NCBI RefSeq assembly: GCF_018127805.1 | Contig: NZ_CP072334.1 | Span: forward strand, 248,001 to 312,000 | DNA length: 64,000 bases | Reading direction: 5' to 3' | DNA from: Prevotella sp. oral taxon 475 | GTDB lineage: Bacteria > Bacteroidota > Bacteroidia > Bacteroidales > Bacteroidaceae | Shown: one piece after another, positions 1 to 64,000 of the stretch | Position numbering within the stretch: the stretch's first letter is position 1 | How the letters are laid out: every line of letters begins with the position of its first letter | The notes under the pieces: model-generated | The model's input: the letters and a program-made list of their open reading frames with translations, nothing else | Databases searched by the model: none | Told to the model about the DNA's origin: nothing | Made by a program: the position numbers and the translations under genes

Positions 1-1019
1 TAGAACATCGACAAGACATCCGAGCGGTGTTGCCCAATGCCTCGCCAAGGCTTGTCGAGGCGATGAAAACAATCGATCGGCATCTGCGCCTCGCTGAAAC
101 CGAACTGGAATATAATGCCCGCAACGGCATTGAAACGCTCTGTATGGCCGACTCTCGCTATCCGCAGAGACTCAAAGAGTGTGATGATGCACCGCTGGTG
201 CTCTTTTATAAGGGTACGGCCAACCTCAATGCGCCGCGTGTGGTCTGTGTGGTGGGCACACGGCGGTGCACTGTTTATGGGCAAGACCTTGTTCGGCGAT
301 TGATGCAAGACCTCCGGTCGCTTTGTCCAGAACTGCTCGTCGTCAGCGGTTTAGCTTATGGCGTGGATATCAATGCCCATCGTTGTGCCTTGCAAAATGG
401 GTTTCCTACGGTGGGGATTCTGGCTCACGGACTGGATGATCTCTATCCTCCGAGACACCGACCAACGGCCGACGAGATGGTGAAAAATGGCGGACTGCTC
501 ACCGAATTCCTTACTAATACCAATGCCGATAAGCTGAACTTCGTGCGGAGAAACCGCATCGTGGCAGGTATCTCGGATGCTTGCATCGTGGTAGAGAGTG
601 CTGCGCATGGCGGTGGACTGATCACTGCTTCTATTGCCAACAGCTATGGGCGCGACGTTTTTGCCTTTCCCGGTGCCGTAGGGGCTCCCTATAGCGAGGG
701 TTGCAACCATCTGATACGTGACAATAAGGCCGCCTTGATCACTTCGGCCCTGGACTTTGTTCGGGCTATGAACTGGGAAGACGAACTGAGATGCCGACAG
801 AAGGGACGACTGGCGGTGGAACGGCAACTCTTTCCCGACCTGTCTGCCGAGGAGCAACGCATTGTAGCTACACTTCAAAAACACAACGACTTGCAAATCA
901 ATATGCTCTCTGTGCAGGCCGGCATTCCCATTTCGCACCTCACTTCTCTGCTCTTTCAACTCGAAATGAAGGGCGTCATCAAGATGTTGGCTGGCGGGAC
1001 CTACCACCTTTTGGGGTGA
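1..1019 (+). CDS. dprA: DNA-processing protein DprA (5' end outside window)
   Basis: DprA/Smf binds incoming single-stranded DNA and loads RecA during natural transformation. The frame is open to the left edge, so the true start lies upstream; the GTG at 27 is probably only an internal codon. The Rossmann-like DprA core is clear: VCVVGTRR, then VSGLAYGVDINAH, then GILAHGLDDLYPP, and FVRRNRIVAGISDACIVVES followed by the Gly-rich HGGGLITA. The last 70 or so residues look like the winged-helix DprA C-terminal domain. The stop is three bases from the stop of the convergent gene, which encodes an outer-membrane protein with a helix-hairpin-helix domain. Identity is secure; only the N-terminus is unseen. 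Confidence 0.95.
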   Translation, partial: EHRQDIRAVLPNASPRLVEAMKTIDRHLRLAETELEYNARNGIETLCMADSRYPQRLKECDDAPLVLFYKGTANLNAPRVVCVVGTRRCTVYGQDLVRRLMQDLRSLCPELLVVSGLAYGVDINAHRCALQNGFPTVGILAHGLDDLYPPRHRPTADEMVKNGGLLTEFLTNTNADKLNFVRRNRIVAGISDACIVVESAAHGGGLITASIANSYGRDVFAFPGAVGAPYSEGCNHLIRDNKAALITSALDFVRAMNWEDELRCRQKGRLAVERQLFPDLSAEEQRIVATLQKHNDLQINMLSVQAGIPISHLTSLLFQLEMKGVIKMLAGGTYHLLG

Positions 1020-1022
1020 TGG

Positions 1023-3080
1023 TTAGAACTTCCCAACCAATTGTAGGCTGGCATCCATTTTTGTTTTTCCGGTGATTGCAGACGGCGAAGTGGATGATTG
1101 CAATGGATGGGCGCGATGGGTGGTGCCTAATTTGGCGGTGAATTGTAGATGCTTGCCGATGTTTGCCCGGGCCATGAGGGTGCATCGCAATCCTTTACCG
1201 AAGAAAGAAGGGAAATAAAAACTATAACGCGGACTGCGTTCGTAGAGGTAAATACGGGTGGCGAAGTTGTCGGTATGGAAATATCCGGCCATGGCATCTA
1301 ATCGCAGCCAGGCGTTTTGCCAGCCGCCACTGGCACTGAGCATCCATCCAAGGTTGGTTTGCTCTTTCCGGGTGCAGGAAAAATCGGTCTGTACCTTGCC
1401 AAACCATTGAGGCAGGGTATAGACGAAAACCATTCGTGCCCGATGCTCTGTCTTATTGACTTGTGTTCTCTGGTGTGCTGTCTTTGGAGACTTTCGTTCT
1501 GCGTCTTCTTGACGGAATCGGAGTCGGTAGCGAGCTTGTAACGAGAGGCGACCACGGCTGTAAACGGCCGAAAAGAGATGGTCCCAAGAATGGGATGAGG
1601 CGGAACAGCGAGGACGAGGAAGGGCGAAGTAGGCGTAATCGGTATAAGCCGAGAGGGCAATAGCGGGCAGAGGCTTCCAGTTGAAGCCGATGTAGAGTCC
1701 GCTTTCATTATTCACCTGTCCGCCATCGCTGAAACTCCGGGCGAAAAAGGCGTGATAACGATAGGAATAAAACCGCTGAAGCAGGAGTAAAGATAGCCGT
1801 TCGGTGCACTGCCAGCTCAGTTGGTTGAGGGTGGCCAGGGCTTGATGGGCACTCATGGCCGTCTCTCCAGTAATCGAGAAACGTCGACGGATATAGCCGT
1901 AATCAAGACTGAGATGATGAAACGACCGACCGGTCGGCGCGTTACGGCGGTAGATCTGTATGGAATCGGGCCGTAGCGGTTGGTCGAATGTAGTGCCCAG
2001 GACTGTGAAACCCGCATGGAATCCATTGCTCGAGAAGCCCAGATGTCCACCGAAGACCCGCTCCTCGGCGTTGTGTTTGCGGCTCAGTTCGTGGCGTGTG
2101 CGGTGATAGCCCGTTCGGTTGATAGTGCGGATGCCCGTGCTGTCAGCTGTCAGTGTGGCATCGATCTTACGGAAAGAAACAAAGGCGGTGAAGTCTGCAC
2201 CCGGGAAAAGCTGAAGGGTGGCTGCCGCGCCTTGTAGAAATTGTCCCTCCGATCGTGACGAATGGGCGTGCAAAGAAGAGACCGTGCGACCCAGTGAGAC
2301 GAGCATGGGGAGTTTCCCCAGCGAGTAACCGTTGTCGATCACCAATCCCATTCCGAAACGAAGTCGGTATCTTCCCACGGCTAAGGTTCGGATTGGACCG
2401 AGTTGGCGCAGAAGAAAATAGAAGGCATAGTTGTCGTAACCCATTCTATTGCGATTGGCAAAGAACGGCTCTCCGGCATCCTGCGCGGCGAGAAATCCCA
2501 CTCTGAAGCGTTGACCCAGATGGAAATCGTAACGTAAAAAGTGGCGACAGTCATAGCCTAAGAATTTCTTCTTCTCGTTTTGCGTCGAAATAATGGGCAG
2601 ACTGAGAGCCGCAACCACCTCATGACGGCCATACTTCAGTAGATTCTTCAACGAGGGAAACCTATCTCTTTTCTCTTCGCCCAGGTAGACAAAATACTGT
2701 AGGAGCAGGCGAGTGTCGGTATCGATCGACTCGATAAGAGCCAATTCGGCCAGTGTTTTCATCGGGGCGTAGTGATAAAGATAGTCGCAGAGGTCTTCGA
2801 TTTGCTTCTCGGTAAGAAACGGCAATCGCTCCAAATCTTCGCGAGAGGCTGTATTCAGATTGATCGGATGCGCCTGAAGGTCGGCCAGTAGCTCGCAAGT
2901 CTCTTGCCAGGCACCGCTCTCCATCTCTTCCGCATTCCCCATTCGGGCATACAGTTCTTGCCACCCCTCGGGAGTTTGGGCGTGTGTAGACAAAGATAAT
3001 AGGAGGCTAATAACAAACAAAAGCAGTGGATGCAGCTTGTTTGTACATCTTCTTTTCATGATGAGGAGATTCTCTCTCAT
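1023..3080 (-). CDS. Outer-membrane beta-barrel protein with N-terminal helix-hairpin-helix domain
   Basis: A 685-aa exported protein with a signal peptide ending near THAQ. A second ATG at 3059 (MKRRCTN) gives a tighter signal peptide and is a plausible alternative start. Residues about 70-130 contain a ComEA-like helix-hairpin-helix segment (INLNTASREDLERLPFL). The rest, about 150-685, has alternating aromatic and polar strands typical of an outer-membrane barrel (for example RFRVGFLAAQDAGEPFF). This architecture is known in Bacteroidetes as an uncharacterised helix-hairpin-helix family. It converges on dprA. A role in DNA binding at the outer membrane would be inference; the domain could equally act in protein-protein contact. 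Confidence 0.85.
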   Translation of the reverse strand: MRENLLIMKRRCTNKLHPLLLFVISLLLSLSTHAQTPEGWQELYARMGNAEEMESGAWQETCELLADLQAHPINLNTASREDLERLPFLTEKQIEDLCDYLYHYAPMKTLAELALIESIDTDTRLLLQYFVYLGEEKRDRFPSLKNLLKYGRHEVVAALSLPIISTQNEKKKFLGYDCRHFLRYDFHLGQRFRVGFLAAQDAGEPFFANRNRMGYDNYAFYFLLRQLGPIRTLAVGRYRLRFGMGLVIDNGYSLGKLPMLVSLGRTVSSLHAHSSRSEGQFLQGAAATLQLFPGADFTAFVSFRKIDATLTADSTGIRTINRTGYHRTRHELSRKHNAEERVFGGHLGFSSNGFHAGFTVLGTTFDQPLRPDSIQIYRRNAPTGRSFHHLSLDYGYIRRRFSITGETAMSAHQALATLNQLSWQCTERLSLLLLQRFYSYRYHAFFARSFSDGGQVNNESGLYIGFNWKPLPAIALSAYTDYAYFALPRPRCSASSHSWDHLFSAVYSRGRLSLQARYRLRFRQEDAERKSPKTAHQRTQVNKTEHRARMVFVYTLPQWFGKVQTDFSCTRKEQTNLGWMLSASGGWQNAWLRLDAMAGYFHTDNFATRIYLYERSPRYSFYFPSFFGKGLRCTLMARANIGKHLQFTAKLGTTHRAHPLQSSTSPSAITGKTKMDASLQLVGKF

Positions 3081-3128
3081 GGTGGTATTCTTTTCAATTT
3101 TGGGTTAGTCTGATTACCGTCTTCACGG

Positions 3129-3160
3129 CAAAGATAGGTTTTATTCTGCTTTTCGTCAAG
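3129..3160 (-). promoter_or_regulatory. Candidate Bacteroidetes promoter for the helix-hairpin-helix outer-membrane gene
   Basis: On the minus strand TATCTTTG (3136-3129) matches the -7 consensus TAnnTTTG. CTTG lies 20 bp upstream (3160-3157), one base off the -33 TTTG. It sits about 50 bp before the start at 3080. Confidence 0.5.
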
Positions 3161-3204
3161 TTTTATTCATAGAAAAGCATCTGTTAAGAAGATCGTTCAC
3201 GAGG

Positions 3205-3285
3205 AACATGTCAACGAGTTAACAAGAGACTCTGCTTGTTGAATCTCCCTTGTCAACTCGTCTGCCGGTTCACTTGTCAACTAAA
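3205..3285. repeat. GTCAACTCGTC-word repeat tract
   Basis: A short intergenic tract of repeated words of the type GTCAACGAGTTAAC and TTGTCAACTCGTC, on both strands. It belongs to the same word family as the tracts at 5040-5190, 14999-15113 and 26678-26795. No coding potential is seen. Confidence 0.55.
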
Positions 3286-3961
3286 GAATCCTTCCCTCCT
3301 CACGATAACTATAATACTGCCCGTCGGTGATGATGAGATGGTCGAGAAGATAGATGCGCAGAGTTTCGCAGGCGCGCTGAATGGCTTGCGTGAGGCGATC
3401 GTCCTGCGGGCTGGGTGTGGCGTTGTTGCTGGGGTGATTGTGGCAGAGCGCAATGATAGTGGCATGATTGAGCAGGGCCTCTCGCAGGAGGACGCGCACG
3501 TCGATGGCCGTCTCGGTGATACCGCCGTGGGAGAGAAGCAGGGGTTTGATGAGTTTGTAGTTGCGGTTGAGTAGAAGAGCCCAGGCCTCTTCTACGTCGA
3601 GGTCTTGCAGGCGTGGATGCATATAGTTGTAAATAGCGGTGGCAGAGCCAAGGTCGGCACGTTCTTCGGCGGTTTGGATTTGACGACGCTTGCCCAGTTC
3701 GCAGGCTGCAAGGATGAGAGAGGCTTTGGCTGGTCCGATGCCATGATAAGTGGTGAGGTCATGAAGGGTGAGTTTGCCCAGGGTGTTGAGATTGTTATTG
3801 CAGTCGGCGAGAATGCGTTTCATGAGGTCAACAGCGTTTTCTTGGTCGGAGCCAGAGCTGATGAGTAGAGCCAGCAGTTCGGCGTTGGTGAGGCGAGAAG
3901 CTCCGTAGCGTTCCATCTTCTCTCGTGGGCGGTCTTCAGGGGCCCAGTCGGTAATGTTCAT
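3281..3961 (-). CDS. radC: RadC-family JAB-domain protein
   Basis: A 226-aa RadC/YicR-type protein. The start chosen is the ATG at 3961 (MNITDWAPEDRPREKM), where family similarity begins; longer upstream reading would run into the preceding glycosyltransferase gene. An N-terminal helix-hairpin-helix region (LTLHDLTTYHGIGPAKASLI) precedes the JAB/MPN domain, which carries the metal motif HNHPSNNATPSPQD. Despite the historical name, a DNA repair role is not established for the family, and JAB domains are usually metal-dependent isopeptidase-like folds. It lies 13 bp downstream of the glycosyltransferase gene on the same strand and is probably co-transcribed with it. Confidence 0.93.
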   Translation of the reverse strand: MNITDWAPEDRPREKMERYGASRLTNAELLALLISSGSDQENAVDLMKRILADCNNNLNTLGKLTLHDLTTYHGIGPAKASLILAACELGKRRQIQTAEERADLGSATAIYNYMHPRLQDLDVEEAWALLLNRNYKLIKPLLLSHGGITETAIDVRVLLREALLNHATIIALCHNHPSNNATPSPQDDRLTQAIQRACETLRIYLLDHLIITDGQYYSYREEGRIL

Positions 3962-3974
3962 GATTTTTATTCCT

Positions 3975-5024
3975 CTACTTATAAAACGTTTTCTCGAAGG
4001 CTGCAAATTCATCTTTTCCCAAGAGGCAACGTCTCCACCAGGCTGCCAAAAAGCCGAAGCCATAGCCCATGAGCTGAACAAAGGCGGCGACAATGCAAAG
4101 CAACGCGATACGAGGGCGGCGATAGACTCGAAGCGAGTCGATGAAGAGAGCACCGGAGTAGAGAACAATCGGTAAGAGGGCACTATTTATAAGCAGGAAT
4201 CCCACACCGCGCTGCATGCCCTCCTGACCAAAAACCTGTAAGATGGCTCCCCATATCAATGTGAGGAAGAGAAAGATCACGCCCAAAGTAAAAAGCATTG
4301 GTAGGAGATGCACAGGTTTGAGCGATTGGGGATGACGTTTGTAGAGGTTGATGCGGGCGATGCCGCTGTTGTAGACTTGACGGAAGAATTTGCGGAAGTC
4401 GGTGCGCCGCTTGTGCCACACCCAGGCCTGGGGGAAGAGTCGGCAACGTAGTCCGGCTTGGAAGATGCGAAGGGAGAAGTCGATATCTTCGCCGAAACGC
4501 ATTTTGGAGAATCCGCCGAGCTGTAGGTAAGCCTCCCGGCGCACACCCATATTGAAGGATCGGGGATAGAATCGGTCAAGCTTCTTCTTGCCGCCACGGA
4601 TGCCGCCAGTGGTGAAGAAAGCAGTCATGGAGTAGGAGATGGCTTTCTGCGTGTCGGTAAAAGACGGATGAGCATTGTCGGGACCACCGAAAGCATCGGC
4701 AGGCAGGCGTTGGAGTTCGGCTTCTACGGCGTCGAGATAACCCTCGGGCAGTACCACGTCGCTATCTAAGATGATGACGTATTTGCCCCGGGCGCGATCT
4801 ACACCGTAGTTGCGGCTCTGTCCGGGTCCGGAATTCTCCTTCATATAATAATGTAAGGAGAGTCGTGAGGCATACTTCTGGCAGACATCCTGGCAAGGCA
4901 GTGTCGACCCGTCTTCAACGACAATCACTTCAAAATCTTGCAGCTTCTGGTGCGTAAGACTTTCCAACAGTTCGTCCACTTCGTCAGGACGATTGAAAAC
5001 AGGAATGATAAAGGAGTATTTCAT
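3975..5024 (-). CDS. Family 2 glycosyltransferase, membrane-anchored
   Basis: A 349-aa GT2 enzyme transferring a sugar from a nucleotide donor to an unknown acceptor. The N-terminal GT-A fold is plain: SFIIPVFNRPDEVDELLESL, VIVVEDGST, then the DxD-like ILDSDVVLP and the later FGEDIDFSLRI, corresponding to the ED region of GT2 enzymes. After about residue 235 there are two or three hydrophobic segments that would hold it in the cytoplasmic membrane. It is first of a two-gene unit with radC. The acceptor, perhaps a cell-surface glycan or lipid, cannot be read from sequence. Confidence 0.88.
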   Translation of the reverse strand: MKYSFIIPVFNRPDEVDELLESLTHQKLQDFEVIVVEDGSTLPCQDVCQKYASRLSLHYYMKENSGPGQSRNYGVDRARGKYVIILDSDVVLPEGYLDAVEAELQRLPADAFGGPDNAHPSFTDTQKAISYSMTAFFTTGGIRGGKKKLDRFYPRSFNMGVRREAYLQLGGFSKMRFGEDIDFSLRIFQAGLRCRLFPQAWVWHKRRTDFRKFFRQVYNSGIARINLYKRHPQSLKPVHLLPMLFTLGVIFLFLTLIWGAILQVFGQEGMQRGVGFLLINSALLPIVLYSGALFIDSLRVYRRPRIALLCIVAAFVQLMGYGFGFLAAWWRRCLLGKDEFAAFEKTFYK

Positions 5025-5039
5025 AGCGGATGAGGTTTT

Positions 5040-5190
5040 TAGTTGATCAAGTTAACAAGGAGGCTTGTTCTTTTAAGTTGACGGGGGAACAAGTGGATGA
5101 GTGGATAAGGAAATGAGTTGGCGAGTGAACAGGAACATCCACTTGACTAATCTTCTTATCAACTCATCTCCTTGCCTACTCATCCACTGA
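5040..5190. repeat. GTCAACTCATCC-word repeat tract
   Basis: The whole gap between the glycosyltransferase start and the efp stop consists of related words: AAGTTGACGG, AAGTGGATGAGTGGATAAGG, then the inverted forms ATCCACTTGAC and TCAACTCATCTCC. The two halves are partly reverse-complementary, so the transcript could fold. No gene is seen. Confidence 0.55.
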
Positions 5191-5196
5191 AAAGAC

Positions 5197-5763
5197 CTAC
5201 TCTTTTACCCTTTGCAGATAGGAACCGTCGCGGGTGTCTACCTGGATGAGTTCGCCCTCGTTGATAAAGAGTGGAACGCGAACCACGACACCCGTCTCAA
5301 GCGTTGCCGGCTTGGTGGCATTGGTAGCGGTATCTCCTTTGATGCCAGGCTCGCTGTGCGTGATGCGGAGCACCGTCTTAACAGGCATCTCGGCGAAGAG
5401 CACAGAACCGTCTGTCGTGTCGGTCACCACCTCAACCACGTCGTTCTCCTTCATATATTCCACACCCGTTATGGCCTCTTTGGCAATGGGAGCCTGCTCG
5501 AAGGTCTCCTGATTCATAAAGATGAAATCCTCGCCATCTTGATAAAGATATTGATAAGGACGGCGTTCGATGCGTACATCCTCGAGCTTGAAACCCACCT
5601 GAAAAGTGCGATCGAGCACGCGCCCGGTGGTTACGTTTTTGAGTTTGGTGCGCATCACAGTGTTCCCCTTGCCGGGTTTCACGTGTTGGAAATCGATACA
5701 AGTGAAAATCTGATTGTCAAGACGGATGCAGGTTCCAATCTTGATCTCTTGCGAATTGATCAT
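5197..5763 (-). CDS. efp: Translation elongation factor P
   Basis: EF-P (188 aa, the normal family length) relieves ribosome stalling at polyproline stretches. All three domains are present: KOW-like N-terminus, OB domain and C-terminal OB domain ending GSYLQRVKE. The loop reaching the peptidyl-transferase centre reads HVKPGKGNTVMRTKL, so the tip residue is lysine (KPGKGN) as in the enterobacterial type, not the arginine of the rhamnosylated type. No EpmA or EpmB homologue is in this window, so any lysine modification is unknown. It appears to be transcribed alone. Confidence 0.97.
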   Translation of the reverse strand: MINSQEIKIGTCIRLDNQIFTCIDFQHVKPGKGNTVMRTKLKNVTTGRVLDRTFQVGFKLEDVRIERRPYQYLYQDGEDFIFMNQETFEQAPIAKEAITGVEYMKENDVVEVVTDTTDGSVLFAEMPVKTVLRITHSEPGIKGDTATNATKPATLETGVVVRVPLFINEGELIQVDTRDGSYLQRVKE

Positions 5764-5798
5764 GAGTTGTCTATTTTTATATATGATATAATTATGTG

Positions 5799-5806
5799 CA
5801 AAGGTA
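5799..5806 (-). promoter_or_regulatory. Promoter -7 element for efp
   Basis: TACCTTTG on the minus strand exactly matches TAnnTTTG, 36 bp before the efp start. No clear -33 TTTG is present at the usual distance, so the call is partial. Confidence 0.45.
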
Positions 5807-5935
5807 ATTATTTAATTCAGAAAACACAACAGCCCATCGCAATTGTTAGGCGACGTGAAAGACTGATTCTCGGCGGTTTTATTTCTAAAAAAGAGGCTTG
5901 AAGAGGGAGAGGACGATGCTTCCCTGGCTGACCCG

Positions 5936-6610
5936 TTATTCTATCACAGAGTAATGGAGTCTAGCCCTCGCGCGAGTGGTGTAGTTGAAGTGCCACCACT
6001 CGGTGCGCAACGGTTTGAAGCCCGCCCAGCGCATGACCTGTCGCAGAAGCCGTCGATTGCGTCGAGCGGAGGAGCTAATTTGGTGTTGTGCTACGAGTTG
6101 ATCTTCGATGTCAATGTGAGCCCGTCGGCCCAGATAGTCAATGCGGGTGCCCATGTCAAGAGTGTCGCCTCGAAGGTCGCAGAGGGTGATGTCTACGGCG
6201 AGACCATAGTTGTGTAGTCCGCCGCCGTGTGCGGGATTGCTCACGTAGTTTTGCATCGGAGTGTTTTTCACCTTGTCCCACATACGCTGCTGGATGCGCA
6301 TAGGACGAGCGGCATCGTAGACCTTGAGGCTTAGGTCGGGACGCAGTTGTTTCAAACGTCGCTGGGCACGCACTAATGCCGCTGCGGCGTGGGGATGGAG
6401 GTAGGCCCTGCGTAGATTTGTGTAGAGGGGAAAGCCCACGAAATTGTCGGCGCGAGCGTACATGAGCGAAACGAAGAGGGAGGTGTCGAGTTGTTGCACG
6501 TCGATATAACCATGATGTTCCAACTGTTGTTCGATGGGGCTTTTGGAGGGTTGCGCTCGGAGCGAGGACGTGGCCGTCAGTGCGAGGCAGAGAAGAAGAG
6601 AGAGAATCAT
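5936..6610 (-). CDS. VanX-type D-Ala-D-Ala dipeptidase (peptidase M15)
   Basis: A 224-aa exported M15 zinc peptidase cleaving D-Ala-D-Ala-type dipeptides. A signal peptide (ending SLRAQ) directs it to the periplasm. Zinc ligands are visible in GGGLHNYGLAVDITL (His and Asp) and in EWWHFNY near the C-terminus (catalytic Glu and third His ligand). Family knowledge suggests peptidoglycan dipeptide turnover or scavenging; vancomycin resistance is not implied because no VanA/VanH partner is nearby. Its ATG overlaps the stop of the upstream antiporter gene by four bases (ATGA at 6607-6610), so the two are translationally coupled. Confidence 0.9.
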   Translation of the reverse strand: MILSLLLCLALTATSSLRAQPSKSPIEQQLEHHGYIDVQQLDTSLFVSLMYARADNFVGFPLYTNLRRAYLHPHAAAALVRAQRRLKQLRPDLSLKVYDAARPMRIQQRMWDKVKNTPMQNYVSNPAHGGGLHNYGLAVDITLCDLRGDTLDMGTRIDYLGRRAHIDIEDQLVAQHQISSSARRNRRLLRQVMRWAGFKPLRTEWWHFNYTTRARARLHYSVIE

Positions 6611-8754
6611 TCTGGGTTGTTGAGCGTGTGAGAAGGAAGATTGGGACGGAGCTTTCGCATCCAGTGGCCCACAGTTTCATAGGCACTGGTCTCCTCCTGG
6701 TGTTGCGACTGCGAGAAGGTGAACTCTTCGCTGTTACCGCCATATTGGTCGGGAAAGACAATCATGAGGTTGGCCCCCGAGAAGTGTCGGGTGAGTTCTT
6801 CGGGTAGATGATCGAGAGCCGTTTTGTAACTCACTGTTCCCTTGCGGGCGGTGACGACAACGAAGAGATGGTCGGGGGCAATGGTTGCGGCCAGCGTGGG
6901 CAGTTCGTTCCAATGCGTCATGGCGATATACTCGGCGCGGAGCGTGGCATGTCGATTGCGAATATACTCGTTGATGAGCGTGAGCGTGTCTTGCCGTCCG
7001 TGGAAGAGGATGCGACACTCGAGGTTGTGCACCACTCGGGCCAGGCGTTCCAACCAACGATAAAAGCCGGGTTCGTATTGCGCACGCGAGGGTACGGCCA
7101 CTTGTATACGACGGATCGTGCTGAGGGGTTGGTTGAGCCGAACCATGAGAATCTGCCGGTTCAGTCCGTTGAACAGGCTTTGATGAAACTGTCCCCAGAA
7201 TTTGGGCGACACCTCCCGGTGGCTGTGTAGCCCGATGATGATTTCGGAGGCGTGGAACTCGTTGAAGGCATGTTTGATCCCATTGGCGATATTAGCCGCG
7301 ATGCGCACCTGGGTTTGCATCTTCACGTCGGCCGAGGCTGCATATTTCGACACTTGGTCGAGGAGTTGCTGGCCGCGTTCTTGGTTGGCGCGCATGTTTT
7401 CATCGTCGTAGACAAGGTTAAGGGCGATGAGCCCGCGGTTGAGCTTAGGGTTGCGCATCATTAGGGCCAGAGAGACGAGGCGGTTGGCATACTCGGGGTA
7501 TTTAACGGGCAAGAGAATGCTCTCATCGTCGTGCTCATGTTGGGGAGCGACGGAGAGATTTTTCTGTTGCAGAATAAAAGTCTTTGCAGCATGCTCGGTG
7601 ACGACAGAGGAGATGATGCATGTGGCAAGAATCATGATGACGACGGCGTTGAGTAGGTTGTCGGTCATGAGAAACCGTCCTGGTGCCACTTCGAGCTGCA
7701 TCCCCACCATCACGATGGCAATGGCTCCGGCAGCATGCGCCGAGGTAAGGCCGAACATCATGCTGCCCGAGGGGGATGGCATTTTGAAGCCTGCACTCAC
7801 ACTATAGGCAGCGATGGCCTTGCCCGCAGTGCCCACGAGAGTAATGGCGAGCACGGTCCAAAGGATGTCCGTGCCTTGGAAGAGCAAGCGGAGATTGATG
7901 AGCATGCCCACGCCGATGAGGAAGTAAGGGATGAAGATGGCGTTGCCGATGAACTCGATGCGGTTCATCAAGGGCGAGAGTCGGGGAATGTAGCGGTTGA
8001 GGACGAGCCCGGAGAGAAAGGCTCCAAAGATTCCTTCGAGACCGATGCCGGCCGAAAGGGAGGCACTTAGGAAGAGCACTGCCATGATGAAGATGAATTG
8101 CATCACGGCATCGCTATACCGACGGAGGAACCAACGTGTGATTCGCGGTAGGAAGAACATCAGTCCGCCGCAGAAGATCATTACTTTCAGGATAAACCAA
8201 AACCAAAAGATCAGCCCGCCCCCTTCGTGATGCGCAGCCACAATCATGGCCAGCATCACCAATGCCAAAAAGAGAGAAATCATCGCCGAACCCACGCTCA
8301 GGGCTACGCTGGGATTTCGTTGCAGTCCATACCGCCCCACGATGGGATAAGCGATCAATGTGCTTGAGGCCATCAAGCTGCCCAGCATCAATGCCGCCGC
8401 CGGAGAGAGAGACAGCACCCATACACCTAATATATAAATAAGGAGAAAAGGAAGGGCAAAGGTGGTCAGGCCGAATACCAAAAAACGATATTTGTTGCGC
8501 TTGAGACTACTGCTATCCATCTCGAGTGCGGCGAGGAACATGATGTAGTAGAGACCTACGCGCCCGAAGAGTTCGAAGGAGTCGTCCCTGTTGAGGATAT
8601 TCAACCCGTACGGCCCCACGGCAACACCCGCCAAGACCATCCCGATGATGTGCGGAATGCGGAGTTTGCCCATCACAATGGGTGCCAAAAGGATCATCGT
8701 CATGACGAGGAAAAAGATGAGGGTGGGATCGGTGATGGGAAAGTTGGGTAGCAT
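6607..8754 (-). CDS. CPA2-family cation:proton antiporter with C-terminal Usp-like domain
   Basis: A 715-aa inner-membrane Na+(K+)/H+ exchanger. The start used is the ATG at 8754 (MLPNFPITD), just before the first membrane helix; a start further upstream (8859) would add a 35-residue tail without family character. Residues 1-400 form about 12 hydrophobic helices typical of the Na_H_Exchanger fold (for example VGPYGLNIL and GLEGIFGAFLSGLVL). Residues about 440-700 are soluble and resemble tandem universal-stress-protein domains, as in other Bacteroidetes antiporters, probably sensing nucleotide or stress. It is first of a two-gene operon with the M15 dipeptidase. Ion preference cannot be assigned. 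Confidence 0.9.
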   Translation of the reverse strand: MLPNFPITDPTLIFFLVMTMILLAPIVMGKLRIPHIIGMVLAGVAVGPYGLNILNRDDSFELFGRVGLYYIMFLAALEMDSSSLKRNKYRFLVFGLTTFALPFLLIYILGVWVLSLSPAAALMLGSLMASSTLIAYPIVGRYGLQRNPSVALSVGSAMISLFLALVMLAMIVAAHHEGGGLIFWFWFILKVMIFCGGLMFFLPRITRWFLRRYSDAVMQFIFIMAVLFLSASLSAGIGLEGIFGAFLSGLVLNRYIPRLSPLMNRIEFIGNAIFIPYFLIGVGMLINLRLLFQGTDILWTVLAITLVGTAGKAIAAYSVSAGFKMPSPSGSMMFGLTSAHAAGAIAIVMVGMQLEVAPGRFLMTDNLLNAVVIMILATCIISSVVTEHAAKTFILQQKNLSVAPQHEHDDESILLPVKYPEYANRLVSLALMMRNPKLNRGLIALNLVYDDENMRANQERGQQLLDQVSKYAASADVKMQTQVRIAANIANGIKHAFNEFHASEIIIGLHSHREVSPKFWGQFHQSLFNGLNRQILMVRLNQPLSTIRRIQVAVPSRAQYEPGFYRWLERLARVVHNLECRILFHGRQDTLTLINEYIRNRHATLRAEYIAMTHWNELPTLAATIAPDHLFVVVTARKGTVSYKTALDHLPEELTRHFSGANLMIVFPDQYGGNSEEFTFSQSQHQEETSAYETVGHWMRKLRPNLPSHTLNNPE

Positions 8755-8898
8755 CGGCGTGACTTTTGATGACTGCAAAGATGCAAAAAAATATCGATTT
8801 GGCAGTAAGTAAGGGTGGAAAGTTGTACATTTGCAACCGATTGGGGGTGAGAGATTCACTCCTTATTGATTTCATCAACACGATAATTCCTCAAAACA

Positions 8899-9897
8899 AT
8901 GAAAGTTGCAATCGTAGGCGCAAGCGGAGCGGTGGGACAAGAGTTCCTGCGCATCCTGGAAGAAAGAGCATTCCCGATAGACGAGCTTTTGCTCTTTGGG
9001 TCGGAACGTAGTGCTGGTAAGAAGTATGCCTTTAAGGGCAAGGAGCATGAGGTGAGACTGCTGCAACACAACGACGACTTCCGCGGAGTAGACTTCGCTT
9101 TCGTATCGGCTGGCGGCAGCACATCGAAAGCATTTGCCGAGACCATCACGAAGCACGGAGCTGTGATGATCGACAATTCCAGTGCATTCCGGATGGACGA
9201 GGATGTGCCCCTGGTTGTTCCCGAGTGTAATGCCGAGGATGCACTGGTGCGTCCAAAGGGCATTATCGCCAATCCCAACTGCACGACGATTATGATGGTC
9301 GTGGTGTTGCAGCCGCTTGAGCGGTTGTCGCATATTCGCCGTATCCGTGTGGCCAGCTATCAGAGTGCGAGCGGTGCCGGAGCTGCCGCCATGGCCGAGC
9401 TGGAAGAACAATACCGGCAACTCGTGGCGGGAGAAAAGCCTACGGTGGAGAAGTTTCCCCATCAATTGGCTTATAACGTGATTCCGCAAATCGATGTCTT
9501 CACCGACTCGGACTATACGAAGGAGGAAATGAAAATGTTCAACGAGACGCGGAAGATTATGCATACCGACGCTTGCTGCTCGGCTACCTGTGTACGGGTG
9601 AGCTCGCTCCGGTCGCACTCGGAGAGCGTCTGGATAGAGACGCAGCGGCCCATCTCCGTGGAAGAGGCACGGCGCGCCATTGCAGCTGCTCCAGGGTGCA
9701 CGCTGAAAGACGATCCGGGACAGGGTATCTATCCCATGCCCCTCGAGACAGCCGGGCACGACGATATCTACGTGGGCCGCATCCGCAAAGACTTGGCTTG
9801 TGACAACGGACTCACCCTCTGGCTCAGCGGAGACCAAATTCGCAAAGGAGCCGCGCTCAATGCCGTGCAGATTGCCGAATACCTCATCTCGCACTAA
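8899..9897 (+). CDS. asd: Aspartate-semialdehyde dehydrogenase
   Basis: Asd reduces aspartyl phosphate to aspartate semialdehyde with NADPH, feeding lysine, diaminopimelate, threonine and methionine synthesis. The 332-aa protein has the normal length. The NADP-binding [11 protein letters not shown] is at the N-terminus, the catalytic cysteine lies in [10 protein letters not shown], and the substrate-binding region [13 protein letters not shown] follows. The product also feeds the diaminopimelate that MurE in this window should add. A -7-like TACATTTG at 8826-8833 lies upstream but its nearest TTTG is 24 bp away, a little too far. It is divergent from the antiporter gene. Confidence 0.97.
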
Positions 9898-9910
9898 TCC
9901 TCTCCACGTT

Positions 9911-9953
9911 GCCCCGAGATGCTGAGCCGAATGTATGGCGAGCGGCTCGGGGC
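9911..9953 (+). terminator. GC-rich hairpin between asd and lolD
   Basis: GCCCCGAG (9911-9918) pairs perfectly with CTCGGGGC (9946-9953). No T-run follows, so it may slow or stabilise the transcript instead of ending it. Confidence 0.35.
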
Positions 9954-9969
9954 GCATTCGTAAAAGACT

Positions 9970-10623
9970 ATGATCACGACAAAAAACATCACGAAGAGTT
10001 TCGGTTCGGTGCAGGTACTCAAAGGTATTGACTTACACATCGACAAGGGCGAAATTGTTAGCATCGTGGGTCCCAGCGGAGCCGGGAAGACCACGCTTCT
10101 GCAAATCCTCGGTACGCTCGATAGACCCGATGGTGGAGAGGTGAGGGTAGACGGTGTCGACGTGGCGGATCTTTCCACAGGACAGCTCAGCGAATTTCGC
10201 AATCGCCATCTCGGTTTCATCTTTCAGTTCCATCAGTTGTTGCCCGAGTTCACCGCCCTCGAAAACATCCTCATTCCGGCCTACATTGCGGGGACGACGA
10301 AGAGCCGGGCGCAGGAGCGGGCTCAAGAGTTGCTCCGTTTCCTCGACTTATCGCACCGAGCCCAGCACAAACCTGCTCAACTCTCAGGAGGTGAAAAACA
10401 ACGAGTGGCCGTGGCGCGGGCGTTGATCAACCATCCGTCGGTGATTCTGGCCGACGAACCTTCGGGCAGTCTTGATTCGAAGAACAAAGCCGAGCTGCAC
10501 CAGCTCTTCTTCTCTCTGCGTGAGAAGTTCGGGCAGACCTTCGTCATCGTTACACATGATGAAGAGTTGGCTCAACTCACTGACCGCACCATCCATTTGC
10601 GCGATGGCTTGGTGGAAAGATGA
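9970..10623 (+). CDS. lolD: LolD-type ABC transporter ATPase
   Basis: A 217-aa ATPase of the LolD/MacB class. Walker A is GPSGAGKTT, the Q-loop region reads [19 protein letters not shown], the ABC signature LSGGEKQR, and Walker [10 protein letters not shown]. The LolD-type spacing and the phrase [12 protein letters not shown] favour LolCDE, which releases lipoproteins from the inner membrane for transfer to the outer membrane. The permease partners are not adjacent. The next locus encodes a large lipoprotein, and a LolA-like gene occurs at 52.8 kb, but neither is evidence for a dedicated link. A related FtsE/MacB-type exporter ATPase is the alternative. Confidence 0.88.
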
Positions 10624-10639
10624 TGAAAAGAGAGCGGAA

Positions 10640-10671
10640 TTTGCCCATATCAAAAGATTGTGCTACCTTTG
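10640..10671 (+). promoter_or_regulatory. Consensus Bacteroidetes promoter of the fimbrillin locus
   Basis: TTTG (10640-10643), exactly 20 bp, then TACCTTTG (10664-10671): a perfect match to the -33/-7 consensus. It lies just after the lolD stop and should start a roughly 380-nt leader that contains the AC microsatellite before the 74-aa peptide gene. Confidence 0.75.
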
Positions 10672-10819
10672 CCGCCGTGTTTTAGGTCATATCGCAAAGG
10701 ATATATTATAATAATGTGTAGCGTACATCTCCATACAGGTATAACAACGGGGCAGAAAAGGGCGAACTTTTCTGCATCTTTTAACGCCCATTATTTGGTA
10801 GTGTCGCAGGAATTCGCTA

Positions 10820-10872
<53 letters not shown>

Positions 10873-10944
10873 GTTCGCACCTATTGTAGTGTAACACTTT
10901 TTAGCTTTCTCTTACGCGCGCGCGAAGCGAGCGCAACCCCCATT

Positions 10945-10974
10945 AGCAAAGGGCTCTTCGGAGTTCCCTTTGCT
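10945..10974 (+). terminator. Terminator or attenuator hairpin in the fimbrillin leader
   Basis: AGCAAAGGG (10945-10953) pairs with CCCTTTGCT (10966-10974), and an inner CTC-TTCG-GAG extends the stem. TCTCTTTT follows immediately. It has the form of an intrinsic terminator but stands 90 bp before the 74-aa peptide gene, inside the leader, so it could attenuate that transcript. Confidence 0.6.
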
Positions 10975-11063
10975 TCTCTTTTCGTGCCTGCTACCCGCAG
11001 TGATGAAAGAAGAATGAATCGCATTTTTCCCCATATGTTTTATCTATAAATTTTAATTGTGTT

Positions 11064-11288
11064 ATGAAAAGAAATCAAGTCAGCAGTCGAGCCTACAGCT
11101 CGCCCCAAATTCAAATCATTTGTTTGCAACAGGAGGTCGGCCTCCTGGCCGCCAGTCCCCAGGTGCAGCCCGGAGGGGGCGGCAGCGGTAACATCGGTGT
11201 CAAACCCTTAGACCCCGACGAAGAGGAAGTGGCCGGTGCCAAACCCTGGAGCGGATGGCTCTGGGAAGAGGAGACGATTGAGAAGTAA
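11064..11288 (+). CDS. Small acidic peptide of unknown function preceding fimbrillin
   Basis: A 74-aa protein with a basic N-terminus (MKRNQVSSRAYSSPQ), a hydrophobic core IQIICLQQEVGLLAASP, a glycine run (PGGGGSG) and an acidic, Trp-rich tail (GWLWEEE). There is no ordinary signal peptide and no recognised domain. From memory, short proteins with a LLAASP-like motif followed by a Gly-rich acidic tail are common in Prevotella and often sit beside surface-protein genes; none has a role I know of. It is 140 bp upstream of the fimbrillin-family gene, in the same transcription unit by position. The gap between them has a short AGTAGTAA-type simple repeat (11286-11318). Confidence 0.65.
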   Translation: MKRNQVSSRAYSSPQIQIICLQQEVGLLAASPQVQPGGGGSGNIGVKPLDPDEEEVAGAKPWSGWLWEEETIEK

Positions 11289-11428
11289 GTAGTAAAGGTA
11301 CTAAAGTAGTAAAGTAGTAGCTTCACGCCCTCTCCGCTAACAACCGCGGATCATCACCGTCGATCACAACCGTGTAGCGGTGAGATGTCTTAGAGCAAAG
11401 CGCGCTACTCCAATAAAGAATAACAACA

Positions 11429-14281
11429 ATGAAACATTCCTATTCCATTCTTCATCGATGCCTTGCCGCCATGCTGGCCGGCATCGCCTGTCTGTCCATC
11501 GGCTCTTGTGCCGACGACAATATCAGTAGCCAACAAGAGCAGGGCGATCTCGGTGCCACCGTCTCCTTCGATGTGAGCACCGCGCAGGAAAACCGACTGT
11601 CCCAGCCGCAGAATGCCCCCGCCACGCGTGCCGCCATCGCCGCGCGTCTGAGCACAGAGGGCCTCACCTTAGCAGACCTCGCACCGCGCCGCCACGCCGT
11701 CAAAGGCCTGACCGAGGCTTGCATCGTAGAGACCACCCTTGAGGGCGTCACCCCCGTGCTGCCCCAACCCGGCACACGCGCCAACGTCAAGACGGCCATC
11801 GACGCCCGCTTCACCTCGTCGGCCTGCCGCAGCAACACCCAAGGCGATACCCAAGGCAAGCCCGAATGGTTCGACAATCGACCCACCAACGCCACCGGTA
11901 GCCTCGTCACGCCCCTGCAATGGGCCTGGTCGCAACGCTATGCCCGCTTCTATTCCGTTTTTCCTGAGGCCACCACAGCTAATGGCATCGCCATGACCGA
12001 CGGCACCCATGCCGGCGCACCCCAGGTGACCTTCCAGGTAAAGGAGAACGTCAAAGACCAGGTCGACCTGATGACGGCTTGCTCGGGCGAGGTGGAGTAT
12101 ACCACACGCCACCAGGCCCCCAACACGAGCCTTGAGTTCCGCCATGCCCTCACGGCCGTACAGTTTGCCGTGGGCCAAGACCTCTCGTGGAACAAACGCA
12201 TCACCAAGGTAGAGATCAAGAACGCCTATAGCAAGGGTGTCTACACCTTGCCTGCCGACAAGAACACGGACGGAAGCTGGGATGACGGCAGCCTGACCGA
12301 GAGGAAAGACTTCGCCCTCGACCTCTCGGCCTCGCCCATCGATGTGAACAAAGCCCCCAACACGGTGTTGATGGGTAACACAGGCGACAACTACACCTTT
12401 TATATGATACCGCAGAGCCTGGCCGGCGTCTCTATTGTCATCACGTTGGAGAACACCAGCGGCAGCACCCATCCTAACAACACCATCACGCTGAACTTCA
12501 CCGGAGGAAAATGGAAACCCGGAACGACGAAGCTCTACAAGCTGAGTCAAACCTCGAGCAACTGGAGCTATGACATCACCGTGACGAAGCGACCCGCCGC
12601 GGCAGCTTACAACGAAAACAAGAGCGGTACCTACGGCATCACCAGCATCCGCACGGCACCCGACGGCACCCAGCGGTCGGCTCCCTGGCGGGTGAAGGAG
12701 TATAGCTTTGATGGCGGCCTGACGTGGGTGACGACGATCCCTGCGGGCCACTGGTTCAAGGGATTAGACAAGACTGAGGGCGGTACTAACTTTACCACCG
12801 TGGGCGAGGAACAAGGTCAGGCCACGTTAGAGACAGGCAACCTTAAAGACCTACTCAAAGAGCGCAACGACGCCCTTAAACTTAACCCTAAAGGCACTTC
12901 CTCCGCCTATTACGACCTTTCGATGCACGACATCAAGGGCAACACCCGGGCTGCGCGCAGCACGGCCAACTGCTATGTCATCTCTCATCCGGGCTTCTAC
13001 AAACTGCCCTTGGTGTATGGCAACGCCATTACCAACGGAACGAGCAATACAGCGTCTTACACCGGCACTCCCACTGTAGTGAAATACAACAATACTGATG
13101 TTATTTTACACAACTTTAAAGACCACAACGGTACTAATATTGATAACCCATGGATTGAAAAGACGAACGGCGGGGCTAATAGCGGTATCGACGGTGCTCA
13201 GATTGTTTGGGAAGACGAGAAAGATTTGGTCCAGAACCTCGCTATCGATCACGATGCCGCAGGTGATGGTTACCTCCAGTTTGAAGTAAAAGCCGAGCAT
13301 ATCAAAAACGGCAATGCCGTGGTGGCGGTCAAGAAAGGCAATACCATTGTCTGGTCTTGGCACCTATGGTTTGCGCCTGACTATGTGCTCGATCCTATTC
13401 CCGTGGTCAACCGCACTACGCCCACAGCCTACACTTATAAATTCTCTACTGAAAACCTCGGTTGGAAATATACCTCTTGGAACGGTTCTGCCTATCAGCA
13501 GCCGCGGAGCGTGAAGGTGCGCGTAGAGCAGTTGGGCGGGCCTAAGAAGCAGGCAGAGTTCACCATCACGCAGAATCCCGGCAGCACAAAAGCGGGCAGC
13601 AACACGCTCTATCAGTGGGGTCGTAAGGATGCCTTCCCCGGCGGACTGACTGGAAACACGGAGCCAGTGCTCTATCCCTCCGGAACTCACTTATTCAACA
13701 AGAACGCGGGCGACAATAACATCTCTATCCCAAGTTTTATCCAGAACCCAGGAAGCTTCTACGTTTGGGGAAGCGGTGCGCATTGGTATCCTCAGAGCTA
13801 TGGTGATCCCGCGGGTTACTCTTATTACAACCTATGGTCTGCCAACAATACCACTAAGCAGATGCCCAATACCGGTAACGATCTTCCTGTGGTCAAAACG
13901 GTTTACGACCCCAGCCCTGTGGGCTTCCACCTGCCTGCCAACAACGCCTTTACGCGGTTCACCACCACGGGACTCAGATCCACTAAAGTAGAAGAGATAA
14001 ATGTGCAGGGCACGAAGGATTGGAACAATTTCAGTGCCAACTTTGGTTGGAACTTCTGGACAGACGGCAGCAATATCTCCACGGTCTACTTCCCCGCTTC
14101 GGGCATGCGCAACAGTGCCAATGGTTCGCCCGCCGGCGTGAGGTTCGGCACTGTCGGTTGGTCGGCCGTTCCGAGCGGCGTGGACGGCGGTCTCTCCCTG
14201 AACTTCGGCTCGGGCTACGTGTATCCGCTGGACGATCTCCGTCGGGCTGAGGGCTGCACCGTGCGGCCCGTGACGGAATAA
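11429..14281 (+). CDS. Fimbrillin-family lipoprotein with FISUMP-like C-terminal domain
   Basis: A 950-aa surface lipoprotein. The signal peptide ends in a lipobox (LSIGSC, Cys27). The N-terminal half resembles the Mfa1/FimA-like fimbrillin domain (FRHALTAVQFAVGQDLSW, MIPQSLAGVSIVITLEN). The C-terminal 220 residues carry FISUMP-type features: LYQWGRKDAFPGG, YDPSPVGFHLP, VYFPASGMRNSANG and the closing GCTVRPVTE. Fimbrillins are exported as lipoproteins and polymerise after Arg-specific cleavage; this protein is far longer than a fimbrial shaft subunit and is more likely a tip or stand-alone adhesin. The leader with its microsatellite suggests variable expression. No other fimbrial genes are adjacent. 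Confidence 0.82.
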   Translation: MKHSYSILHRCLAAMLAGIACLSIGSCADDNISSQQEQGDLGATVSFDVSTAQENRLSQPQNAPATRAAIAARLSTEGLTLADLAPRRHAVKGLTEACIVETTLEGVTPVLPQPGTRANVKTAIDARFTSSACRSNTQGDTQGKPEWFDNRPTNATGSLVTPLQWAWSQRYARFYSVFPEATTANGIAMTDGTHAGAPQVTFQVKENVKDQVDLMTACSGEVEYTTRHQAPNTSLEFRHALTAVQFAVGQDLSWNKRITKVEIKNAYSKGVYTLPADKNTDGSWDDGSLTERKDFALDLSASPIDVNKAPNTVLMGNTGDNYTFYMIPQSLAGVSIVITLENTSGSTHPNNTITLNFTGGKWKPGTTKLYKLSQTSSNWSYDITVTKRPAAAAYNENKSGTYGITSIRTAPDGTQRSAPWRVKEYSFDGGLTWVTTIPAGHWFKGLDKTEGGTNFTTVGEEQGQATLETGNLKDLLKERNDALKLNPKGTSSAYYDLSMHDIKGNTRAARSTANCYVISHPGFYKLPLVYGNAITNGTSNTASYTGTPTVVKYNNTDVILHNFKDHNGTNIDNPWIEKTNGGANSGIDGAQIVWEDEKDLVQNLAIDHDAAGDGYLQFEVKAEHIKNGNAVVAVKKGNTIVWSWHLWFAPDYVLDPIPVVNRTTPTAYTYKFSTENLGWKYTSWNGSAYQQPRSVKVRVEQLGGPKKQAEFTITQNPGSTKAGSNTLYQWGRKDAFPGGLTGNTEPVLYPSGTHLFNKNAGDNNISIPSFIQNPGSFYVWGSGAHWYPQSYGDPAGYSYYNLWSANNTTKQMPNTGNDLPVVKTVYDPSPVGFHLPANNAFTRFTTTGLRSTKVEEINVQGTKDWNNFSANFGWNFWTDGSNISTVYFPASGMRNSANGSPAGVRFGTVGWSAVPSGVDGGLSLNFGSGYVYPLDDLRRAEGCTVRPVTE

Positions 14282-14314
14282 AACACAAAAACGGCCTATA
14301 ACCATCATCTAAAA

Positions 14315-14424
14315 TAGCAGAGGTGACTTCCCGCACATCGGGAGGTCACCTCTTGCGTATCGGGAGATCACCTCTCATACATCAGGAGATCACCTCCCAT
14401 GAATCGTGAGGTCATCTGCTATAT
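14315..14424 (+). repeat. Tandem array of 22-bp units with GAGGTCACCTC core
   Basis: Four consecutive 22-bp units begin at 14337, 14359, 14381 and 14403 with ATCGGGAGRTCACCTC or close variants; a diverged fifth unit precedes them on the opposite sense (AGAGGTGACTTCCC). The core GAGGTCACCTC is nearly self-complementary, so adjacent units can pair. It begins 34 bp after the fimbrillin stop. It may serve as a terminator or a protein-binding array. Confidence 0.85.
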
Positions 14425-14488
14425 TCTGAAATCGTATTTGCCACCTATTGGGAACACTGTGTGTAAACAACCCCAACGGGGTTGATCC

Positions 14489-14976
14489 GTTGGTAGAGCA
14501 GGGTTGGCGAGTGAAGCGAGCCTACCCTGTTTAAGCGGCCCCCACCCATAACAACCCCAACGGGGTTGGTCTGTTTTCATAAAAAAGTCCTCTAACTCAG
14601 GAGATCAAAATAATCCCTCCAACCCCTTAACTTAAGGGATCTAAACAGACCAAGACCTACGGCCTTGTTTTCTCTTTTCACGCCGTAAACAGGGTAGGCT
14701 CGCTTCACTCGCCAACCCTGCTCTACCAACAGACCAACCGCTATGCGGTTGTTGGCGTGAGGGATGTTTGGTATCTATTCTGAATAAGTTGCCAATGGGT
14801 TAATCACGATGCGGTAGGGGAGAGACCAAGACCTACGGCCTTGTTTTCTCTTTGTACGTCGTAGACAGGGTAGGCTCGTTTCACTCGCCAACCCTGCTCT
14901 ACCAACAGACCAACCGCTACGCGGTTGTTAGTGTGAGGGATGTTGGGCATCTGTTCCGAATAGGTTGTTAATAGAT
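14489..14976. repeat. Duplicated and inverted intergenic repeats
   Basis: A module of about 150 bp occurs twice in direct orientation, 14647-14800 and 14823-14976 (offset 176 bp). Each begins AGACCAAGACCTACGG and contains the hairpin module CAGGGTaGGCTCG...CGCCaACCCTG. The hairpin module with its flank also occurs inverted at 14489-14532. Short palindromes CAACCCCAACGGGGTTG lie around 14468 and 14552. No open frame of note crosses the region. A degraded hairpin module recurs at 40165-40205 and near 56185. Confidence 0.8.
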
Positions 14977-14998
14977 CAACCGCTGTGCATTTATTCTG

Positions 14999-15113
14999 AA
15001 TCAGTTGTCCAGTTGATGAGTGAATAAGTTGACGAAATAACGAGGCGATTTGCTTTTAAGTTGACGAGTTGGCAGGAAGGAAACTTCCTTCTTCACTCGT
15101 CAACTTAAAAACA
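14999..15113. repeat. GTTGACGAGT-word repeat tract
   Basis: Words such as AGTTGTCCAGTTGATGAGT, AAGTTGACGAGTTGG and the inverted ACTCGTCAACTT fill the gap before the convergent gene end at 15140. AAGTTGACGAGT and ACTCGTCAACTT can form a stem. Same family as 3205-3285, 5040-5190 and 26678-26795. Confidence 0.6.
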
Positions 15114-15139
15114 GTTGGGTGGAACGTTAGAGCAGAACC

Positions 15140-16906
15140 TCAGTTGAGCATAAGGCACATTTCGGGCTCTTCGGTGGCAAAGAGAAAGTTGGGGAGCTCT
15201 TCGATGCGCAGTCGGCGGGCGTTGACATCGGGTTCGTCGGTCTTTTTGACGCGTCCGTTTTTGAGGATGTAATAAGCGTTGTTCATCGGGATGTCGTGGT
15301 CGTCTTGCACCCGTAGCACGCAGTGAGCTTCGGGATGGTGTTGCGCATAAAGGCACAGGGCCTTGTGAGCGTTGATGACGCGAATCATGCCCTGTATGGG
15401 TTGGGTGGCAGGATGATAGTGGGGGCCGGCCAGTCGGATGTCTTCTTGAACGATGTCGAAGTTATTGCGGGTGTGCAAAAGGACGCAGGACTTGGTGCGT
15501 TGCGCTTGATCGAAGTCCTCGAACGATAACCTCTCAATGTCTGCCGGCGGCGGAGTGCAGGTGATTTGGGGGGCATATCCGCAGCGAGCATACCAGGCAT
15601 AGAGCCATTCTTGGGCTGGGATGAGTTCGGCAAAGACCACCTCTTTGTAATAGAGTGAGAAGTGAGCCTGACGCATCAGATTGTCGGCCACGCCCTGTTG
15701 GCGGTAGTCGGGGTGGGTGCTCACGCCGCTGATGTAGGCTGTATGCACCTCGGAGCCGTGGTAGAGTAGGGTGTAAGGAAGGGTTTGCAGGGCGGCTACA
15801 ACCTGCCGATCGAGCTGACAGACAATGTTATATCGGGGATGATAAACACGGTTGAAGTAGAGATCGATAAACGCATCTGAATCGTTGAAGACGAGTTTCC
15901 ACAGCGCGCGCGTCTCGCTTTTGATGCGATCCTGGTCCTCGAAGTCGGCCAGGGGATATTTTTCCATCACCACATTCTTCTCAAGAAGGATGTCGGGGTG
16001 ATAGGATTCCTTGGCTCTTCGCAGACCTTCGTCGCCCAAATCCTCTTCGCGATTGATGTAATAATACTGTTCGGGCAGGTGTTTGACGAACTCCTGGTTG
16101 ATGATTGCAAAGGCTCCTTCATAGCCCACGTCAGCCTTCTCTACACAAACGTCGAAAGTGGTTTGATTGATGGGACAGCCGAAGCTGAAAGCCACGAGCC
16201 GATCGTCTATCCAAATGCTGCCACCTACAAGGCCGATGCGCTCCCAGCGGTTGAAAGCCCGCGTCATCGACCGCAGCTCTTCCGACAGACTTTCGTCTAA
16301 GTCGGCCTCGTCGGTATCGTCTTTCGACACCCTGCGCCACTGCTTTTCCAACTCCAAACACTGTGGGATGAGTTCGGGTGTGAGCTCCCGATACTCGTAA
16401 TTGGGATAAAGACTCTTGAACTTATTGATGTGATTCCGCTTGCTTTGCAACTTCTTTCCCGAGAGGTTCACCAGTTTTTCGCGGGTGTAGATATAGTCGG
16501 CAAAGTCGCGATTAGGCTTGATGTCGAACGTGTCGGGGAAGCGTTGTTCCAGCAAATCGCGCATATAATGGCACACACCCATCATCAAGAAGGGATGCCC
16601 CATGGCGATAGCGTCGTCTCGAATCTGGCGTATCACGTCGATAGAACACTCGTCGCAGGGTTTCACCTTCCACGTACCGTCGCCCTGGGGCTGTGGTTTG
16701 GCCACGGGCATCATGTAAGCCAGGTGGCGGTGATAGTGGAAACGGAAGACGAGATAGTCGTCTACGATGGCGAATTGTGTGTTATAAAGATATTTCCAAC
16801 TGATGAGATTGGCAAATGAGAGGTCACAGTTTTGCCGTTCGCCCCAAAGCGTATAGCTTTGAATGAGGGGGCGGTCGTCGGTCATCAAGTCTTTAAATTG
16901 AATCAT
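15140..16906 (-). CDS. DUF2156 (LPG-synthase-like) and GNAT acetyltransferase fusion
   Basis: A 588-aa cytoplasmic protein with two acyltransferase-type halves. Residues 1-290 match the DUF2156/phosphatidylglycerol lysyltransferase C-terminal fold (DYIYTREKLVNLSGKKLQ, KRNHINKFKSLYP, FGCPINQTTFDVCVEKADVG, YYINREEDLGDEGLRRAKES). Residues about 320-480 are a GNAT domain with the acetyl-CoA motif VSTHPDYRQQGVADNLM. A final 100 residues are unassigned. No membrane domain is present, so it is not a full MprF. Substrate is unknown; aminoacyl or acyl transfer is inference. It is divergent from pta with a 285-bp gap. Confidence 0.82.
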   Translation of the reverse strand: MIQFKDLMTDDRPLIQSYTLWGERQNCDLSFANLISWKYLYNTQFAIVDDYLVFRFHYHRHLAYMMPVAKPQPQGDGTWKVKPCDECSIDVIRQIRDDAIAMGHPFLMMGVCHYMRDLLEQRFPDTFDIKPNRDFADYIYTREKLVNLSGKKLQSKRNHINKFKSLYPNYEYRELTPELIPQCLELEKQWRRVSKDDTDEADLDESLSEELRSMTRAFNRWERIGLVGGSIWIDDRLVAFSFGCPINQTTFDVCVEKADVGYEGAFAIINQEFVKHLPEQYYYINREEDLGDEGLRRAKESYHPDILLEKNVVMEKYPLADFEDQDRIKSETRALWKLVFNDSDAFIDLYFNRVYHPRYNIVCQLDRQVVAALQTLPYTLLYHGSEVHTAYISGVSTHPDYRQQGVADNLMRQAHFSLYYKEVVFAELIPAQEWLYAWYARCGYAPQITCTPPPADIERLSFEDFDQAQRTKSCVLLHTRNNFDIVQEDIRLAGPHYHPATQPIQGMIRVINAHKALCLYAQHHPEAHCVLRVQDDHDIPMNNAYYILKNGRVKKTDEPDVNARRLRIEELPNFLFATEEPEMCLMLN

Positions 16907-17119
16907 AGCTGGGTTCTTGGGGTTGGTGAAACATTCTTTGCTCGCTTTTCGAAAAGGGCGTTCCCGAGTTCATCCGTCTGAAAGACGAGCTCCTGTCGCA
17001 TCCTTTTCAATAGGAAATAGCAACACTCTCCACACTCGAAGACCGATAAACGCGCAAACTTCTACTACAAAATTATCAACTTTTATCTGATAAACAAAGT
17101 CCATGCAGTTTATTTTTCT

Positions 17120-17127
17120 TACTTTTG
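17120..17127 (+). promoter_or_regulatory. Promoter -7 element upstream of pta
   Basis: TACTTTTG matches TAnnTTTG, 65 bp before the pta start. No TTTG is found at the normal -33 distance. Confidence 0.4.
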
Positions 17128-17191
17128 CAAAGTAGAAATAGCATTCCGGCTACTTGAAACAACGCATTAAAAACCAATTCAACATCAAAAA

Positions 17192-18214
17192 ATGGACTTA
17201 TTACAGCAAATCATAGAGCGTGCCAAGAGCGACAAACAACGCATCGTTCTGCCCGAAGCAACGGAAGAACGCACGCTGAGAGCGGCCGACCGCATATTGG
17301 CAGACGACATTGCCGACCTCATTCTCATCGGTAATCCTGCCGAAATTCATAAGTTGGCCGAGGCAAGAGGCCTTTCTCATATCGACAAAGCCACCATCAT
17401 CGACCCGCAGAATAACCCCAGGAGCGAAGAGTATGCTACTCTCTTGGCCGAGTTGCGTAAAAAGAAAGGTATGACTTTGGAGCAAGCTCGCGAACTGGTG
17501 AAGAACAATCTCTATCTCGGTTGCATGATTATTAAGACCGAAGGGGCTGACGGACAAATCTCGGGAGCCCTCAGCACCACTGGCGACACCTTACGGCCAG
17601 CCCTGCAAATCATCAAGTGTGCGCCGGGCGTGACTTGCGTCAGCGGAGCCATGTTGCTGGTAACCGATCAGAAACAGTATGGCGAGAACGGCGTGATTGT
17701 GATGGGCGACGTGGCCGTTACCCCCATGCCCGATGCCGCACAGCTGGCTCAGATCGCCGTATGTACGGCTGTAACGGCGCGCTGCGTGGCCAATTTCGAC
17801 GACCCGCGTGTAGCTATGCTCAGCTTTTCTACCAAAGGCAGCGCGAGCCACGAGGTAGTAGACAAGGTGGTGGAGGCCACCAGACTGGCTAAAGCCATGG
17901 CCCCCGACTTGCGTATCGACGGCGAGTTGCAGGCCGATGCGGCTTTGGTGCCCTCTGTAGGTCAGAAGAAAGCTCCGGGAAGTGCGATCGCTGGCAATGC
18001 CAATGTGCTCGTTGTGCCCAACCTCGAGGTAGGAAACATCGGTTACAAACTGGTGCAACGCTTGGGCAACGCTATCGCCATCGGGCCGATTCTGCAAGGC
18101 ATCGCCCGCCCTGTGAACGATCTTAGCCGTGGCTGCTCTGTGGAAGACATCTATTATATGGTGGCCATCACAGCCTGTCAGGCACAAGATGCCAAGAAAT
18201 GTCACCATGCCTAA
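17192..18214 (+). CDS. pta: Phosphate acetyltransferase
   Basis: Pta converts acetyl-CoA and phosphate to acetyl phosphate. The 340-aa length is that of the short, catalytic-domain-only form. Visible family features include IVLPEATEERTLRAA at the N-terminus, GALSTTGDTLRPALQIIK, and the C-terminal VGNIGYKLVQRLGNAIAIGP and RPVNDLSRGCSVEDI. With ackA, 45 bp downstream on the same strand, it forms the acetate-producing, ATP-yielding route expected of an anaerobic fermenter. The two genes are almost certainly one operon ending at the terminator at 19624. Confidence 0.97.
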   Translation: MDLLQQIIERAKSDKQRIVLPEATEERTLRAADRILADDIADLILIGNPAEIHKLAEARGLSHIDKATIIDPQNNPRSEEYATLLAELRKKKGMTLEQARELVKNNLYLGCMIIKTEGADGQISGALSTTGDTLRPALQIIKCAPGVTCVSGAMLLVTDQKQYGENGVIVMGDVAVTPMPDAAQLAQIAVCTAVTARCVANFDDPRVAMLSFSTKGSASHEVVDKVVEATRLAKAMAPDLRIDGELQADAALVPSVGQKKAPGSAIAGNANVLVVPNLEVGNIGYKLVQRLGNAIAIGPILQGIARPVNDLSRGCSVEDIYYMVAITACQAQDAKKCHHA

Positions 18215-18259
18215 CCGCCTACTTCATCGACTTAAGCATTCAATAACTTATCGACGTAT

Positions 18260-19462
18260 ATGAAAATCTTAGTATTAAACTGCGGAAGTTCGTCTATTAA
18301 GTACAAGCTCTACGACATGAACGACCGCTCAGTGCTTGCCGCCGGCGGCGTAGAACGTATTGGTCTGGACGAGGCTTTCTTGAAAGTGACGTTGCCCAAT
18401 GGCGAAAAACGTGTCATCATGCACGACATGCCCGACCACAAAGAGGGTGTGAACTTCGTGTTTCAAACCCTGCTCGATAGTGAGATCGGGGCCATCGGCA
18501 GTTTGGAAGAGATCGATGCCGTGGGTCATCGCATCGTGCAAGGTGGCGACAAATTCAACGATAGCTGTATCGTTACGCCCGAGGTGGAACAAGGAATAGA
18601 AGACCTTTGCGACCTGGCACCCGTCCACAACGCCGGTCATCTGCGCGGAATACGAGCTGTAGACGCGCTGATGCCCACCACGCCGCAGGTCGTTGTCTTC
18701 GATAACGCTTTCCACAGCACGATGCCCGAGCATGCTTTCCTTTACGCCGTGCCCTACGAATTCTACGAGAAATACCACGTGCGTCGCTACGGTTTTCATG
18801 GCACCAGTCATCGTTATGTGTCGCAACGCGTGTGCGAATATCTGGGGCGCGACATCAAAACCCAGCGCATCATCACCTGCCACATCGGCAATGGAGCCAG
18901 CATGGCAGCCATTCAATTCGGCAAATGTGTAGACACCTCGATGGGACTCACCCCGCTTGAAGGATTGATGATGGGTTCGCGGTCGGGCGATATCGACCCC
19001 TCGGCTGTTACCTATTTGATGGAAAAGACGGGAAAGAAACCCCAAGAGATGGCCGACTTCCTCAATAAACAGAGCGGTGTGTTGGGTATCACGGGCATTT
19101 CGTCGGACATGCGCGAGATCGAAAGTGCTGCTGCAGAGGGCAATCAGCGTGCCCGACTGGCACTCGACATGTACAACTATCGCATCAAAAAGTACATTGG
19201 AGCCTATGCTGCGGCTATGGGTGGCGTAGATATCATCGTCTGGACGGCCGGCGTTGGCGAGAATCAGGTGGGTACACGCTTAGAGGCTTGCAGCAATTTA
19301 GAGTTCCTCGGCATTAAGATAGATGCCGAAGCCAACAGGGCTCGCGGCAAAGAGACCATCATTTCTACCCCCGATTCGAAGGTCACCGTCTGCGTTATTC
19401 CCACCGATGAAGAACTGGTGATCGCCTGCGACACGATGAAACTCGTTGAGAAGAAAAAGTAG
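18260..19462 (+). CDS. ackA: Acetate kinase
   Basis: AckA (400 aa, normal length) makes ATP and acetate from acetyl phosphate. The ASKHA fold is clear: N-terminal ILVLNCGSSSIKYKLY, signature YGFHGTSHRYVSQR, phosphate loop CHIGNGASMAAI and the Arg-containing TPLEGLMMGSRSGDIDPS. It is second in the pta-ackA operon. The last residues are lysine-rich (LVEKKK), followed by a purine-rich stretch and then the strong terminator. Confidence 0.98.
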   Translation: MKILVLNCGSSSIKYKLYDMNDRSVLAAGGVERIGLDEAFLKVTLPNGEKRVIMHDMPDHKEGVNFVFQTLLDSEIGAIGSLEEIDAVGHRIVQGGDKFNDSCIVTPEVEQGIEDLCDLAPVHNAGHLRGIRAVDALMPTTPQVVVFDNAFHSTMPEHAFLYAVPYEFYEKYHVRRYGFHGTSHRYVSQRVCEYLGRDIKTQRIITCHIGNGASMAAIQFGKCVDTSMGLTPLEGLMMGSRSGDIDPSAVTYLMEKTGKKPQEMADFLNKQSGVLGITGISSDMREIESAAAEGNQRARLALDMYNYRIKKYIGAYAAAMGGVDIIVWTAGVGENQVGTRLEACSNLEFLGIKIDAEANRARGKETIISTPDSKVTVCVIPTDEELVIACDTMKLVEKKK

Positions 19463-19623
19463 GAAGGAGAGAAGGAGTAAGGAGTCAGAGGGGGAGGAAT
19501 AAGAAGGAAGTAGAGAAGGAGGGAGACAGCACAACCGCAACAAGACGACTCTGTCTGTTCCCAGCTGCTTCTGTTCGGTCTCAAAGTCCGCTCGTCTCCA
19601 TCTCTATTACGCCAACTTGGATC

Positions 19624-19662
19624 AAAAATCCCGCAAGAGCAGAACGCTCTTGCGGGATTTTT
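19624..19662. terminator. Strong bidirectional intrinsic terminator after ackA
   Basis: AAAAATCCCGCAAGAGC (19624-19640) and GCTCTTGCGGGATTTTT (19646-19662) are perfect complements around a 5-base loop. A T-run on one strand and an A-run on the other let it work in both directions. It lies 160 bp after the ackA stop. Confidence 0.9.
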
Positions 19663-19825
19663 TATGCTCGATCAAGCCTCCTTCTCTTCCCCCTTCCTTA
19701 GCCCAACTTACCCGTTTGATGCAAACTGCAGCAAACAAAGCGCACATCCCATTTCATGGGCAACCGATCTTGGTAGCCTGTTATGAAGAAAATGTTTTAC
19801 AAACGCCGACTTTTCGTTTTTCCAT

Positions 19826-19925
19826 CTCTTAGCTTTTGGCGTGCAAAAGCTAAGAGAACGCCAGTCAAAAGCTAAGGAAACGCAGGGCGAAAGCTTAGCT
19901 TTTGCAACGCAGTTTTCTAACAGGC
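19826..19925. repeat. 22-bp CTTAGCTTTTG array, copy 1 (mixed orientation)
   Basis: Four to five units of the 22-bp family lie here with alternating orientation. The first pair forms a 13-bp perfect hairpin: CTCTTAGCTTTTG (19826-19838), loop GCGTG, CAAAAGCTAAGAG (19844-19856). The tail TTTTCTAACAGGCTGATGATGAG resembles the tails of the other arrays. Apart from the terminator at 19624, the rest of the ackA-rnr gap shows nothing else. Confidence 0.85.
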
Positions 19926-20001
19926 TGATGATGAGCGAGATAGAAAGACGTTTGAGGGGCGATCTTTACCTGTTTTACTGAGAAAGCAGAGGCCTTCGGA
20001 A

Positions 20002-22197
20002 TCAAGGAGCAACGGTAAAGTCGAGCTGCTTTTTCTCGAGGTTGGCGCGTGCCACTTGGATGCGGATCGGGTCGCCCAGTTGGTATTTTTTGTGACGTCT
20101 GCGACCCACGAGGCAATAGTTTTTCTCGTCGAAGTCGTAGTAGTCGTCATCCAAATCGCGCATGGGCACCATCCCTTCGCAGTGGTTTTCGTCGATTTCG
20201 CAGTAGATGCCATAGCTGGCAATGCCGCTGATGTGAGCGTCATAGACCTCGCCCAGATGCTCGCCCATCAACTCCACCATCTTATATTTAATCGAGTCGC
20301 GTTCTGCATTCTGGGCAATCTGTTCCATATCCGAGGCATGTTGGCACAGTTCTTCGTAGTGTTCTTTGTTGGCACTGCGACCACCTGCGGCGTAACGGGT
20401 GAGCAGGCGGTGCACCATTGTGTCGGGATAGCGACGGATGGGACTGGTGAAATGCGTGTAATAGTCGAACGCCAGTCCGAAATGCCCGATGTTATGGATG
20501 CTGTACCGAGCCTTCATCATGGCGCGTAGAGCCACCGTCTGGATCACATTTTGCTCGCGTTTGCCCTCCACATCGTCCATGAGTTTGTTGAGCGAGCGGG
20601 CCGTTTCGCCTTTCGTTCCGGCCGTTTTGAGTTTATAACCGAACTTCACGATAAACTCTCTCAGCGTTTCCAGCTTCTGCGGGTCGGGATTGTCGTGGAT
20701 GCGATAAGGCAAAGTTTTGGCCGACTGCCCTCTCTTCGTCTTACCGATGCTCTCGGCCACCGTTTTATTGGCCAGCAACATAAACTCCTCGATCAGTTTG
20801 TTGGCATCTTTAGAGCGTTTGAAATAAGCACGGATAGGCTTTCCCTTGTCGTCGATATCGAAGTGGAGCTCCTCCCGATCGAACTTCACCGCTCCGTTTT
20901 TGAACCGCTTTTCGCGCAACTGTTTGGCCAATCGGTCAAGCATTATCAGGTTCTCGGCATTCTCACCTCTATATCCACCCTTCGGCGCAGGCGGTGCAGG
21001 AGTACCCGTTCCGTCGACAACGCCATTGTCTTCCAGCAGCTGTTGCATCTCCTCATAGGCATAACGGCGATCGCTCCGGATAACGGTATGCACGATGCGG
21101 AAGGCCTTGATGTCGGCATTTTCGTCCATATTGAAGATGACACTGTAGGCCAACTTCTCTTCATTAGGCCTGAGCGAACAGATGAAATTACAGAGACGCT
21201 CGGGCAGCATCGGGATGGTTCGGTCGACCAAATAGACACTTGTGGCGCGCTTCACGGCCTCTTTGTCGATGATACTGCCCTCGGTGACGTAATGACTCAC
21301 GTCTGCAATGTGTACGCCCACCTGCCAAAGGCCCTTGTCGAGTTGGCGGATGGAGAGCGCATCGTCGAAGTCTTTGGCATCCTTAGGGTCGATGGTGCAA
21401 GTAAAAACCTCGCGAAAGTCTTCGCGCTCGGCCAAGTCTTGCTCGGTGATGTCGCCCGAAATCTTCTCCGCGGCCTCTTCAACGGCTTTTGGATAAGTGT
21501 AAGGCAAGCCGTATTGGGCCAGAATGGTGTTCATCTCCACATCGTTATCGCCTGTCGGTCCCAGCACATCTACCACCTCGCCAAGCAGGTTTTTGTGGTC
21601 GGCATCGGGCCATTGGGTAATTTTCACCACGGCTTTGTCGCCCGATTGGCCGCCTTTGAGTCGGCGTTTAGGGATGATGATGTCGTGCACATAGAGGCTT
21701 TCGGGCGTCACGAGGAAGGCCATATCGCGTTCCACCCGCAACCGTCCTACCACTTGATCCTTAGCGCGCTGAAGGATCTCGATGACCTGTGCCTCCTTCA
21801 TGTGTCGCTGTCGACGGGCCAGAAGCTGCACCCGCACGCGGTCGCCGTTGAGTGCCCAGGCCGAATTACGTTCGCTCACGAAGACGGGCGTAGAGCCATC
21901 GTCGGGCAGGAACGAGTTTTTGCCGTTGGCTTTCCTCACAAAACGCCCCTCGAGCACCTGGCTCATCTGGTTGAGACGATAGGAACTGTCGCTGACCTTG
22001 GTCAAGAAATCGTCCCAGGCCATCTCTTCCATCACATCGATGGCCAGCATTTTGAGCGGATGCGTATCGAACTTGAGTTGCTTAAAAATCTCTTTGAAGC
22101 TGAATGTCTTTCCCGGCTGCGTGCTGAAGAAGTCGTGCAGGCGTTCTGCCACCTGTCGCTTCGTCATCCGCTTGCCGCCTTTTTTACCTTTTGCCAT
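20002..22197 (-). CDS. rnr: Ribonuclease R
   Basis: RNase R is a processive 3'-5' exoribonuclease that degrades structured RNA. The start chosen is ATG 22197 (MAKGKKGGKRMTKRQ), giving 731 aa; an upstream start would add 32 residues without similarity. A winged-helix-like N-terminus and cold-shock OB domains precede the RNB catalytic domain with the acidic cluster DPKDAKDFDDALSI, then the HYTHFTSPIRRYPDT motif. A C-terminal S1 domain (GEVYDAHISGIASYGIYCEI) follows. The short, basic N-terminus fits RNA binding. It appears monocistronic. Confidence 0.96.
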   Translation of the reverse strand: MAKGKKGGKRMTKRQVAERLHDFFSTQPGKTFSFKEIFKQLKFDTHPLKMLAIDVMEEMAWDDFLTKVSDSSYRLNQMSQVLEGRFVRKANGKNSFLPDDGSTPVFVSERNSAWALNGDRVRVQLLARRQRHMKEAQVIEILQRAKDQVVGRLRVERDMAFLVTPESLYVHDIIIPKRRLKGGQSGDKAVVKITQWPDADHKNLLGEVVDVLGPTGDNDVEMNTILAQYGLPYTYPKAVEEAAEKISGDITEQDLAEREDFREVFTCTIDPKDAKDFDDALSIRQLDKGLWQVGVHIADVSHYVTEGSIIDKEAVKRATSVYLVDRTIPMLPERLCNFICSLRPNEEKLAYSVIFNMDENADIKAFRIVHTVIRSDRRYAYEEMQQLLEDNGVVDGTGTPAPPAPKGGYRGENAENLIMLDRLAKQLREKRFKNGAVKFDREELHFDIDDKGKPIRAYFKRSKDANKLIEEFMLLANKTVAESIGKTKRGQSAKTLPYRIHDNPDPQKLETLREFIVKFGYKLKTAGTKGETARSLNKLMDDVEGKREQNVIQTVALRAMMKARYSIHNIGHFGLAFDYYTHFTSPIRRYPDTMVHRLLTRYAAGGRSANKEHYEELCQHASDMEQIAQNAERDSIKYKMVELMGEHLGEVYDAHISGIASYGIYCEIDENHCEGMVPMRDLDDDYYDFDEKNYCLVGRRRHKKYQLGDPIRIQVARANLEKKQLDFTVAP

Positions 22198-22435
22198 AAC
22201 GTTTTTAGTTGCTAACCCGCCCACAAAAAGCCCTCTCACCCTGGCGTTTTGGTCCATAGAGACGTAGAAAGGCAACCTCGCAAGGCGAGCCATCCCAACA
22301 AGGGTAGACGTCTTTGAAGGTGGGTTGATTCTCTCGCAAAGTAACGAAAATTATGTGATAAAACCGCATCGCCCCGTGTTTAAAAAGCAAAAAGAGGCCC
22401 CTATGCGGGGTTGTGAATGGTTTGAATTAACGGAT

Positions 22436-22650
22436 TCCTCCCCTCCTTACCCCTTACTACTTCTCTCTTTACTCCCTATTACTTCCCTCCTTACTACTTA
22501 TTACTTTCCTCCTTACTACTCCTTCTCTTAGCTTTCGCATGGCATTCTCTTAGTTTTTAGCTTGCGTTTTCTTAGCTTTTGCACCTCATTTTCTTAGCTT
22601 TTGAAACTCGGCTGGTAAACGATTGATATTCAACAAGATGGAACGGCGAT
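22436..22650 (+). repeat. Pyrimidine tract plus 22-bp CTTAGCTTTTG array, copy 2
   Basis: A C/T-rich tract of words like CTCCTTACTACTTATTACTT (22436-22525) runs directly into four 22-bp units beginning at 22527, 22549, 22571 and 22593, each with CTTAGCTTTTG or a close variant and 11 variable bases. A tail like GTAAACGATTGATATTCAAC follows. After it comes a 30-codon open stretch ending in TAG at 22712 that reads like a protein C-terminus. No mraZ gene is present in this 675-bp gap. Confidence 0.85.
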
Positions 22651-22824
22651 CAAAGTCGGTGCTTTGAAGGGAGAGAAAGAAGCGTATACGCTGCGTGTGA
22701 GTTATTCTTAGGCGAGGTCAATCGAAGAAGATGGAGACGGAAAACACCGGCAGAGCGCATGCGGTTTCAGGGCATTCTGCAAGAAAATTGTGCAGAAAGG
22801 TAGGGAGCAATGGGGAAATTTGCG

Positions 22825-22832
22825 TAACTTTG
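22825..22832 (+). promoter_or_regulatory. Promoter -7 element upstream of the division/cell-wall cluster
   Basis: TAACTTTG matches TAnnTTTG, 41 bp before rsmH. No convincing -33 element is at the expected spacing. Confidence 0.4.
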
Positions 22833-22872
22833 GCGGTGGTATGTCTATAAAAAATAAGGAAAAAGAACGCCG

Positions 22873-23832
22873 ATGAACACGGAGACGACGAAGACGGCAG
22901 AGGGCTATCACGTGCCGGTGCTGCTCGGTGAGAGCGTCGACGGCCTTCATATCACCCCTGGTGGCATCTATGTAGACGTCACATTCGGCGGCGGTGGGCA
23001 TTCGCGAGAGATACTTTCGCGGATGGACAGCTCGGCGCATCTGTTCGGATTCGATCAAGATGCCGATGCTGAAAACAACCTGCAAAGACCTGGAACGGAT
23101 GGAAGTGCACCGCTGAAGGAAGACAAACGACTGACGTTTGTGCGCTCCAACTTCAGATATTTGCGCAACTGGATGCGCTATTATGGGGTGGAAGAGGTGG
23201 ACGGAGTGCTGGCAGACCTGGGTGTTTCGTCGCATCACTTCGACGATGAGACCCGCGGATTCTCTTTCCGCTTTGAGGCTCCGCTGGACATGCGCATGAA
23301 CAAACGTGCTGCCAAGACGGCGGCCGATGTGGTGAACGGATATGAGGAGGAACGTCTTTCGGATGTGTTCTACCTCTATGGAGAGCTGAAAAACGCGCGG
23401 CGACTGGCGTCTGCCTTGGTCAAAGCTCGTCAGGGGCAGCCGATCCTCACCACAACCGACCTGCTGAAGGCCGTGGAACCGCTCTTCCACCGCGAGCGGG
23501 AGAAGAAGGATATGGCCAAACTCTTTCAGGCATTACGCATCGAGGTGAACCGCGAAATGGACGCCTTGAAAGAGCTTTTGCAAGGAGCGGCGGCGTGTTT
23601 GAAGAAAGGCGGGCGCCTCTCGGTGATCACTTATCACAGCTTGGAAGACCGTATCGTGAAAAATTTCATGAAGACGGGCAATGTGGAAGGGAAGCGGCAA
23701 CAAGACTTTTTCGGACGCATCGAGACGCCTTTTGCTCTAATTAATAATAAGGTGATCGTGCCTTCGACTGCCGAACAGGAGGAAAATCCGCGCAGCCGAA
23801 GTGCTAAACTAAGAATAGCTGAAAAGAAATGA
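22873..23832 (+). CDS. rsmH: 16S rRNA (cytosine-1402-N4)-methyltransferase RsmH
   Basis: RsmH (MraW) methylates N4 of C1402 in 16S rRNA using SAM. The 319-aa protein shows HVPVLLGESVDGL, the SAM-binding VDVTFGGGGHSREIL, LADLGVSSHHFDD, and the C-terminal VITYHSLEDRIVKNF. It opens the division/cell-wall cluster and overlaps ftsL by four bases (ATGA at 23829). The usual upstream neighbour mraZ is absent. The start at 22873 (MNTETTKTAEGYHVP) fits the family length. Confidence 0.96.
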   Translation: MNTETTKTAEGYHVPVLLGESVDGLHITPGGIYVDVTFGGGGHSREILSRMDSSAHLFGFDQDADAENNLQRPGTDGSAPLKEDKRLTFVRSNFRYLRNWMRYYGVEEVDGVLADLGVSSHHFDDETRGFSFRFEAPLDMRMNKRAAKTAADVVNGYEEERLSDVFYLYGELKNARRLASALVKARQGQPILTTTDLLKAVEPLFHREREKKDMAKLFQALRIEVNREMDALKELLQGAAACLKKGGRLSVITYHSLEDRIVKNFMKTGNVEGKRQQDFFGRIETPFALINNKVIVPSTAEQEENPRSRSAKLRIAEKK

Positions 23833-24416
23833 GGCCACAAGAGAAGGAAGGGGATGAGACTTACCGACTGACGGTGGAGCCGATTCCGAACACGGAGATG
23901 CCCGAGAAAACCACGAACCGGGCGGCGGGTAGAACCGATTCGCCTACCGAGAAGGCTGCCGTAAAGGGCCCGAGCGGGGCAAAGACAGAACCGAAAACTG
24001 CGGCGACGCCCACGGATATGGGGGCAACAGAAAAGCCTACGCTTAAAGAAATTATCTTAGAACAGGCCACGGAAGACGAGGCTCCGCTCAATCCTTCGCG
24101 CACATTGCGCAAGATTCTGGGCGGCGACATCCTCAATACCTCTACCATCCGGCGGCAGATTTGGCTCTTTATGCTCATCACGCTCTTCTTGTTCGTCTAT
24201 ATCTCCAATCGCTACAGTTGCCAAAAACATTTGATAGAAATCGACCAACTGACGAAAGAATTGCAGGACGTGAAGTATAAATCGCTCTCGAGCAATAGTC
24301 AGTTTACCGAAAAAAGCCGTGAGAGCAATGTGCTCCGACTGCTGCGCAACAATAAAGACACGACGTTGCGCATGGCCGATCAGCCCCCTTATATGGTGAA
24401 TGTGCCCGAAGAATAG
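23829..24416 (+). CDS. ftsL: FtsL-like division protein
   Basis: A 195-aa single-pass membrane protein. An unusually long, charged, low-complexity cytoplasmic tail (residues 1-108, Thr/Lys/Pro/Glu-rich) precedes one membrane helix (about 110-127, IWLFMLITLFLFVYI) and a periplasmic coiled coil (HLIEIDQLTKELQDVKYKSL). Position between rsmH and ftsI and this topology identify the FtsL slot of the divisome, which recruits FtsW/FtsI. Sequence similarity of FtsL proteins is always weak, so the name rests mainly on context. Confidence 0.85.
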   Translation: MRPQEKEGDETYRLTVEPIPNTEMPEKTTNRAAGRTDSPTEKAAVKGPSGAKTEPKTAATPTDMGATEKPTLKEIILEQATEDEAPLNPSRTLRKILGGDILNTSTIRRQIWLFMLITLFLFVYISNRYSCQKHLIEIDQLTKELQDVKYKSLSSNSQFTEKSRESNVLRLLRNNKDTTLRMADQPPYMVNVPEE

Positions 24417-24500
24417 GGAGGCAAGGAGAAAGGAAGACAGGAAGGAAAGGTGGTCAGTAGGAAGAAAGAAGGAGAAGAGGAAATAAGTGGAAGAAAGAAA

Positions 24501-26666
24501 ATGAGTAAGTTCGACCATAAGAAAATCATGCCGCGCTACAGCTTTATCGCTATTCTGATGACGCTGATAGCCGTTGTCGTGATTGGCAAAACGTTGTATC
24601 TCATGACGGCCAAACGCGACTACTGGATGAATGTGGCCGCCCGACAGAAGCGAGACAGCGTGAGCGTGAAGCCCATGCGTGGCAATATTCTTAGCTGCGA
24701 CGAACAGTTGATGGCTTCGTCTCTGCCCGAATTTAAACTCTATATGGACTTCAACGCGCTGCACGAGGCCAAAAACGACTCGCTCTGGGAGGAGAAACTC
24801 GACTCGATTTGCCAGGGGTTGCATGCCATTTTCCCGGAGAAGTCGGCTGCATCGTTCAGACGTCACCTCGAAGAAGGGCGCAACCGGCAAAGCCGCCATT
24901 GGGCGTTGTGGAACAAACGGGTAGACTACAACACATATTCGGAGGTGAGGCAGTTGCCTGTTTTTAGTCTGTCGAAATATAAAAGCGGCTTCCACACCGA
25001 GGAGTTCAACGCCCGACAACGGCCGTACGGGTCGTTGGCAGGTCGCACGGTGGGCGATATGTTCGGGGCAAAAGATACGGCCCGCTGCGGATTGGAGCTG
25101 TCTTACGACTCGATTCTGAGAGGCAGCAACGGACTGATTCACCGCCGAAAGGTGCTCAACAGGTTTCTCGACATCATGGATACGCCGCCCATCGATGGGG
25201 CGGACATCGTCACCACCATCGATGTGGGCATGCAAGACCTGGCCGAACGGGCCGTTATCGAACAGTTGAAAGAAATTAACGGAAACGTGGGCGTGGCCAT
25301 CGTGATGGAGGTTTCCACGGGAGACGTGAAGGCTATTGTGAACATGCAGAAGTGTGTGGATGGCGAATACCGCGAAATCAAGAACCATGCCGTGAGCGAC
25401 TTGTTAGAGCCTGGATCGGTGTTCAAGGTGGCTTCCATCATGACGGCTTTGGACGACGGATTCGTAGACACAACTTACATGGTGAATACGGGCGGCGGAA
25501 CCTGGCCAATGTACGGACGAGAGATGCGCGACCACAACTGGCGGCGCGGCGGATATGGCGTGATTTCGCTGCCACGGACGCTGGAAGTGAGTTCTAACAT
25601 CGGGGTGAGTCGCATCATCGACCAGTTCTATCACAACGACCCGGAGAAGTTTGTGCGTGGCATTTACCGCCGAGGCTTGGCCCTGGACTTCAGAATTCCG
25701 CTCGTGGGCTCTTCCTCGGCGAAGATTCGAATGCCACGAAAGGCTCCCAACGGGCAGTGGCTCAACTGGAGCAATACGGCCCTTCCGTGGATGAGCATCG
25801 GCTATGAAACGCAGATTCCGCCCATCTCCACGCTCGCCTTTTATAACGCCATTGCCAACAACGGCTGCATGATGCGTCCGCGATTTGTGAAAAAGGTGAT
25901 GAAGAACGGCGAGACGCTCATGGAGTTTCCACCCGAGGTGATGAAAGGTTATGAGCAGATTTGCAAGCCGAAAACGCTCAAAGAGATACAGACAATCTTG
26001 GAACATGTGGTGAGTCAGGGCCTGGGAAAGAAGGCCGGTTCGGCTTCTTTCAAAGTGTCGGGAAAGACCGGTACGGCGCAGATGTCGAAGGGAGCAGCGG
26101 GATATAAGTCGGGTACGACCGACTATCTGCTCAGCTTTGCCGGTTATTTTCCTTCGGAGGCACCGCGCTATAGCTGTATCGTCTGCATACAGAAGTCGGG
26201 CTTGCCGGCTTCGGGCGGCGGGATGTGCGGTCCGGTGTTTCATCAGATAGCCGAGGGAATCATGGCCCAAAATCTGAAACTCGATGTGCGCGACGCTCGC
26301 GATTCGACTTCGATTCTCTCTCCCGAGGTGAAAAATGGCAATATCCTTGCGGCCGACTACGTGCTCACACACTTGGGTATCGGCACTCGGGCGGAGTGGA
26401 CCGGCTCGTATGCCACGGGACATCCGGTGTGGGGACGGGCAGAGCGTGCTAAGGATGAGACCGTTCTGCTGCGGCGCGCCAAGCAGTTCATCCGTTCGCA
26501 AATGCCCAATGTGGTGGGTATGGGAGCACGCGATGCGGTGTTCCTCATCGAGAGTCGTGGCGTGAAAACCCGTCTCTCGGGACGCGGAAAGGTGATGCGA
26601 CAGAGTATCGTTCCTGGAACAAAACTGAAGAAAGGTATGCGGTGCGAACTGGAATTGAGTAGTTAG
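24501..26666 (+). CDS. ftsI: Penicillin-binding protein FtsI (septal transpeptidase) with PASTA domain
   Basis: A 721-aa class B PBP that crosslinks septal peptidoglycan together with FtsW. The ATG at 24501 ([15 protein letters not shown]) is preferred: the preceding purine-rich DNA is a repeat-like gap. One N-terminal helix anchors it. The transpeptidase motifs are SVFK (in [13 protein letters not shown]), SSN ([10 protein letters not shown]) and KTG (VSGKTGTAQ). A single C-terminal PASTA-like domain ([20 protein letters not shown]) ends the protein. The 84-bp gap after ftsL is almost entirely A/G-rich. Confidence 0.95.
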
Positions 26667-26677
26667 CAGGAAAAACT

Positions 26678-26795
26678 CGTCCCCTCTCCACCTTATCAAC
26701 TCATCCCTTCATCACCTTGTCCACTGGTCAAACCGTCACCTTGTCCACTCATCCACCTTGTCACCTCGTCAACTGGTCCACTCGTCAACTAAAAA
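26678..26795 (+). repeat. GTCAACTGGTCCACT-word repeat tract between ftsI and murE
   Basis: The gap consists of near-tandem words of 9-11 bases: CACCTTGTCCACTGGTC, CACCTTGTCCACTCATC, CACCTCGTCAACTGGTC, CACTCGTCAACT. It ends a few bases before the murE ATG. It has the same words as 3205-3285, 5040-5190 and 14999-15113. Confidence 0.7.
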
Positions 26796-26802
26796 AATAA
26801 CT

Positions 26803-28266
26803 ATGATACTGCAAGAGATTTTAAAGAATGTCAAGCCGCTTTGCATCATCGGCGATGCAGAGGTGGACGTAACGGGAGTGAATATCGATTCCCGTCGGAT
26901 AGAGAACGGTCACCTCTTCGTGGCCATCAAAGGTACGCAGGTGGACGGACACCGGTTCATCGGCAAGGCCATCGAACAAGGAGCGCGCGCTGTGCTCTGC
27001 GAAGATCTTCCCCAAGAGCGCACCGCCGGTGTAACTTACGTGCAGGTGGAATCCACCGAAGATGCTGTGGGAAAAGTGGCTACGCTCTTCTACGGCGACC
27101 CCTCCCGACGACTAAAATTGGTGGGAGTGACCGGCACCAATGGGAAAACGACCGTGGCTACGTTGCTCTTTCACTTGTTTCGCAAGTTCGGTCATCGTTG
27201 CGGATTGCTTTCTACCGTCTGCAATTACATCGAAGACGAAGCCATCCCGGCCGACCATACCACCCCCGACGCTATCGCTCTCAATGATCTGTTGCATCGA
27301 ATGGTGGAGGCCCACTGTGAGTATGTCTTCATGGAATGCAGTTCGCACGCCATTGCGCAGAAGCGAATCGGCGGTCTTGCCTTTGCTGGCGGTATCTTTA
27401 CCAATCTTACGCGCGATCATTTGGACTACCACAAAACTTTCGAAAACTACCGCAACGCCAAAAAAGCCTTCTTCGATCAGTTGCCCCGTCAGGCCTTTGC
27501 CATCGTCAACGCCGACGACAAGAACGGGCAGGTGATGGTGCAGAACACCCGAGCCACGGTAAAAACCTACTCTCTGCGGACGATGGCCGACTTCAGAGCG
27601 AAGATTCTCGAGTGCCATTTCGAAGGGATGTATCTCGAAGTGAATGGTGCCGAGGTAGGTGTGCAGTTCATCGGTAAGTTCAACGTGAGCAATCTACTGG
27701 CCGTTTACGGTACGGCGGTGATGCTGGGCAAGCAGTCGGCCGACATCTTGCTCCTGATGAGCACACTGCACAGCGTGAGCGGAAGGCTTCAGCCCATTGC
27801 CTCGCCCGACGGTTTTACGGCTATCGTCGACTATGCTCACACGCCCGACGCACTGGCCAATGTTCTTTCGGCCATCCATGAAGTACTGGACGGAAAGGGA
27901 CGCGTTATTACCGTTTGTGGAGCAGGTGGCAATCGCGATAAAGGCAAACGTCCGCTCATGGCGCAAGAGGCTCTTCGGCAGAGCGACCGTGTGGTGATTA
28001 CCAGCGACAATCCCCGTTTTGAAGACCCCCAAGCCATCATCGCCGACATGCTGGCCGGACTTTCTGCGCAACAAATGAAAAAGGTGCTCACCATCACTGA
28101 CCGGCGAGAAGCCATCCGGGCAGCCTGTATGATGGCACAACGGGGCGACGTGGTGCTCGTAGCCGGTAAGGGACACGAAGACTATCAGGAAGTGCAGGGC
28201 GTGAAGCACCACTTCGACGATCGGGAGGAGATAGAACGCTGCTTCGCTCCCGCTTCGCCAACATAA
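26803..28266 (+). CDS. murE: UDP-MurNAc-tripeptide synthetase MurE
   Basis: MurE adds the third stem-peptide residue. The start is ATG 26803 ([14 protein letters not shown]); upstream sequence is a repeat tract. The ATP loop is [15 protein letters not shown], the central domain has [13 protein letters not shown] and [17 protein letters not shown], and the C-terminal domain contains [10 protein letters not shown]. The DNPR signature marks enzymes specific for meso-diaminopimelate and not L-lysine, consistent with a Gram-negative wall. Length 487 aa is normal. Conditions in the operon: 136 bp after ftsI, 348 bp before mraY, the latter gap holding a tandem repeat. Confidence 0.96.
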
Positions 28267-28307
28267 CGAATTGTGAAAGAACTTCGCCCGTACTTTCTGT
28301 TAATGAC

Positions 28308-28525
28308 AGAACGGCCGCTGACACCCAGGGAAGCTTCTGAAATGTTCAGAACGGCCGCTGACACCCAGGGATGCTTTCTGAAATGTTCAGAACGGCCGCT
28401 GACACCCAGGGATGCTTTCTGAAATGTTCAGAACGGCCGCTGGCACCCAGGGATGCTTTCTGAAATGTTCAGAACGACCGCGGAGACTCCCTGATGCTTC
28501 TGCACATTTCAGAACCGACATCTGG
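28308..28525 (+). repeat. 41-bp tandem repeat between murE and mraY
   Basis: Five units of 40-41 bp start at 28308, 28348, 28389, 28430 and 28471, each opening AGAACGGCCGCTG and containing CACCCAGGGATGC. The unit end TTCTGAA-ATG-TTC joins the next unit's AGAA to form a perfect TTCTGAA/TTCAGAA stem at every junction. The last unit is diverged, and a partial sixth (AGAACCGACATCTGG) follows. It fills most of the 348-bp gap and would be transcribed within the cell-wall operon. No open frame of note is present. Confidence 0.92.
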
Positions 28526-28614
28526 AGAGAACGAATAGCAACAAGACATTCGTCTTCACTCCCTTTCACTCCTCCACTCCTTTCACTCCTAAAAAGAAAC
28601 CATACCTAAAAGAA

Positions 28615-29886
28615 ATGTTATACTATCTCTTCCGATTCTTAGAGCAGTTCAGCATCTCGGGAGCCCATATCTGGGGCTACATCTCGTTCCGCTCATTGCT
28701 GGCAATGATTCTATCGCTGGTGATCTCCGCCTGGTTTGGCGAAAAATTCATCCGGTTTCTCAAGCGCAAACAAATCACCGAAGTGCAACGCGATAAAAGC
28801 ATCGACCCCTTCGGAGTGAACAAAATCGGTGTTCCCTCGATGGGCGGCATCATTATCATCGTGGCCATCCTTGTGCCCGTGTTGTTGTTGGGCCGTCTGC
28901 GCAACGTCTATCTGCTGTTGATGATTGCCACGACGGTGTGGTTGGGATTCCTCGGCGGGATGGACGACTTTATCAAAATCTTCCGTCACAACAAAGAAGG
29001 CCTCAAAGGGAAATATAAAATCGTGGGACAGGTGGGCCTCGGACTTATCGTGGGACTGGTACTTTGGGCTTCGCCCGACGTGAAAATCAACGAAAACCTC
29101 ACCGTCAAACGCGAAAATCGCACCGAAATGGTGGTCAAACACAGGAGTCAGGCTCGCAAATCGCTCAAGACCACCATCCCTTTCGTCAAGGGACATAACT
29201 TGGATTACTCGCGCCTCACCGCCTTTATGGGCCCCTATAAAACGGCGGCCGGATGGATTCTCTTTGTAGTGATGACCATTGTCGTAGTGACGGCTGTGAG
29301 TAACGGGGCCAACCTCAATGACGGAATGGATGGGATGTGCGCCGGCAACTCGGCCATCATCGGCGTAGTGCTGGGCATTCTGGCCTACGTCAGTTCGCAT
29401 GTGCAGTTTGCCGCCTACCTTAATATTATGTATATCCCCGGCTCTCAGGAACTGGTGGTGTTTTTCTGCGCCTTCATCGGCGCGCTGATCGGTTTTCTAT
29501 GGTACAATGCCTATCCCGCACAGGTGTTTATGGGCGACACAGGATCGCTCACCATTGGTGGCATTATCGCCGTAGGAGCCATCATCATTCATAAAGAATT
29601 GTTGTTGCCCATCCTCTGTGGCATCTTCTTCGTGGAAAGTTTGAGCGTCATCCTTCAGGTGTATTACTACAAATTGGGGAAACGCCACGGCGTGAAACAG
29701 CGCATCTTCAAACGCACTCCCATCCACGACAACTTCCGAACACAAGACAGTCAGCTCGATCCCGATTGCCGATACGTCTTTCGGAAGCCCAAAGGAGCCG
29801 TGCACGAATCGAAGATTACCATCCGGTTTTGGATCGTTACCATCATCCTTGCCGCACTCACCATTATCACATTGAAAATAAGGTAA
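28615..29886 (+). CDS. mraY: Phospho-MurNAc-pentapeptide translocase MraY
   Basis: MraY transfers phospho-MurNAc-pentapeptide to undecaprenyl phosphate, making lipid I at the inner membrane. It is polytopic with about 10 helices. Family motifs include the catalytic-region aspartates LGGMDDFIK, NGANLNDGMDGMCAGNSA and QVFMGDTGSL, and the C-terminal RIFKRTPIHDNF. At 423 aa it is longer than the roughly 360 aa of enterobacterial enzymes, mainly because of a loop near residues 155-205 (KINENLTVKRENRTEMVVKH), as usual in Bacteroidetes. Confidence 0.96.
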   Translation: MLYYLFRFLEQFSISGAHIWGYISFRSLLAMILSLVISAWFGEKFIRFLKRKQITEVQRDKSIDPFGVNKIGVPSMGGIIIIVAILVPVLLLGRLRNVYLLLMIATTVWLGFLGGMDDFIKIFRHNKEGLKGKYKIVGQVGLGLIVGLVLWASPDVKINENLTVKRENRTEMVVKHRSQARKSLKTTIPFVKGHNLDYSRLTAFMGPYKTAAGWILFVVMTIVVVTAVSNGANLNDGMDGMCAGNSAIIGVVLGILAYVSSHVQFAAYLNIMYIPGSQELVVFFCAFIGALIGFLWYNAYPAQVFMGDTGSLTIGGIIAVGAIIIHKELLLPILCGIFFVESLSVILQVYYYKLGKRHGVKQRIFKRTPIHDNFRTQDSQLDPDCRYVFRKPKGAVHESKITIRFWIVTIILAALTIITLKIR

Positions 29887-29993
29887 GGAGTAAGGGAATC
29901 AGTGGTAAGGAGAGAAAGGAGGAGAACCAAACCGATCTTCTTCACTTCTTACCACTTACTCTCTTGCACTTCCCTCCTAAATCCCCAAGAAAG

Positions 29994-31325
29994 ATGAAAA
30001 GAATCGTTGTTTTAGGTGCAGCCGAGAGCGGAGTCGGTGCTGCCGTATTGGCTAAGAAACAAGGTTTCGATGTATTCGTTTCGGATATGTCGACCATTCA
30101 AGAGAAGTATAAAATGATGCTCGACGAACGGCAGGTAGAGTGGGAAGAAGGACAACACTCGGAAGAAAAAATCCTGACGGCCGACGAAATCATCAAGAGT
30201 CCCGGCATTCCCAAAGAAGCTCCCATGGTGCGAAAAGCCGTCGAACGTGGTATTCCCATCATCAGCGAGATCGAATTTGCCGGTCGATATACCGATGCAC
30301 AGATGGTCTGTATCACCGGAAGCAATGGGAAAACCACCACGACCTCGCTCATCTATCACCTCTTCAAGACGGCCGGTTACGACGTAGGACTGGCCGGAAA
30401 CATCGGAAACAGCTTGGCTCTGCAAGTGGCCGAGACGCCGCACGCATGGTATGTCATCGAACTGAGCAGCTTTCAGCTCGACGATATGTATCGCTTTCGT
30501 GCCAACATCGCCATCTTACTCAATATCACCCCCGACCATCTCGACCGCTACGAACACTGTATGCAGCATTACGTCGATGCCAAAATGCGCATCCTACAGA
30601 ATCAAACGCCCACCGATAGCTTTATCTTCTGGAACGACGACCCCATCCTTCGTCGCGAACTGGCCAAGCGTTGCGTTCCGTCTGCCGTCTATCCCTTTGC
30701 CGAACGGAAAGAACCCGGCTGCACGGCCTATGTCGAAAGCGGGCGTTTGGTTGTAGAAAAGCCCTCCGTCTTCGCCATGCCGCAAGGCGAACTGAGCCTG
30801 ACCGGCCGACATAATCTCTACAATTCGCTCGCCGCTGCTCAGGCAGCACATCTCGCCGGCATCCCCACAGATGTCATCCGGCGGGGCCTCTCCGACTTTC
30901 CCGGCGTGGAACACCGCATGGAACGTGTGGCCATCGTAGACGGTGTGCAGTATATCAACGATTCGAAAGCCACCAATGTCGATGCCTGCCATTATGCACT
31001 CGAAGCCATGACCGCGCCCACCGTGCTTATCATTGGTGGCAAAGATAAGGGCAACGACTACGAGCCCATTAAGCCACTCGTACAACAGAAGTGCGCTGCG
31101 CTGGTCTATCTCGGAGCCGACAACGCCAAACTTCATGCCACTTTCGATGCCCTGGGCCTCCCCGTTCGCGATACACACAGCATGAAAGCCTGCGTTCAGG
31201 CTTGTCGAGAATTGGCTAAGCCCGGCTACACGGTGCTGCTTAGTCCCTGTTGTGCCAGCTTCGACCTCTTTAAAAATATGGAAGACCGAGGCGAACAGTT
31301 CAAACAATTGGTAATTGAAAATTGA
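29994..31325 (+). CDS. murD: UDP-MurNAc-L-alanine:D-glutamate ligase MurD
   Basis: MurD adds D-glutamate to UDP-MurNAc-L-Ala with ATP. The start is ATG 29994 (MKRIVVLGAAESGVG); a longer reading would overlap mraY without similarity. The N-terminal UDP-binding domain, the ATP loop CITGSNGKTTTTSLI, the central ELSSFQLD and NITPDHLDRYE, and the C-terminal YINDSKATNVDACHYAL are all present. Length 443 aa is normal. The 107-bp gap after mraY is A/G- then C/T-rich low-complexity sequence. Confidence 0.96.
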   Translation: MKRIVVLGAAESGVGAAVLAKKQGFDVFVSDMSTIQEKYKMMLDERQVEWEEGQHSEEKILTADEIIKSPGIPKEAPMVRKAVERGIPIISEIEFAGRYTDAQMVCITGSNGKTTTTSLIYHLFKTAGYDVGLAGNIGNSLALQVAETPHAWYVIELSSFQLDDMYRFRANIAILLNITPDHLDRYEHCMQHYVDAKMRILQNQTPTDSFIFWNDDPILRRELAKRCVPSAVYPFAERKEPGCTAYVESGRLVVEKPSVFAMPQGELSLTGRHNLYNSLAAAQAAHLAGIPTDVIRRGLSDFPGVEHRMERVAIVDGVQYINDSKATNVDACHYALEAMTAPTVLIIGGKDKGNDYEPIKPLVQQKCAALVYLGADNAKLHATFDALGLPVRDTHSMKACVQACRELAKPGYTVLLSPCCASFDLFKNMEDRGEQFKQLVIEN

Positions 31326-31437
31326 CCATGGAGAATTGACAGTGATGATTTTTCGACGAAACATCGTCAAATCCCCTCTCTCCATTTCCAATATTCCATT
31401 TCCAATTCTCAATCCTCAATTCCAATTGTCAATTAAA
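31312..31437 (+). repeat. AATTGTCAATT-word repeat tract between murD and ftsW
   Basis: The gap carries variants of AATTGAAAATTGACC, GAGAATTGACAGTG, then CCATTTCCAATATTCC and CTCAATTCCAATTGTCAATT just before ftsW. The two ends are partly reverse-complementary. A fragment of the same kind (TTGACAGTTGAGAATTGACA) lies at 42967-42987 before a ketosynthase gene. Confidence 0.65.
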
Positions 31438-31438
31438 A

Positions 31439-32710
31439 ATGGCTCTCAACAAAACATTAGGCAACATATTTAAGGGCGACAAAGTGATTTGGATGATCTT
31501 TTTCTTCCTCTGCATCATCAGTGCCGTCGAAGTCTTCTCCGCCTCCTCGGCCCTCACCTACAAAGGAGGCAGCTACCTATCGCCCATCTCCAAACACGTA
31601 GGCATCCTGTTGTTGGGCATCGTCGCCATGCTTGTCACACTCAACATACAGTGTCGATACTTCAAGATTCTCACGCCCTTTCTCATCTTCTTCTCGCTCA
31701 TCACACTCATATGGGTGCTTGTAGCAGGGCAGTCCACCAACGGAGCGCAACGTTGGGTCAGTTTGTTGGGCATTCAGTTTCAGCCTTCCGAGATCGCCAA
31801 AGGTACCCTTGTACTTGCCGTAGCCCAGATCTTGAGTGCCCTACAAACCGATAAAGGAGCCGACCGCCGAGCTTTCAAATACATCCTCATCGTGGGTGGT
31901 ATCATCGTCTTTTTTATTATGCTCGAAAATCTCTCCACGGCCATGCTCCTCTGCCTGGTCATCTATATGATGATGATTCTCGGTCGTGTGCCCATTGGGC
32001 AACTGGGCAAGCTCTTAGGCATCGTCACCATTGTAGCGACGAGCGGCATCGCGTTCATCCTCATCTTCGGACATGCGCAGAAAACCGAGAACCCCGACCG
32101 CGTACTCACCGAGCAAGTGGAGAACAAAAAGAAAGACGAGGGCATTTTCGCAAAAGTCTTTCACCGGGCCGACACGTGGAAATCGCGTATCTACAAGTTT
32201 ATGAACAGCGAGGAAGTGCCACCCGAGAAGTTCGATTTGGATAAAGACGCGCAGGTGGGACACGCCAATATCGCCATCGCATCGTCTAATATCGTGGGGC
32301 GCGGGCCCGGCAATTCGGTCGAGCGCGACTTCCTTTCGCAAGCCTTTTCCGACTTTATCTACGCCGTCATCATCGAAGAGATGGGCATCATTGGAGCCGT
32401 TGTCGTAGCCATGCTCTACATCATTCTCCTCTTCCGCACAGGCATTATCGCCAACCGATGCGAAAACACCTTTCCCGCTTTTCTGGCTATGGGACTGGCG
32501 TTGCTTCTCGTCACGCAAGCCCTTTTCAATATGTGCGTGGCGGTGGGTTTAGCTCCCGTCACCGGTCAGCCCCTTCCGTTGGTGAGCAAAGGCGGTACCT
32601 CTACCATCATCAACTGCGTGTATGTGGGTGCCATACTCAGTGTGAGTCGCTCGGCCAAGAAGAAAACCTCTGATACACCTTCCTCCGCTGTCCATCCGGC
32701 AACAGCCTAA
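31439..32710 (+). CDS. ftsW: Septal peptidoglycan polymerase FtsW
   Basis: FtsW is the SEDS-family glycosyltransferase that polymerises lipid II at the septum with FtsI. The 423-aa protein has about 10 membrane helices. Family signatures are QRWVSLLGIQFQPSEIAKG, the segment GPGNSVERDFLSQAFSDFI followed by YAVIIEEMGIIGA, and GLAPVTGQPLPLVSKGGTS. It is the last gene of the cluster here: the next gene is convergent, so murG, murC, ftsQ, ftsA and ftsZ do not follow. Confidence 0.95.
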   Translation: MALNKTLGNIFKGDKVIWMIFFFLCIISAVEVFSASSALTYKGGSYLSPISKHVGILLLGIVAMLVTLNIQCRYFKILTPFLIFFSLITLIWVLVAGQSTNGAQRWVSLLGIQFQPSEIAKGTLVLAVAQILSALQTDKGADRRAFKYILIVGGIIVFFIMLENLSTAMLLCLVIYMMMILGRVPIGQLGKLLGIVTIVATSGIAFILIFGHAQKTENPDRVLTEQVENKKKDEGIFAKVFHRADTWKSRIYKFMNSEEVPPEKFDLDKDAQVGHANIAIASSNIVGRGPGNSVERDFLSQAFSDFIYAVIIEEMGIIGAVVVAMLYIILLFRTGIIANRCENTFPAFLAMGLALLLVTQALFNMCVAVGLAPVTGQPLPLVSKGGTSTIINCVYVGAILSVSRSAKKKTSDTPSSAVHPATA

Positions 32711-32790
32711 CGAAACCTATATTGCATCGACAGCCGACGACAAAGATCAGAATCGGTCTTTCCTTTGCTTGAGAAGCGGGAGCGAAAGAA

Positions 32791-33702
32791 TCAGAACTCG
32801 ACGTAGGGTTCCAGCTGTTTGATTTTCTCAGGGGTGAACTCTTTGAGCAGTTTCAGCTCGTCAAGACTGTGCAGAGGGCCGCGCAAACGTCGATAGTCCA
32901 CAATGGCCCGCGCCATGTAGAAGTTGATGTAAGGATGGCGTTTCAGTTCGTTCAGGGTGAGTCGATTTAGATTCAGTCGGCGAATTTTGCCCATTTCATC
33001 GGTAGAAAGTTGAAAATAGGGTAGGGCGTCGACGGGAAAATCGTCGATTTCGACCAACTGATTCACCTGCGAAAATCCACCCAGTCGGTTGCGATAGAGC
33101 ACAATCTGACGGGCAAAATAGCTCCCGATGCCCGGCACCTTCTTCAGCATTGACGTGTCGGCAGAGTTCAACAGCACGTGCATACCCTCTTTTATTTTGA
33201 CGGGAAACTTCACCGTATCACGTACATAAGTCTCTTTTCTCTCTCTTCCGGTAAAGAGTTCGGCCGCCGGACGATAGTCTGCCGAGATTCGGATATAAGG
33301 TTCCAACAGCCGATACTGCTTTTGGGTGAGCCCATAAAGTCGGGCAAAGTCTTCCGGTTGACGGAAAACGCCCCCCCTGGCACGATATTTCAGCAAACAA
33401 CGCACCTGCCATCGCTGCAAGCCCAAGGCCAAAAGCTGCCGAGCATCGGCTGTATTCGGATCGAAGGGGCCCAGTTGAGGCTGTGGCTGAACTTCCTCGT
33501 CAAAATCCCATTCCGGAGACTCTTCTCTCGATGAAAAGGGCATTTTTTCTTTCCTTTCCTCCGCTTTTTGAGGTGAAGACGGAGCGATGGGCAAGTTGCG
33601 GGCCACGCGGATGCCGACGATCACTGCCGCGATGAAGAGCAAAAGAAAGACGAGTGCTTTGCGGTCTGACTTTGGAAAATAGAAAAACTCTTTGAAAAAC
33701 AT
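32791..33702 (-). CDS. Helix-hairpin-helix (ComEA-like) membrane-anchored protein
   Basis: A 303-aa protein with one N-terminal membrane helix (ALVFLLLFIAAVIVGIRVA), a charged linker and three helix-hairpin-helix repeats: FDPNTADARQLLALGL at about 80, LLNSADTSMLKKVPGIGSY at about 180 and LNRLTLNELKRHPYI at about 250. ComEA-type proteins bind DNA in the periplasm during uptake. Bacteroidetes commonly carry such a gene with no competence cluster, so DNA binding is a reasonable guess, not shown. A -7-like TATTTTTG (minus strand, 33851-33858) lies upstream. It converges on ftsW. Confidence 0.88.
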   Translation of the reverse strand: MFFKEFFYFPKSDRKALVFLLLFIAAVIVGIRVARNLPIAPSSPQKAEERKEKMPFSSREESPEWDFDEEVQPQPQLGPFDPNTADARQLLALGLQRWQVRCLLKYRARGGVFRQPEDFARLYGLTQKQYRLLEPYIRISADYRPAAELFTGRERKETYVRDTVKFPVKIKEGMHVLLNSADTSMLKKVPGIGSYFARQIVLYRNRLGGFSQVNQLVEIDDFPVDALPYFQLSTDEMGKIRRLNLNRLTLNELKRHPYINFYMARAIVDYRRLRGPLHSLDELKLLKEFTPEKIKQLEPYVEF

Positions 33703-33986
33703 GGCAAAAGGATTGAAGTAGATGATGTGTCAAACAGTTTTGAACTGACCCATGACTGTCTTAGTAAGAGCGGAAGAACGTTGACAAGACAACAGAGACA
33801 GGGCGTATGGGGTCCTTTCTGTCGGAGCATTGTTAACCCATTCCTTACTGCAAAAATATAAAAAAATATCTGCTTTTGCAGCGGAAAAGCACGTTTCCCG
33901 AGAAGAATCAAAATAAAACAAAGGTATTTTCGTTTTCATCACAGTGAAGTAAAGTCTTTTTTAAGATCTCCTCAACACCTGCAACC

Positions 33987-34391
33987 ATGCGATATATCCA
34001 TTATTTAGTCAGAACCTATCCCCTTTCCTGCTGTTTAGCAGCAGGCATTTGGGTGCTTTGTTTGATGCCCGTTCCCGAAACGCCGCTCAGTCATGTCACG
34101 TTGGCAGACAAGTGGGCGCACATGTCGATGTATGCTGTCATGTGTCTTTTGGCGTGGACGGAATACCTGCGAGGGCACACCGTATTGCGCAAAAAACGCC
34201 TTTTCATCGGTGCTTGGTTAGCACCCGTTCTCATGAGTGGGCTCATTGAGATAGCACAAGCCACGTGTACGGGCGGCCGTCGAAGTGGCGACTGGCTGGA
34301 CTTTGCTGCCAATGCCGCAGGGGCCACCCTGGGTTTACTGATCGGCATCACACTGACCCAGTGGTTGGGTTGGCCTCCTCGAAAGCCTTGA
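33987..34391 (+). CDS. VanZ-like membrane protein
   Basis: A 134-aa protein with three to four hydrophobic helices and the VanZ-family pattern: HVTLADKWAHMSMYAVMCLL (lost only in detail), then LIEIAQATCTGGRRSGDWLDFAANAAGATLGLL. VanZ homologues are widespread small membrane proteins of unclear function; in vanA clusters VanZ gives low-level teicoplanin resistance. No resistance genes are near, so no such role is claimed. It stands alone, convergent with the CYTH gene. Confidence 0.85.
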   Translation: MRYIHYLVRTYPLSCCLAAGIWVLCLMPVPETPLSHVTLADKWAHMSMYAVMCLLAWTEYLRGHTVLRKKRLFIGAWLAPVLMSGLIEIAQATCTGGRRSGDWLDFAANAAGATLGLLIGITLTQWLGWPPRKP

Positions 34392-34435
34392 TCTCAGGTT
34401 CCTCTTTCTCTAAGGAGCAAACAAAAACGCTCACC

Positions 34436-34477
34436 AACCGCATTCCCTTTGGGAAAACGCGTGTTTGTGCGGTTTGA
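34436..34477. terminator. Possible bidirectional terminator between convergent genes
   Basis: AACCGCA at 34436-34442 pairs with TGCGGTT at 34468-34474, enclosing an inner TTCCC-TTT-GGGAA hairpin. It lies between the stops of the VanZ-like and CYTH genes. There is no long T-run, so confidence is modest. Confidence 0.4.
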
Positions 34478-34497
34478 ATCTACAGAAAGGGCCCATT

Positions 34498-34998
34498 TCA
34501 TCGATATTCTTTAGGCAGAGAGTCTTTCCATATCCGGAAAGGGTAGCCCAGCAGGTGGGCATTGTAGAACCGTCGGTCACCCGTCACCTCTTTGCCGATG
34601 AAATGGGGCTTTTCAAACGTTTCGTCCTCATTATGCAGTTCAACCTCGGCTAACAGCAGGCCCTCGTTGTCGCCATAAAACTCGTCTATCTCGAAGATAT
34701 GGCTGCCGCTTTTCACCAAATAACGTCGTTTGTCGATCACGCCGCCCCGACAAAGCCGCATCAACTCTTCGGCTTCGTCTAAGGCAATCTCTTTTTCAAA
34801 CTCATAACGACTCATCCCGCCGTTGGTCGATCGCCCCTTAATGGTGAGAAAAGCCTTCTCGTCGCGTATGCGTATGCGCACGGTAGCCCCCTCGCAGGGG
34901 ATGTATCCCTGTTTGATGCGACTGCTGCTGTAGGCCGCTTCCTTAAAGGAAGAGCCTTTCTTAACCAAAAATTTACGTTCAATCTCCAGTCCGCTCAT
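34498..34998 (-). CDS. CYTH-domain phosphohydrolase-like protein
   Basis: A 166-aa single-domain CYTH protein. The defining ExExK motif is LEIERKFLV at the N-terminus, followed by charged beta strands lining the tunnel: KQGYIPCEGATVRIRIRDEK, FLTIKG, YEFEKEIAL, and FEIDEFYGDNEGLLLAEVEL. Members bind triphosphorylated substrates with metal ions (thiamine triphosphatase, inorganic triphosphatase, class IV adenylate cyclase). The compact size fits the bacterial tripolyphosphatase-like group. No partner gene helps to choose among these. Confidence 0.9.
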   Translation of the reverse strand: MSGLEIERKFLVKKGSSFKEAAYSSSRIKQGYIPCEGATVRIRIRDEKAFLTIKGRSTNGGMSRYEFEKEIALDEAEELMRLCRGGVIDKRRYLVKSGSHIFEIDEFYGDNEGLLLAEVELHNEDETFEKPHFIGKEVTGDRRFYNAHLLGYPFRIWKDSLPKEYR

Positions 34999-35090
34999 CT
35001 TCTTCAGTTTGTTTTTCTGTTCCGGGTGGGAGGCAAGTCGTTTTGCCTTTGTACGGCCTTGATATTGGGCATATCCGTCTTCCGCATTCT

Positions 35091-35205
35091 CGTCTCTTAG
35101 CTTTTAGCGTGTAAAAGCTAAGAAAACGCCATGCGAAAGCTCAACTTTTGAAGCGTAAAAGCTTAGCTTTTGGAAATCGTTTTCTAAGTTACTGATTTTC
35201 AGAAG
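35091..35205. repeat. 22-bp CTTAGCTTTTG array, copy 3 (mixed orientation)
   Basis: TCTTAGCTTTTA, loop GCGTG, TAAAAGCTAAGA form a 12-bp hairpin at the left end. Further units in the opposite sense follow (AAAACGCCATGCGAAAGCT), then a forward unit GCTTAGCTTTTGG. The tail TTTTCTAAGTTACTGATTTTCAGAAGG matches other copies. The remainder of the 34999-35315 gap shows no gene I can support. Confidence 0.85.
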
Positions 35206-35315
35206 GATATGAAGAAGGCGAGCACCCCTTTCTTTCTCGAATCTCGAAAACGCTTTTCCTCCCTCTTGAGCATGCTTTCCAAAGGTCTTTTCTTGGACAC
35301 CCCTCTGTCGGAGGG

Positions 35316-35453
35316 CTACATACTCATGTAGAGAAGTAACATAACCAATGCCAGAAAAACCAGCACGCCGATGAGCCACCCAATGATGGTGTTGGCTTGT
35401 TTCTCTTGTTGCGCCTGTCGTTTGGCACGACGCATTTTGCTTTTCTCATTCAT
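35316..35453 (-). CDS. Small single-pass membrane protein (45 aa)
   Basis: ATG at 35453 and TAG ending at 35316 give 45 residues. The first 20 are strongly basic and Gln-rich (MNEKSKMRRAKRQAQQEKQ), then come a short turn (NTIIGW) and a hydrophobic helix LIGVLVFLALVMLLLYMSM at the C-terminus. This is the typical layout of a small inner-membrane protein with the tail outside or buried. It lies 125 bp downstream of prfB on the same strand and could be co-transcribed. I know no function. The composition argues strongly against a chance frame. Confidence 0.65.
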   Translation of the reverse strand: MNEKSKMRRAKRQAQQEKQANTIIGWLIGVLVFLALVMLLLYMSM

Positions 35454-35578
35454 AGATTTCTCAGTTTAGGGCCCTTTCTTTTCCCCGAGAAGCGGGAAGG
35501 AGAAGGGCGGGGTTGATATAATTAGATGGTTTTTTCGTTTTGTCAAGGAGAGGTTGGTGGGTGTAGAACGGGAGAAAC

Positions 35579-36697
35579 CTACTCATCCGTCACGGGAAAC
35601 TCCATGAGATAAGCCTTGATAAAGTCGTCAATCTTACCGTCCATCACGCCGTCTACATCTGCCGTCTGATAGTTGGTGCGGTGATCTTTCACGCGGCGGT
35701 CGTCGAAGACGTAGCTTCTGATTTGGCTTCCCCATTCAATTTTTTTCTTTCCGGCCTCGATTTTGGCCTGTGCCTCCAAGCGTTTCTTCATCGCCCGGTC
35801 GTAGAGTTGCGACTTAAGCAGGCGCATGGCGTTGTTACGGTTCTCCAATTGCTTACGACTCTCGGTATTTTCGATGAGGATTTCCTCCTCTTCGCCCGTA
35901 TCGGGGTCGGTATATTGGTAGCGCAGACGCACACCCGTCTCCACCTTATTGACGTTTTGTCCACCTGCACCGCCGCTTCTAAACAAGTCCCAAGACACCT
36001 TAGCGGGGTCTACATACACCTCGATGGTGTCGTCTACCAAGGGCGACACGAAGACGCTGGCAAAGCTCGTCATCCGTTTTCCCTGAGCGTTGTAGGGCGA
36101 AACGCGCACCAGTCGGTGCACGCCATTTTCGCTTTTAAGATAGCCATAGGCATATTCTCCGCCCTCGATTTCCATCGTTACGCTCTTGATTCCGGCCTCG
36201 TCGCCTTCCTGAAGGTTACTCACCGACACGCGATGTCCATGAGCTTCGGCCCAGCGCATATACATTCGCATGAGCATCTGCGCCCAATCCTGACTCTCTG
36301 TGCCGCCTGCGCCCGAATTGATTTTAAGCACACAGTCCATCGGGTCTTCTTTTTGACGCAACATATTCATGAGTTCCAGGCTCTCGATAGCCTCGATGGC
36401 CTTTCGATAATCGTCGTCAACCTCTTCCTCCGTCACCATTTCGTCTTTGTAGAAGTCGAAAGCCAACTGCAATTCGTCGGTTGCTTGGCGCACATTTCGA
36501 TAGCCTGTAATCCATTTTTCGATGCCCTTCACCTTCTTCATTTGCTCTTGTGCGCGGGCAGGGTCATCCCAAAAGTCGGGTGCTTGAGTGCGCAGTTGCT
36601 CCTCTTCGAGCTCCACCTTCTTCTTGTCAATATCCAGATAGCGATGCAAAGCCTCTGCTCGCTCCTGTATGTTTTTGAGTTGTTCTGCTGTAATCAT
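35579..36697 (-). CDS. prfB: Peptide chain release factor 2
   Basis: RF2 ends translation at UAA and UGA. The 372-aa frame is continuous, so the programmed +1 frameshift at an early UGA that autoregulates prfB in many bacteria is absent: the segment HRYLDIDKKK is read in one frame. The GGQ loop for peptidyl-tRNA hydrolysis is SGGAGGQNVNKVET. The stop-codon discriminator, SPF in Escherichia coli RF2, reads SPY here (VRVSPYNAQGKR). No second release factor is in the window. Confidence 0.96.
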   Translation of the reverse strand: MITAEQLKNIQERAEALHRYLDIDKKKVELEEEQLRTQAPDFWDDPARAQEQMKKVKGIEKWITGYRNVRQATDELQLAFDFYKDEMVTEEEVDDDYRKAIEAIESLELMNMLRQKEDPMDCVLKINSGAGGTESQDWAQMLMRMYMRWAEAHGHRVSVSNLQEGDEAGIKSVTMEIEGGEYAYGYLKSENGVHRLVRVSPYNAQGKRMTSFASVFVSPLVDDTIEVYVDPAKVSWDLFRSGGAGGQNVNKVETGVRLRYQYTDPDTGEEEEILIENTESRKQLENRNNAMRLLKSQLYDRAMKKRLEAQAKIEAGKKKIEWGSQIRSYVFDDRRVKDHRTNYQTADVDGVMDGKIDDFIKAYLMEFPVTDE

Positions 36698-36796
36698 TGT
36701 TGAATGGACCTTTGAAAACAGACCGTCGGGAGCAGGAAACGAGCCATAGACCGATGTAAAATCCGGCCCTCTACCGTTTCGTTTCTTCCCGATGTC

Positions 36797-38602
36797 CTAT
36801 TCATACATCTTTTCTATCACCTCTTTATAGTTGGCCTGAATCACCCGACGGCGCAGTTTCAGCGTGTTGGTAAGCTCTCCGTTCTCCATACTAAAGTGGT
36901 GAGCGATGAGCGTAATGCGCTTAATCTGCTCGTAGGGAGCCAGCTGTTGCACGAGCGTATGGATGCGATCGAGCATCATATCGTGAATTTGGTGGTTGGC
37001 ACAGAGGTCTTCGCGGCAGTTGAAGGCAATGCCCTTGTCGCGGGCATAGTCTTCCAACAGGCGGAATTCGGGTACCACCAGTGCCGAGACAAACTGCCTT
37101 TCGTCGGCCACAACGGCCACTTGGTCGATGTATTTATCCACCAGTAGCAACGCCTCTATCATCTGCGGAGCGATGTATTTGCCGTTAGACGTCTTGTATA
37201 AGTCCTTGATGCGATCGGTGAGAAACAGTTCTCCGTTCTTGATATAGCCAGCATCGCCGGTACGGAAGAAGCCTTCTGCATCGAAAATGCTGGCATTCAA
37301 CGACTCGCGTTGATAGTAACCCTTCGTGATGGTAGGCCCTTTGAGCAGCACTTCGTTGTTCTCTCCGATCTTCACCTGTAGTCCGTTGATGATTCTTCCC
37401 ACAGAACCCACGGTGAAAGGTTGGCCTTTATGGTCGCATGAAACGGTGGCCAGGCTCTCCGTTAGGCCGTAACCCACAATCATATTGATGCCCACCGAGT
37501 GAACAAACTCTTCCACTCCGGGCGACACTGTGGCCCCTGCTGTGGGGAAGATATTGCCGTTTTCCAGGCCCAACTGTTTGCGAACCAGGCTCAGCACCGT
37601 TCGGTTGAGCAACTGATATTCGAGTTTTAGCGTCAGCGGAGGTCGTTTTCCGTGACTCAGATAGTCGATATTATGCTTTTTGCCTACGGCCAAAGCATGC
37701 AAGAACAGCTTGCGTTGCATCGCGCTGGCATTGTCCATTCGTTCCTTCACCCCGGTGTAAACCTTCTCCCAGAATCTTGGAACCGACGACATACACGTGG
37801 GATGTGTCTGGCGCATCGACTCCTGAATCTCTCGCGGGTAGGTATTGATGATGAGCTGTGCGCCCTCCGAAAGCGAGAGATAAGACCACGCTCGCTCGAA
37901 GATATGGGTGAAAGGCAGAAAGCTGATCACCCGGTCTGCCTCGCCCACGTCCACGCATTCGTCGTTGGCCTTCAAGGCAGCGTGATACTGACCGTAAGTG
38001 AGCATCACCCCTTTGCTATCGCCTGTGGTGCCGCTGGTGTAGAGAATATTGCACAGATCCTCCTCATTGGCCTCGGCCCAGAGCTTTTCCACCTCGCTTT
38101 GACGTGGCAGATGTTCGCCCAGTTTCAAGAAATCGTCGAAGTAAAGAGCGTTAGGATCGTGCGTACTGATGCGCACACTGCGGTCGAAAACGATGATGCG
38201 TTCCAGCGAATGACAAAGGGCGAAGATGCGATGAGCCTTGTCATACTGCTCCTGTTCTCCTACAAAGAGGAATCTAATCTGAGCATCGTTCACCACATAT
38301 TGCAGCTGTTGTTCGCTGCTGGTGGCATAGAAAGGGATAGACACGGCCCGAATGCCATACGCACCGAAGTCGGTATAGAGATAATGAATGCAGTTTTGCG
38401 AGAAGATGCCGATGTTTTCCTGGGTTTTAACGCCGAGGTTGAGCAAGGCATTGCTCACCTGTTTTACTTGCACAGAGAAGTGATTCCACGACACAGTTTT
38501 CCATTGTTCGGCTCCAAAGTCCTTGAAAGTCAGCACCGGAGCATCGCCATACTTCTTGGCTTGCTCGTGAATCAATAGCGAAAGATGGCATTTTGTCTGC
38601 AT
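36797..38602 (-). CDS. Long-chain acyl-CoA synthetase (AMP-forming)
   Basis: A 601-aa adenylate-forming enzyme of the FadD15/long-chain type, activating fatty acids to acyl-CoA via acyl-AMP. The P-loop-like motif is LYTSGTTGDSKGVMLTYGQ, followed by FLPFTHIFERAWSYL, then VGYGLTESLATVSC and the hinge LFLTDRIKDLYKTSNGKYI with the catalytic lysine near it. It is 2 kb from, and on the opposite strand to, the pigment operon, which lacks its own ligase. A role in activating coumarate there would be speculative, since the sequence is of the long-chain type. Confidence 0.9.
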   Translation of the reverse strand: MQTKCHLSLLIHEQAKKYGDAPVLTFKDFGAEQWKTVSWNHFSVQVKQVSNALLNLGVKTQENIGIFSQNCIHYLYTDFGAYGIRAVSIPFYATSSEQQLQYVVNDAQIRFLFVGEQEQYDKAHRIFALCHSLERIIVFDRSVRISTHDPNALYFDDFLKLGEHLPRQSEVEKLWAEANEEDLCNILYTSGTTGDSKGVMLTYGQYHAALKANDECVDVGEADRVISFLPFTHIFERAWSYLSLSEGAQLIINTYPREIQESMRQTHPTCMSSVPRFWEKVYTGVKERMDNASAMQRKLFLHALAVGKKHNIDYLSHGKRPPLTLKLEYQLLNRTVLSLVRKQLGLENGNIFPTAGATVSPGVEEFVHSVGINMIVGYGLTESLATVSCDHKGQPFTVGSVGRIINGLQVKIGENNEVLLKGPTITKGYYQRESLNASIFDAEGFFRTGDAGYIKNGELFLTDRIKDLYKTSNGKYIAPQMIEALLLVDKYIDQVAVVADERQFVSALVVPEFRLLEDYARDKGIAFNCREDLCANHQIHDMMLDRIHTLVQQLAPYEQIKRITLIAHHFSMENGELTNTLKLRRRVIQANYKEVIEKMYE

Positions 38603-38625
38603 AAGCCTACACTTGATGATGGATG

Positions 38626-38655
38626 CAAAGATACGATAAATCTCTTGAAAACAAA
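38626..38655 (-). promoter_or_regulatory. Promoter for the acyl-CoA synthetase gene
   Basis: On the minus strand TTTG (38655-38652), 18 bp, then TATCTTTG (38633-38626). The spacing is one base below the usual range. It is 24 bp before the start codon. Confidence 0.6.
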
Positions 38656-38818
38656 GCAGCCCCGTTGCCTTTAATTTCTATCTGGCAGACGGGGCGTGCG
38701 TGTTGGGTGGGCATCACCCCTCCCTTTGCTTGGCAAACGGGTGGGAGAGGCTTCGGCAGCAAGGAGGAAACAGTTGATCGGCGCGATGACAACAGGTCGG
38801 CAACTGTGGGAAAAAGCG

Positions 38819-40030
38819 TTAGCCGAAATGGAAAAGGCTCTTCCTTGCCAGCAGACATGCGCCCGTCACACCGGCTTTTCCTTGCAGTTTGGAGAGCACG
38901 ATGGCCGAGTCTCGGTTCACCATATTGAGCGAATATTTCCGCACAGCACTCTTCACGGGTTGAAGAATCGAGTCGCCTGTTTGGGCCAAGGTGCCGCCGA
39001 GAATCACCATTTCGGGATTCAGCAGGTTGATGAGTCCCGCCAGGTAGCGGCCCAATTTCTGTCCGATCTCTTCCACGAGCTCGATGCAAAGCAAGTCTTC
39101 CCGATTGGTTGCATCGACGATATCTTCCAAGCTGAGCGAGGTTTCGTCTTTAAGAATCTTCTTCGATAGCAGCGTCTGCCGACCTTCCTTCACGCATTGC
39201 AGCAGATTGCGGTGCAGAGCCAGTCCGGAAATCTCCGTCTCTAAGCAGCCCCGTTTGCCGCAATGGCACAGCAGTTCGTTGTCGAAAGCAGGGAAATGGC
39301 CCAGTTCACCCGAGAATCCCGACTTTCCCATAAAAAGCTCTCCGCCGATGATGAGGCCGCAACCGATGCCCCAACTCAGATTGACGAAAATCACATCTTT
39401 CTCTCCTTTCACCACGCCTTTGTTCATTTCGCCGTATGTCATCGACCGTGTGTCGTTGTCGATGTAGACCCTACAGCCCGTTTTCTCGGCCATAATATCT
39501 ACCAAGGGGCGTTCGTCGAAGTTGAAAAGACTGAAACTATGGCCAATCTCCGGGTTCACACGCCCGGCGATGTTGACGCCGATACAGAGCACACGATCTG
39601 TGGCTACGTCGAGATGACTCATGAAGTCGCTGATCAAGAGGCAGAGTCGGTCGAGCCCTTGTTGTGTATTCTCATACCGATAAGGCACGTCCATGTCCAG
39701 TTTCACCATCTCTCCGTTGAAGTTCATCAGGCCGATGTTGAGTCCATCTTTCTTCATGTCCACCCCAACGAAGTAGCCCGAGTCGGGCGAGAGACCGTAG
39801 ATGGCCGGCGAACGGCCCTTCCCCGTGTCCATCTTGCCATAGCCCATGATGAAGCCTCCCTCGCACATCTCGGCCACCACTTTGGCAATAGTGGGCACGC
39901 TAAGGTTGAGTTCTTTGGAGAGTTCGGGGATGGTGGTCGACCCATTGTTCATAAAGTGAGCGATGATGCGGCGATGAGTTGCCGTCGTTTTCGATCCCTT
40001 TAAAAGTTCATCGAGTAGCATCTGTGCCAT
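38819..40030 (-). CDS. ROK-family transcriptional regulator
   Basis: A 403-aa ROK protein with an N-terminal winged helix-turn-helix (NNGSTTIPELSKELNLSVPT), so a regulator, not a simple sugar kinase. The start is ATG 40030 (MAQMLLDELL). The ROK domain follows: GVDMKKDGLNIGLMNFNG, VYIDNDTRSMTYGEMNKG, GFSGELGHFPAF and the zinc-binding LLCHCGKRGCLETE. Such proteins usually repress sugar-use genes and respond to a sugar or sugar phosphate. No obvious target is adjacent; the nearest operon in the other direction is the pigment cluster. A -7-like TATATTTG (minus strand, 40082-40075) is upstream. Confidence 0.92.
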   Translation of the reverse strand: MAQMLLDELLKGSKTTATHRRIIAHFMNNGSTTIPELSKELNLSVPTIAKVVAEMCEGGFIMGYGKMDTGKGRSPAIYGLSPDSGYFVGVDMKKDGLNIGLMNFNGEMVKLDMDVPYRYENTQQGLDRLCLLISDFMSHLDVATDRVLCIGVNIAGRVNPEIGHSFSLFNFDERPLVDIMAEKTGCRVYIDNDTRSMTYGEMNKGVVKGEKDVIFVNLSWGIGCGLIIGGELFMGKSGFSGELGHFPAFDNELLCHCGKRGCLETEISGLALHRNLLQCVKEGRQTLLSKKILKDETSLSLEDIVDATNREDLLCIELVEEIGQKLGRYLAGLINLLNPEMVILGGTLAQTGDSILQPVKSAVRKYSLNMVNRDSAIVLSKLQGKAGVTGACLLARKSLFHFG

Positions 40031-40161
40031 AGTTTCTCTTTTTTTGGTGAAACGCCAGTTGATACAGGCTTTTGCAAATATACGGAAATATTTTGAAACA
40101 AATGATCGATGATCACTTAAAAACAGACCCACCTCGATGGGGCTGAATAAAGGAGAGACCG

Positions 40162-40490
40162 TTTAAGCAGGGTGAGCGCGCTTCGCTTGCCAGCCCTGCT
40201 TGACCCACAACCCCATCTTGATAGGCTTGTTGGTCGTCTGAATGAATACGCCTTTTCTTCTCTTTCTCCTCATTGCTTTCTTCCTTCCTACTTACTACTC
40301 CCCTCCTTACTCCTTCCTACTTTTCTCCTTCCTACTTATTACTTCCCTTCTTCCTACTCCTTCTCTTAGCTTTTGAAGTCCATTTTCTTAGCTTTTGCAC
40401 GTCGTTTTCTTAGGTTTTGCAGCCTGTTTTCTTAGCTTTTGAAAATAAGTTTCTAAACGCCTGATTTTCAACAGGAATGAGAGGAGGAGA
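40162..40490 (+). repeat. Hairpin module, pyrimidine tract and 22-bp array, copy 4
   Basis: The gap before the pigment operon begins with a degraded hairpin module, AGCAGGG...CCCTGCT (about 40168-40203). It continues with a C/T-rich tract (40255-40362) and then four 22-bp units at 40365, 40387, 40409 and 40431, each CTTAGCTTTTG (one has CTTAGGTTTTG) plus 11 variable bases. The tail is TTTCTAAACGCCTGATTTTC AACAGG. The order matches copies 2 and 6. Confidence 0.9.
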
Positions 40491-40552
40491 CGCGAGGGCT
40501 TCTCGTGAAAGAGATGGAAAGAGAACCCGAGGCATTTTAATTGAACTTCCTA

Positions 40553-40584
40553 TTTGCTGATTTTAAGGAAAATATATACCTTTG
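40553..40584 (+). promoter_or_regulatory. Consensus promoter of the aryl polyene operon
   Basis: TTTG (40553-40556), exactly 20 bp, then TACCTTTG (40577-40584): a perfect Bacteroidetes housekeeping promoter. It predicts a 5' leader of about 105 nt containing a small CAAAC-TTTG-GTTTG hairpin before the tyrosine ammonia-lyase gene. Confidence 0.8.
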
Positions 40585-40696
40585 CATCAAGCAGGCAGCA
40601 CCGACCGGATGGAGACAAAACAGCAAACTTTGGTTTGGAGGTGACCCGCACAACCAGATAGGTCCTTTGTTGGGGCAGACAAACTCTTGTTGATAG

Positions 40697-42217
40697 ATGA
40701 AACTGACAGACAGTAATCTCGACATCGCTTCCATTAAAAAATGTGTTTTCGACGGAGAAACAATCGAAATCGATCGGGAGGTGTATGCAAAAATCGATTC
40801 GTGTTTTGATTTTCTAAAGCGTTTTTCCAAAGACCGGGTGATTTATGGCATCAATACGGGGTTTGGTCCGATGGCGCAATGGCGCGTAGACGACCGGCAT
40901 CTCGCCGACTTACAGTATAACATCATCCGCAGTCATGCCACTGGTGCAGGGCAGCCTCTGGAAGATGGCTACGTGAAGGCAGCCATGCTGGCGCGCATCG
41001 GTACGTTTTTGCAAGGCAAATCGGGCATCCATCGCGAACTGGTAGACCTGCTCGTGGCCTTTGTCAACCGAGGCATCTATCCTTTTATTCCCCGACATGG
41101 CAGCGTGGGAGCCAGCGGAGACTTGGTGCAACTGGCTCACATCGCCCTGACGTTGATAGGCGAGGGGAAGGTGCACTATGGCGGAGCGTGGCGCGAAACG
41201 GCACAAGTGCTTGCCGAAAACAGACTGAAGCCCATCGGTATTCATATTCGTGAGGGCCTGAGTGCGACCAATGGCACCAGCGTAATGACGGGTATCGCTG
41301 CCATGAACCAACTGTACGCCGAGCAATTGCTGCACTGGAGCGTGCTGCACGCTGTGTGGATGAATGAGATTGCGGCTTCTTACGACGACTGGATGAGCCC
41401 CGCGCTCAACGCTTGCCGCCGACATGAGGGTCAGCAGGTGATGGCCCAACGCATGAGAGAGCTCTCTAAGGGTAGTAGAAGACTGGTGAAGCGCGAACAT
41501 GTGCTGTATAATAAGGAGAGAAACGGCGACGAGGTGTTTGAGAAAAAGGTGCAGGCGTATTACTCGCTGCGCTGTACGCCGCAGATTCTCGGTCCGATCT
41601 ACGACACGTTTCAATGCGCCCACCGCATCATCGACGAGGAACTGACGTCGGCCTGCGACAATCCCATCGTCGATCCGATTGAAGAGAACGTGCTACACGG
41701 GGGAAATTTCCACGGAGACTATATCTCGCTGGAAGAGGATAAGGTGAAAATCGCTACGGTAAGACTGACGATGATGGCCGAAAGGCAACTCAACTATCTC
41801 TTTCACGACCGTATTAACAACATCCTTCCTCCCTTTCTCAATATGGGAGTGTTAGGGTTGAACTACGGAATGCAAGCGTGCCAGTTCACGGCCACGTCTA
41901 CCACGGCCGAAAGTCAGACCCTTGCCATGCCCAACTATGTGCATTCCATCCCCAACAATAACGATAATCAGGACATTGTGTCGATGGGCACGAACTCGGC
42001 ACTGCTCTGTCGGCAGGTCATCGACAACGCCTACCAGGTGATGGCTATCCATACCATCGCTCTGGCGCAGGCTACCGACTGTCTGGAAATAGCCGAAGAA
42101 CTGGCTCCAGCTACGCGCGTGATATATAATAAGGTGAGAGAGCTGTGTCCGAAGTTTGTAGAGGATACGCCTTTCTATGAGGATATTGCTCGGGTGGAGG
42201 AGTTTTTAAGGATATAA
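40697..42217 (+). CDS. Tyrosine ammonia-lyase (aryl polyene starter supply)
   Basis: A 506-aa MIO-dependent aromatic amino acid lyase. The self-formed MIO comes from Ala139-Ser140-Gly141 in HGSVGASGDLVQLAH; catalytic Tyr50 lies in VIYGINTGFGPMAQ. Long stretches recall the characterised Flavobacterium johnsoniae tyrosine ammonia-lyase: LQYNIIRSHATGAG, GGNFHGDYISLE, VHSIPNNNDNQDIVSMGTNS. This subgroup converts tyrosine to 4-coumarate for polyene pigments. The substrate-selecting position reads RSH, histidine-lyase-like, but the same residues occur in the Flavobacterium enzyme. No histidine-degradation genes are adjacent. First gene of the operon; the next starts 7 bp after its stop. Confidence 0.88.
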   Translation: MKLTDSNLDIASIKKCVFDGETIEIDREVYAKIDSCFDFLKRFSKDRVIYGINTGFGPMAQWRVDDRHLADLQYNIIRSHATGAGQPLEDGYVKAAMLARIGTFLQGKSGIHRELVDLLVAFVNRGIYPFIPRHGSVGASGDLVQLAHIALTLIGEGKVHYGGAWRETAQVLAENRLKPIGIHIREGLSATNGTSVMTGIAAMNQLYAEQLLHWSVLHAVWMNEIAASYDDWMSPALNACRRHEGQQVMAQRMRELSKGSRRLVKREHVLYNKERNGDEVFEKKVQAYYSLRCTPQILGPIYDTFQCAHRIIDEELTSACDNPIVDPIEENVLHGGNFHGDYISLEEDKVKIATVRLTMMAERQLNYLFHDRINNILPPFLNMGVLGLNYGMQACQFTATSTTAESQTLAMPNYVHSIPNNNDNQDIVSMGTNSALLCRQVIDNAYQVMAIHTIALAQATDCLEIAEELAPATRVIYNKVRELCPKFVEDTPFYEDIARVEEFLRI

Positions 42218-42224
42218 TAAAAGA

Positions 42225-42950
42225 ATGAAATACGCTTTAGTGACAGGAGGTTCGCGCGGAATAGGCCGGGCCGTATGTATCAAATTGGCCGCGGCGGGTA
42301 TACCGGTGGTCATCAACTATGTGAGCAACGACGAGGCTGCGCGGCAGACAAAGGAGGAAGTGGAGCGGTTGGGCGTGAAGGCCGAATTGCTGAAGTTCGA
42401 CGCTGCCAAGCCTGAAGACATCGAACGGGCTCTCAACGATTGGGAAACGGTTCATCCCGATGACTATGTGGATGTGCTGGTGAACAATGCCGGTATCCGG
42501 AAAGACAATCTGATGATTTTCATGCAGAACGAAGAGTGGAGCGATGTGCTGCAAACCACGCTCAATGGCTTCTTTTATGTCACGCGTCGGCTGCTTAAAA
42601 ACATGATGACTCGTCGCCATGGGCGCATCGTCAACATGGCTTCGCTCTCGGGATTGAACGGAATGCCGGGTCAAACGAATTATTCTGCAGCCAAAGCAGC
42701 ACTCATCGGCGCGACAAAAGCGCTGGCACAGGAGGTGGCTCCGCGAAAAATCACAGTGAATGCCGTGGCTCCGGGCTTTATCGAAAGCGACATGACGAAA
42801 GATCTGAACGAGGCTGAACTCAAGAAGTTGGTACCCGTTGGAAGGTTTGGTAAGTGTGAAGAGGTGGCCGCTCTCGTGGCTTTCCTCGCCTCGGATGAGG
42901 CTGCTTACATCACGGGCGAAGTGATCAAGATCAGCGGAGGAATGGGATAA
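42225..42950 (+). CDS. fabG: 3-oxoacyl-ACP reductase (FabG-type)
   Basis: A 241-aa short-chain dehydrogenase reducing 3-oxoacyl-ACP with NADPH in each polyene elongation round. The cofactor loop is VTGGSRGIGRAV, the NNAG motif is VNNAGIRKDN, and the catalytic Ser-Tyr-Lys are in MASLSGLNG and NYSAAKAAL. It lies 7 bp after the lyase gene and 46 bp before a ketosynthase gene. In this setting it is probably the dedicated ketoreductase of the pigment pathway and not the housekeeping FabG. The short gap before the next gene contains a TTGACAGTTGAGAATTGACA word. Confidence 0.92.
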   Translation: MKYALVTGGSRGIGRAVCIKLAAAGIPVVINYVSNDEAARQTKEEVERLGVKAELLKFDAAKPEDIERALNDWETVHPDDYVDVLVNNAGIRKDNLMIFMQNEEWSDVLQTTLNGFFYVTRRLLKNMMTRRHGRIVNMASLSGLNGMPGQTNYSAAKAALIGATKALAQEVAPRKITVNAVAPGFIESDMTKDLNEAELKKLVPVGRFGKCEEVAALVAFLASDEAAYITGEVIKISGGMG

Positions 42951-42996
42951 GGATTGGAAGAGATCATTGACAGTTGAGAATTGACAATACGAAAAC

Positions 42997-44214
42997 ATGC
43001 AGAAAAGAGTAGTAATAACGGGCATCGGCATTTGGGGATGCTTGGGAAAAGATACAAAAGAGGTGACCGAAAGCTTGCGAGCAGGACGCTCGGGCATCGG
43101 TTTGGATGAAGAACGGCTCACTTACGGTTATCAAAGCGCACTGACCGGCATCGTGGAACGACCGAAACTGAAAGGCCTTCTCGACCGTAGACTGCGAACA
43201 GGAATGGCCGAAGAGGGTGAATATGCTTTTATGGCCAGTCGCGAAGCCTTTGCTATGGCCGGCATTACGGAGGATGATCTGCTCAAAAACGAGGTGGGTT
43301 GCATCTTTGGAAACGACTCTTCGTTGACGCCTGTGATAGAAGCCGCCGCCATCATGAACGAGAAACACGACTCGCAACTGTTGGGGTCGGGCTACATCTT
43401 TCAGTCGATGAACTCTACAGTGACGATGAATCTCAGCACGATCTTTCATCTGCGTGGCATCAACTTCACCGTCAGTGCGGCCTGTGCCAGTGGTAGTCAC
43501 TCTATCGGACTGGGCTTTATGATGATTCGACAAGGCCTGCAAGATATGGTTCTCTGTGGTGGTGCGCAGGAAGTGAACCTCTATTCGATGGCCACTTTCG
43601 ACGCTTTGGGGGCCTTCTCCAAGCGAATGGACGACCCGCAGCGAGCTTCTCGACCCTTCGATCGCGACCGTGACGGGCTCATTCCCAGCGGTGGAGCTGC
43701 CGCTTTGGTGCTCGAAGATTATGATCACGCTCTTGCCCGCGGCGCAAATATCCTCTGCGAGGTGACGGGTTACGGCTTCTCAAGCAACGGAGGCGGTATT
43801 TCGCAGCCCAGCGACGACGGATCGGTGCTCGCTATGCAACGTGCCATGACGGATGCAGCCATCTCTCCGGCTGATATAGACTACATCAACGCTCACGCTA
43901 CCTCCACTCCGCAAGGCGATATGTTTGAGGGTAAAGCTCTGGGACGGCTTTTCGGCGGCGAACGCGCCTGGATCAGTTCCACCAAAGGTATGACTGGACA
44001 TGAATGTTGGATGGCTGGTGCCAGTGAAGTGGTCTACTCTGTGTTGATGATGCAAAACGATTTTATTGCTCCTAACATCAACTTTGAAAACCCCGACCCG
44101 CATTTCGATCCGCTCCACCTGGCTACCGAGACCATCGAGACGGAGGTAAGAACGGTGCTTTCCAACTCTTTCGGCTTCGGCGGAACTAACAGTGCGCTCG
44201 TGATTCGGAAATAA
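42997..44214 (+). CDS. Beta-ketoacyl-ACP synthase II-like ketosynthase 1
   Basis: A 405-aa FabF-type condensing enzyme with an intact triad: Cys163 in SAACASGSHSIG, the first His in INAHATSTPQGD and the second in KGMTGHECWM. In aryl polyene pathways one ketosynthase of this kind extends the aryl starter with malonyl units. It is a plain single-domain protein, unlike the two later ketosynthases of the operon. The Cys environment (ACASGSHS) is that of FabF enzymes, so decarboxylative condensation is expected. Confidence 0.92.
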   Translation: MQKRVVITGIGIWGCLGKDTKEVTESLRAGRSGIGLDEERLTYGYQSALTGIVERPKLKGLLDRRLRTGMAEEGEYAFMASREAFAMAGITEDDLLKNEVGCIFGNDSSLTPVIEAAAIMNEKHDSQLLGSGYIFQSMNSTVTMNLSTIFHLRGINFTVSAACASGSHSIGLGFMMIRQGLQDMVLCGGAQEVNLYSMATFDALGAFSKRMDDPQRASRPFDRDRDGLIPSGGAAALVLEDYDHALARGANILCEVTGYGFSSNGGGISQPSDDGSVLAMQRAMTDAAISPADIDYINAHATSTPQGDMFEGKALGRLFGGERAWISSTKGMTGHECWMAGASEVVYSVLMMQNDFIAPNINFENPDPHFDPLHLATETIETEVRTVLSNSFGFGGTNSALVIRK

Positions 44215-44245
44215 ACACACTTCAACAATATAAATAATAACGACA

Positions 44246-44818
44246 ATGAAAAAGATTTTCTTGCTCCTTTCCGTCCTGTTCAGCTCTCTGACGATGCTGG
44301 CAGGCAGTGACGTAGACTTTGTAAAAGGCAATGCTTGCATCATGAACGAGGCCGCTACCTGTACTATCGAAGCTAATTATACTGACCTTTTTATCGAGGG
44401 AAAGCCTTATCTTGAACACATGAAAGAGAAAGGTGGCACCAGCCTTAAAGACTGGGAAGACGACGTAAGACGAGCCGTCGACGAATTTATCAAAGAGTGG
44501 AACGGGCATAATAAGAAAGGTCTCCGACTAACCGTCGACAAATCTGCAGCCAACGCCTATCGAATGGTCATCAAAATGAAGAAACTCAACTTCGGTAGTT
44601 CAGCCGCTTCGATGTTCATTGGCTTTGGAGCTGGTGGCGCACAACTCGTGGCCGATATCATGATATATAAAGGTAAAGATGAGGTAACGCGCCTGAAGAC
44701 CGACGGAGTGAATGGCGGAAGCGGTATATCGGAAACCAGTCGGATGCGTGATCTCTTCGAAGAATTTGCTGAAGACACCGTCAAAACCCTCAAAACTGCC
44801 TGCAAAGCGCAGCGATAA
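44246..44818 (+). CDS. Exported protein of unknown function in the polyene operon
   Basis: A 190-aa protein with a clear signal peptide (MKKIFLLLSVLFSSLTMLAG). I do not recognise the family. The mature part begins with SDVDFVKGNACIMNEAATC and has alternating charged strands, a glycine-rich hydrophobic stretch (MFIGFGAGGAQLVADIMIY) and a basic C-terminus. It is 31 bp after the ketosynthase gene and in the same direction, so it probably works in the periplasm on the pigment or its transport. A 174-bp gap without a supportable gene separates it from the methyltransferase gene. Confidence 0.75.
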   Translation: MKKIFLLLSVLFSSLTMLAGSDVDFVKGNACIMNEAATCTIEANYTDLFIEGKPYLEHMKEKGGTSLKDWEDDVRRAVDEFIKEWNGHNKKGLRLTVDKSAANAYRMVIKMKKLNFGSSAASMFIGFGAGGAQLVADIMIYKGKDEVTRLKTDGVNGGSGISETSRMRDLFEEFAEDTVKTLKTACKAQR

Positions 44819-44992
44819 ATCCAGCGATGACACCCGCCAGAACCTCCGATGGGAATACGTAAGCAAGGTAAAATGCCAGCGATTCCTTTGATGAGGCTTT
44901 GCAATTTAGCATACATTTTGCTGTAAGGTTAAAGCTATAGGCACGCGATTGATGATCGAACGTGCAAAGCTCATAAAAAAATAATAGAAAGA

Positions 44993-46093
44993 ATGAATTT
45001 ATTTCCATCGGTCGCCGACCGGTATACCCGTGAGACTTGCACAGCACAAGAAGCGCAACGCATGGCCGAATACATCGCATGGGCTCCTGTTGTGTTTCAG
45101 GTTTCGAGGCTAATGGTGAAGTGGGGCATCCTCGATGCGCTGCGGGACAGCAGCAACGGGCTCACCTTAGAGGAAATTATGCGCGCTGGAAGTCTGTCGA
45201 GATACGCCGCCAAGGTGCTTACCGATGCATCGCTCTCTGCCGGAATCATCCTTGTGAATACGGAGACAGATCGGTTCTCGCTCTCGAAAACAGGTTGGTT
45301 CCTACTCACCGACCCCGCCACACGCGTCAATCTCGACTTCAATCACGATGTCAACTACCTCGGTTTGTTCCATTTGGACGAGGCACTCAGGGAGGGACGA
45401 CCCGCCGGACTGCAAACTTTGGGTCAGTGGAAAACCATCTACGAAGGACTCTCGCAGCTGCCCGAGCAGGTACAGAAGAGTTGGTTCGGCTTCGATCATT
45501 TCTACAGCGACGGATCATTCTCTACGGCTTTGGATATCGTTTTCGCCCGAAAGCCCCGTCGATTGATAGATGTTGGCGGCAACACCGGTAGATTTGCCCT
45601 GCGATGTGTGGAGCATTCGACCGATGTGCGGGTGACGATTGTCGACCTACCCGGGCAGATCGGCATGATGAAAGAACAAATCTCGGGTCGTGCGGGAGCC
45701 GATCGTATCGAGGGATTTGCCACCGATATGCTCGCCGCAGAGACGCGTCTGCCCAGCGGAGAGTGGGATGTCATCTGGATGAGTCAGTTTCTCGACTGCT
45801 TCTCGGAAGACGAAATCTGTGCCATTCTTCGCAAAGCCGCGCAAGTAATGACCCCGAAGACGCGGCTCTACATTATGGAAACGTTCTGGGACAGGCAGCG
45901 TTTCGAAACCGCCTCGCTCTGTCTGACGATGACCAGCGTTTACTTCACGGCCATGGCCAACGGCAATTCGAAGATGTATCACAGCGATGACTTCATCCGT
46001 CAAATCAAACTTGCCGGACTGCGAGTGGCCCAAATACATGACGGAATCGGACAGGGGCACACGCTTCTCGAGGTAGAAAAGCCGGCAGACTAA
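44993..46093 (+). CDS. SAM-dependent O-methyltransferase
   Basis: A 366-aa class I methyltransferase of the plant-type O-methyltransferase family. An N-terminal winged-helix dimerisation domain (about 35-110, VVFQVSRLMVKWGILDALRD) precedes the Rossmann domain with the SAM motif LIDVGGNTGRFALRC and later VIWMSQFLDCFSEDE. Aryl polyene clusters often encode a methyltransferase that alters the phenol ring of the head group; methylation of the 4-hydroxyl or ring position is inferred here. An N-terminal segment before residue 30 is unassigned. Confidence 0.86.
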   Translation: MNLFPSVADRYTRETCTAQEAQRMAEYIAWAPVVFQVSRLMVKWGILDALRDSSNGLTLEEIMRAGSLSRYAAKVLTDASLSAGIILVNTETDRFSLSKTGWFLLTDPATRVNLDFNHDVNYLGLFHLDEALREGRPAGLQTLGQWKTIYEGLSQLPEQVQKSWFGFDHFYSDGSFSTALDIVFARKPRRLIDVGGNTGRFALRCVEHSTDVRVTIVDLPGQIGMMKEQISGRAGADRIEGFATDMLAAETRLPSGEWDVIWMSQFLDCFSEDEICAILRKAAQVMTPKTRLYIMETFWDRQRFETASLCLTMTSVYFTAMANGNSKMYHSDDFIRQIKLAGLRVAQIHDGIGQGHTLLEVEKPAD

Positions 46094-46162
46094 GTTCCAT
46101 CGGATCTCGTCCGTCCACAGAAAACGAATACAAACATCAACTCAATCACTCAAAAAACGTAT

Positions 46163-46405
46163 ATGACACGCACTGAAATTGAAGAAAAAGTAAGAGAATT
46201 TCTTATCGAAGATTTGGAAATCGATGAAGAAAAGATTGTGCCCGAGGGCAAACTCAAAGACGATTTGGGCATCGACAGCCTCGACTTTGTAGACATCGTC
46301 GTCATCGTAGAAAAGAAATTCGGCTTTAAAATCAAACCCGAAGAGATGGCAGGCATCACTACACTCCGTCAGTTCTGCGATTACATCGAGAGCAAAGTAG
46401 GATAA
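46163..46405 (+). CDS. Acyl carrier protein 1
   Basis: An 80-aa acyl carrier protein. The phosphopantetheine site is Ser39 in DDLGIDSLDFVDIV. Helix content and acidity are typical. It lies between the methyltransferase and the acyltransferase, and is one of two carrier proteins in the operon; the other follows the second ketosynthase. The two are quite different in sequence, so they may carry different chains, for example starter versus extender. Confidence 0.95.
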   Translation: MTRTEIEEKVREFLIEDLEIDEEKIVPEGKLKDDLGIDSLDFVDIVVIVEKKFGFKIKPEEMAGITTLRQFCDYIESKVG

Positions 46406-46539
46406 AAAAGAGGAAGGAGATACAGCAACGAGGAGGCAGAGGCAGGCCCATTGGTCTTGCCCATCTCCTTTTCTGCAGATCCACTTTTCCTTTTCCTCGT
46501 CCCGAAGCCTAAAAAAGGATCATCCCCACAGCGAACCAC

Positions 46540-47439
46540 ATGCAGCAATGGCAAGGCAAAACAGACGGCAACCGATGGATGCAGCAGCAGCTCATCTTTT
46601 GGTTTCGCTTTCTCAACCTCCGCATTTATTATGCGGGAGTGGGCGTAGTCGCGTTGTTCTACATGCTCTTAGGCAAAGGCTTTCGGCCCTCTTATCGTTT
46701 CTATCGGCAGCGAATGGGCATGTCGTCGTTAAGGGCATGGTGGTGGAGCTATAAGAATCATGTCCGCTTCGGGCAAGTGATGATCGACCGCTTTGCCCGT
46801 TATGCCGGCAAGCAATTTGAGATGACCATCGAGGATTACGATCTTTTCCGTCGATTGGCCCACAGCGATGGTCCCTTCGTCATGCTCAGCGCGCATGTCG
46901 GATGTTATGAGATGGGCGGCTACAGTCTCGTTTCCGAGCAAAAGCCCATCAACATGTTAGTCTTCGCCGAGGAAACGGAAACGGTGATGAAGAACCGCGA
47001 ACAGCAGTTCGCCCGCACTCATATCCGGATGATTCCCATGAAGAAAGACATGAGTCATCTCTTCGCTATCAACGACGCGCTCTGCAAGGGCGAGATACTT
47101 AGTATGACAGCCGACCGCTGCAACAGTTCGGAGAAAACGGTGACATGTCGTTTTTTCGGTTCCGACATACAACTCCCGATGGGTCCCTTCGCTACGATTG
47201 TACAGCGCGATGTGCCCACACTCGTGGTTTTGGTGATGAAAGAAAAAGTTCGGAGCTATCGCATCTTTATCCGTCAGCTCCGTCTTCCCTCAGCCCAACT
47301 GTCCAGACGGCAGCGCATTGAGCAGCTAGCCGGTCAGTATGCCGAAGCCATCGAGACGGTGGTACGTCGTTATCCCGAGCAATGGTTTAACTTTTTCGAT
47401 TTATGGCAGACAACACCCTCCCCGCATTCCACACGATAG
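46540..47439 (+). CDS. LpxL/HtrB-like acyltransferase
   Basis: A 299-aa inner-membrane acyltransferase of the lipid A secondary acyltransferase fold. An N-terminal hydrophobic segment (YYAGVGVVALFYMLLG) precedes the catalytic H-x4-E motif MLSAHVGCYEMGG. Further similarity is seen at SMTADRCNSSEKTVTCRFF. In an aryl polyene cluster it may transfer the polyene acyl chain to a lipid anchor. It overlaps the following dehydratase gene by 37 bp, so the operon is tightly coupled from here onward. Confidence 0.85.
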   Translation: MQQWQGKTDGNRWMQQQLIFWFRFLNLRIYYAGVGVVALFYMLLGKGFRPSYRFYRQRMGMSSLRAWWWSYKNHVRFGQVMIDRFARYAGKQFEMTIEDYDLFRRLAHSDGPFVMLSAHVGCYEMGGYSLVSEQKPINMLVFAEETETVMKNREQQFARTHIRMIPMKKDMSHLFAINDALCKGEILSMTADRCNSSEKTVTCRFFGSDIQLPMGPFATIVQRDVPTLVVLVMKEKVRSYRIFIRQLRLPSAQLSRRQRIEQLAGQYAEAIETVVRRYPEQWFNFFDLWQTTPSPHSTR

Positions 47440-47843
47440 ACGTCACCGAACTCCTGCCTCAGCAGCCGCCGTTCGTCATGGTCGACGCGCTCCTCTCTTA
47501 CGACGAGCGCACCACCTCGTGTCGTCTTCTCGTGCGAGACGACAATCTTTTCTGCGACGACGGTCTCCTCTCCGCCTCCGGTCTCATCGAGAATGTGGCC
47601 CAGACCTGTGCCGCGCGTCTGGGATTTATCAACAAATACATCCTCAAATGCGGCGTGCAAGTAGGCTACATCGGGGCCATCCGCAACTTCACCATTCATC
47701 GTCAGCCACGCGTAGGCGAAGTGTTGGTCACCACCATCCATGTGGAAGAGAACGTGATGGGCATGACCCTGGCCACCGCACGTGTAGAGGTGGGCGGCGA
47801 ATGTATGGCCGAAACCGAAATCAAAATCGCATTAGCTCAATAA
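47403..47843 (+). CDS. Hotdog 3-hydroxyacyl-ACP dehydratase-like protein
   Basis: A 146-aa single hotdog domain resembling FabZ/ApeP-type dehydratases, expected to remove water from 3-hydroxyacyl-ACP to make the double bonds. The region equal to the FabZ active-site loop reads ELLPQQPPFVMVD: the catalytic His of LPHRxPF is Gln20 here. The helix residue is kept as Glu in SGLIENVAQTCAARLG. The same Gln occurs, as far as I recall, in other Bacteroidetes members, so either another residue serves or the protein acts with a partner. The later gene at 53881 has an intact HFP/PGV motif. Confidence 0.8.
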   Translation: MADNTLPAFHTIDVTELLPQQPPFVMVDALLSYDERTTSCRLLVRDDNLFCDDGLLSASGLIENVAQTCAARLGFINKYILKCGVQVGYIGAIRNFTIHRQPRVGEVLVTTIHVEENVMGMTLATARVEVGGECMAETEIKIALAQ

Positions 47844-47847
47844 CAAC

Positions 47848-48285
47848 ATGTTCCTGCAAGCCTCCAAAGACATAGAGATCCGCTTCAGCGAGGTCGACTC
47901 GATGAACGTCGTTTGGCACGGTTCCTATGCCCTCTACTTTGAAGATGCCCGCGAAGCCTTCGGTGCCAAGTACGGATTAGAGTATCTCACGATAGCCGAC
48001 AACGGCTATTTCGCACCGCTCGTAGAGCTCACCTTCAAGTATATACAGCCCATCGTCTACGGGATGAAGTGCCGGGTAGACATCTTCTACCGACCAACGG
48101 AGGCTGCCAAGATTGTTTTCGACTACGAGATACGCAACGTCGCCACCGACGAACTCCTCTCTACCGGTCACAGTGTGCAAGCCTTCATGAATCGGCAGTA
48201 CCAGTTGATGTGGTATCGCCCCGACTTCTACGAAGCCTGGCAGCAGCGATGGGACGTGATGAACCCCTCAACCGCCGAACCATGA
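47848..48285 (+). CDS. Acyl-CoA/ACP thioesterase (4-hydroxybenzoyl-CoA thioesterase family)
   Basis: A 145-aa hotdog thioesterase. The catalytic Asp segment is EIRFSEVDSMNVVWHGSYAL followed by YFEDAREAFGAKYGL, as in the YbgC/4HBT family. It should release or edit acyl chains from the carrier protein. It starts 4 bp after the dehydratase gene and its stop overlaps the start of the second ketosynthase gene by four bases (ATGA at 48282), so translation is coupled. Confidence 0.88.
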   Translation: MFLQASKDIEIRFSEVDSMNVVWHGSYALYFEDAREAFGAKYGLEYLTIADNGYFAPLVELTFKYIQPIVYGMKCRVDIFYRPTEAAKIVFDYEIRNVATDELLSTGHSVQAFMNRQYQLMWYRPDFYEAWQQRWDVMNPSTAEP

Positions 48286-50081
48286 TACGCTGTGTTGCCG
48301 ACAATATCTATTCGCCGCTGGGGACAACCACACTTCACAACTTCTCAGCCGTGCGTGCCGGGCACAGTGCCTTGCGGCTTTATGACGACCGTTGGGCGCT
48401 TCCCGATCCGCTGATGGCCTCCCTTTTCCCTGCGGATGCCATCGAAACGGCTTTCGCCGCGCTCTTTCCCGAGCGTGCAGATGCCTATTCCCGCTTCGAA
48501 AAGCTGGCCATTCTCTCCATTTTCGAAGCCTCACAACACACCCCCCTCTCGCTCGACAGTCAGGAAACGGTCTTCGTTCTCTCCTCCACCAAGGGGAATG
48601 TAGAACTGCTCGACCCCGACAACCAGCCCCATCTCTCGCGTCAGCGGGTGCGATTGGGACAGTCGGCCCAGGTCATTGCCCGTTTCTTCGGCAATCCCAA
48701 CACCCCCATCGTCGTCTCCAATGCCTGCATCTCGGGCGTGCACGCCCAGATTCTGGCCGCCCGACTGCTCCATACTTCCTCCTATCGGCATGCCGTGGTG
48801 TGCGGATGTGACGTGCAATCGGCCTTTATCGTCAGTGGATTTCAGTCGTTCAAAGCTCTTTCGCCGCAGCCCTGTCGGCCCTTCGACAAAGACAGATGCG
48901 GACTGAACTTAGGCGAAGCAGCCGCTACGATGATTCTCTCGCGCAGCGATGACCCTTCGACTGAAGGTTGGACGCTCTGCACCGGAGCCGTTCGCAACGA
49001 CGCCAATCACATCTCCGGTCCCTCGCGCACGGGCGAAGGCAGTTTCCGGGCTCTGCAAACCGTCTGCAACGGGCCAACAAACGAACTCGCCTTTGTCAAT
49101 GTTCACGGCACGGCCACGCCCTATAACGACGAGATGGAGTCGATAGCCCTCTCCCGGGCCGGTCTTTCCGCCGTGCCCATCACGGGTTTGAAGGGCACCT
49201 TCGGCCACACCATGGGAGCCGCCGGCGTGTTGGAAACCCTCCTTTCGTTCAGAGCCGTTGAGGCCGGCATCGTGCTTCCCACGAGAGGTTTCCGAGAGAT
49301 GGGCGTCAGCCAGCCCGTCAACATCTCGGCACAAGAAGTCCCCACCCGTAACAAAGAATTAATCAAGCTCCTCTCGGGTTTCGGTGGATGCAACGCCGCC
49401 GTTCGCTGGAGGCTGATCGAGAGCCCGACAAAGAAACAACCGACAGCAAGCGAGGCGCAGCCCTTCTCGTCCGTTCCGGATGCTCGGCGTGCGTTGATTC
49501 CCCTTCATCGGGTGCGCATCACGCCCACCGGAGCTTGGGTAGACGGCACCTCGCTGCCCGTTTCCGCCACGGGGCAGGGCCTCCTTTCCGCGCTCTATAA
49601 AGAAAAGGTGGGCAACTATCCCAAGTTTCACAAGATGGACGGCCTGAGCCAATTGGGCTTCCTCGCTGCCGAACTGCTCTTCGCGGCCGCCGAGATGACG
49701 CCGCCGGGGCACGTCTCCGAGCACACGGCCGTGGTGTTGGTGGGCCGAACAGGCTCGCTGGCTGCCGACCGCCGCTATCAAGACACGATACAACGACGGG
49801 AAGCCTACTTCCCCAGTCCGGCCGTCTTCGTCTACACCCTGCCCAACATCGTGACGGGCGAGGTGGCCATTCGTCATCGCATCTACGGCGAGACAGCGTT
49901 CTATCTCCTCGAGGAGAAGAACGAAAGTCACATTCTCCAGCTGCTCTCCACCGCCCTTTGCGATGCTGAGGCCAGCGGGGTGATGGGCGGCTGGTTGGAA
50001 TACGAGGGGGCCGAAGCCTTCGAAGCCGACCTCTGCCTCTACCGTTCGGCCTCTCCTCGCCCGGACTACAATGCCCCGTAA
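48282..50081 (+). CDS. Ketosynthase 2 fused to a KS-like C-terminal domain
   Basis: A 599-aa protein. Residues 1-385 are a FabF-type ketosynthase with Cys149 (VVSNACISGVHA), His in VNVHGTATPYND and His in LKGTFGHTMGAAG. Residues about 400-599 resemble the short Ketoacyl-synt_2 proteins found beside aryl polyene ketosynthases: YPKFHKMDGLSQLGFLAAEL, then PSPAVFVYTLPNIVTGEVAI. In relatives that domain is usually a separate gene and is thought to act as a chain-length factor. The start at 48282 fits the ATGA overlap; an upstream reading from 48069 would cross the thioesterase gene. Confidence 0.85.
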   Translation: MIRCVADNIYSPLGTTTLHNFSAVRAGHSALRLYDDRWALPDPLMASLFPADAIETAFAALFPERADAYSRFEKLAILSIFEASQHTPLSLDSQETVFVLSSTKGNVELLDPDNQPHLSRQRVRLGQSAQVIARFFGNPNTPIVVSNACISGVHAQILAARLLHTSSYRHAVVCGCDVQSAFIVSGFQSFKALSPQPCRPFDKDRCGLNLGEAAATMILSRSDDPSTEGWTLCTGAVRNDANHISGPSRTGEGSFRALQTVCNGPTNELAFVNVHGTATPYNDEMESIALSRAGLSAVPITGLKGTFGHTMGAAGVLETLLSFRAVEAGIVLPTRGFREMGVSQPVNISAQEVPTRNKELIKLLSGFGGCNAAVRWRLIESPTKKQPTASEAQPFSSVPDARRALIPLHRVRITPTGAWVDGTSLPVSATGQGLLSALYKEKVGNYPKFHKMDGLSQLGFLAAELLFAAAEMTPPGHVSEHTAVVLVGRTGSLAADRRYQDTIQRREAYFPSPAVFVYTLPNIVTGEVAIRHRIYGETAFYLLEEKNESHILQLLSTALCDAEASGVMGGWLEYEGAEAFEADLCLYRSASPRPDYNAP

Positions 50082-50129
50082 TTGGCCATCGGCCAACCCG
50101 CTCACCGTCAACGGTTTGTGCACCTCTTT

Positions 50130-50225
50130 TCCCCGGTTTTGCAAAAGCTTAGCTTTTACATCGCAAAAGCTAAGAAAACGCAAGGCGAAAGCTAAGAAAA
50201 TGCAGGCCAAAAGCTAAGAGATGGG
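50130..50225. repeat. 22-bp CTTAGCTTTTG array, copy 5, inside the polyene operon
   Basis: A forward unit AAAGCTTAGCTTTTACATCG is followed by three reverse units beginning CTAAGAAAACG, CTAAGAAAATG and CTAAGAGATGG at 22-bp spacing. The first and second units pair as a hairpin (CTTAGCTTTT / AAAAGCTAAG). It fills the only large gap between the second ketosynthase and second carrier protein genes and would be part of the operon mRNA. Confidence 0.88.
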
Positions 50226-50271
50226 AGAATGCGGAACCCAAAACAATAACGAATCAACCACAGATAAAAGA

Positions 50272-50529
50272 ATGGAAGAACTGAAAGAAACGCTCAAAAA
50301 GCAAATCATCGAGGCTTTATCGCTCGAAGAAATGACCCCTGCAGACATCGCCGACGACGGCGCTCTCTTTGGCGAGGGACTGGGACTCGACTCTATCGAC
50401 GCGCTCGAACTCATCGTTCTCATGGAGAAAAACTACGGCATCCGCCTCAACAATCCCGCAGAAGGAAAAGCCATTTTCACCTCGGTGAATTCGATGGCCG
50501 AATATATTGCCAAGCATCGCACCAAATGA
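50272..50529 (+). CDS. Acyl carrier protein 2
   Basis: An 85-aa acyl carrier protein. The start chosen is ATG 50272 (MEELKETLKKQIIE), since the preceding sequence is repeat-derived. The phosphopantetheine serine is Ser41 in EGLGLDSIDALELI. It overlaps the third ketosynthase gene by four bases (ATGA at 50526), suggesting the pair is made together. It is more diverged from FabD-type carriers than the first one. Confidence 0.94.
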   Translation: MEELKETLKKQIIEALSLEEMTPADIADDGALFGEGLGLDSIDALELIVLMEKNYGIRLNNPAEGKAIFTSVNSMAEYIAKHRTK

Positions 50530-52286
50530 TGGTCATCACAGGGGCCGGCATTGTTTCTGCCATCGGTCATAACAAGGCGCAGGTGCTCGATGCCCTCCGT
50601 GCCGGACGCAGCGGGATACGCCCCATTCGCTATCTCGACACGGTTCATCGCCACCTGCCCGTGGGCGAAGTGCAGCTCAGCAACGAGGAGATGGCGGGAC
50701 TTCTGGGCGTGGAATGCACCGAATCTACCTCGCGCACCACGCTCCTGGGGGCACTGGCTCTACGCGAAGCCGTGCAGGAAGCGGGCCTCCAGGCCGACCA
50801 ACTGCCGCAGACGGCCCTCGTCTCTGGTACCACCGTGGGCAATATGGACCGTGCCGAACGGCTCTTTCCCTCCGAAGATGCCTGCCAGGCCTTGGGCGAT
50901 TGCGGGCGCGTCACTCGGGAAATGGCCGCCATCGTGGGCGCGTTCGGCTTCACAACGACGTGCAGCACGGCTTGCTCTTCGGCTGCCAACGCCTTCATTT
51001 TGGGGGCCAATCTGCTGCGAAGCGGGCTCTACCAGCGGGTGATTGTGGGCGGAAGCGAATGCCTCTCGCGGTTCCACTTCAACGGGTTCCGCACCTTGAT
51101 GATTCTCGACGACCGTCCTTGCCGTCCTTTCGACGCCACTCGCGCCGGTTTGAACTTAGGCGAAGGCGCGGCGTTTATGGTGCTGGAGACGGCCGAAAGT
51201 GCCGCCCAGCGCGGTGCAACGCCCCTTGCCGTGCTCTCGGGATGGGGCAATGCCTGCGACGCTTTCCATCAAACGGCCTCGTCGGAGGATGGACAGGGAG
51301 CTTTCCTCTCAATGGCACAAGCCTTGAAAAGGGCGGGTGTCGCCCCGGCAGACATCGATTATGTGAATGCGCATGGTACCGGAACGCCCAACAACGACGC
51401 CAGTGAGAGCGCGGCTTTGCACCGTGTCTTTGGACAAAGTCTGCCTCTTGTCTCGTCTACCAAGTCGATGACAGGCCACACTACCAGTGCATCGGGTGGC
51501 ATCGAGATGGTGATTTGCTTGCTGGCCATGCAGCATCGGCTCGTCCCCAAGAACCTCAACTGGGCGCAACCTATGCCCGATGGCGTGCAACCGGTGACGG
51601 AAACGCTCACCGACAGACCGCTGCGCCATGTCCTTTGCAACTCGTTCGGCTTCGGCGGCAATGATACTTCGCTCCTCCTTTCGGCCTATTCGGGTGCCGA
51701 CAACAAGGAAATGTCGCCCGCTTTGCGTCCCGTCTATGTCAAATCGATGGTGACATACGCCGACATCGCTCCCGACGAGCAGCCCCGAATCCCGCCCATG
51801 GTGGCCCGACGGCTCAGCGGTGTGCTTAAGAGAGCACTGGCCACGTCGCTCTTCACGCTGCAAAAAATGGGTGTAGAACAGCCCGATGCCATCATCACCG
51901 GCACCGAAATGGGTTGTCTGCACGAAACGGAGAGTTTCCTAAAGGAAATGTGTCTGGAGGGCGAAACATGCCTCAAGCCCACCCATTTCATCCAGTCTAC
52001 CCACAACACGATCAGCAGTCTGGTGGCCATTCGCACTCATACGCACGGCTACAACAGCACTTGGTCGCACGGTAGCGACTCGTTCTTCTCGGCATTGCTC
52101 GATGCCTGGCTGCAATTGCAGCTCGGTGACATTGAGAACGCTCTGGTGGGACTACACGACGAGCGAGGCGAATGCGCCCTTTCGCTCTTCCTCGACACGC
52201 AGTTGAAGGGTGCTCTGCTGCCTCTTCGCCGCCTGGACGACCTCGAAAAGACGGTCGCCCTCTTCACCGAAAACATCCAACGCTAA
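50526..52286 (+). CDS. Ketosynthase 3 fused to a KS-like C-terminal domain
   Basis: A 586-aa protein. Residues 1-395 are a FabF-type ketosynthase with Cys150 (TCSTACSSAAN), His in VNAHGTGTPNND and His in KSMTGHTTSASGG. Residues about 400-586 form a second small domain of the Ketoacyl-synt_2 type: RRLSGVLKRALATSLFTLQK, then PTHFIQSTHNTISSLVAIRT. This is the same kind of fusion as in the gene at 48282 but with a different subtype of the extra domain. An ATG at 50529 is an equally possible start. Together the two fusions could replace the separate ketosynthase/chain-length-factor pairs of other species. Confidence 0.85.
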   Translation: MMVITGAGIVSAIGHNKAQVLDALRAGRSGIRPIRYLDTVHRHLPVGEVQLSNEEMAGLLGVECTESTSRTTLLGALALREAVQEAGLQADQLPQTALVSGTTVGNMDRAERLFPSEDACQALGDCGRVTREMAAIVGAFGFTTTCSTACSSAANAFILGANLLRSGLYQRVIVGGSECLSRFHFNGFRTLMILDDRPCRPFDATRAGLNLGEGAAFMVLETAESAAQRGATPLAVLSGWGNACDAFHQTASSEDGQGAFLSMAQALKRAGVAPADIDYVNAHGTGTPNNDASESAALHRVFGQSLPLVSSTKSMTGHTTSASGGIEMVICLLAMQHRLVPKNLNWAQPMPDGVQPVTETLTDRPLRHVLCNSFGFGGNDTSLLLSAYSGADNKEMSPALRPVYVKSMVTYADIAPDEQPRIPPMVARRLSGVLKRALATSLFTLQKMGVEQPDAIITGTEMGCLHETESFLKEMCLEGETCLKPTHFIQSTHNTISSLVAIRTHTHGYNSTWSHGSDSFFSALLDAWLQLQLGDIENALVGLHDERGECALSLFLDTQLKGALLPLRRLDDLEKTVALFTENIQR

Positions 52287-52296
52287 GGCAAAACCC

Positions 52297-52653
52297 ATGC
52301 TTCGACTCCTCCTCTTAGCCCTCCTTCAGTCGGCATTGCTGGCCGCCGGGCAGGTCACTCTTAAGATTTCGCTCCAGCAGATGGGCGCGTTTGCCTGGCG
52401 AAGCGAGTTCTTCGCCCGGGCATTCGGCAATCCCTGGTTTGCGGTCTGCGGTCTTTGCTTCGGCGTTTCGTCGCTACTGTGGATGTATATCGTCAAGCAT
52501 TTCCCGCTCAGCATGGCCTATCCGCTCATCAGTCTCAGTTATGTGATGGGCATGTTGGCCGCCGTTTTCGTCTTTCACGAACAGATTCCGGCGGTGCGTT
52601 GGGTGGGATTGGCCCTTATTATGATGGGTGTCATCCTGGTGGTGCAGCGATAA
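52297..52653 (+). CDS. Small multidrug-resistance/EamA-like membrane protein
   Basis: A 118-aa protein with four hydrophobic helices in the DMT/SMR layout, similar in kind to the ArnE/ArnF flippase subunits: MLRLLLLALLQSALLAAGQV, then FPLSMAYPLISLSYVMGMLA and a last helix GLALIMMGVILVVQ. The start at 52297 begins directly with the first helix, 10 bp after the third ketosynthase stop. A flippase role for a lipid-linked pigment or its sugar is likely by context, not shown. Confidence 0.82.
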   Translation: MLRLLLLALLQSALLAAGQVTLKISLQQMGAFAWRSEFFARAFGNPWFAVCGLCFGVSSLLWMYIVKHFPLSMAYPLISLSYVMGMLAAVFVFHEQIPAVRWVGLALIMMGVILVVQR

Positions 52654-52802
52654 TGCCGGCGCGAAAGCCTGAATCGGCAACCGAACAAGGCTTCGCTCCG
52701 GCGCGAAAGCCCAATAACGATCAAAACAAGGCTTCGCTCCGGCGCGACGAACTCAAAAAGAAGAAAACAACATTTCGCGCCGACGCGAAACCGAGAAAAT
52801 GA
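52653..52802 (+). CDS. Doubtful 49-aa basic frame linked to repeats
   Basis: ATG at 52653 overlaps the stop of the carrier gene (TAATG). The TGA at 52800 overlaps another ATG (ATGA at 52799) that is in frame with the LolA-like protein. The peptide is Lys/Arg-rich (MPARKPESATEQGFAPARKP). The DNA below it is two copies of a 42-bp direct repeat containing GGCTTCGCTCCGGCGCGA, which may explain the open frame. I consider it possible but weak. Confidence 0.25.
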   Translation: MPARKPESATEQGFAPARKPNNDQNKASLRRDELKKKKTTFRADAKPRK

Positions 52803-52830
52803 GAAAAACGAGTGTTCGCTCCCGAGCGAC
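52657..52830 (+). repeat. 42-bp direct repeats before the LolA-like gene
   Basis: GCGCGAAAGCC...AACAAGGCTTCGCTCCG occurs at 52659-52700 and again at 52701-52741, with diverged third and fourth copies (TTTCGCGCCGACGCG, TGTTCGCTCCCGAGCGACGC). The ends CGCTCCGGCGCGA and TTTCGCGCC are partly complementary. Confidence 0.7.
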
Positions 52831-52849
52831 GCTCCCTAAAGTAAGAAAA

Positions 52850-53500
52850 ATGATGAAAAAACAAATTCTCTTCCTCAGCCTTGGCTTGCTCAGTGGTCTG
52901 CTCTGGACCGCCTCTGCCACGGCACAAACAGCCGTAGACGATGCCACGGCACGGCAAATGATGGAGCAAGTGAACGATGCTGCTCGCAAGATGAAGACCC
53001 TTCAGTGCAGCTTTGTGCAAACAAAAACGCTCAAAATGATGAAGAGCAAGCTGGTGTCCAACGGTAGGATGAGCTACTCTCAACCCGCTTTGCTGCGTTG
53101 GGAGTACACCTCGCCCTATGCCTATACCTTCATTGTGAACGGTGCAAAGGTGCTCATGAAAAGTCGACAACGAAGAGATGTGGTGAACGCCGCTCAGAAT
53201 AAGGTGTTCCGAGAGATCACTAACATCATGCTCAATAGCGTTACCGGCAAGTGTCTCACCGACAAACAGAATTTCACCACTCGCATGCTGGTGAACGGAG
53301 ACAAGTGGATTGCCCGCCTCACGCCGATGAAAAAGGAGATGAAACAACTCTTCAGCACCCTCGTGATCACTTTCGACAAGCGGCAGATGGTGGCCGTTTC
53401 GGTAGAGATGATTGAGAAAAGCGGCGACAACACCCTTATTCTGTTGCGCGATGTGAAGAAAAACGCCCCCGTCGATGCCGATGAATTCAAAGTGGATTAA
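52850..53500 (+). CDS. LolA-like periplasmic lipoprotein/lipid carrier
   Basis: A protein of about 216 aa with a signal peptide (MKKQILFLSLGLLSGLLWTA, cleaved near ATAQ) and the LolA/LppX half-barrel fold: LQCSFVQTKTLKMMKSKLVS, GRMSYSQPALLRWEYTSPYA, LVITFDKRQMVAVSVEM. Aryl polyene clusters typically include a LolA-like gene, thought to carry the lipid-linked pigment across the periplasm to the outer membrane. ATGs at 52850 and 52853 are both possible; a longer start at 52799 would add a basic, repeat-encoded segment ahead of the signal peptide. Confidence 0.88.
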   Translation: MMKKQILFLSLGLLSGLLWTASATAQTAVDDATARQMMEQVNDAARKMKTLQCSFVQTKTLKMMKSKLVSNGRMSYSQPALLRWEYTSPYAYTFIVNGAKVLMKSRQRRDVVNAAQNKVFREITNIMLNSVTGKCLTDKQNFTTRMLVNGDKWIARLTPMKKEMKQLFSTLVITFDKRQMVAVSVEMIEKSGDNTLILLRDVKKNAPVDADEFKVD

Positions 53501-53897
53501 GAACCTTTGCCTGCAGATGTGCCTGTTGCTATTGGCGACAGATCTGCAAGCGCAGAGCGTGAGCCGCATGTCGGTGGAGATTTCTTTCGAAAAAGGCGGC
53601 ATCACCGGCGTTTGTCTGCTGCGCAAGGAAGAGCAGACGGTGAGTGGAACGATCATGAACGAGTTTGGCATCAAGGTGTTCGACTTCGTCTACTACCGTC
53701 AGCGGGACAAGCTCCGTTTGTTCAATGTCATCGAGATGCTCGACAAATGGTACATTCGTCGCGTCGTTCGGCGTGATCTGAAACAAGTTCTGCCCCATCT
53801 GCCGCCCGTCTCCGAGTATCGGTATGAGAACCGAAAGCGACACATCCACTATCTCTTCACCCCCTTACCCACCACAGAAGATGAAGCTACAGAATGA
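53475..53897 (+). CDS. Small exported protein of unknown function
   Basis: A 140-aa protein with a signal peptide (KNLCLQMCLLLLATDLQAQ). The mature part reads VSRMSVEISFEKGGITGVCL and has alternating strands, ending in a basic and then acidic tail. I do not recognise a family; a lipocalin-like or LolB-like small beta protein would fit the size and the position just after LolA. It overlaps the LolA-like gene by 26 bp and the next gene by 17 bp. A start at 53481 (MNSKWIK) is the alternative. Confidence 0.8.
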   Translation: MPMNSKWIKNLCLQMCLLLLATDLQAQSVSRMSVEISFEKGGITGVCLLRKEEQTVSGTIMNEFGIKVFDFVYYRQRDKLRLFNVIEMLDKWYIRRVVRRDLKQVLPHLPPVSEYRYENRKRHIHYLFTPLPTTEDEATE

Positions 53898-54249
53898 CTT
53901 TTATCGCATCGAAGCCTGCGATGCAGAAGGCGGAAGCGGCCGTTTCCGTCTTGTTTTCAATGCCAGTCACCCCATTTATCAGGCCCATTTCCCGCAAAGA
54001 CCCATCACCCCGGGCGTCTGCACGATACAAACGGTGGGCGAATTGGCCGAAATACTCGCGCAGAAACCTCTGCGACTGGTGTGTGCCAAGAACGTAAAGT
54101 TCCTCTCATTGCTTACTCCCGAGTGCACGCCGCAGGTATTTGTCGATGTGAACGTCAAGCCGGAAGCAGGCACTGAGCGGCTTTTGGTAAGAGCCGAACT
54201 GCATAACGACGGACAGACGTTTGCTAAACTCTCACTCGTCTATGTGTAA
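53881..54249 (+). CDS. Hotdog dehydratase/thioesterase of FabZ-FabA type (ApeI-like)
   Basis: A 122-aa hotdog protein. The start is ATG 53881 (MKLQNDFYRIEACD). The motif HPIYQAHFPQRPITPGVCTI contains the catalytic-type His and the HFP...PGV loop of FabZ/FabA dehydratases and ApeI proteins. This makes it the better candidate for the active dehydratase of the pathway, with the gene at 47403 lacking the usual His. It overlaps both neighbours, so it belongs to the operon. Confidence 0.82.
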   Translation: MKLQNDFYRIEACDAEGGSGRFRLVFNASHPIYQAHFPQRPITPGVCTIQTVGELAEILAQKPLRLVCAKNVKFLSLLTPECTPQVFVDVNVKPEAGTERLLVRAELHNDGQTFAKLSLVYV

Positions 54250-55702
54250 ACGGGTTTGCGTTATCATCCCCACCTACAACAACGCCCGGACATTGCGCGG
54301 CGTTGTCGAAGGTGTGCTCCGACAGACATCCAGCATCATCGTGGTGAACGACGGTTCTACCGACGACACTGCTCATGTTCTCGCCCTTTGCGATCCCTGT
54401 ATCAGCGTCGTCACCCACGAGCGAAACAAAGGCAAAGGAGCCGCCTTGGTGAGCGGATTCAAAGAGGCCGTGCGCCAGGGCTTCGACTATGCCATCACCA
54501 TCGACAGTGACGGACAGCACTTTCCTTCCGATCTGCCCCTCTTTCTCGAAGCGATCCGTCGCCATCCCGATGCCATCATCGTGGGAAATCGGTTTGCTCG
54601 CTCGGCATCGGATGACAGCAGAGCACACATGAACCCGCAAAGCAGGTTTGCCAATCGGTTCAGCAACTTTTGGTTCACCCTCCAAACCGGCGTTCGACTC
54701 TCCGATACGCAAACCGGCTATCGAGCTTATCCTCTGCACAGGCTCCGTTGGCTGCCCCTCATCACTTCGCGTTACGAAGCCGAACTCGAGCTGATGGTCT
54801 TCGCAACCTGGAACGGTGTGCGTCTCGTTTCTATCCCCATACAAGTGTATTACCCCCCACAGAACGAGCGTGTGAGCCATTTTCGGCCCACGACCGACTT
54901 CCTTCGCATCTCCCTTCTCAACACTTTTCTCTGCGGCTTGGCTCTTGTCTATGCCCTGCCGCGCAAGCTTCTCAAGGTTGTCGCCACGGTCTTGGTGTTG
55001 CTCTCGCTCTTTGTTCTGATGCTCTTCGTGCAAGCCGGACTGCTCATTTTCTTCCTTTCCCACCGAGCCACCGAGAGCCAACGCCTGGCCTATCACGGCT
55101 CTATTCAGCGCGTGAGCTCGTGGTTGCTGCGCCATCTGCCAGGAGTGAGTACCACGTTGCACAATCCTACGGGCGAAGACTTTAGTAAGCCGGGCATCAT
55201 CATTGCCAATCATCAAAGCCATCTCGACCTGCTTTGCATCATGATGCTCACTCCTCGGCTCGTCATTCTCACCAAACGCTGGGTGTGGAACAACCCTCTC
55301 TACGGCGTAGCCATCCGTTATGCCGAGTATATGCCCGTGAGCAACGACTTCGAAGAAAACGAAACACAGCTCGTCGCCCTTCTCTCGCGCGGTTATAGCG
55401 TGATGATCTTCCCCGAAGGCACCCGCTCCGCGAGTCTGTCTCTGCTTCGTTTCCATCAGGGAGCTTTCTATTTGGCGCAGAAACACGGGCTCGACCTCAT
55501 CCCCGTTTTTCTTAATGGCACAGGACAGGTGCTCAACAAGCAGGCCCGTACCCACTCTCCGGGCCACATCACTATCGAGGTGAAGCCCCGTGTGCCCGCC
55601 TCCAGTCTTCCATCCCACCTTTCTTCCGTTGCGCTTGCCCAGCATTTCCGCCGTCAGTATCAGCAGTGGAAAGACGAATATGATGCTCAAATCAGCTTTT
55701 AA
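54242..55702 (+). CDS. Glycosyltransferase family 2 and PlsC-like acyltransferase fusion
   Basis: A 486-aa bifunctional protein. Residues 1-240 are a GT2 enzyme of the dolichyl-phosphate mannose synthase type: VCVIIPTYNNARTLRGVVEG, VVNDGSTDDT, the DxD motif TIDSDGQHFPSD and DTQTGYRAYP. One hydrophobic segment (about 240-280) leads to an acyltransferase of the PlsC type: IIIANHQSHLDLLCI (HX4D), IFPEGTRSASLSLLRF, FLNGTGQVLNKQ. Similar fusions occur in polyene clusters and are thought to attach the polyene to a sugar-lipid anchor. It is the last gene of the operon; no exporter or aryl ligase gene follows. Confidence 0.85.
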   Translation: MCKRVCVIIPTYNNARTLRGVVEGVLRQTSSIIVVNDGSTDDTAHVLALCDPCISVVTHERNKGKGAALVSGFKEAVRQGFDYAITIDSDGQHFPSDLPLFLEAIRRHPDAIIVGNRFARSASDDSRAHMNPQSRFANRFSNFWFTLQTGVRLSDTQTGYRAYPLHRLRWLPLITSRYEAELELMVFATWNGVRLVSIPIQVYYPPQNERVSHFRPTTDFLRISLLNTFLCGLALVYALPRKLLKVVATVLVLLSLFVLMLFVQAGLLIFFLSHRATESQRLAYHGSIQRVSSWLLRHLPGVSTTLHNPTGEDFSKPGIIIANHQSHLDLLCIMMLTPRLVILTKRWVWNNPLYGVAIRYAEYMPVSNDFEENETQLVALLSRGYSVMIFPEGTRSASLSLLRFHQGAFYLAQKHGLDLIPVFLNGTGQVLNKQARTHSPGHITIEVKPRVPASSLPSHLSSVALAQHFRRQYQQWKDEYDAQISF

Positions 55703-55727
55703 GTGGAGCTTTACAGGTCAATAGATC

Positions 55728-55750
55728 CATCCCTTCGGGGGGTGTTTGTT
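55728..55750 (+). terminator. Weak terminator candidate after the polyene operon
   Basis: CATCCC-TTCG-GGGGTG forms a short stem with one wobble pair, followed by TTTGTT. It stands 26 bp after the last stop codon of the operon. Confidence 0.3.
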
Positions 55751-55849
55751 CCCATTACCGTGGCGATATAAGTGAATGGAGAGGCCGACGGACCAACTCC
55801 TATGAGATGGTTGATGAGTGTGGATTAACGAATGGTTTTCCTTTTACTC

Positions 55850-56140
55850 CTCATCATCCCCCCCTTTTTTCTTTACTCCTTTCCTCTTTACTCCTTATTA
55901 CTCTCCTCCTTCCTACTTACTCCTTCCCTCCTTACTACCTATTCCTTTCCCCTTTACTCCTTATTACTTCTCTCCTTACTACTTACTCCTTCCCTCCTTA
56001 CTACTCCTTCTCTTAGCTTTTGACCTGCATTTTCTTAGCTTTTGCATTCCCATCTCTTAGCTTTTGCAGTGCGTTTTCTTAGCTTTTGAAATGCGTTTAG
56101 TAATACCGTGAAAATCAGATGCTTATCGTGGACTTGGAAA
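55850..56140 (+). repeat. Pyrimidine tract plus 22-bp CTTAGCTTTTG array, copy 6
   Basis: A 150-bp C/T-rich tract (words like TTTACTCCTTATTACTTC and CTCCTTACTACTTACTCC) runs into four 22-bp units at 56012, 56034, 56056 and 56078, then the tail GTTTAGTAATACCGTGAAAATC. A degraded copy of the hairpin module (GCCAACCCTATTCTATCAACC) follows at about 56185. The rest of the 777-bp gap up to SusC has only the -7 element below. Confidence 0.9.
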
Positions 56141-56331
56141 AAGCTCGGATGTAGTTGCACGAACAACGGCACAGCAGTAGGTCTGTTGCCAACCCTATTC
56201 TATCAACCAACCAAGCCCCGCAAAGCAGTTTCTGATCGCAGACAGACAAAAAAGAGGAGCGACCGATGGCGAAAATAGTTATTTTGCAGGACGATAGGAT
56301 AGCGCCTACTTCCATAAAATTTACCTTTGTA

Positions 56332-56339
56332 GAGCGGCT
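56332..56339 (+). promoter_or_regulatory. Promoter -7 element upstream of SusC
   Basis: TACCTTTG matches TAnnTTTG, 140 bp before the SusC start. No -33 TTTG is at the normal distance, as is common for regulated PUL promoters. The leader between is A/T-rich. Confidence 0.45.
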
Positions 56340-56479
56340 TCAAAATAAAATAATTTATTTTCTCTTATCAGCTAAGTAATTTATTGTTCTTAGTTGTATT
56401 GGGTATAGTGAGGGTAGAAAAGCCCGCATGTCAACCCATTAATTGGAATAATATCTACTTTAAATATATAACTAAACGT

Positions 56480-59400
56480 ATGAGAAGACCAAGATTTCAG
56501 ACAGGAGCCTTCCTGTTGAGAGGGTTTTTAACGTTGTCGTTGCTGTTTGCGTCTGCCAATGGGGCCTGGGCGCAAATCAAACTGACCACTCAAAAAGCCC
56601 ATTTGGAAACGGTAATCGAAAAGATTAAAAAACAATCCAAGTATCGCTTTTTCTATAGCGATGCCCTGGCAAAGGTATCTGTCAATGCTGTCGAGGTGGA
56701 TAACGCATCGATCACGGATGTGTTGGACCGACTCTTCAGCGGTACCGCCATCACCTATCGTTTGGTGGACAATGTGGTTTACCTGTCGGACAAAAACGCT
56801 CCTGCCCAGAAAAAAGAACAAAGAGCCGAACAACAGAAAGCCAAAGGCGGACAGCACACCGTCACGGGTGTAGTGAAAGACAGTCATGGCGAGCCGCTCA
56901 TCGGTGTGAGTGTCTTGGTGAAAGGCACCGGTAAAGGGGCCGTGACCAATATCGACGGGCAGTATACCATTTCCACCGACATGGCAAAGCCCGTGCTGGT
57001 CTACTCTTACGTGGGCTACACACAGCAGGAACAGACGGTGAACAATCGCAGCGTGATCGACGTGGTGATGAAAGACGACAGTCAAGTACTGGGCGAAGTG
57101 GTTGTCACCGCGATGGGTATTCTGCGCAAACAAGAGTCGCTGACTTATGCAACGCAGAAAATCAAGGCCGAAGACTTGGTGAAGGTGCAAGACCCCAACG
57201 TAGCCAATACGCTGGAAGGAAAGGTGTCGGGCATCACGATTACGCCGAGTGCCGGTGGTGCCGGTGGTGCTTCGAAAATTATTCTTCGCGGAAACAAGTC
57301 GGTTTCGGGTAACAGTGCTCCGCTCATTGTCGTAGACGGTGTGCCGATGAGCAATAAAACGCGCGGACAGGCCAGCTTCAACCAAGGCGAAGAGTTGACT
57401 TTCGGTAGCGTAGGCGAAGGTTCCGATCCGCTGTCGATGATTAATCCCGACGATATTGAGTCGATCAACGTGTTGAAAGGTTCGAATGCGGCCGCCCTTT
57501 ACGGTTCGCAGGCAGCCAATGGCGTGGTGATGATCACGACCAAATCGGGCCGGGAAGGAAAGATAGACATCGGTTTTACCTCTAACGTTACCTTCGATGC
57601 CCCCCTGCTCACTCCCAAAATACAGAACATCTACGGGGCAACCATGGAAGACGGAGCCGTGATCAACGGCAAACAAACCACCCAGTTGGGCTTTAACGGC
57701 TGGGGAGGCAAGATCAGCGAGCAAACCAATCTCAGCCCGTTAACGGCATTGGGCAACTGGTTTCCCAAGGATGCCCTCAACGAAGTGCATCTGCGCAACA
57801 CGACTCGCAATGATGTGAACGACTTTTTCCGCACGGGCGTCACCACGAACAACTCGGTGTCGGTGTCGGGAGGAAATGAAAAATCGCGCTCCTATCTCTC
57901 GTTGGGCAACAGCTATGCAACGGGTATGGTGCGCAATAACTCGTATAACCGTAACAGTTTGATGTTCAGACAGAATCTGAAACTCTTCGATCGGTTGAAA
58001 ATCGATGCTTCTATCAACTATGTAGAAACCATTACGCGCAACCGTCCCGGTGGTGGTACAGTGGGAAATCCCATCTATCACACCTATCTCACGCCGCGTA
58101 ACGTCGACATGCAGTATTATAAAAACCATTATATGGATGCCAATGGTAGCTGGATGTCGGGATTGCAGGATTATTATAAGGAGTTTACCTATATCGGTTC
58201 GGACGGCAAACCCAAAACGGGATTGCAACCAGCCAAAGAAGAATACGAACTTCATGGCCCGATGCAGAGCTGGGCTTACAAGTCGAACGATAGCAACAAC
58301 CCCTATTGGTTGTTGAATATGTCGCGCAATCGACAGGACGAGAACCGCTTGTTTACCACCCTCTCGGCTGCTGTAGATATTTATGATGGCTTGTCTTTCC
58401 AGGCCCGTTTCAACTACACCAGAACGCATTATAAGAAAGAAGGCTGGGAGCATGCCACCACATTGGTGGCTACGGCTGCGATGAATCGGTTCGGACGGTG
58501 CTGGAGCAACGATAGCAAATCTTCTGAAATTTATACCGACTATCTGCTGAGCTACAACAAAACGCTCAAAGATTACTCTCTGTCGGCCACGGCAGGTTGG
58601 GTAGGCCACACGTTGAAAGAAACGCATAAAAACACTTATATCGGTAAGGCCACGGTGCGAGACGAGAATTGGCTCACGCTGCCCAAAGTGACCAATTACT
58701 TTGAAGTGAATGCCGGTGGCCCCGGAGTGACCACCTCTTCCATCTTCCGCAATTGGGATAAGGCTTGGCTCTTCACGGCTCAGGTGGGCTGGAAGGAGAA
58801 AGTATATGTAGACGGCTCTTACCGTTTGGACTCTTATCGGCCCTTCCGCCAGTTCTATAAAAGAGGAATGTTAGACCGCGAATGGTTCGGCTATTTCGGT
58901 GTAGGTGCCAATGCCATTGTCAGTTCATTGGTCAAACTGCCCACTTGGATAGACTATCTCAAGTATCGTGTGTCTTACTCGGAAGTGGGAAACTCGATTC
59001 CTGAAAACTATTACTTCAAGTTCGGTTACGACCTGCTGACCGGTGCGGGCGTAGGATCGAAGTTCTCCAAGTTCAAACCCGTTCCCGAGAAGATGCGTTC
59101 GTTTGAAACGGGTGTCGAGATGCTGTTCTTTAAGAATCGATTGAGCGTAGACTTCACCTATTATAATACACGCCTGACGAATATGTATATGCAGACTTCC
59201 AGTGGCTTTAACGTCAACAATGTCTATAACACGGGCATCGTTCGCAACACGGGATTCGAGAGTACCGTCGGTTACGACTTCAAGTTTGGCAAGCATCTCC
59301 GTTGGAGAACGGCTTATAACTTCTCTTTCAACAGCAACAAAATCCTGAGAGGAGCGATCGATGAGAACGGAAACGAACGCGAAATTTCGGTGAAGGTGGG

Positions 59401-60100
59401 CGGTGCCCATGTGCTCTACTCTTCGGGTAGATCGTTGGGAGACATCTATGTGCCTGATTTCAAGTATAAGAAAGACGGAAAAAGCATCTCGGTAACGAAG
59501 AAAGGCGTTCCTCGCTTCGATGACAGTCAGGAGAATCTCAAGTATGTGGGCAACATGAACTCTAAGTGGCAGATGGGTTGGACCAACACCTTTAACTATA
59601 AAGACTTCTCCCTCACGATGCTCATCAATGGGCGCATCGGCGGAAAGGTGATCTCTCTGACCGAGTCGTATCTCGACTTCTACGGTCTGTCTAAGCGCAC
59701 AGCCGATGCCCGTCAGGCCGCAGAACGCAACGGAATTGTTGCTTCGGCCTATGGCAATGTGCCGGGTATCGCTCTGCCCGATGGTAGCGGTAGAATCGTT
59801 CCGGTGAAAGAATATTTCGAAGGTGTGGGCAGTTCGGCCAGCACCAACGCCAATTATGTGTACAGCGCAACGAACTTCCGTCTTCGCGAACTCTCGCTCG
59901 GCTATACCTTCAGAGATCTCTTCGGACTGAACAAGAACCTCAACGTCTCGTTTATTGCCCGCAACCTGTTCTTCCTGTATAAGAAGAGCCCTGTGGATCC
60001 TGACGTATCACTGTCTACAGGCAATGGATTGGGCGGCTTCGAAGTGTTCAATACGCCCTCGTCTCGCTCGTACGGTCTTTCATTTAAAATCAACTTGTAA
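56480..60100 (+). CDS. SusC-family TonB-dependent outer-membrane glycan transporter with STN domain
   Basis: A 1206-aa SusC/RagA transporter. The start is ATG 56480 (MRRPRFQTGAFLL) with a signal peptide ending GAWAQ. Domains in order: STN (about 33-100, KLTTQKAHLETVIEKIKKQS), carboxypeptidase-like regulatory domain (about 130-210, GVVKDSHGEPLIGVSVLVKG), TonB-box/plug (VVVTAMGILRKQ; NVLKGSNAAALYGSQAANGV) and a barrel to the end. It imports oligosaccharides captured with SusD. The STN domain usually couples to an anti-sigma/ECF pair, but none is present in the window. The neighbouring GH85 gene suggests N-glycan fragments as the cargo. Confidence 0.95.
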   Translation: MRRPRFQTGAFLLRGFLTLSLLFASANGAWAQIKLTTQKAHLETVIEKIKKQSKYRFFYSDALAKVSVNAVEVDNASITDVLDRLFSGTAITYRLVDNVVYLSDKNAPAQKKEQRAEQQKAKGGQHTVTGVVKDSHGEPLIGVSVLVKGTGKGAVTNIDGQYTISTDMAKPVLVYSYVGYTQQEQTVNNRSVIDVVMKDDSQVLGEVVVTAMGILRKQESLTYATQKIKAEDLVKVQDPNVANTLEGKVSGITITPSAGGAGGASKIILRGNKSVSGNSAPLIVVDGVPMSNKTRGQASFNQGEELTFGSVGEGSDPLSMINPDDIESINVLKGSNAAALYGSQAANGVVMITTKSGREGKIDIGFTSNVTFDAPLLTPKIQNIYGATMEDGAVINGKQTTQLGFNGWGGKISEQTNLSPLTALGNWFPKDALNEVHLRNTTRNDVNDFFRTGVTTNNSVSVSGGNEKSRSYLSLGNSYATGMVRNNSYNRNSLMFRQNLKLFDRLKIDASINYVETITRNRPGGGTVGNPIYHTYLTPRNVDMQYYKNHYMDANGSWMSGLQDYYKEFTYIGSDGKPKTGLQPAKEEYELHGPMQSWAYKSNDSNNPYWLLNMSRNRQDENRLFTTLSAAVDIYDGLSFQARFNYTRTHYKKEGWEHATTLVATAAMNRFGRCWSNDSKSSEIYTDYLLSYNKTLKDYSLSATAGWVGHTLKETHKNTYIGKATVRDENWLTLPKVTNYFEVNAGGPGVTTSSIFRNWDKAWLFTAQVGWKEKVYVDGSYRLDSYRPFRQFYKRGMLDREWFGYFGVGANAIVSSLVKLPTWIDYLKYRVSYSEVGNSIPENYYFKFGYDLLTGAGVGSKFSKFKPVPEKMRSFETGVEMLFFKNRLSVDFTYYNTRLTNMYMQTSSGFNVNNVYNTGIVRNTGFESTVGYDFKFGKHLRWRTAYNFSFNSNKILRGAIDENGNEREISVKVGGAHVLYSSGRSLGDIYVPDFKYKKDGKSISVTKKGVPRFDDSQENLKYVGNMNSKWQMGWTNTFNYKDFSLTMLINGRIGGKVISLTESYLDFYGLSKRTADARQAAERNGIVASAYGNVPGIALPDGSGRIVPVKEYFEGVGSSASTNANYVYSATNFRLRELSLGYTFRDLFGLNKNLNVSFIARNLFFLYKKSPVDPDVSLSTGNGLGGFEVFNTPSSRSYGLSFKINL

Positions 60101-60116
60101 CATCCAAACAAAGGCC

Positions 60117-60161
60117 TGGGCCGTTGTTCCTTGACGGCAGATCCGTGAAAGGGGCGGCCCA
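60117..60161 (+). promoter_or_regulatory. Intercistronic hairpin between SusC and SusD
   Basis: TGGGCCG (60117-60123) pairs with CGGCCCA (60155-60161) across a 31-base loop, 17 bp after the SusC stop. It could adjust the SusC:SusD mRNA ratio. No T-run follows. Confidence 0.45.
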
Positions 60162-60188
60162 TGGCTTAGGTTAAAAAATATATTGTCT

Positions 60189-62015
60189 ATGAAAAGGTTT
60201 TTCAAATGCGCCTCTCTCCCCATTGCACTATCGGCATTGATGCTGACATCGTGTTTGGATTTCGATGCAACGGGAAGCGAGTTCAAGTCTAATGAGTCTC
60301 AGGTGGATACGTGGAACTCGAAGAATACAGGTAAAGCCGACAGCCTTTTTTATAAAAAGGTATTCACGGCAACCGATGTGAAGAAGGCAGCCGTGTCGTT
60401 AAAGAGCGTTCTGGCCGATGGTATCGGCGCGCAATATGCTATGCGTGGAGGTAAGGACGGAGTGAAACCTGCTCCGCACTCTTATCAATATCGCAACTGT
60501 TTGGGCATCGACAACTATGTGCAATATGCGGTGATCCCCCACCAGGTGTTTCCTTATGCGAAGGTGAAGGTGACGTCTACCTATGATGTCAACCCCAAAT
60601 TCTATGGCGGTCCGATGGGTTCCTTCGGACAAGCGGCCAGCCGCATTTCGCCGCTTCTTAATCATGGGTCTATCGATTCTATCCCCGAAGTGAAGGCAAT
60701 CTACCTTCTTCTTTATAACTATGCTGCTGTAGAGGTGGCTGATGTTTATGGAGCCGTTCCCTATACCGACCTGAAGAATAACGTTCAGACGGCACCTTAT
60801 AATTATCAAGATCTGCCTTCCATTTATAAAAAGGCCATTAACAATATCGATAGCATCGTGGCTTGCTTGAAGTATTTTGAGACGAAGCCTGCTGATTACA
60901 AAAATGCGGTGGTCGATGTACTGAATGCGAACATCCGTATCACGTCGGATAGAAAGTTGGGCAATAGGACTTTGGATACTTGGGTGCGCTTTGCCAACTC
61001 GTTGAAGTTGCGTTTGGCCATACATGTGGTGAAGGTGGCTCCGGCAGATGCTCGGAAATGGGCCGAAGAAGCGGTGCAGAGCGGTGTGATTGAGGAGGAA
61101 AAGAATGAAGTATGTCTTCCGCCGGCCAGTTCGGGTTTCTCGCATCCGCTGGTCGAAATCAGCGAAAACTGGCACGATACGCGCCTAAGTGCTTCATTCG
61201 AGAGCCTGCTGGCCAGTTTGAATCACCCCTATATGAAATATCTTTTCGAGAAAAACGATGCGCCAATCGTGAACAAAAAGACTAAGGTTCAATTGGCTGC
61301 TGACTCGAAAATCGTAGGTATCCGCTCGGGAACTTACACCGGAGACGGGCAAGCTTATGATGGAAACCAATACATTGCCTTTAGTAGGGTGAACAGTACA
61401 GTGATCTGGTCGGCTCCTTTGTACCTGATGAAACTCTCGGAAGTGTGCTTCCTGCGTGCAGAAGGTGCGGTGAGAGGTTGGAATATGATGGGTAATGCCA
61501 AGGATTTCTATGAAAAGGGAATCGAAGAGGGGTCTTGTGAAGATCGCGAGAACTACTATCAGGATGAAAACGGAGATAATCCGTATAAGAAAGGCATTGC
61601 TGCTTATACGCAACAAGCAAACGCAATACCTTATACATATAATGATCCGACCGGCGAAACCGACCCCGTTGAAAGCGTAACGAAGATTGGTGTGAAATGG
61701 AATGATGGCGATACACCGGAAATGAAACTCGAAAAGATTATCACACAGAAGTATATCGCGGCCTATCCGGAAAGCTATGAAACGTGGGTGGATCTGCGTC
61801 GTACGGGCTATCCCAAACTCTTCGAAATTCTGAATGCCGAAGATTCGGACGGAAGCATCGATGATGGAGAAACCATTCGACGTCTGCCTTTCCCTGGAAA
61901 GGACGACCCTGTGACATTCGAAGACCTCAGACGCACGGCCTTCAAGACGCTGACAGGCGGCGACTATGTGGCAACGCGTTTGTGGTGGGACACCAAAGGA
62001 CCTAATTTCCAGTAA
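60189..62015 (+). CDS. SusD-family glycan-binding surface lipoprotein
   Basis: A 608-aa SusD/RagB lipoprotein forming the lid of the SusC transporter. The start is ATG 60189 (MKRFFKCASL); a TTG six bases upstream is not needed. The signal peptide ends in a lipobox (LMLTSC), anchoring it to the outer membrane. The N-terminal TPR-rich region includes YNYAAVEVADVYGAVPYTDL, and the C-terminus has YPESYETWVDLRRTGYPKLF, both typical of SusD. It lies 88 bp after SusC. The sugar specificity cannot be read, but the next gene points to N-linked glycans. Confidence 0.94.
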   Translation: MKRFFKCASLPIALSALMLTSCLDFDATGSEFKSNESQVDTWNSKNTGKADSLFYKKVFTATDVKKAAVSLKSVLADGIGAQYAMRGGKDGVKPAPHSYQYRNCLGIDNYVQYAVIPHQVFPYAKVKVTSTYDVNPKFYGGPMGSFGQAASRISPLLNHGSIDSIPEVKAIYLLLYNYAAVEVADVYGAVPYTDLKNNVQTAPYNYQDLPSIYKKAINNIDSIVACLKYFETKPADYKNAVVDVLNANIRITSDRKLGNRTLDTWVRFANSLKLRLAIHVVKVAPADARKWAEEAVQSGVIEEEKNEVCLPPASSGFSHPLVEISENWHDTRLSASFESLLASLNHPYMKYLFEKNDAPIVNKKTKVQLAADSKIVGIRSGTYTGDGQAYDGNQYIAFSRVNSTVIWSAPLYLMKLSEVCFLRAEGAVRGWNMMGNAKDFYEKGIEEGSCEDRENYYQDENGDNPYKKGIAAYTQQANAIPYTYNDPTGETDPVESVTKIGVKWNDGDTPEMKLEKIITQKYIAAYPESYETWVDLRRTGYPKLFEILNAEDSDGSIDDGETIRRLPFPGKDDPVTFEDLRRTAFKTLTGGDYVATRLWWDTKGPNFQ

Positions 62016-62042
62016 GAATTCAAACGCGTCTGATGACGAATG

Positions 62043-62140
62043 GGAAAGTCGACAAACGATAGAGAACGTTGGGAATGTTGTTTCATAGAAGGTGAACAAC
62101 GGTGCCACGTCGATCACTTCAGTTTGTTTGTCGACTTTCC
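62043..62140 (+). promoter_or_regulatory. 15-bp perfect inverted repeat between SusD and the endoglycosidase gene
   Basis: GGAAAGTCGACAAAC (62043-62057) and GTTTGTCGACTTTCC (62126-62140) are exact complements separated by 68 bases. It lies 28 bp after the SusD stop and 42 bp before the next start. It could form a long-stem mRNA structure protecting the upstream message or act as paired operator half-sites. Confidence 0.65.
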
Positions 62141-62181
62141 TTTCAACAAAGAATCATTTATCTAACTAAAAACAATAAAGT

Positions 62182-64000
62182 ATGAACAAGAAATCTACAT
62201 TCAGATTGTTGGCATTGGCCGGCCTTTTGGCTGCTGCTCCTACGACGATGAGCGCGCAAACCACTGAGCCTGCTTCTGCATCGAAAGTGGTGTACGACTT
62301 CCAAGGCTTTGACGATGTGAAGCTGTTGAAGCTCTTTGCGAAGATTGTGAAAGAGGGTCGCCGTTATCCCACGGACGCAGAATTGAGAAATGCTGGACTG
62401 GCTAACGAAATTGAGTTTGTTCGTTCGCATGTACGCAAACGCAATATTCTTTCTCGTGCCGATCGCTTGGAAAAGAATACGTATGAGAAGAGAGACCTCT
62501 TCATGAACATTCCTGCTGGTGCAGGACGTGGCACGGGCGGCTATCCGTCGAAAGAATTTGCCAGTGACAACTTCTCGATGTGGAACTATACCAATCTCTT
62601 CGGTGCGTGGAACCACGGCTTGTTCCAAGCTCCGGGTGCCTGGGCAGATGCTGCTCATAAAAACGGAACCGACCTATTGAGCGGTGTGAAGTTCTTCGAT
62701 ACTACCGGTAATCCTGGTGGTGTAGGTGCAGAAGGCTGGATGCCCATCATTACGACGCAGGAGTCGGATGGCACTTATACCTATGCCAAGCCGATGATTT
62801 ATCTCTTGCAGTATTTGGGTTTGGATGGTATCAACTATAACTGGGAGGCTTCTGGCTATGACGATGAAAGGGTAATCGGTTTCCATCAGGCCTTGTATAA
62901 GATTGCTGATCAGGAGAATTTCAAGAACTTCCATATCGCTATCTATACTTCTGAATCTGGGTTGACGGGTTATACTGCAAGAGCTCTTTTCGGAAGCGGC
63001 GGTACAAAGACAGCCGACTTGATGTTGAACTATTCCGGTGGCGACTTTACTCATCAGATGCCTTCCTCTGTTTCTGCCGCAAAGGCAGCGATGGGAACCA
63101 CGGAAGGACTGTATGCTGGCGTGTGGATCATGAATATGAATCGCCGTTGGACAAGCTTGAATACGGCGAAAGAATGCGGCGTTTGTTTGTGGGGCGAACA
63201 TGCGCAAAGTCGTTTTTGGAGTTACAATGTCGGTGGAGATGCTTTCGAGGCGATGAGCAACTATCAAAAGCTGCTCGAGCGTGGCTTCTCTGGCGGTATG
63301 CGCAATCCGGCTAATCGCCCGGCAGTTTCCAATTACAACAACAACTGGGAGGAAACCGGCGGCAACTTGCCTTTGTCTTCTTTTGCAGGCTTGGCTACCT
63401 GGATTCCCGAGCGCACCACTATTCAGGGAAATCTTCCCTTCTCGACCTATTTCAACATGGGTGCCGGATCGCAATATAATTATAAAGGAAAGAGAACTGC
63501 AGGTCCGTGGTACAACATGGCTAACCAAGACATCGTTCCTACCTATCGTTGGCTGGTGTACGATGCAGGAACAGAAACTGTGAGCGATAAGATTTCTCCT
63601 GAGTTCTCTTATAAAGACGCTTACACTGGCGGCTCGTGTCTGTTGCTCTCGGGTACAGACCAGGCTGCGGGAACAGACATTGTACTGTACAAAACCGACC
63701 TGACCGGCTCAACCGGAGCCATCAAAGCCAACGTGGCCATTAAGAGCGGAAAAGAGGGAGAGAAAGAATCGAACCTCTACTTGATTGTGCATCTGAAGAA
63801 CGGCAACGTTTGGAAAGAATACCCTGTGGGTAAAACTACGGGTAAGAATTGGGAAGAGCATCAAATCAACTTGACCGATCTCGCTTCTGGTACGACCATC
63901 GACAAAATTGGTTTGCGTGTGAAGAACAGCGATGCCAATTATCAAATGATGGTGGGTAAGCTCGAACTCACCGATGGTTACACGCAGGCTCCTGCCGAAG
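62182..64000 (+). CDS. GH85-type endo-beta-N-acetylglucosaminidase (3' end outside window)
   Basis: An exported enzyme; 606 codons are in the window and the frame is still open at the edge. The signal peptide ends near TMSAQ. Residues about 130-430 resemble the GH85 TIM barrel: FSMWNYTNLFGAWNHGLFQ, PGAWADAAHKNG, then LGLDGINYNWEASGYDD. The N-x-E pair of GH85 (Asn and Glu used with substrate assistance) is Asn220 and Glu222. A beta-rich module begins near 470 (SGGSCLLLSGTDQAAGTDIV region). GH85 enzymes cut the chitobiose core of N-glycans; the released glycan would be taken up by SusC/SusD just upstream. A GH18 relative is the alternative but less likely. Confidence 0.8.
   Translation, partial: MNKKSTFRLLALAGLLAAAPTTMSAQTTEPASASKVVYDFQGFDDVKLLKLFAKIVKEGRRYPTDAELRNAGLANEIEFVRSHVRKRNILSRADRLEKNTYEKRDLFMNIPAGAGRGTGGYPSKEFASDNFSMWNYTNLFGAWNHGLFQAPGAWADAAHKNGTDLLSGVKFFDTTGNPGGVGAEGWMPIITTQESDGTYTYAKPMIYLLQYLGLDGINYNWEASGYDDERVIGFHQALYKIADQENFKNFHIAIYTSESGLTGYTARALFGSGGTKTADLMLNYSGGDFTHQMPSSVSAAKAAMGTTEGLYAGVWIMNMNRRWTSLNTAKECGVCLWGEHAQSRFWSYNVGGDAFEAMSNYQKLLERGFSGGMRNPANRPAVSNYNNNWEETGGNLPLSSFAGLATWIPERTTIQGNLPFSTYFNMGAGSQYNYKGKRTAGPWYNMANQDIVPTYRWLVYDAGTETVSDKISPEFSYKDAYTGGSCLLLSGTDQAAGTDIVLYKTDLTGSTGAIKANVAIKSGKEGEKESNLYLIVHLKNGNVWKEYPVGKTTGKNWEEHQINLTDLASGTTIDKIGLRVKNSDANYQMMVGKLELTDGYTQAPAE

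Follow-up and report, generated by a model that had tools for sequence, protein, structure and literature searches.

Intergenic arrays of four phased 22-bp repeats in Prevotella sp. oral taxon 475: a possible chromosomal platform for protein binding

What are the short repeats that stand between genes in a 64,000-nucleotide stretch of the Prevotella sp. oral taxon 475 genome (the window)? An earlier note, made from the letters alone, had claimed six arrays of about four units, with a period of exactly 22 bp among same-sense units and with units in opposite senses in three arrays, and had taken them for an undescribed dispersed repeat. All six are present, each with four units at a 22-bp pitch (Table 1), and the changes of sense within arrays 1, 3 and 5 leave the 22-bp register unchanged. 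The unit itself is built differently from the 11 fixed and 11 free bases initially proposed: it is a 17-bp imperfect palindrome with the core CT(T/A)AG, accompanied by about five mostly free bases. Its left half is CAAAAGCT, CGTTTTCT or CCATCTCT, its centre T or A, and its right half one of their reverse complements. At least one CAAAAGCT/AGCTTTTG half, matched at no fewer than 6 of 8 positions, was found in 251 of 252 units, and the core was exact in 233; where one of the halves is CGTTTTCT or CCATCTCT, the unit is not self-complementary. A further array in the window, of a second family, is related to the main family in architecture and unrelated to it in sequence.

Table 1. Positions in the window of the arrays, their tails and the adjoining pyrimidine tracts.
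Feature	Position	Strand	Description
Array 1	19822..19904	+	four units of 17 bp at a 22-bp pitch, mixed sense; ackA / rnr gap
Array 2	22521..22603	+	four same-sense units; rnr / rsmH gap
Array 3	35090..35172	+	four units, mixed sense; CYTH-domain gene / prfB gap
Array 4	40359..40441	+	four same-sense units; ROK-family gene / tyrosine ammonia-lyase gene gap
Array 5	50142..50224	.	four units, mixed sense; ketoacyl-synthase-domain / acyl-carrier-domain genes, same direction
Array 6	56006..56088	+	four same-sense units; SusC/RagA gene downstream
Second-family array	14317..14421	+	five units, core CGGGAGGTCACCTCCCG; 17+5 pitch likewise
Tail of array 1	19911..19949	+	16/24, one base off register
Tail of array 2	22609..22647	+	17/24, exact register
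Tail of array 3	35178..35216	+	17/24, exact register
Tail of array 4	40447..40485	+	15/24, exact register
Tail of array 6	56094..56132	+	16/24, exact register
Pyrimidine tract abutting array 2	22430..22520 (limits approximate)	+	
Pyrimidine tract abutting array 4	40260..40358 (limits approximate)	+	
Pyrimidine tract abutting array 6	55864..56005 (limits approximate)	+	

The repeat has many copies elsewhere in the genome. Using custom scripts as gene caller and array scanner, we found 63 arrays in 824 kb, which extrapolates to about 196 genome-wide; 55 of the 63 hold four units, seven hold five and one holds three. Low-complexity matches were removed ahead of counting, the register of four arrays was moved by one unit manually, and the 63 include one degenerate array (L041:10079). 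None of the windows from 10 shuffled sequences reached the array score. The exact 11-mer occurred 141 times in the 824 kb, every time inside an array. Of the periods between 16 and 30, 22 gave 72 matches in the DNA of this genome and none of the rest more than five. Across the whole genome, a two-unit pattern with up to three mismatches was matched 241 times forward and 281 times in reverse (522 matches), while the pattern read backwards gave 0 and 0.

The claim that most arrays end in a related tail holds for five of the six window arrays, on their right side (none was found at array 5), but the tail is an element of its own, a 39-bp palindrome that reads about C..TTTGTAA....TTGA...TCAA....TTACAAA..G. 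The pyrimidine tract claimed at three arrays does adjoin arrays 2, 4 and 6. In the 824 kb, the tail lies on one side of 46 of the 63 arrays, mostly in the array register, and 17 are without a clear one-sided tail. Where the best tail match beside an array of this genome reached at least 13/24, it stood at the exact expected register on 44 of 73 sides; in relatives, 22 of 30 strong tail matches fell within one base of an 11-bp multiple from the expected register (chance, about 27%). The tail may be a site for IHF or HU, a family with 10 matches in this genome. The IHF consensus is WATCAANNNNTTR, and some BIMEs carry IHF sites. This consensus was matched exactly by 14 of 46 tails compared to 10 of 1909 control windows, and with at most one mismatch by 37 of 46 compared to 77 of 1909, a test that is partly circular because the template used to pick the tails shares letters with the consensus. 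Outside array and tail, no conserved ends were found in the position profile of the 46 oriented arrays.

The earlier note had put emphasis on hairpins, and the arrays could indeed be RNA-level elements whose hairpins stop or process transcripts: the mean folding z is about -2.8 over the 63 arrays, and these stand closer to gene ends than to gene beginnings, at a median of 98 bp from the stop codon (49 genes) against 220 bp from the start (69 genes; counted to 700 bp). However, the same-sense arrays 2, 4 and 6 fold no better than shuffles, which led us to reject a conserved RNA structure, and convergent gaps are not enriched in arrays (7 of 39, versus 18 of 48 divergent gaps). We therefore hold an RNA-level function to be very doubtful. 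Since units change sense with the register kept, and same-sense arrays have no extra RNA structure, what is kept is the double-stranded site.

We prefer, with about even confidence, to read each array as a REP/BIME-like chromosomal element, a platform on which proteins would occupy four double-stranded sites, with a putative bend site beside most. The sites lie two helical turns apart, so that bound proteins would line up on a single face of the DNA. A candidate sequence-specific protein would contact the core through the major groove and the A/T tracts on either side through the minor groove, the four sites being filled together, cooperatively, and the palindromic bend site, putatively of IHF/HU type, adjoins most arrays in phase. 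Selection would keep the sites and let the spacers drift. As with REP/BIME, the arrays are dispersed between genes with no evident regard to gene function, and their role would be chromosome organisation rather than control of single genes.

Judged against the called genes, 62 of the 63 arrays are wholly intergenic. Four phased palindromic sites near genes could also be operators of a global transcription regulator, and divergent gaps are mildly enriched (18 of 48 versus 43 of 194, p 0.04). Yet convergent gaps hold arrays too, distances to starts are broad, and the genes concerned have no shared function by Pfam, no family occurring in more than three of the 69 genes that start toward arrays; operators of this kind thus appear highly improbable. 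Array orientation relative to replication was 29 to 17 (p 0.10). Sampled GC skew places the terminus at about 1.49 Mb. Exclusion of arrays from it, as a nucleoid-occlusion idea would have it, is not supported: the stretches beside it at 1.41 and 1.47 Mb hold one and two arrays. Some of the array-free stretches (0.90-1.04, 1.54-1.62, 1.86, 2.11 and 2.30 Mb) nevertheless adjoin it.

Other Prevotella genomes have the same architecture with different cores. In 100 loci from relatives, strict criteria gave 52 arrays at 22 bp; eight other periods gave 0-2 each, and shuffles 0. Two of the 52 are double-counted, L056 and L211 being one and the same H. oralis region, and L074 and L114 are weak. When all periods of 16 to 30 were compared in relatives, period 22 gave 70 matches and no other more than eight. 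One arm type, with differing 5-bp middles, occurred in 34 of 199 genomes (controls 0; places listed for part of the 34), and the other 165 therefore either have different arms or are without arrays. Both this genome and a near relative, G248, contain more than one core family. Other genera gave 10 matches, at least two of them plain tandem repeats (L235, L240:3354), and period 21 gave six. A viral origin was rejected: the arm type occurred on one viral contig and the CTTAG pair on none. The exact CTTAG pair was likewise absent from a database of genome contigs, in which near genomes may be missing.

Strong DNA gyrase sites, like those of BIME-2, were also considered: an element of about 127 bp, its A/T tracts recurring at intervals of roughly 11 bp, would wrap on GyrA. 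As described in the cited excerpts of PMC6379681, the gyrase motif of E. coli consists of a centre and two flanks, spans -63 to +66 and has a 10.75-bp period in the GC content of the flanks; gyrase sites occur in some BIMEs, and gyrase cleavage sites are enriched at BIME-2 elements. Array plus tail is similar to this motif in size and phasing. However, CT(T/A)AG is nearly always exact, whereas the motif is called degenerate in the same excerpts, the cores of other species are quite different, and only one side of the tail has an array. We consider gyrase sites improbable.

Comparable places show both persistence and turnover of arrays. The locus L084 holds six arrays within 22 kb, denser than the estimated genome average. 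In one species pair, L084 and L094 have arrays at two orthologous places, identical at 108 of 136 unit bases and 21 of 35 spacer bases (p 0.026); at another place, the array of L084 is missing from L094. G248 has no array at six of seven compared places: none of the three places that share both flanking genes has one, and neither do three of the four that share a single gene; the fourth does, at a greater distance from that gene. Gain or loss has therefore affected most arrays, as would equally be expected of a mobile repeat. In this alternative, which we find unlikely although it deserves weight, the arrays are non-autonomous elements of MITE or REP type, spread by a transposase in trans, with the cores as successive waves and the sites as what the transposase needs. 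A second family in this genome (CGGGAG), with flanks conserved among copies, speaks for it, as do the two Y1_Tnp genes (the transposase family searched), both with an array within about 1 kb, in one case an array with another core. Against it, nothing is conserved at the ends beyond array and tail, and the best spacer sharing among 46 oriented CTTAG arrays was 14/20, compared to a mean permuted maximum of 14.8, although the variance of sharing among pairs exceeded permutation. The sole clearly duplicated array pair has a common flank too, and Y1_Tnp was unmatched in 14 of 20 other genomes.

As to the protein that would read the platform, several candidates were examined and no reader was found. 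An Lrp/AsnC octamer has a geometry that fits 4 x 22 bp, but the recognition helices look almost unchanged inside each group though the cores differ (22 proteins, none from this genome; the other eight of 30 were in the wrong frame). The Y1_Tnp genes of this genome resemble subclass 1.2, a subclass reported without REPs. Despite their nearness to arrays, Y1_Tnp (RAYT) was rejected as the reader, with matches in only six of the 20 other genomes, several of them incomplete; among the well-assembled ones, seven of 10 gave no match. A plasmid Rep_3 initiator (PF01051) was rejected as well, with no match in this genome and a match in one of 13 genomes searched. Finally, the largest gene clusters recurring beside arrays across species are that of rnr, the gene used to choose the loci, and those of other genes in shared loci; two clusters of four include a gene of this genome as well, and inspection by eye revealed none that looked like a DNA-binding protein.

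A match to a described repeat was looked for and none was found, as the earlier note had supposed: Rfam gave no match in the window at the gathering threshold, and the open-access literature searched held no description of such arrays. The nearest is BrickBuilt, a MITE of Porphyromonas gingivalis, likewise from the Bacteroidales and intergenic, with a short tandem unit of conserved and variable parts and leader and tail flanks (PMC4596501, in the sections cited). Its unit is the 23-nt AGAYCATARTATCCTCTCRTRTG, whereas the arrays have period 22 and another core; its copy number ranges from 1 to 22.8, its terminal inverted repeats are IS5-like, and the reference genome holds 19 elements (PMC4596501). 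By contrast, the arrays lack terminal inverted repeats and a common interior, and their free positions are not shared. REP/BIME elements with a RAYT (TnpA-REP) are, like the arrays, numerous grouped intergenic palindromes in both senses (excerpts of PMC3733652, PMC6006769 and PMC2817692). The arrays are equally high-copy and intergenic, with 17-bp units where REPs are given as 20-40 bp. Unlike REP/BIME, they have a usual count of four, a fixed 22-bp pitch, no conserved hairpin and no general RAYT partner; neither the GTAG nor the CGTC end tag of REPs appeared in the position profile of the 46 oriented arrays. Plasmid iterons with IHF/HU resemble them in another way: the sites measure 17-22 bp, with four 22-bp iterons in pPS10, binding is cooperative and in helical phase, and several plasmids have an IHF site (PMC4980987, in the parts cited). 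Unlike iterons, the arrays are many and chromosomal, in a genome where the Rep_3 initiator was not found.

The site sequence differs between species and is mostly shared within a genome; hence, the candidate reader and the sites it reads probably evolve in step. The DNA uptake sequences of Neisseriaceae and Pasteurellaceae form a comparable case, numerous short sites that vary jointly from one species to another; unlike these single sites, the sites here form intergenic arrays of four. We suggest, tentatively and with less than even confidence, that the arrays are a widespread class of element in Prevotella, perhaps in the whole family, in which four sites on one face and a phased bend site serve a candidate reader of species-varying specificity, with hundreds of sites following it, a situation comparable, in bacteria, to the dialect problem of PRDM9 or of DNA uptake sequences. 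If so, very common bacteria of the gut, mouth and rumen would mark their chromosome with about 200 standardised protein platforms, and the usual four units in a 22-bp register would make the bound complex predictable. The differing cores would then be a natural experiment in which a DNA-binding protein and hundreds of sites change together. Even as mobile repeats, the arrays would have a design unlike that of REP, MITE or CRISPR elements.

The six arrays that the earlier note had placed in the window, i.e. intergenic runs of mostly four similar sites at a 22-bp pitch, are all present where it located them, and a genome-wide count of their 22-bp pattern, which it had proposed, found two-unit matches on both strands (241 forward, 281 reverse), where the control had none on either. 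Our scan covered 824 kb of the 2.56-Mb chromosome, made up of the window and 38 stretches of 20 kb at even spacing, and recovered 63 arrays, as compared with none in ten shuffled sequences; the density, 0.076 per kb, extrapolates from this sample to about 196 arrays genome-wide. The 11-mer CTTAGCTTTTG occurs 141 times in the 824 kb, every time inside an array.

The unit of these arrays is 17 bp long: a left half (CAAAAGCT, CGTTTTCT or CCATCTCT), one central base (T or A) and, as right half, the reverse complement of one of the same three sequences. At least one half is close to AGCTTTTG/CAAAAGCT in 251 of 252 units, and the core is exactly CT(T/A)AG in 233. Each unit is followed by five mostly free bases, giving the 22-bp pitch, so that A/T tracts recur at a spacing of about 11 bp. 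Four consecutive units are found in 55 of the 63 arrays, five in seven and three in one, with adjacent units in the same sense in 138 of 189 neighbour pairs. A one-sided 39-bp palindromic tail could be assigned in 46 arrays, the other 17 not being orientable; 73 array sides match the tail at 13/24 or better, and 44 of these carry it in the exact expected register. In sequence, the tail is similar to a doubled IHF site (exact in 14/46 tails versus 10/1909 control windows; at most one mismatch in 37/46 versus 77/1909), in a comparison with some circularity, since the tail template has letters in common with the IHF site. The genome holds 10 HU/IHF-family matches. Long pyrimidine tracts (TTACTACTTCCCTCC-like) adjoin three window arrays, each time on the side opposite the tail, and similar tracts lie beside some further arrays.

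Called genes are not overlapped by 62 of the 63 arrays, and by 18 bases in the remaining case. Among intergenic gaps of at least 140 bp, arrays occupy 18/48 divergent, 36/155 tandem and 7/39 convergent ones. No Pfam family recurred in more than three of the 69 genes with a start facing an array, and no clear depletion was seen at the inferred terminus, though some array-free stretches adjoin it.

The genome's RNase R relatives put it in Prevotella sensu lato, close to Hoylesella oralis (RNase R about 81–82% identical; 86–87% with three further genomes). Of 100 genomes of the genus, nine contain two adjacent CTTAG-core units (up to two mismatches): 472 matches in this genome, 22 in G039 and 1–3 in each of the other seven, while the control gave single matches in three genomes. 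We also scanned 80 RNase R (rnr) loci of named genomes and further stretches with a scanner given the architecture only. The same design was found with other cores (Table), the core being mostly common to a genome's arrays where several were seen. Period 22 gave 70 matches in the relatives and 72 in this genome's own DNA, versus at most 8 and 5 at every other period from 16 to 30; class-A arrays numbered 52 at period 22, in 34 of 100 loci, versus 0–2 at eight other periods and 0 in shuffles. Among 199 genomes of the genus, 34, this one included, have the arm type YRAAAG-N5-CTTTYR twice in register, at up to 242 places in one genome (reversed control: 0), and 165 lack it; where places were listed, genomes often differ in the middle bases, some pairs having the same. 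Twenty other genera of the family yielded 10 candidate arrays in 0.78 Mb, weaker evidence given that period 21 gave 6. Strong tail matches accompany 30/56 of the relatives' arrays versus 184/4000 random places, and for 22 of the 30 the distance from the expected place is a multiple of 11 bp to within one base. Other Prevotella-type genomes also showed plain tandem repeats of 22 bp whose spacers are conserved.

Places and cores of array families and neighbouring repeats (L-numbers, fetched loci; G-numbers, genomes; G000, own genome)
Feature	Place	Core or remark
Relative's array	L062	CRAAACGnnCCGTTTYG
Relative's array	L084	CAAAAGACGGCCTTTTG
Relative's array	L095	TAAAAGGCCGCCTTTTA
Relative's array	L075	CAATAAGGCCGTAATTG
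Relative's array	G039	CAAAAGCATAGCTTTTG
Relative's array	G248	TTCCATCTnATCTGGAA
Second-family array	window 14317-14421	CGGGAGGTCACCTCCCG
Second-family array	L028:9950	CGGGAGGTCACCTCCCG
Second-family array	L029:12016	CGGGAGGTCACCTCCCG
Second-family array	L025:19683	CGGGAGGTCACCTCCCG
Second-family array	L047:6528	CGGGAGGTCACCTCCCG
Second-family array	L045:17660	CGGGAGGTCACCTCCCG
Third-core array	L031 ~8950-9130 (G000 near 1.097 Mb)	CAATAGGAC/CAAAAGGATAGC
Duplicated array	L024:13384	
Duplicated array	L044:16095	
Hairpin repeats	window 14466-14990	AACCGCTACGCGGTT-like
Hairpin repeats	L136	AACCGCTACGCGGTT-like
Hairpin repeats	L137	AACCGCTACGCGGTT-like
Pyrimidine tract	window 22430-22520	
Pyrimidine tract	window 40260-40358	
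Pyrimidine tract	window 55864-56005	
Plain tandem repeat	L056:6372	Hoylesella oralis
Plain tandem repeat	L059:4707	
Plain tandem repeat	L091:3150	
Plain tandem repeat	L093:4353	

Two relatives' loci, L084 and L094, encode RNase R proteins 88% identical, with gene order alike on one side; the 5' side of rnr did not align cleanly. Arrays occupy two intergenic places in both, and at a third place L094 has none. At the matching places, 108/136 bases are identical in units versus 21/35 in spacers (p 0.026), and the commoner core seems, by eye and with exceptions, to have shifted between L084 (GCCGT) and L094 (GCCGC). G248, one of the nearest relatives, lacks an array at six of the seven places compared. 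Among the 46 oriented arrays of our genome, no pair shared spacer bases above the permutation maximum; the variance of pair identity was above permutation. Judged by their free positions the arrays look old, with sites kept and places that come and go. One pair is a duplication: tails and downstream DNA are almost the same in the two arrays, and spacers differ in part; masked, gene-less stretches suggest that it possibly lies beside rRNA operons.

The genome also carries a second array family, with a core unrelated to CTTAG, the same pitch and about four to eight or more units; flanks are conserved between several copies, which makes this family look younger and mobile. A six-unit array with a third core stands alone about 1 kb from a Y1_Tnp gene and carries the common tail; it is perhaps a relic, its core being like those of other species. 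Both Y1_Tnp (subclass 1.2-like) genes are flanked by hairpin-bearing repeats of about 110 bp, which are dispersed through the genome in both senses; these repeats may be REP-like partners of the two genes, although subclass 1.2 is reported to lack REPs (PMC6006769).

Our search of the open-access literature found no description of such arrays. REP/BIME elements are nearest by habit, being likewise intergenic, dispersed and palindromic, but the arrays, when tested, showed no end tag, no conserved hairpin and no general RAYT partner. By host group the closest is the BrickBuilt MITE of P. gingivalis, which differs by its 23-nt unit, varying copy number and IS5-like ends; the paper on it also names 22-nt tandem repeats of strain W83 with no detail (PMC4596501). 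Plasmid iterons are alike in helical phasing and, in several plasmids, an IHF neighbour (PMC4980987), but differ in the protein. As reader of the arrays, Y1_Tnp (matched in 6 of 20 other genomes searched) and Rep_3 (not found in this genome; present in 1 of 13 searched) were tried and did not fit; Lrp/AsnC did not clearly fit, since in the 22 proteins compared recognition helices hardly vary inside a group even where cores do.

Neither RNA nor cruciform structure is conserved: the window's same-sense arrays fold no better than shuffles, though the mean folding z over all 63 arrays is about -2.8. Conservation lies instead in the duplex site and its register, in the usual number of units, four, and in the phased, bend-like palindrome. 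This favours reading the array as a nucleoprotein platform for a putative sequence-specific protein, whose binding, cooperativity and function we infer.
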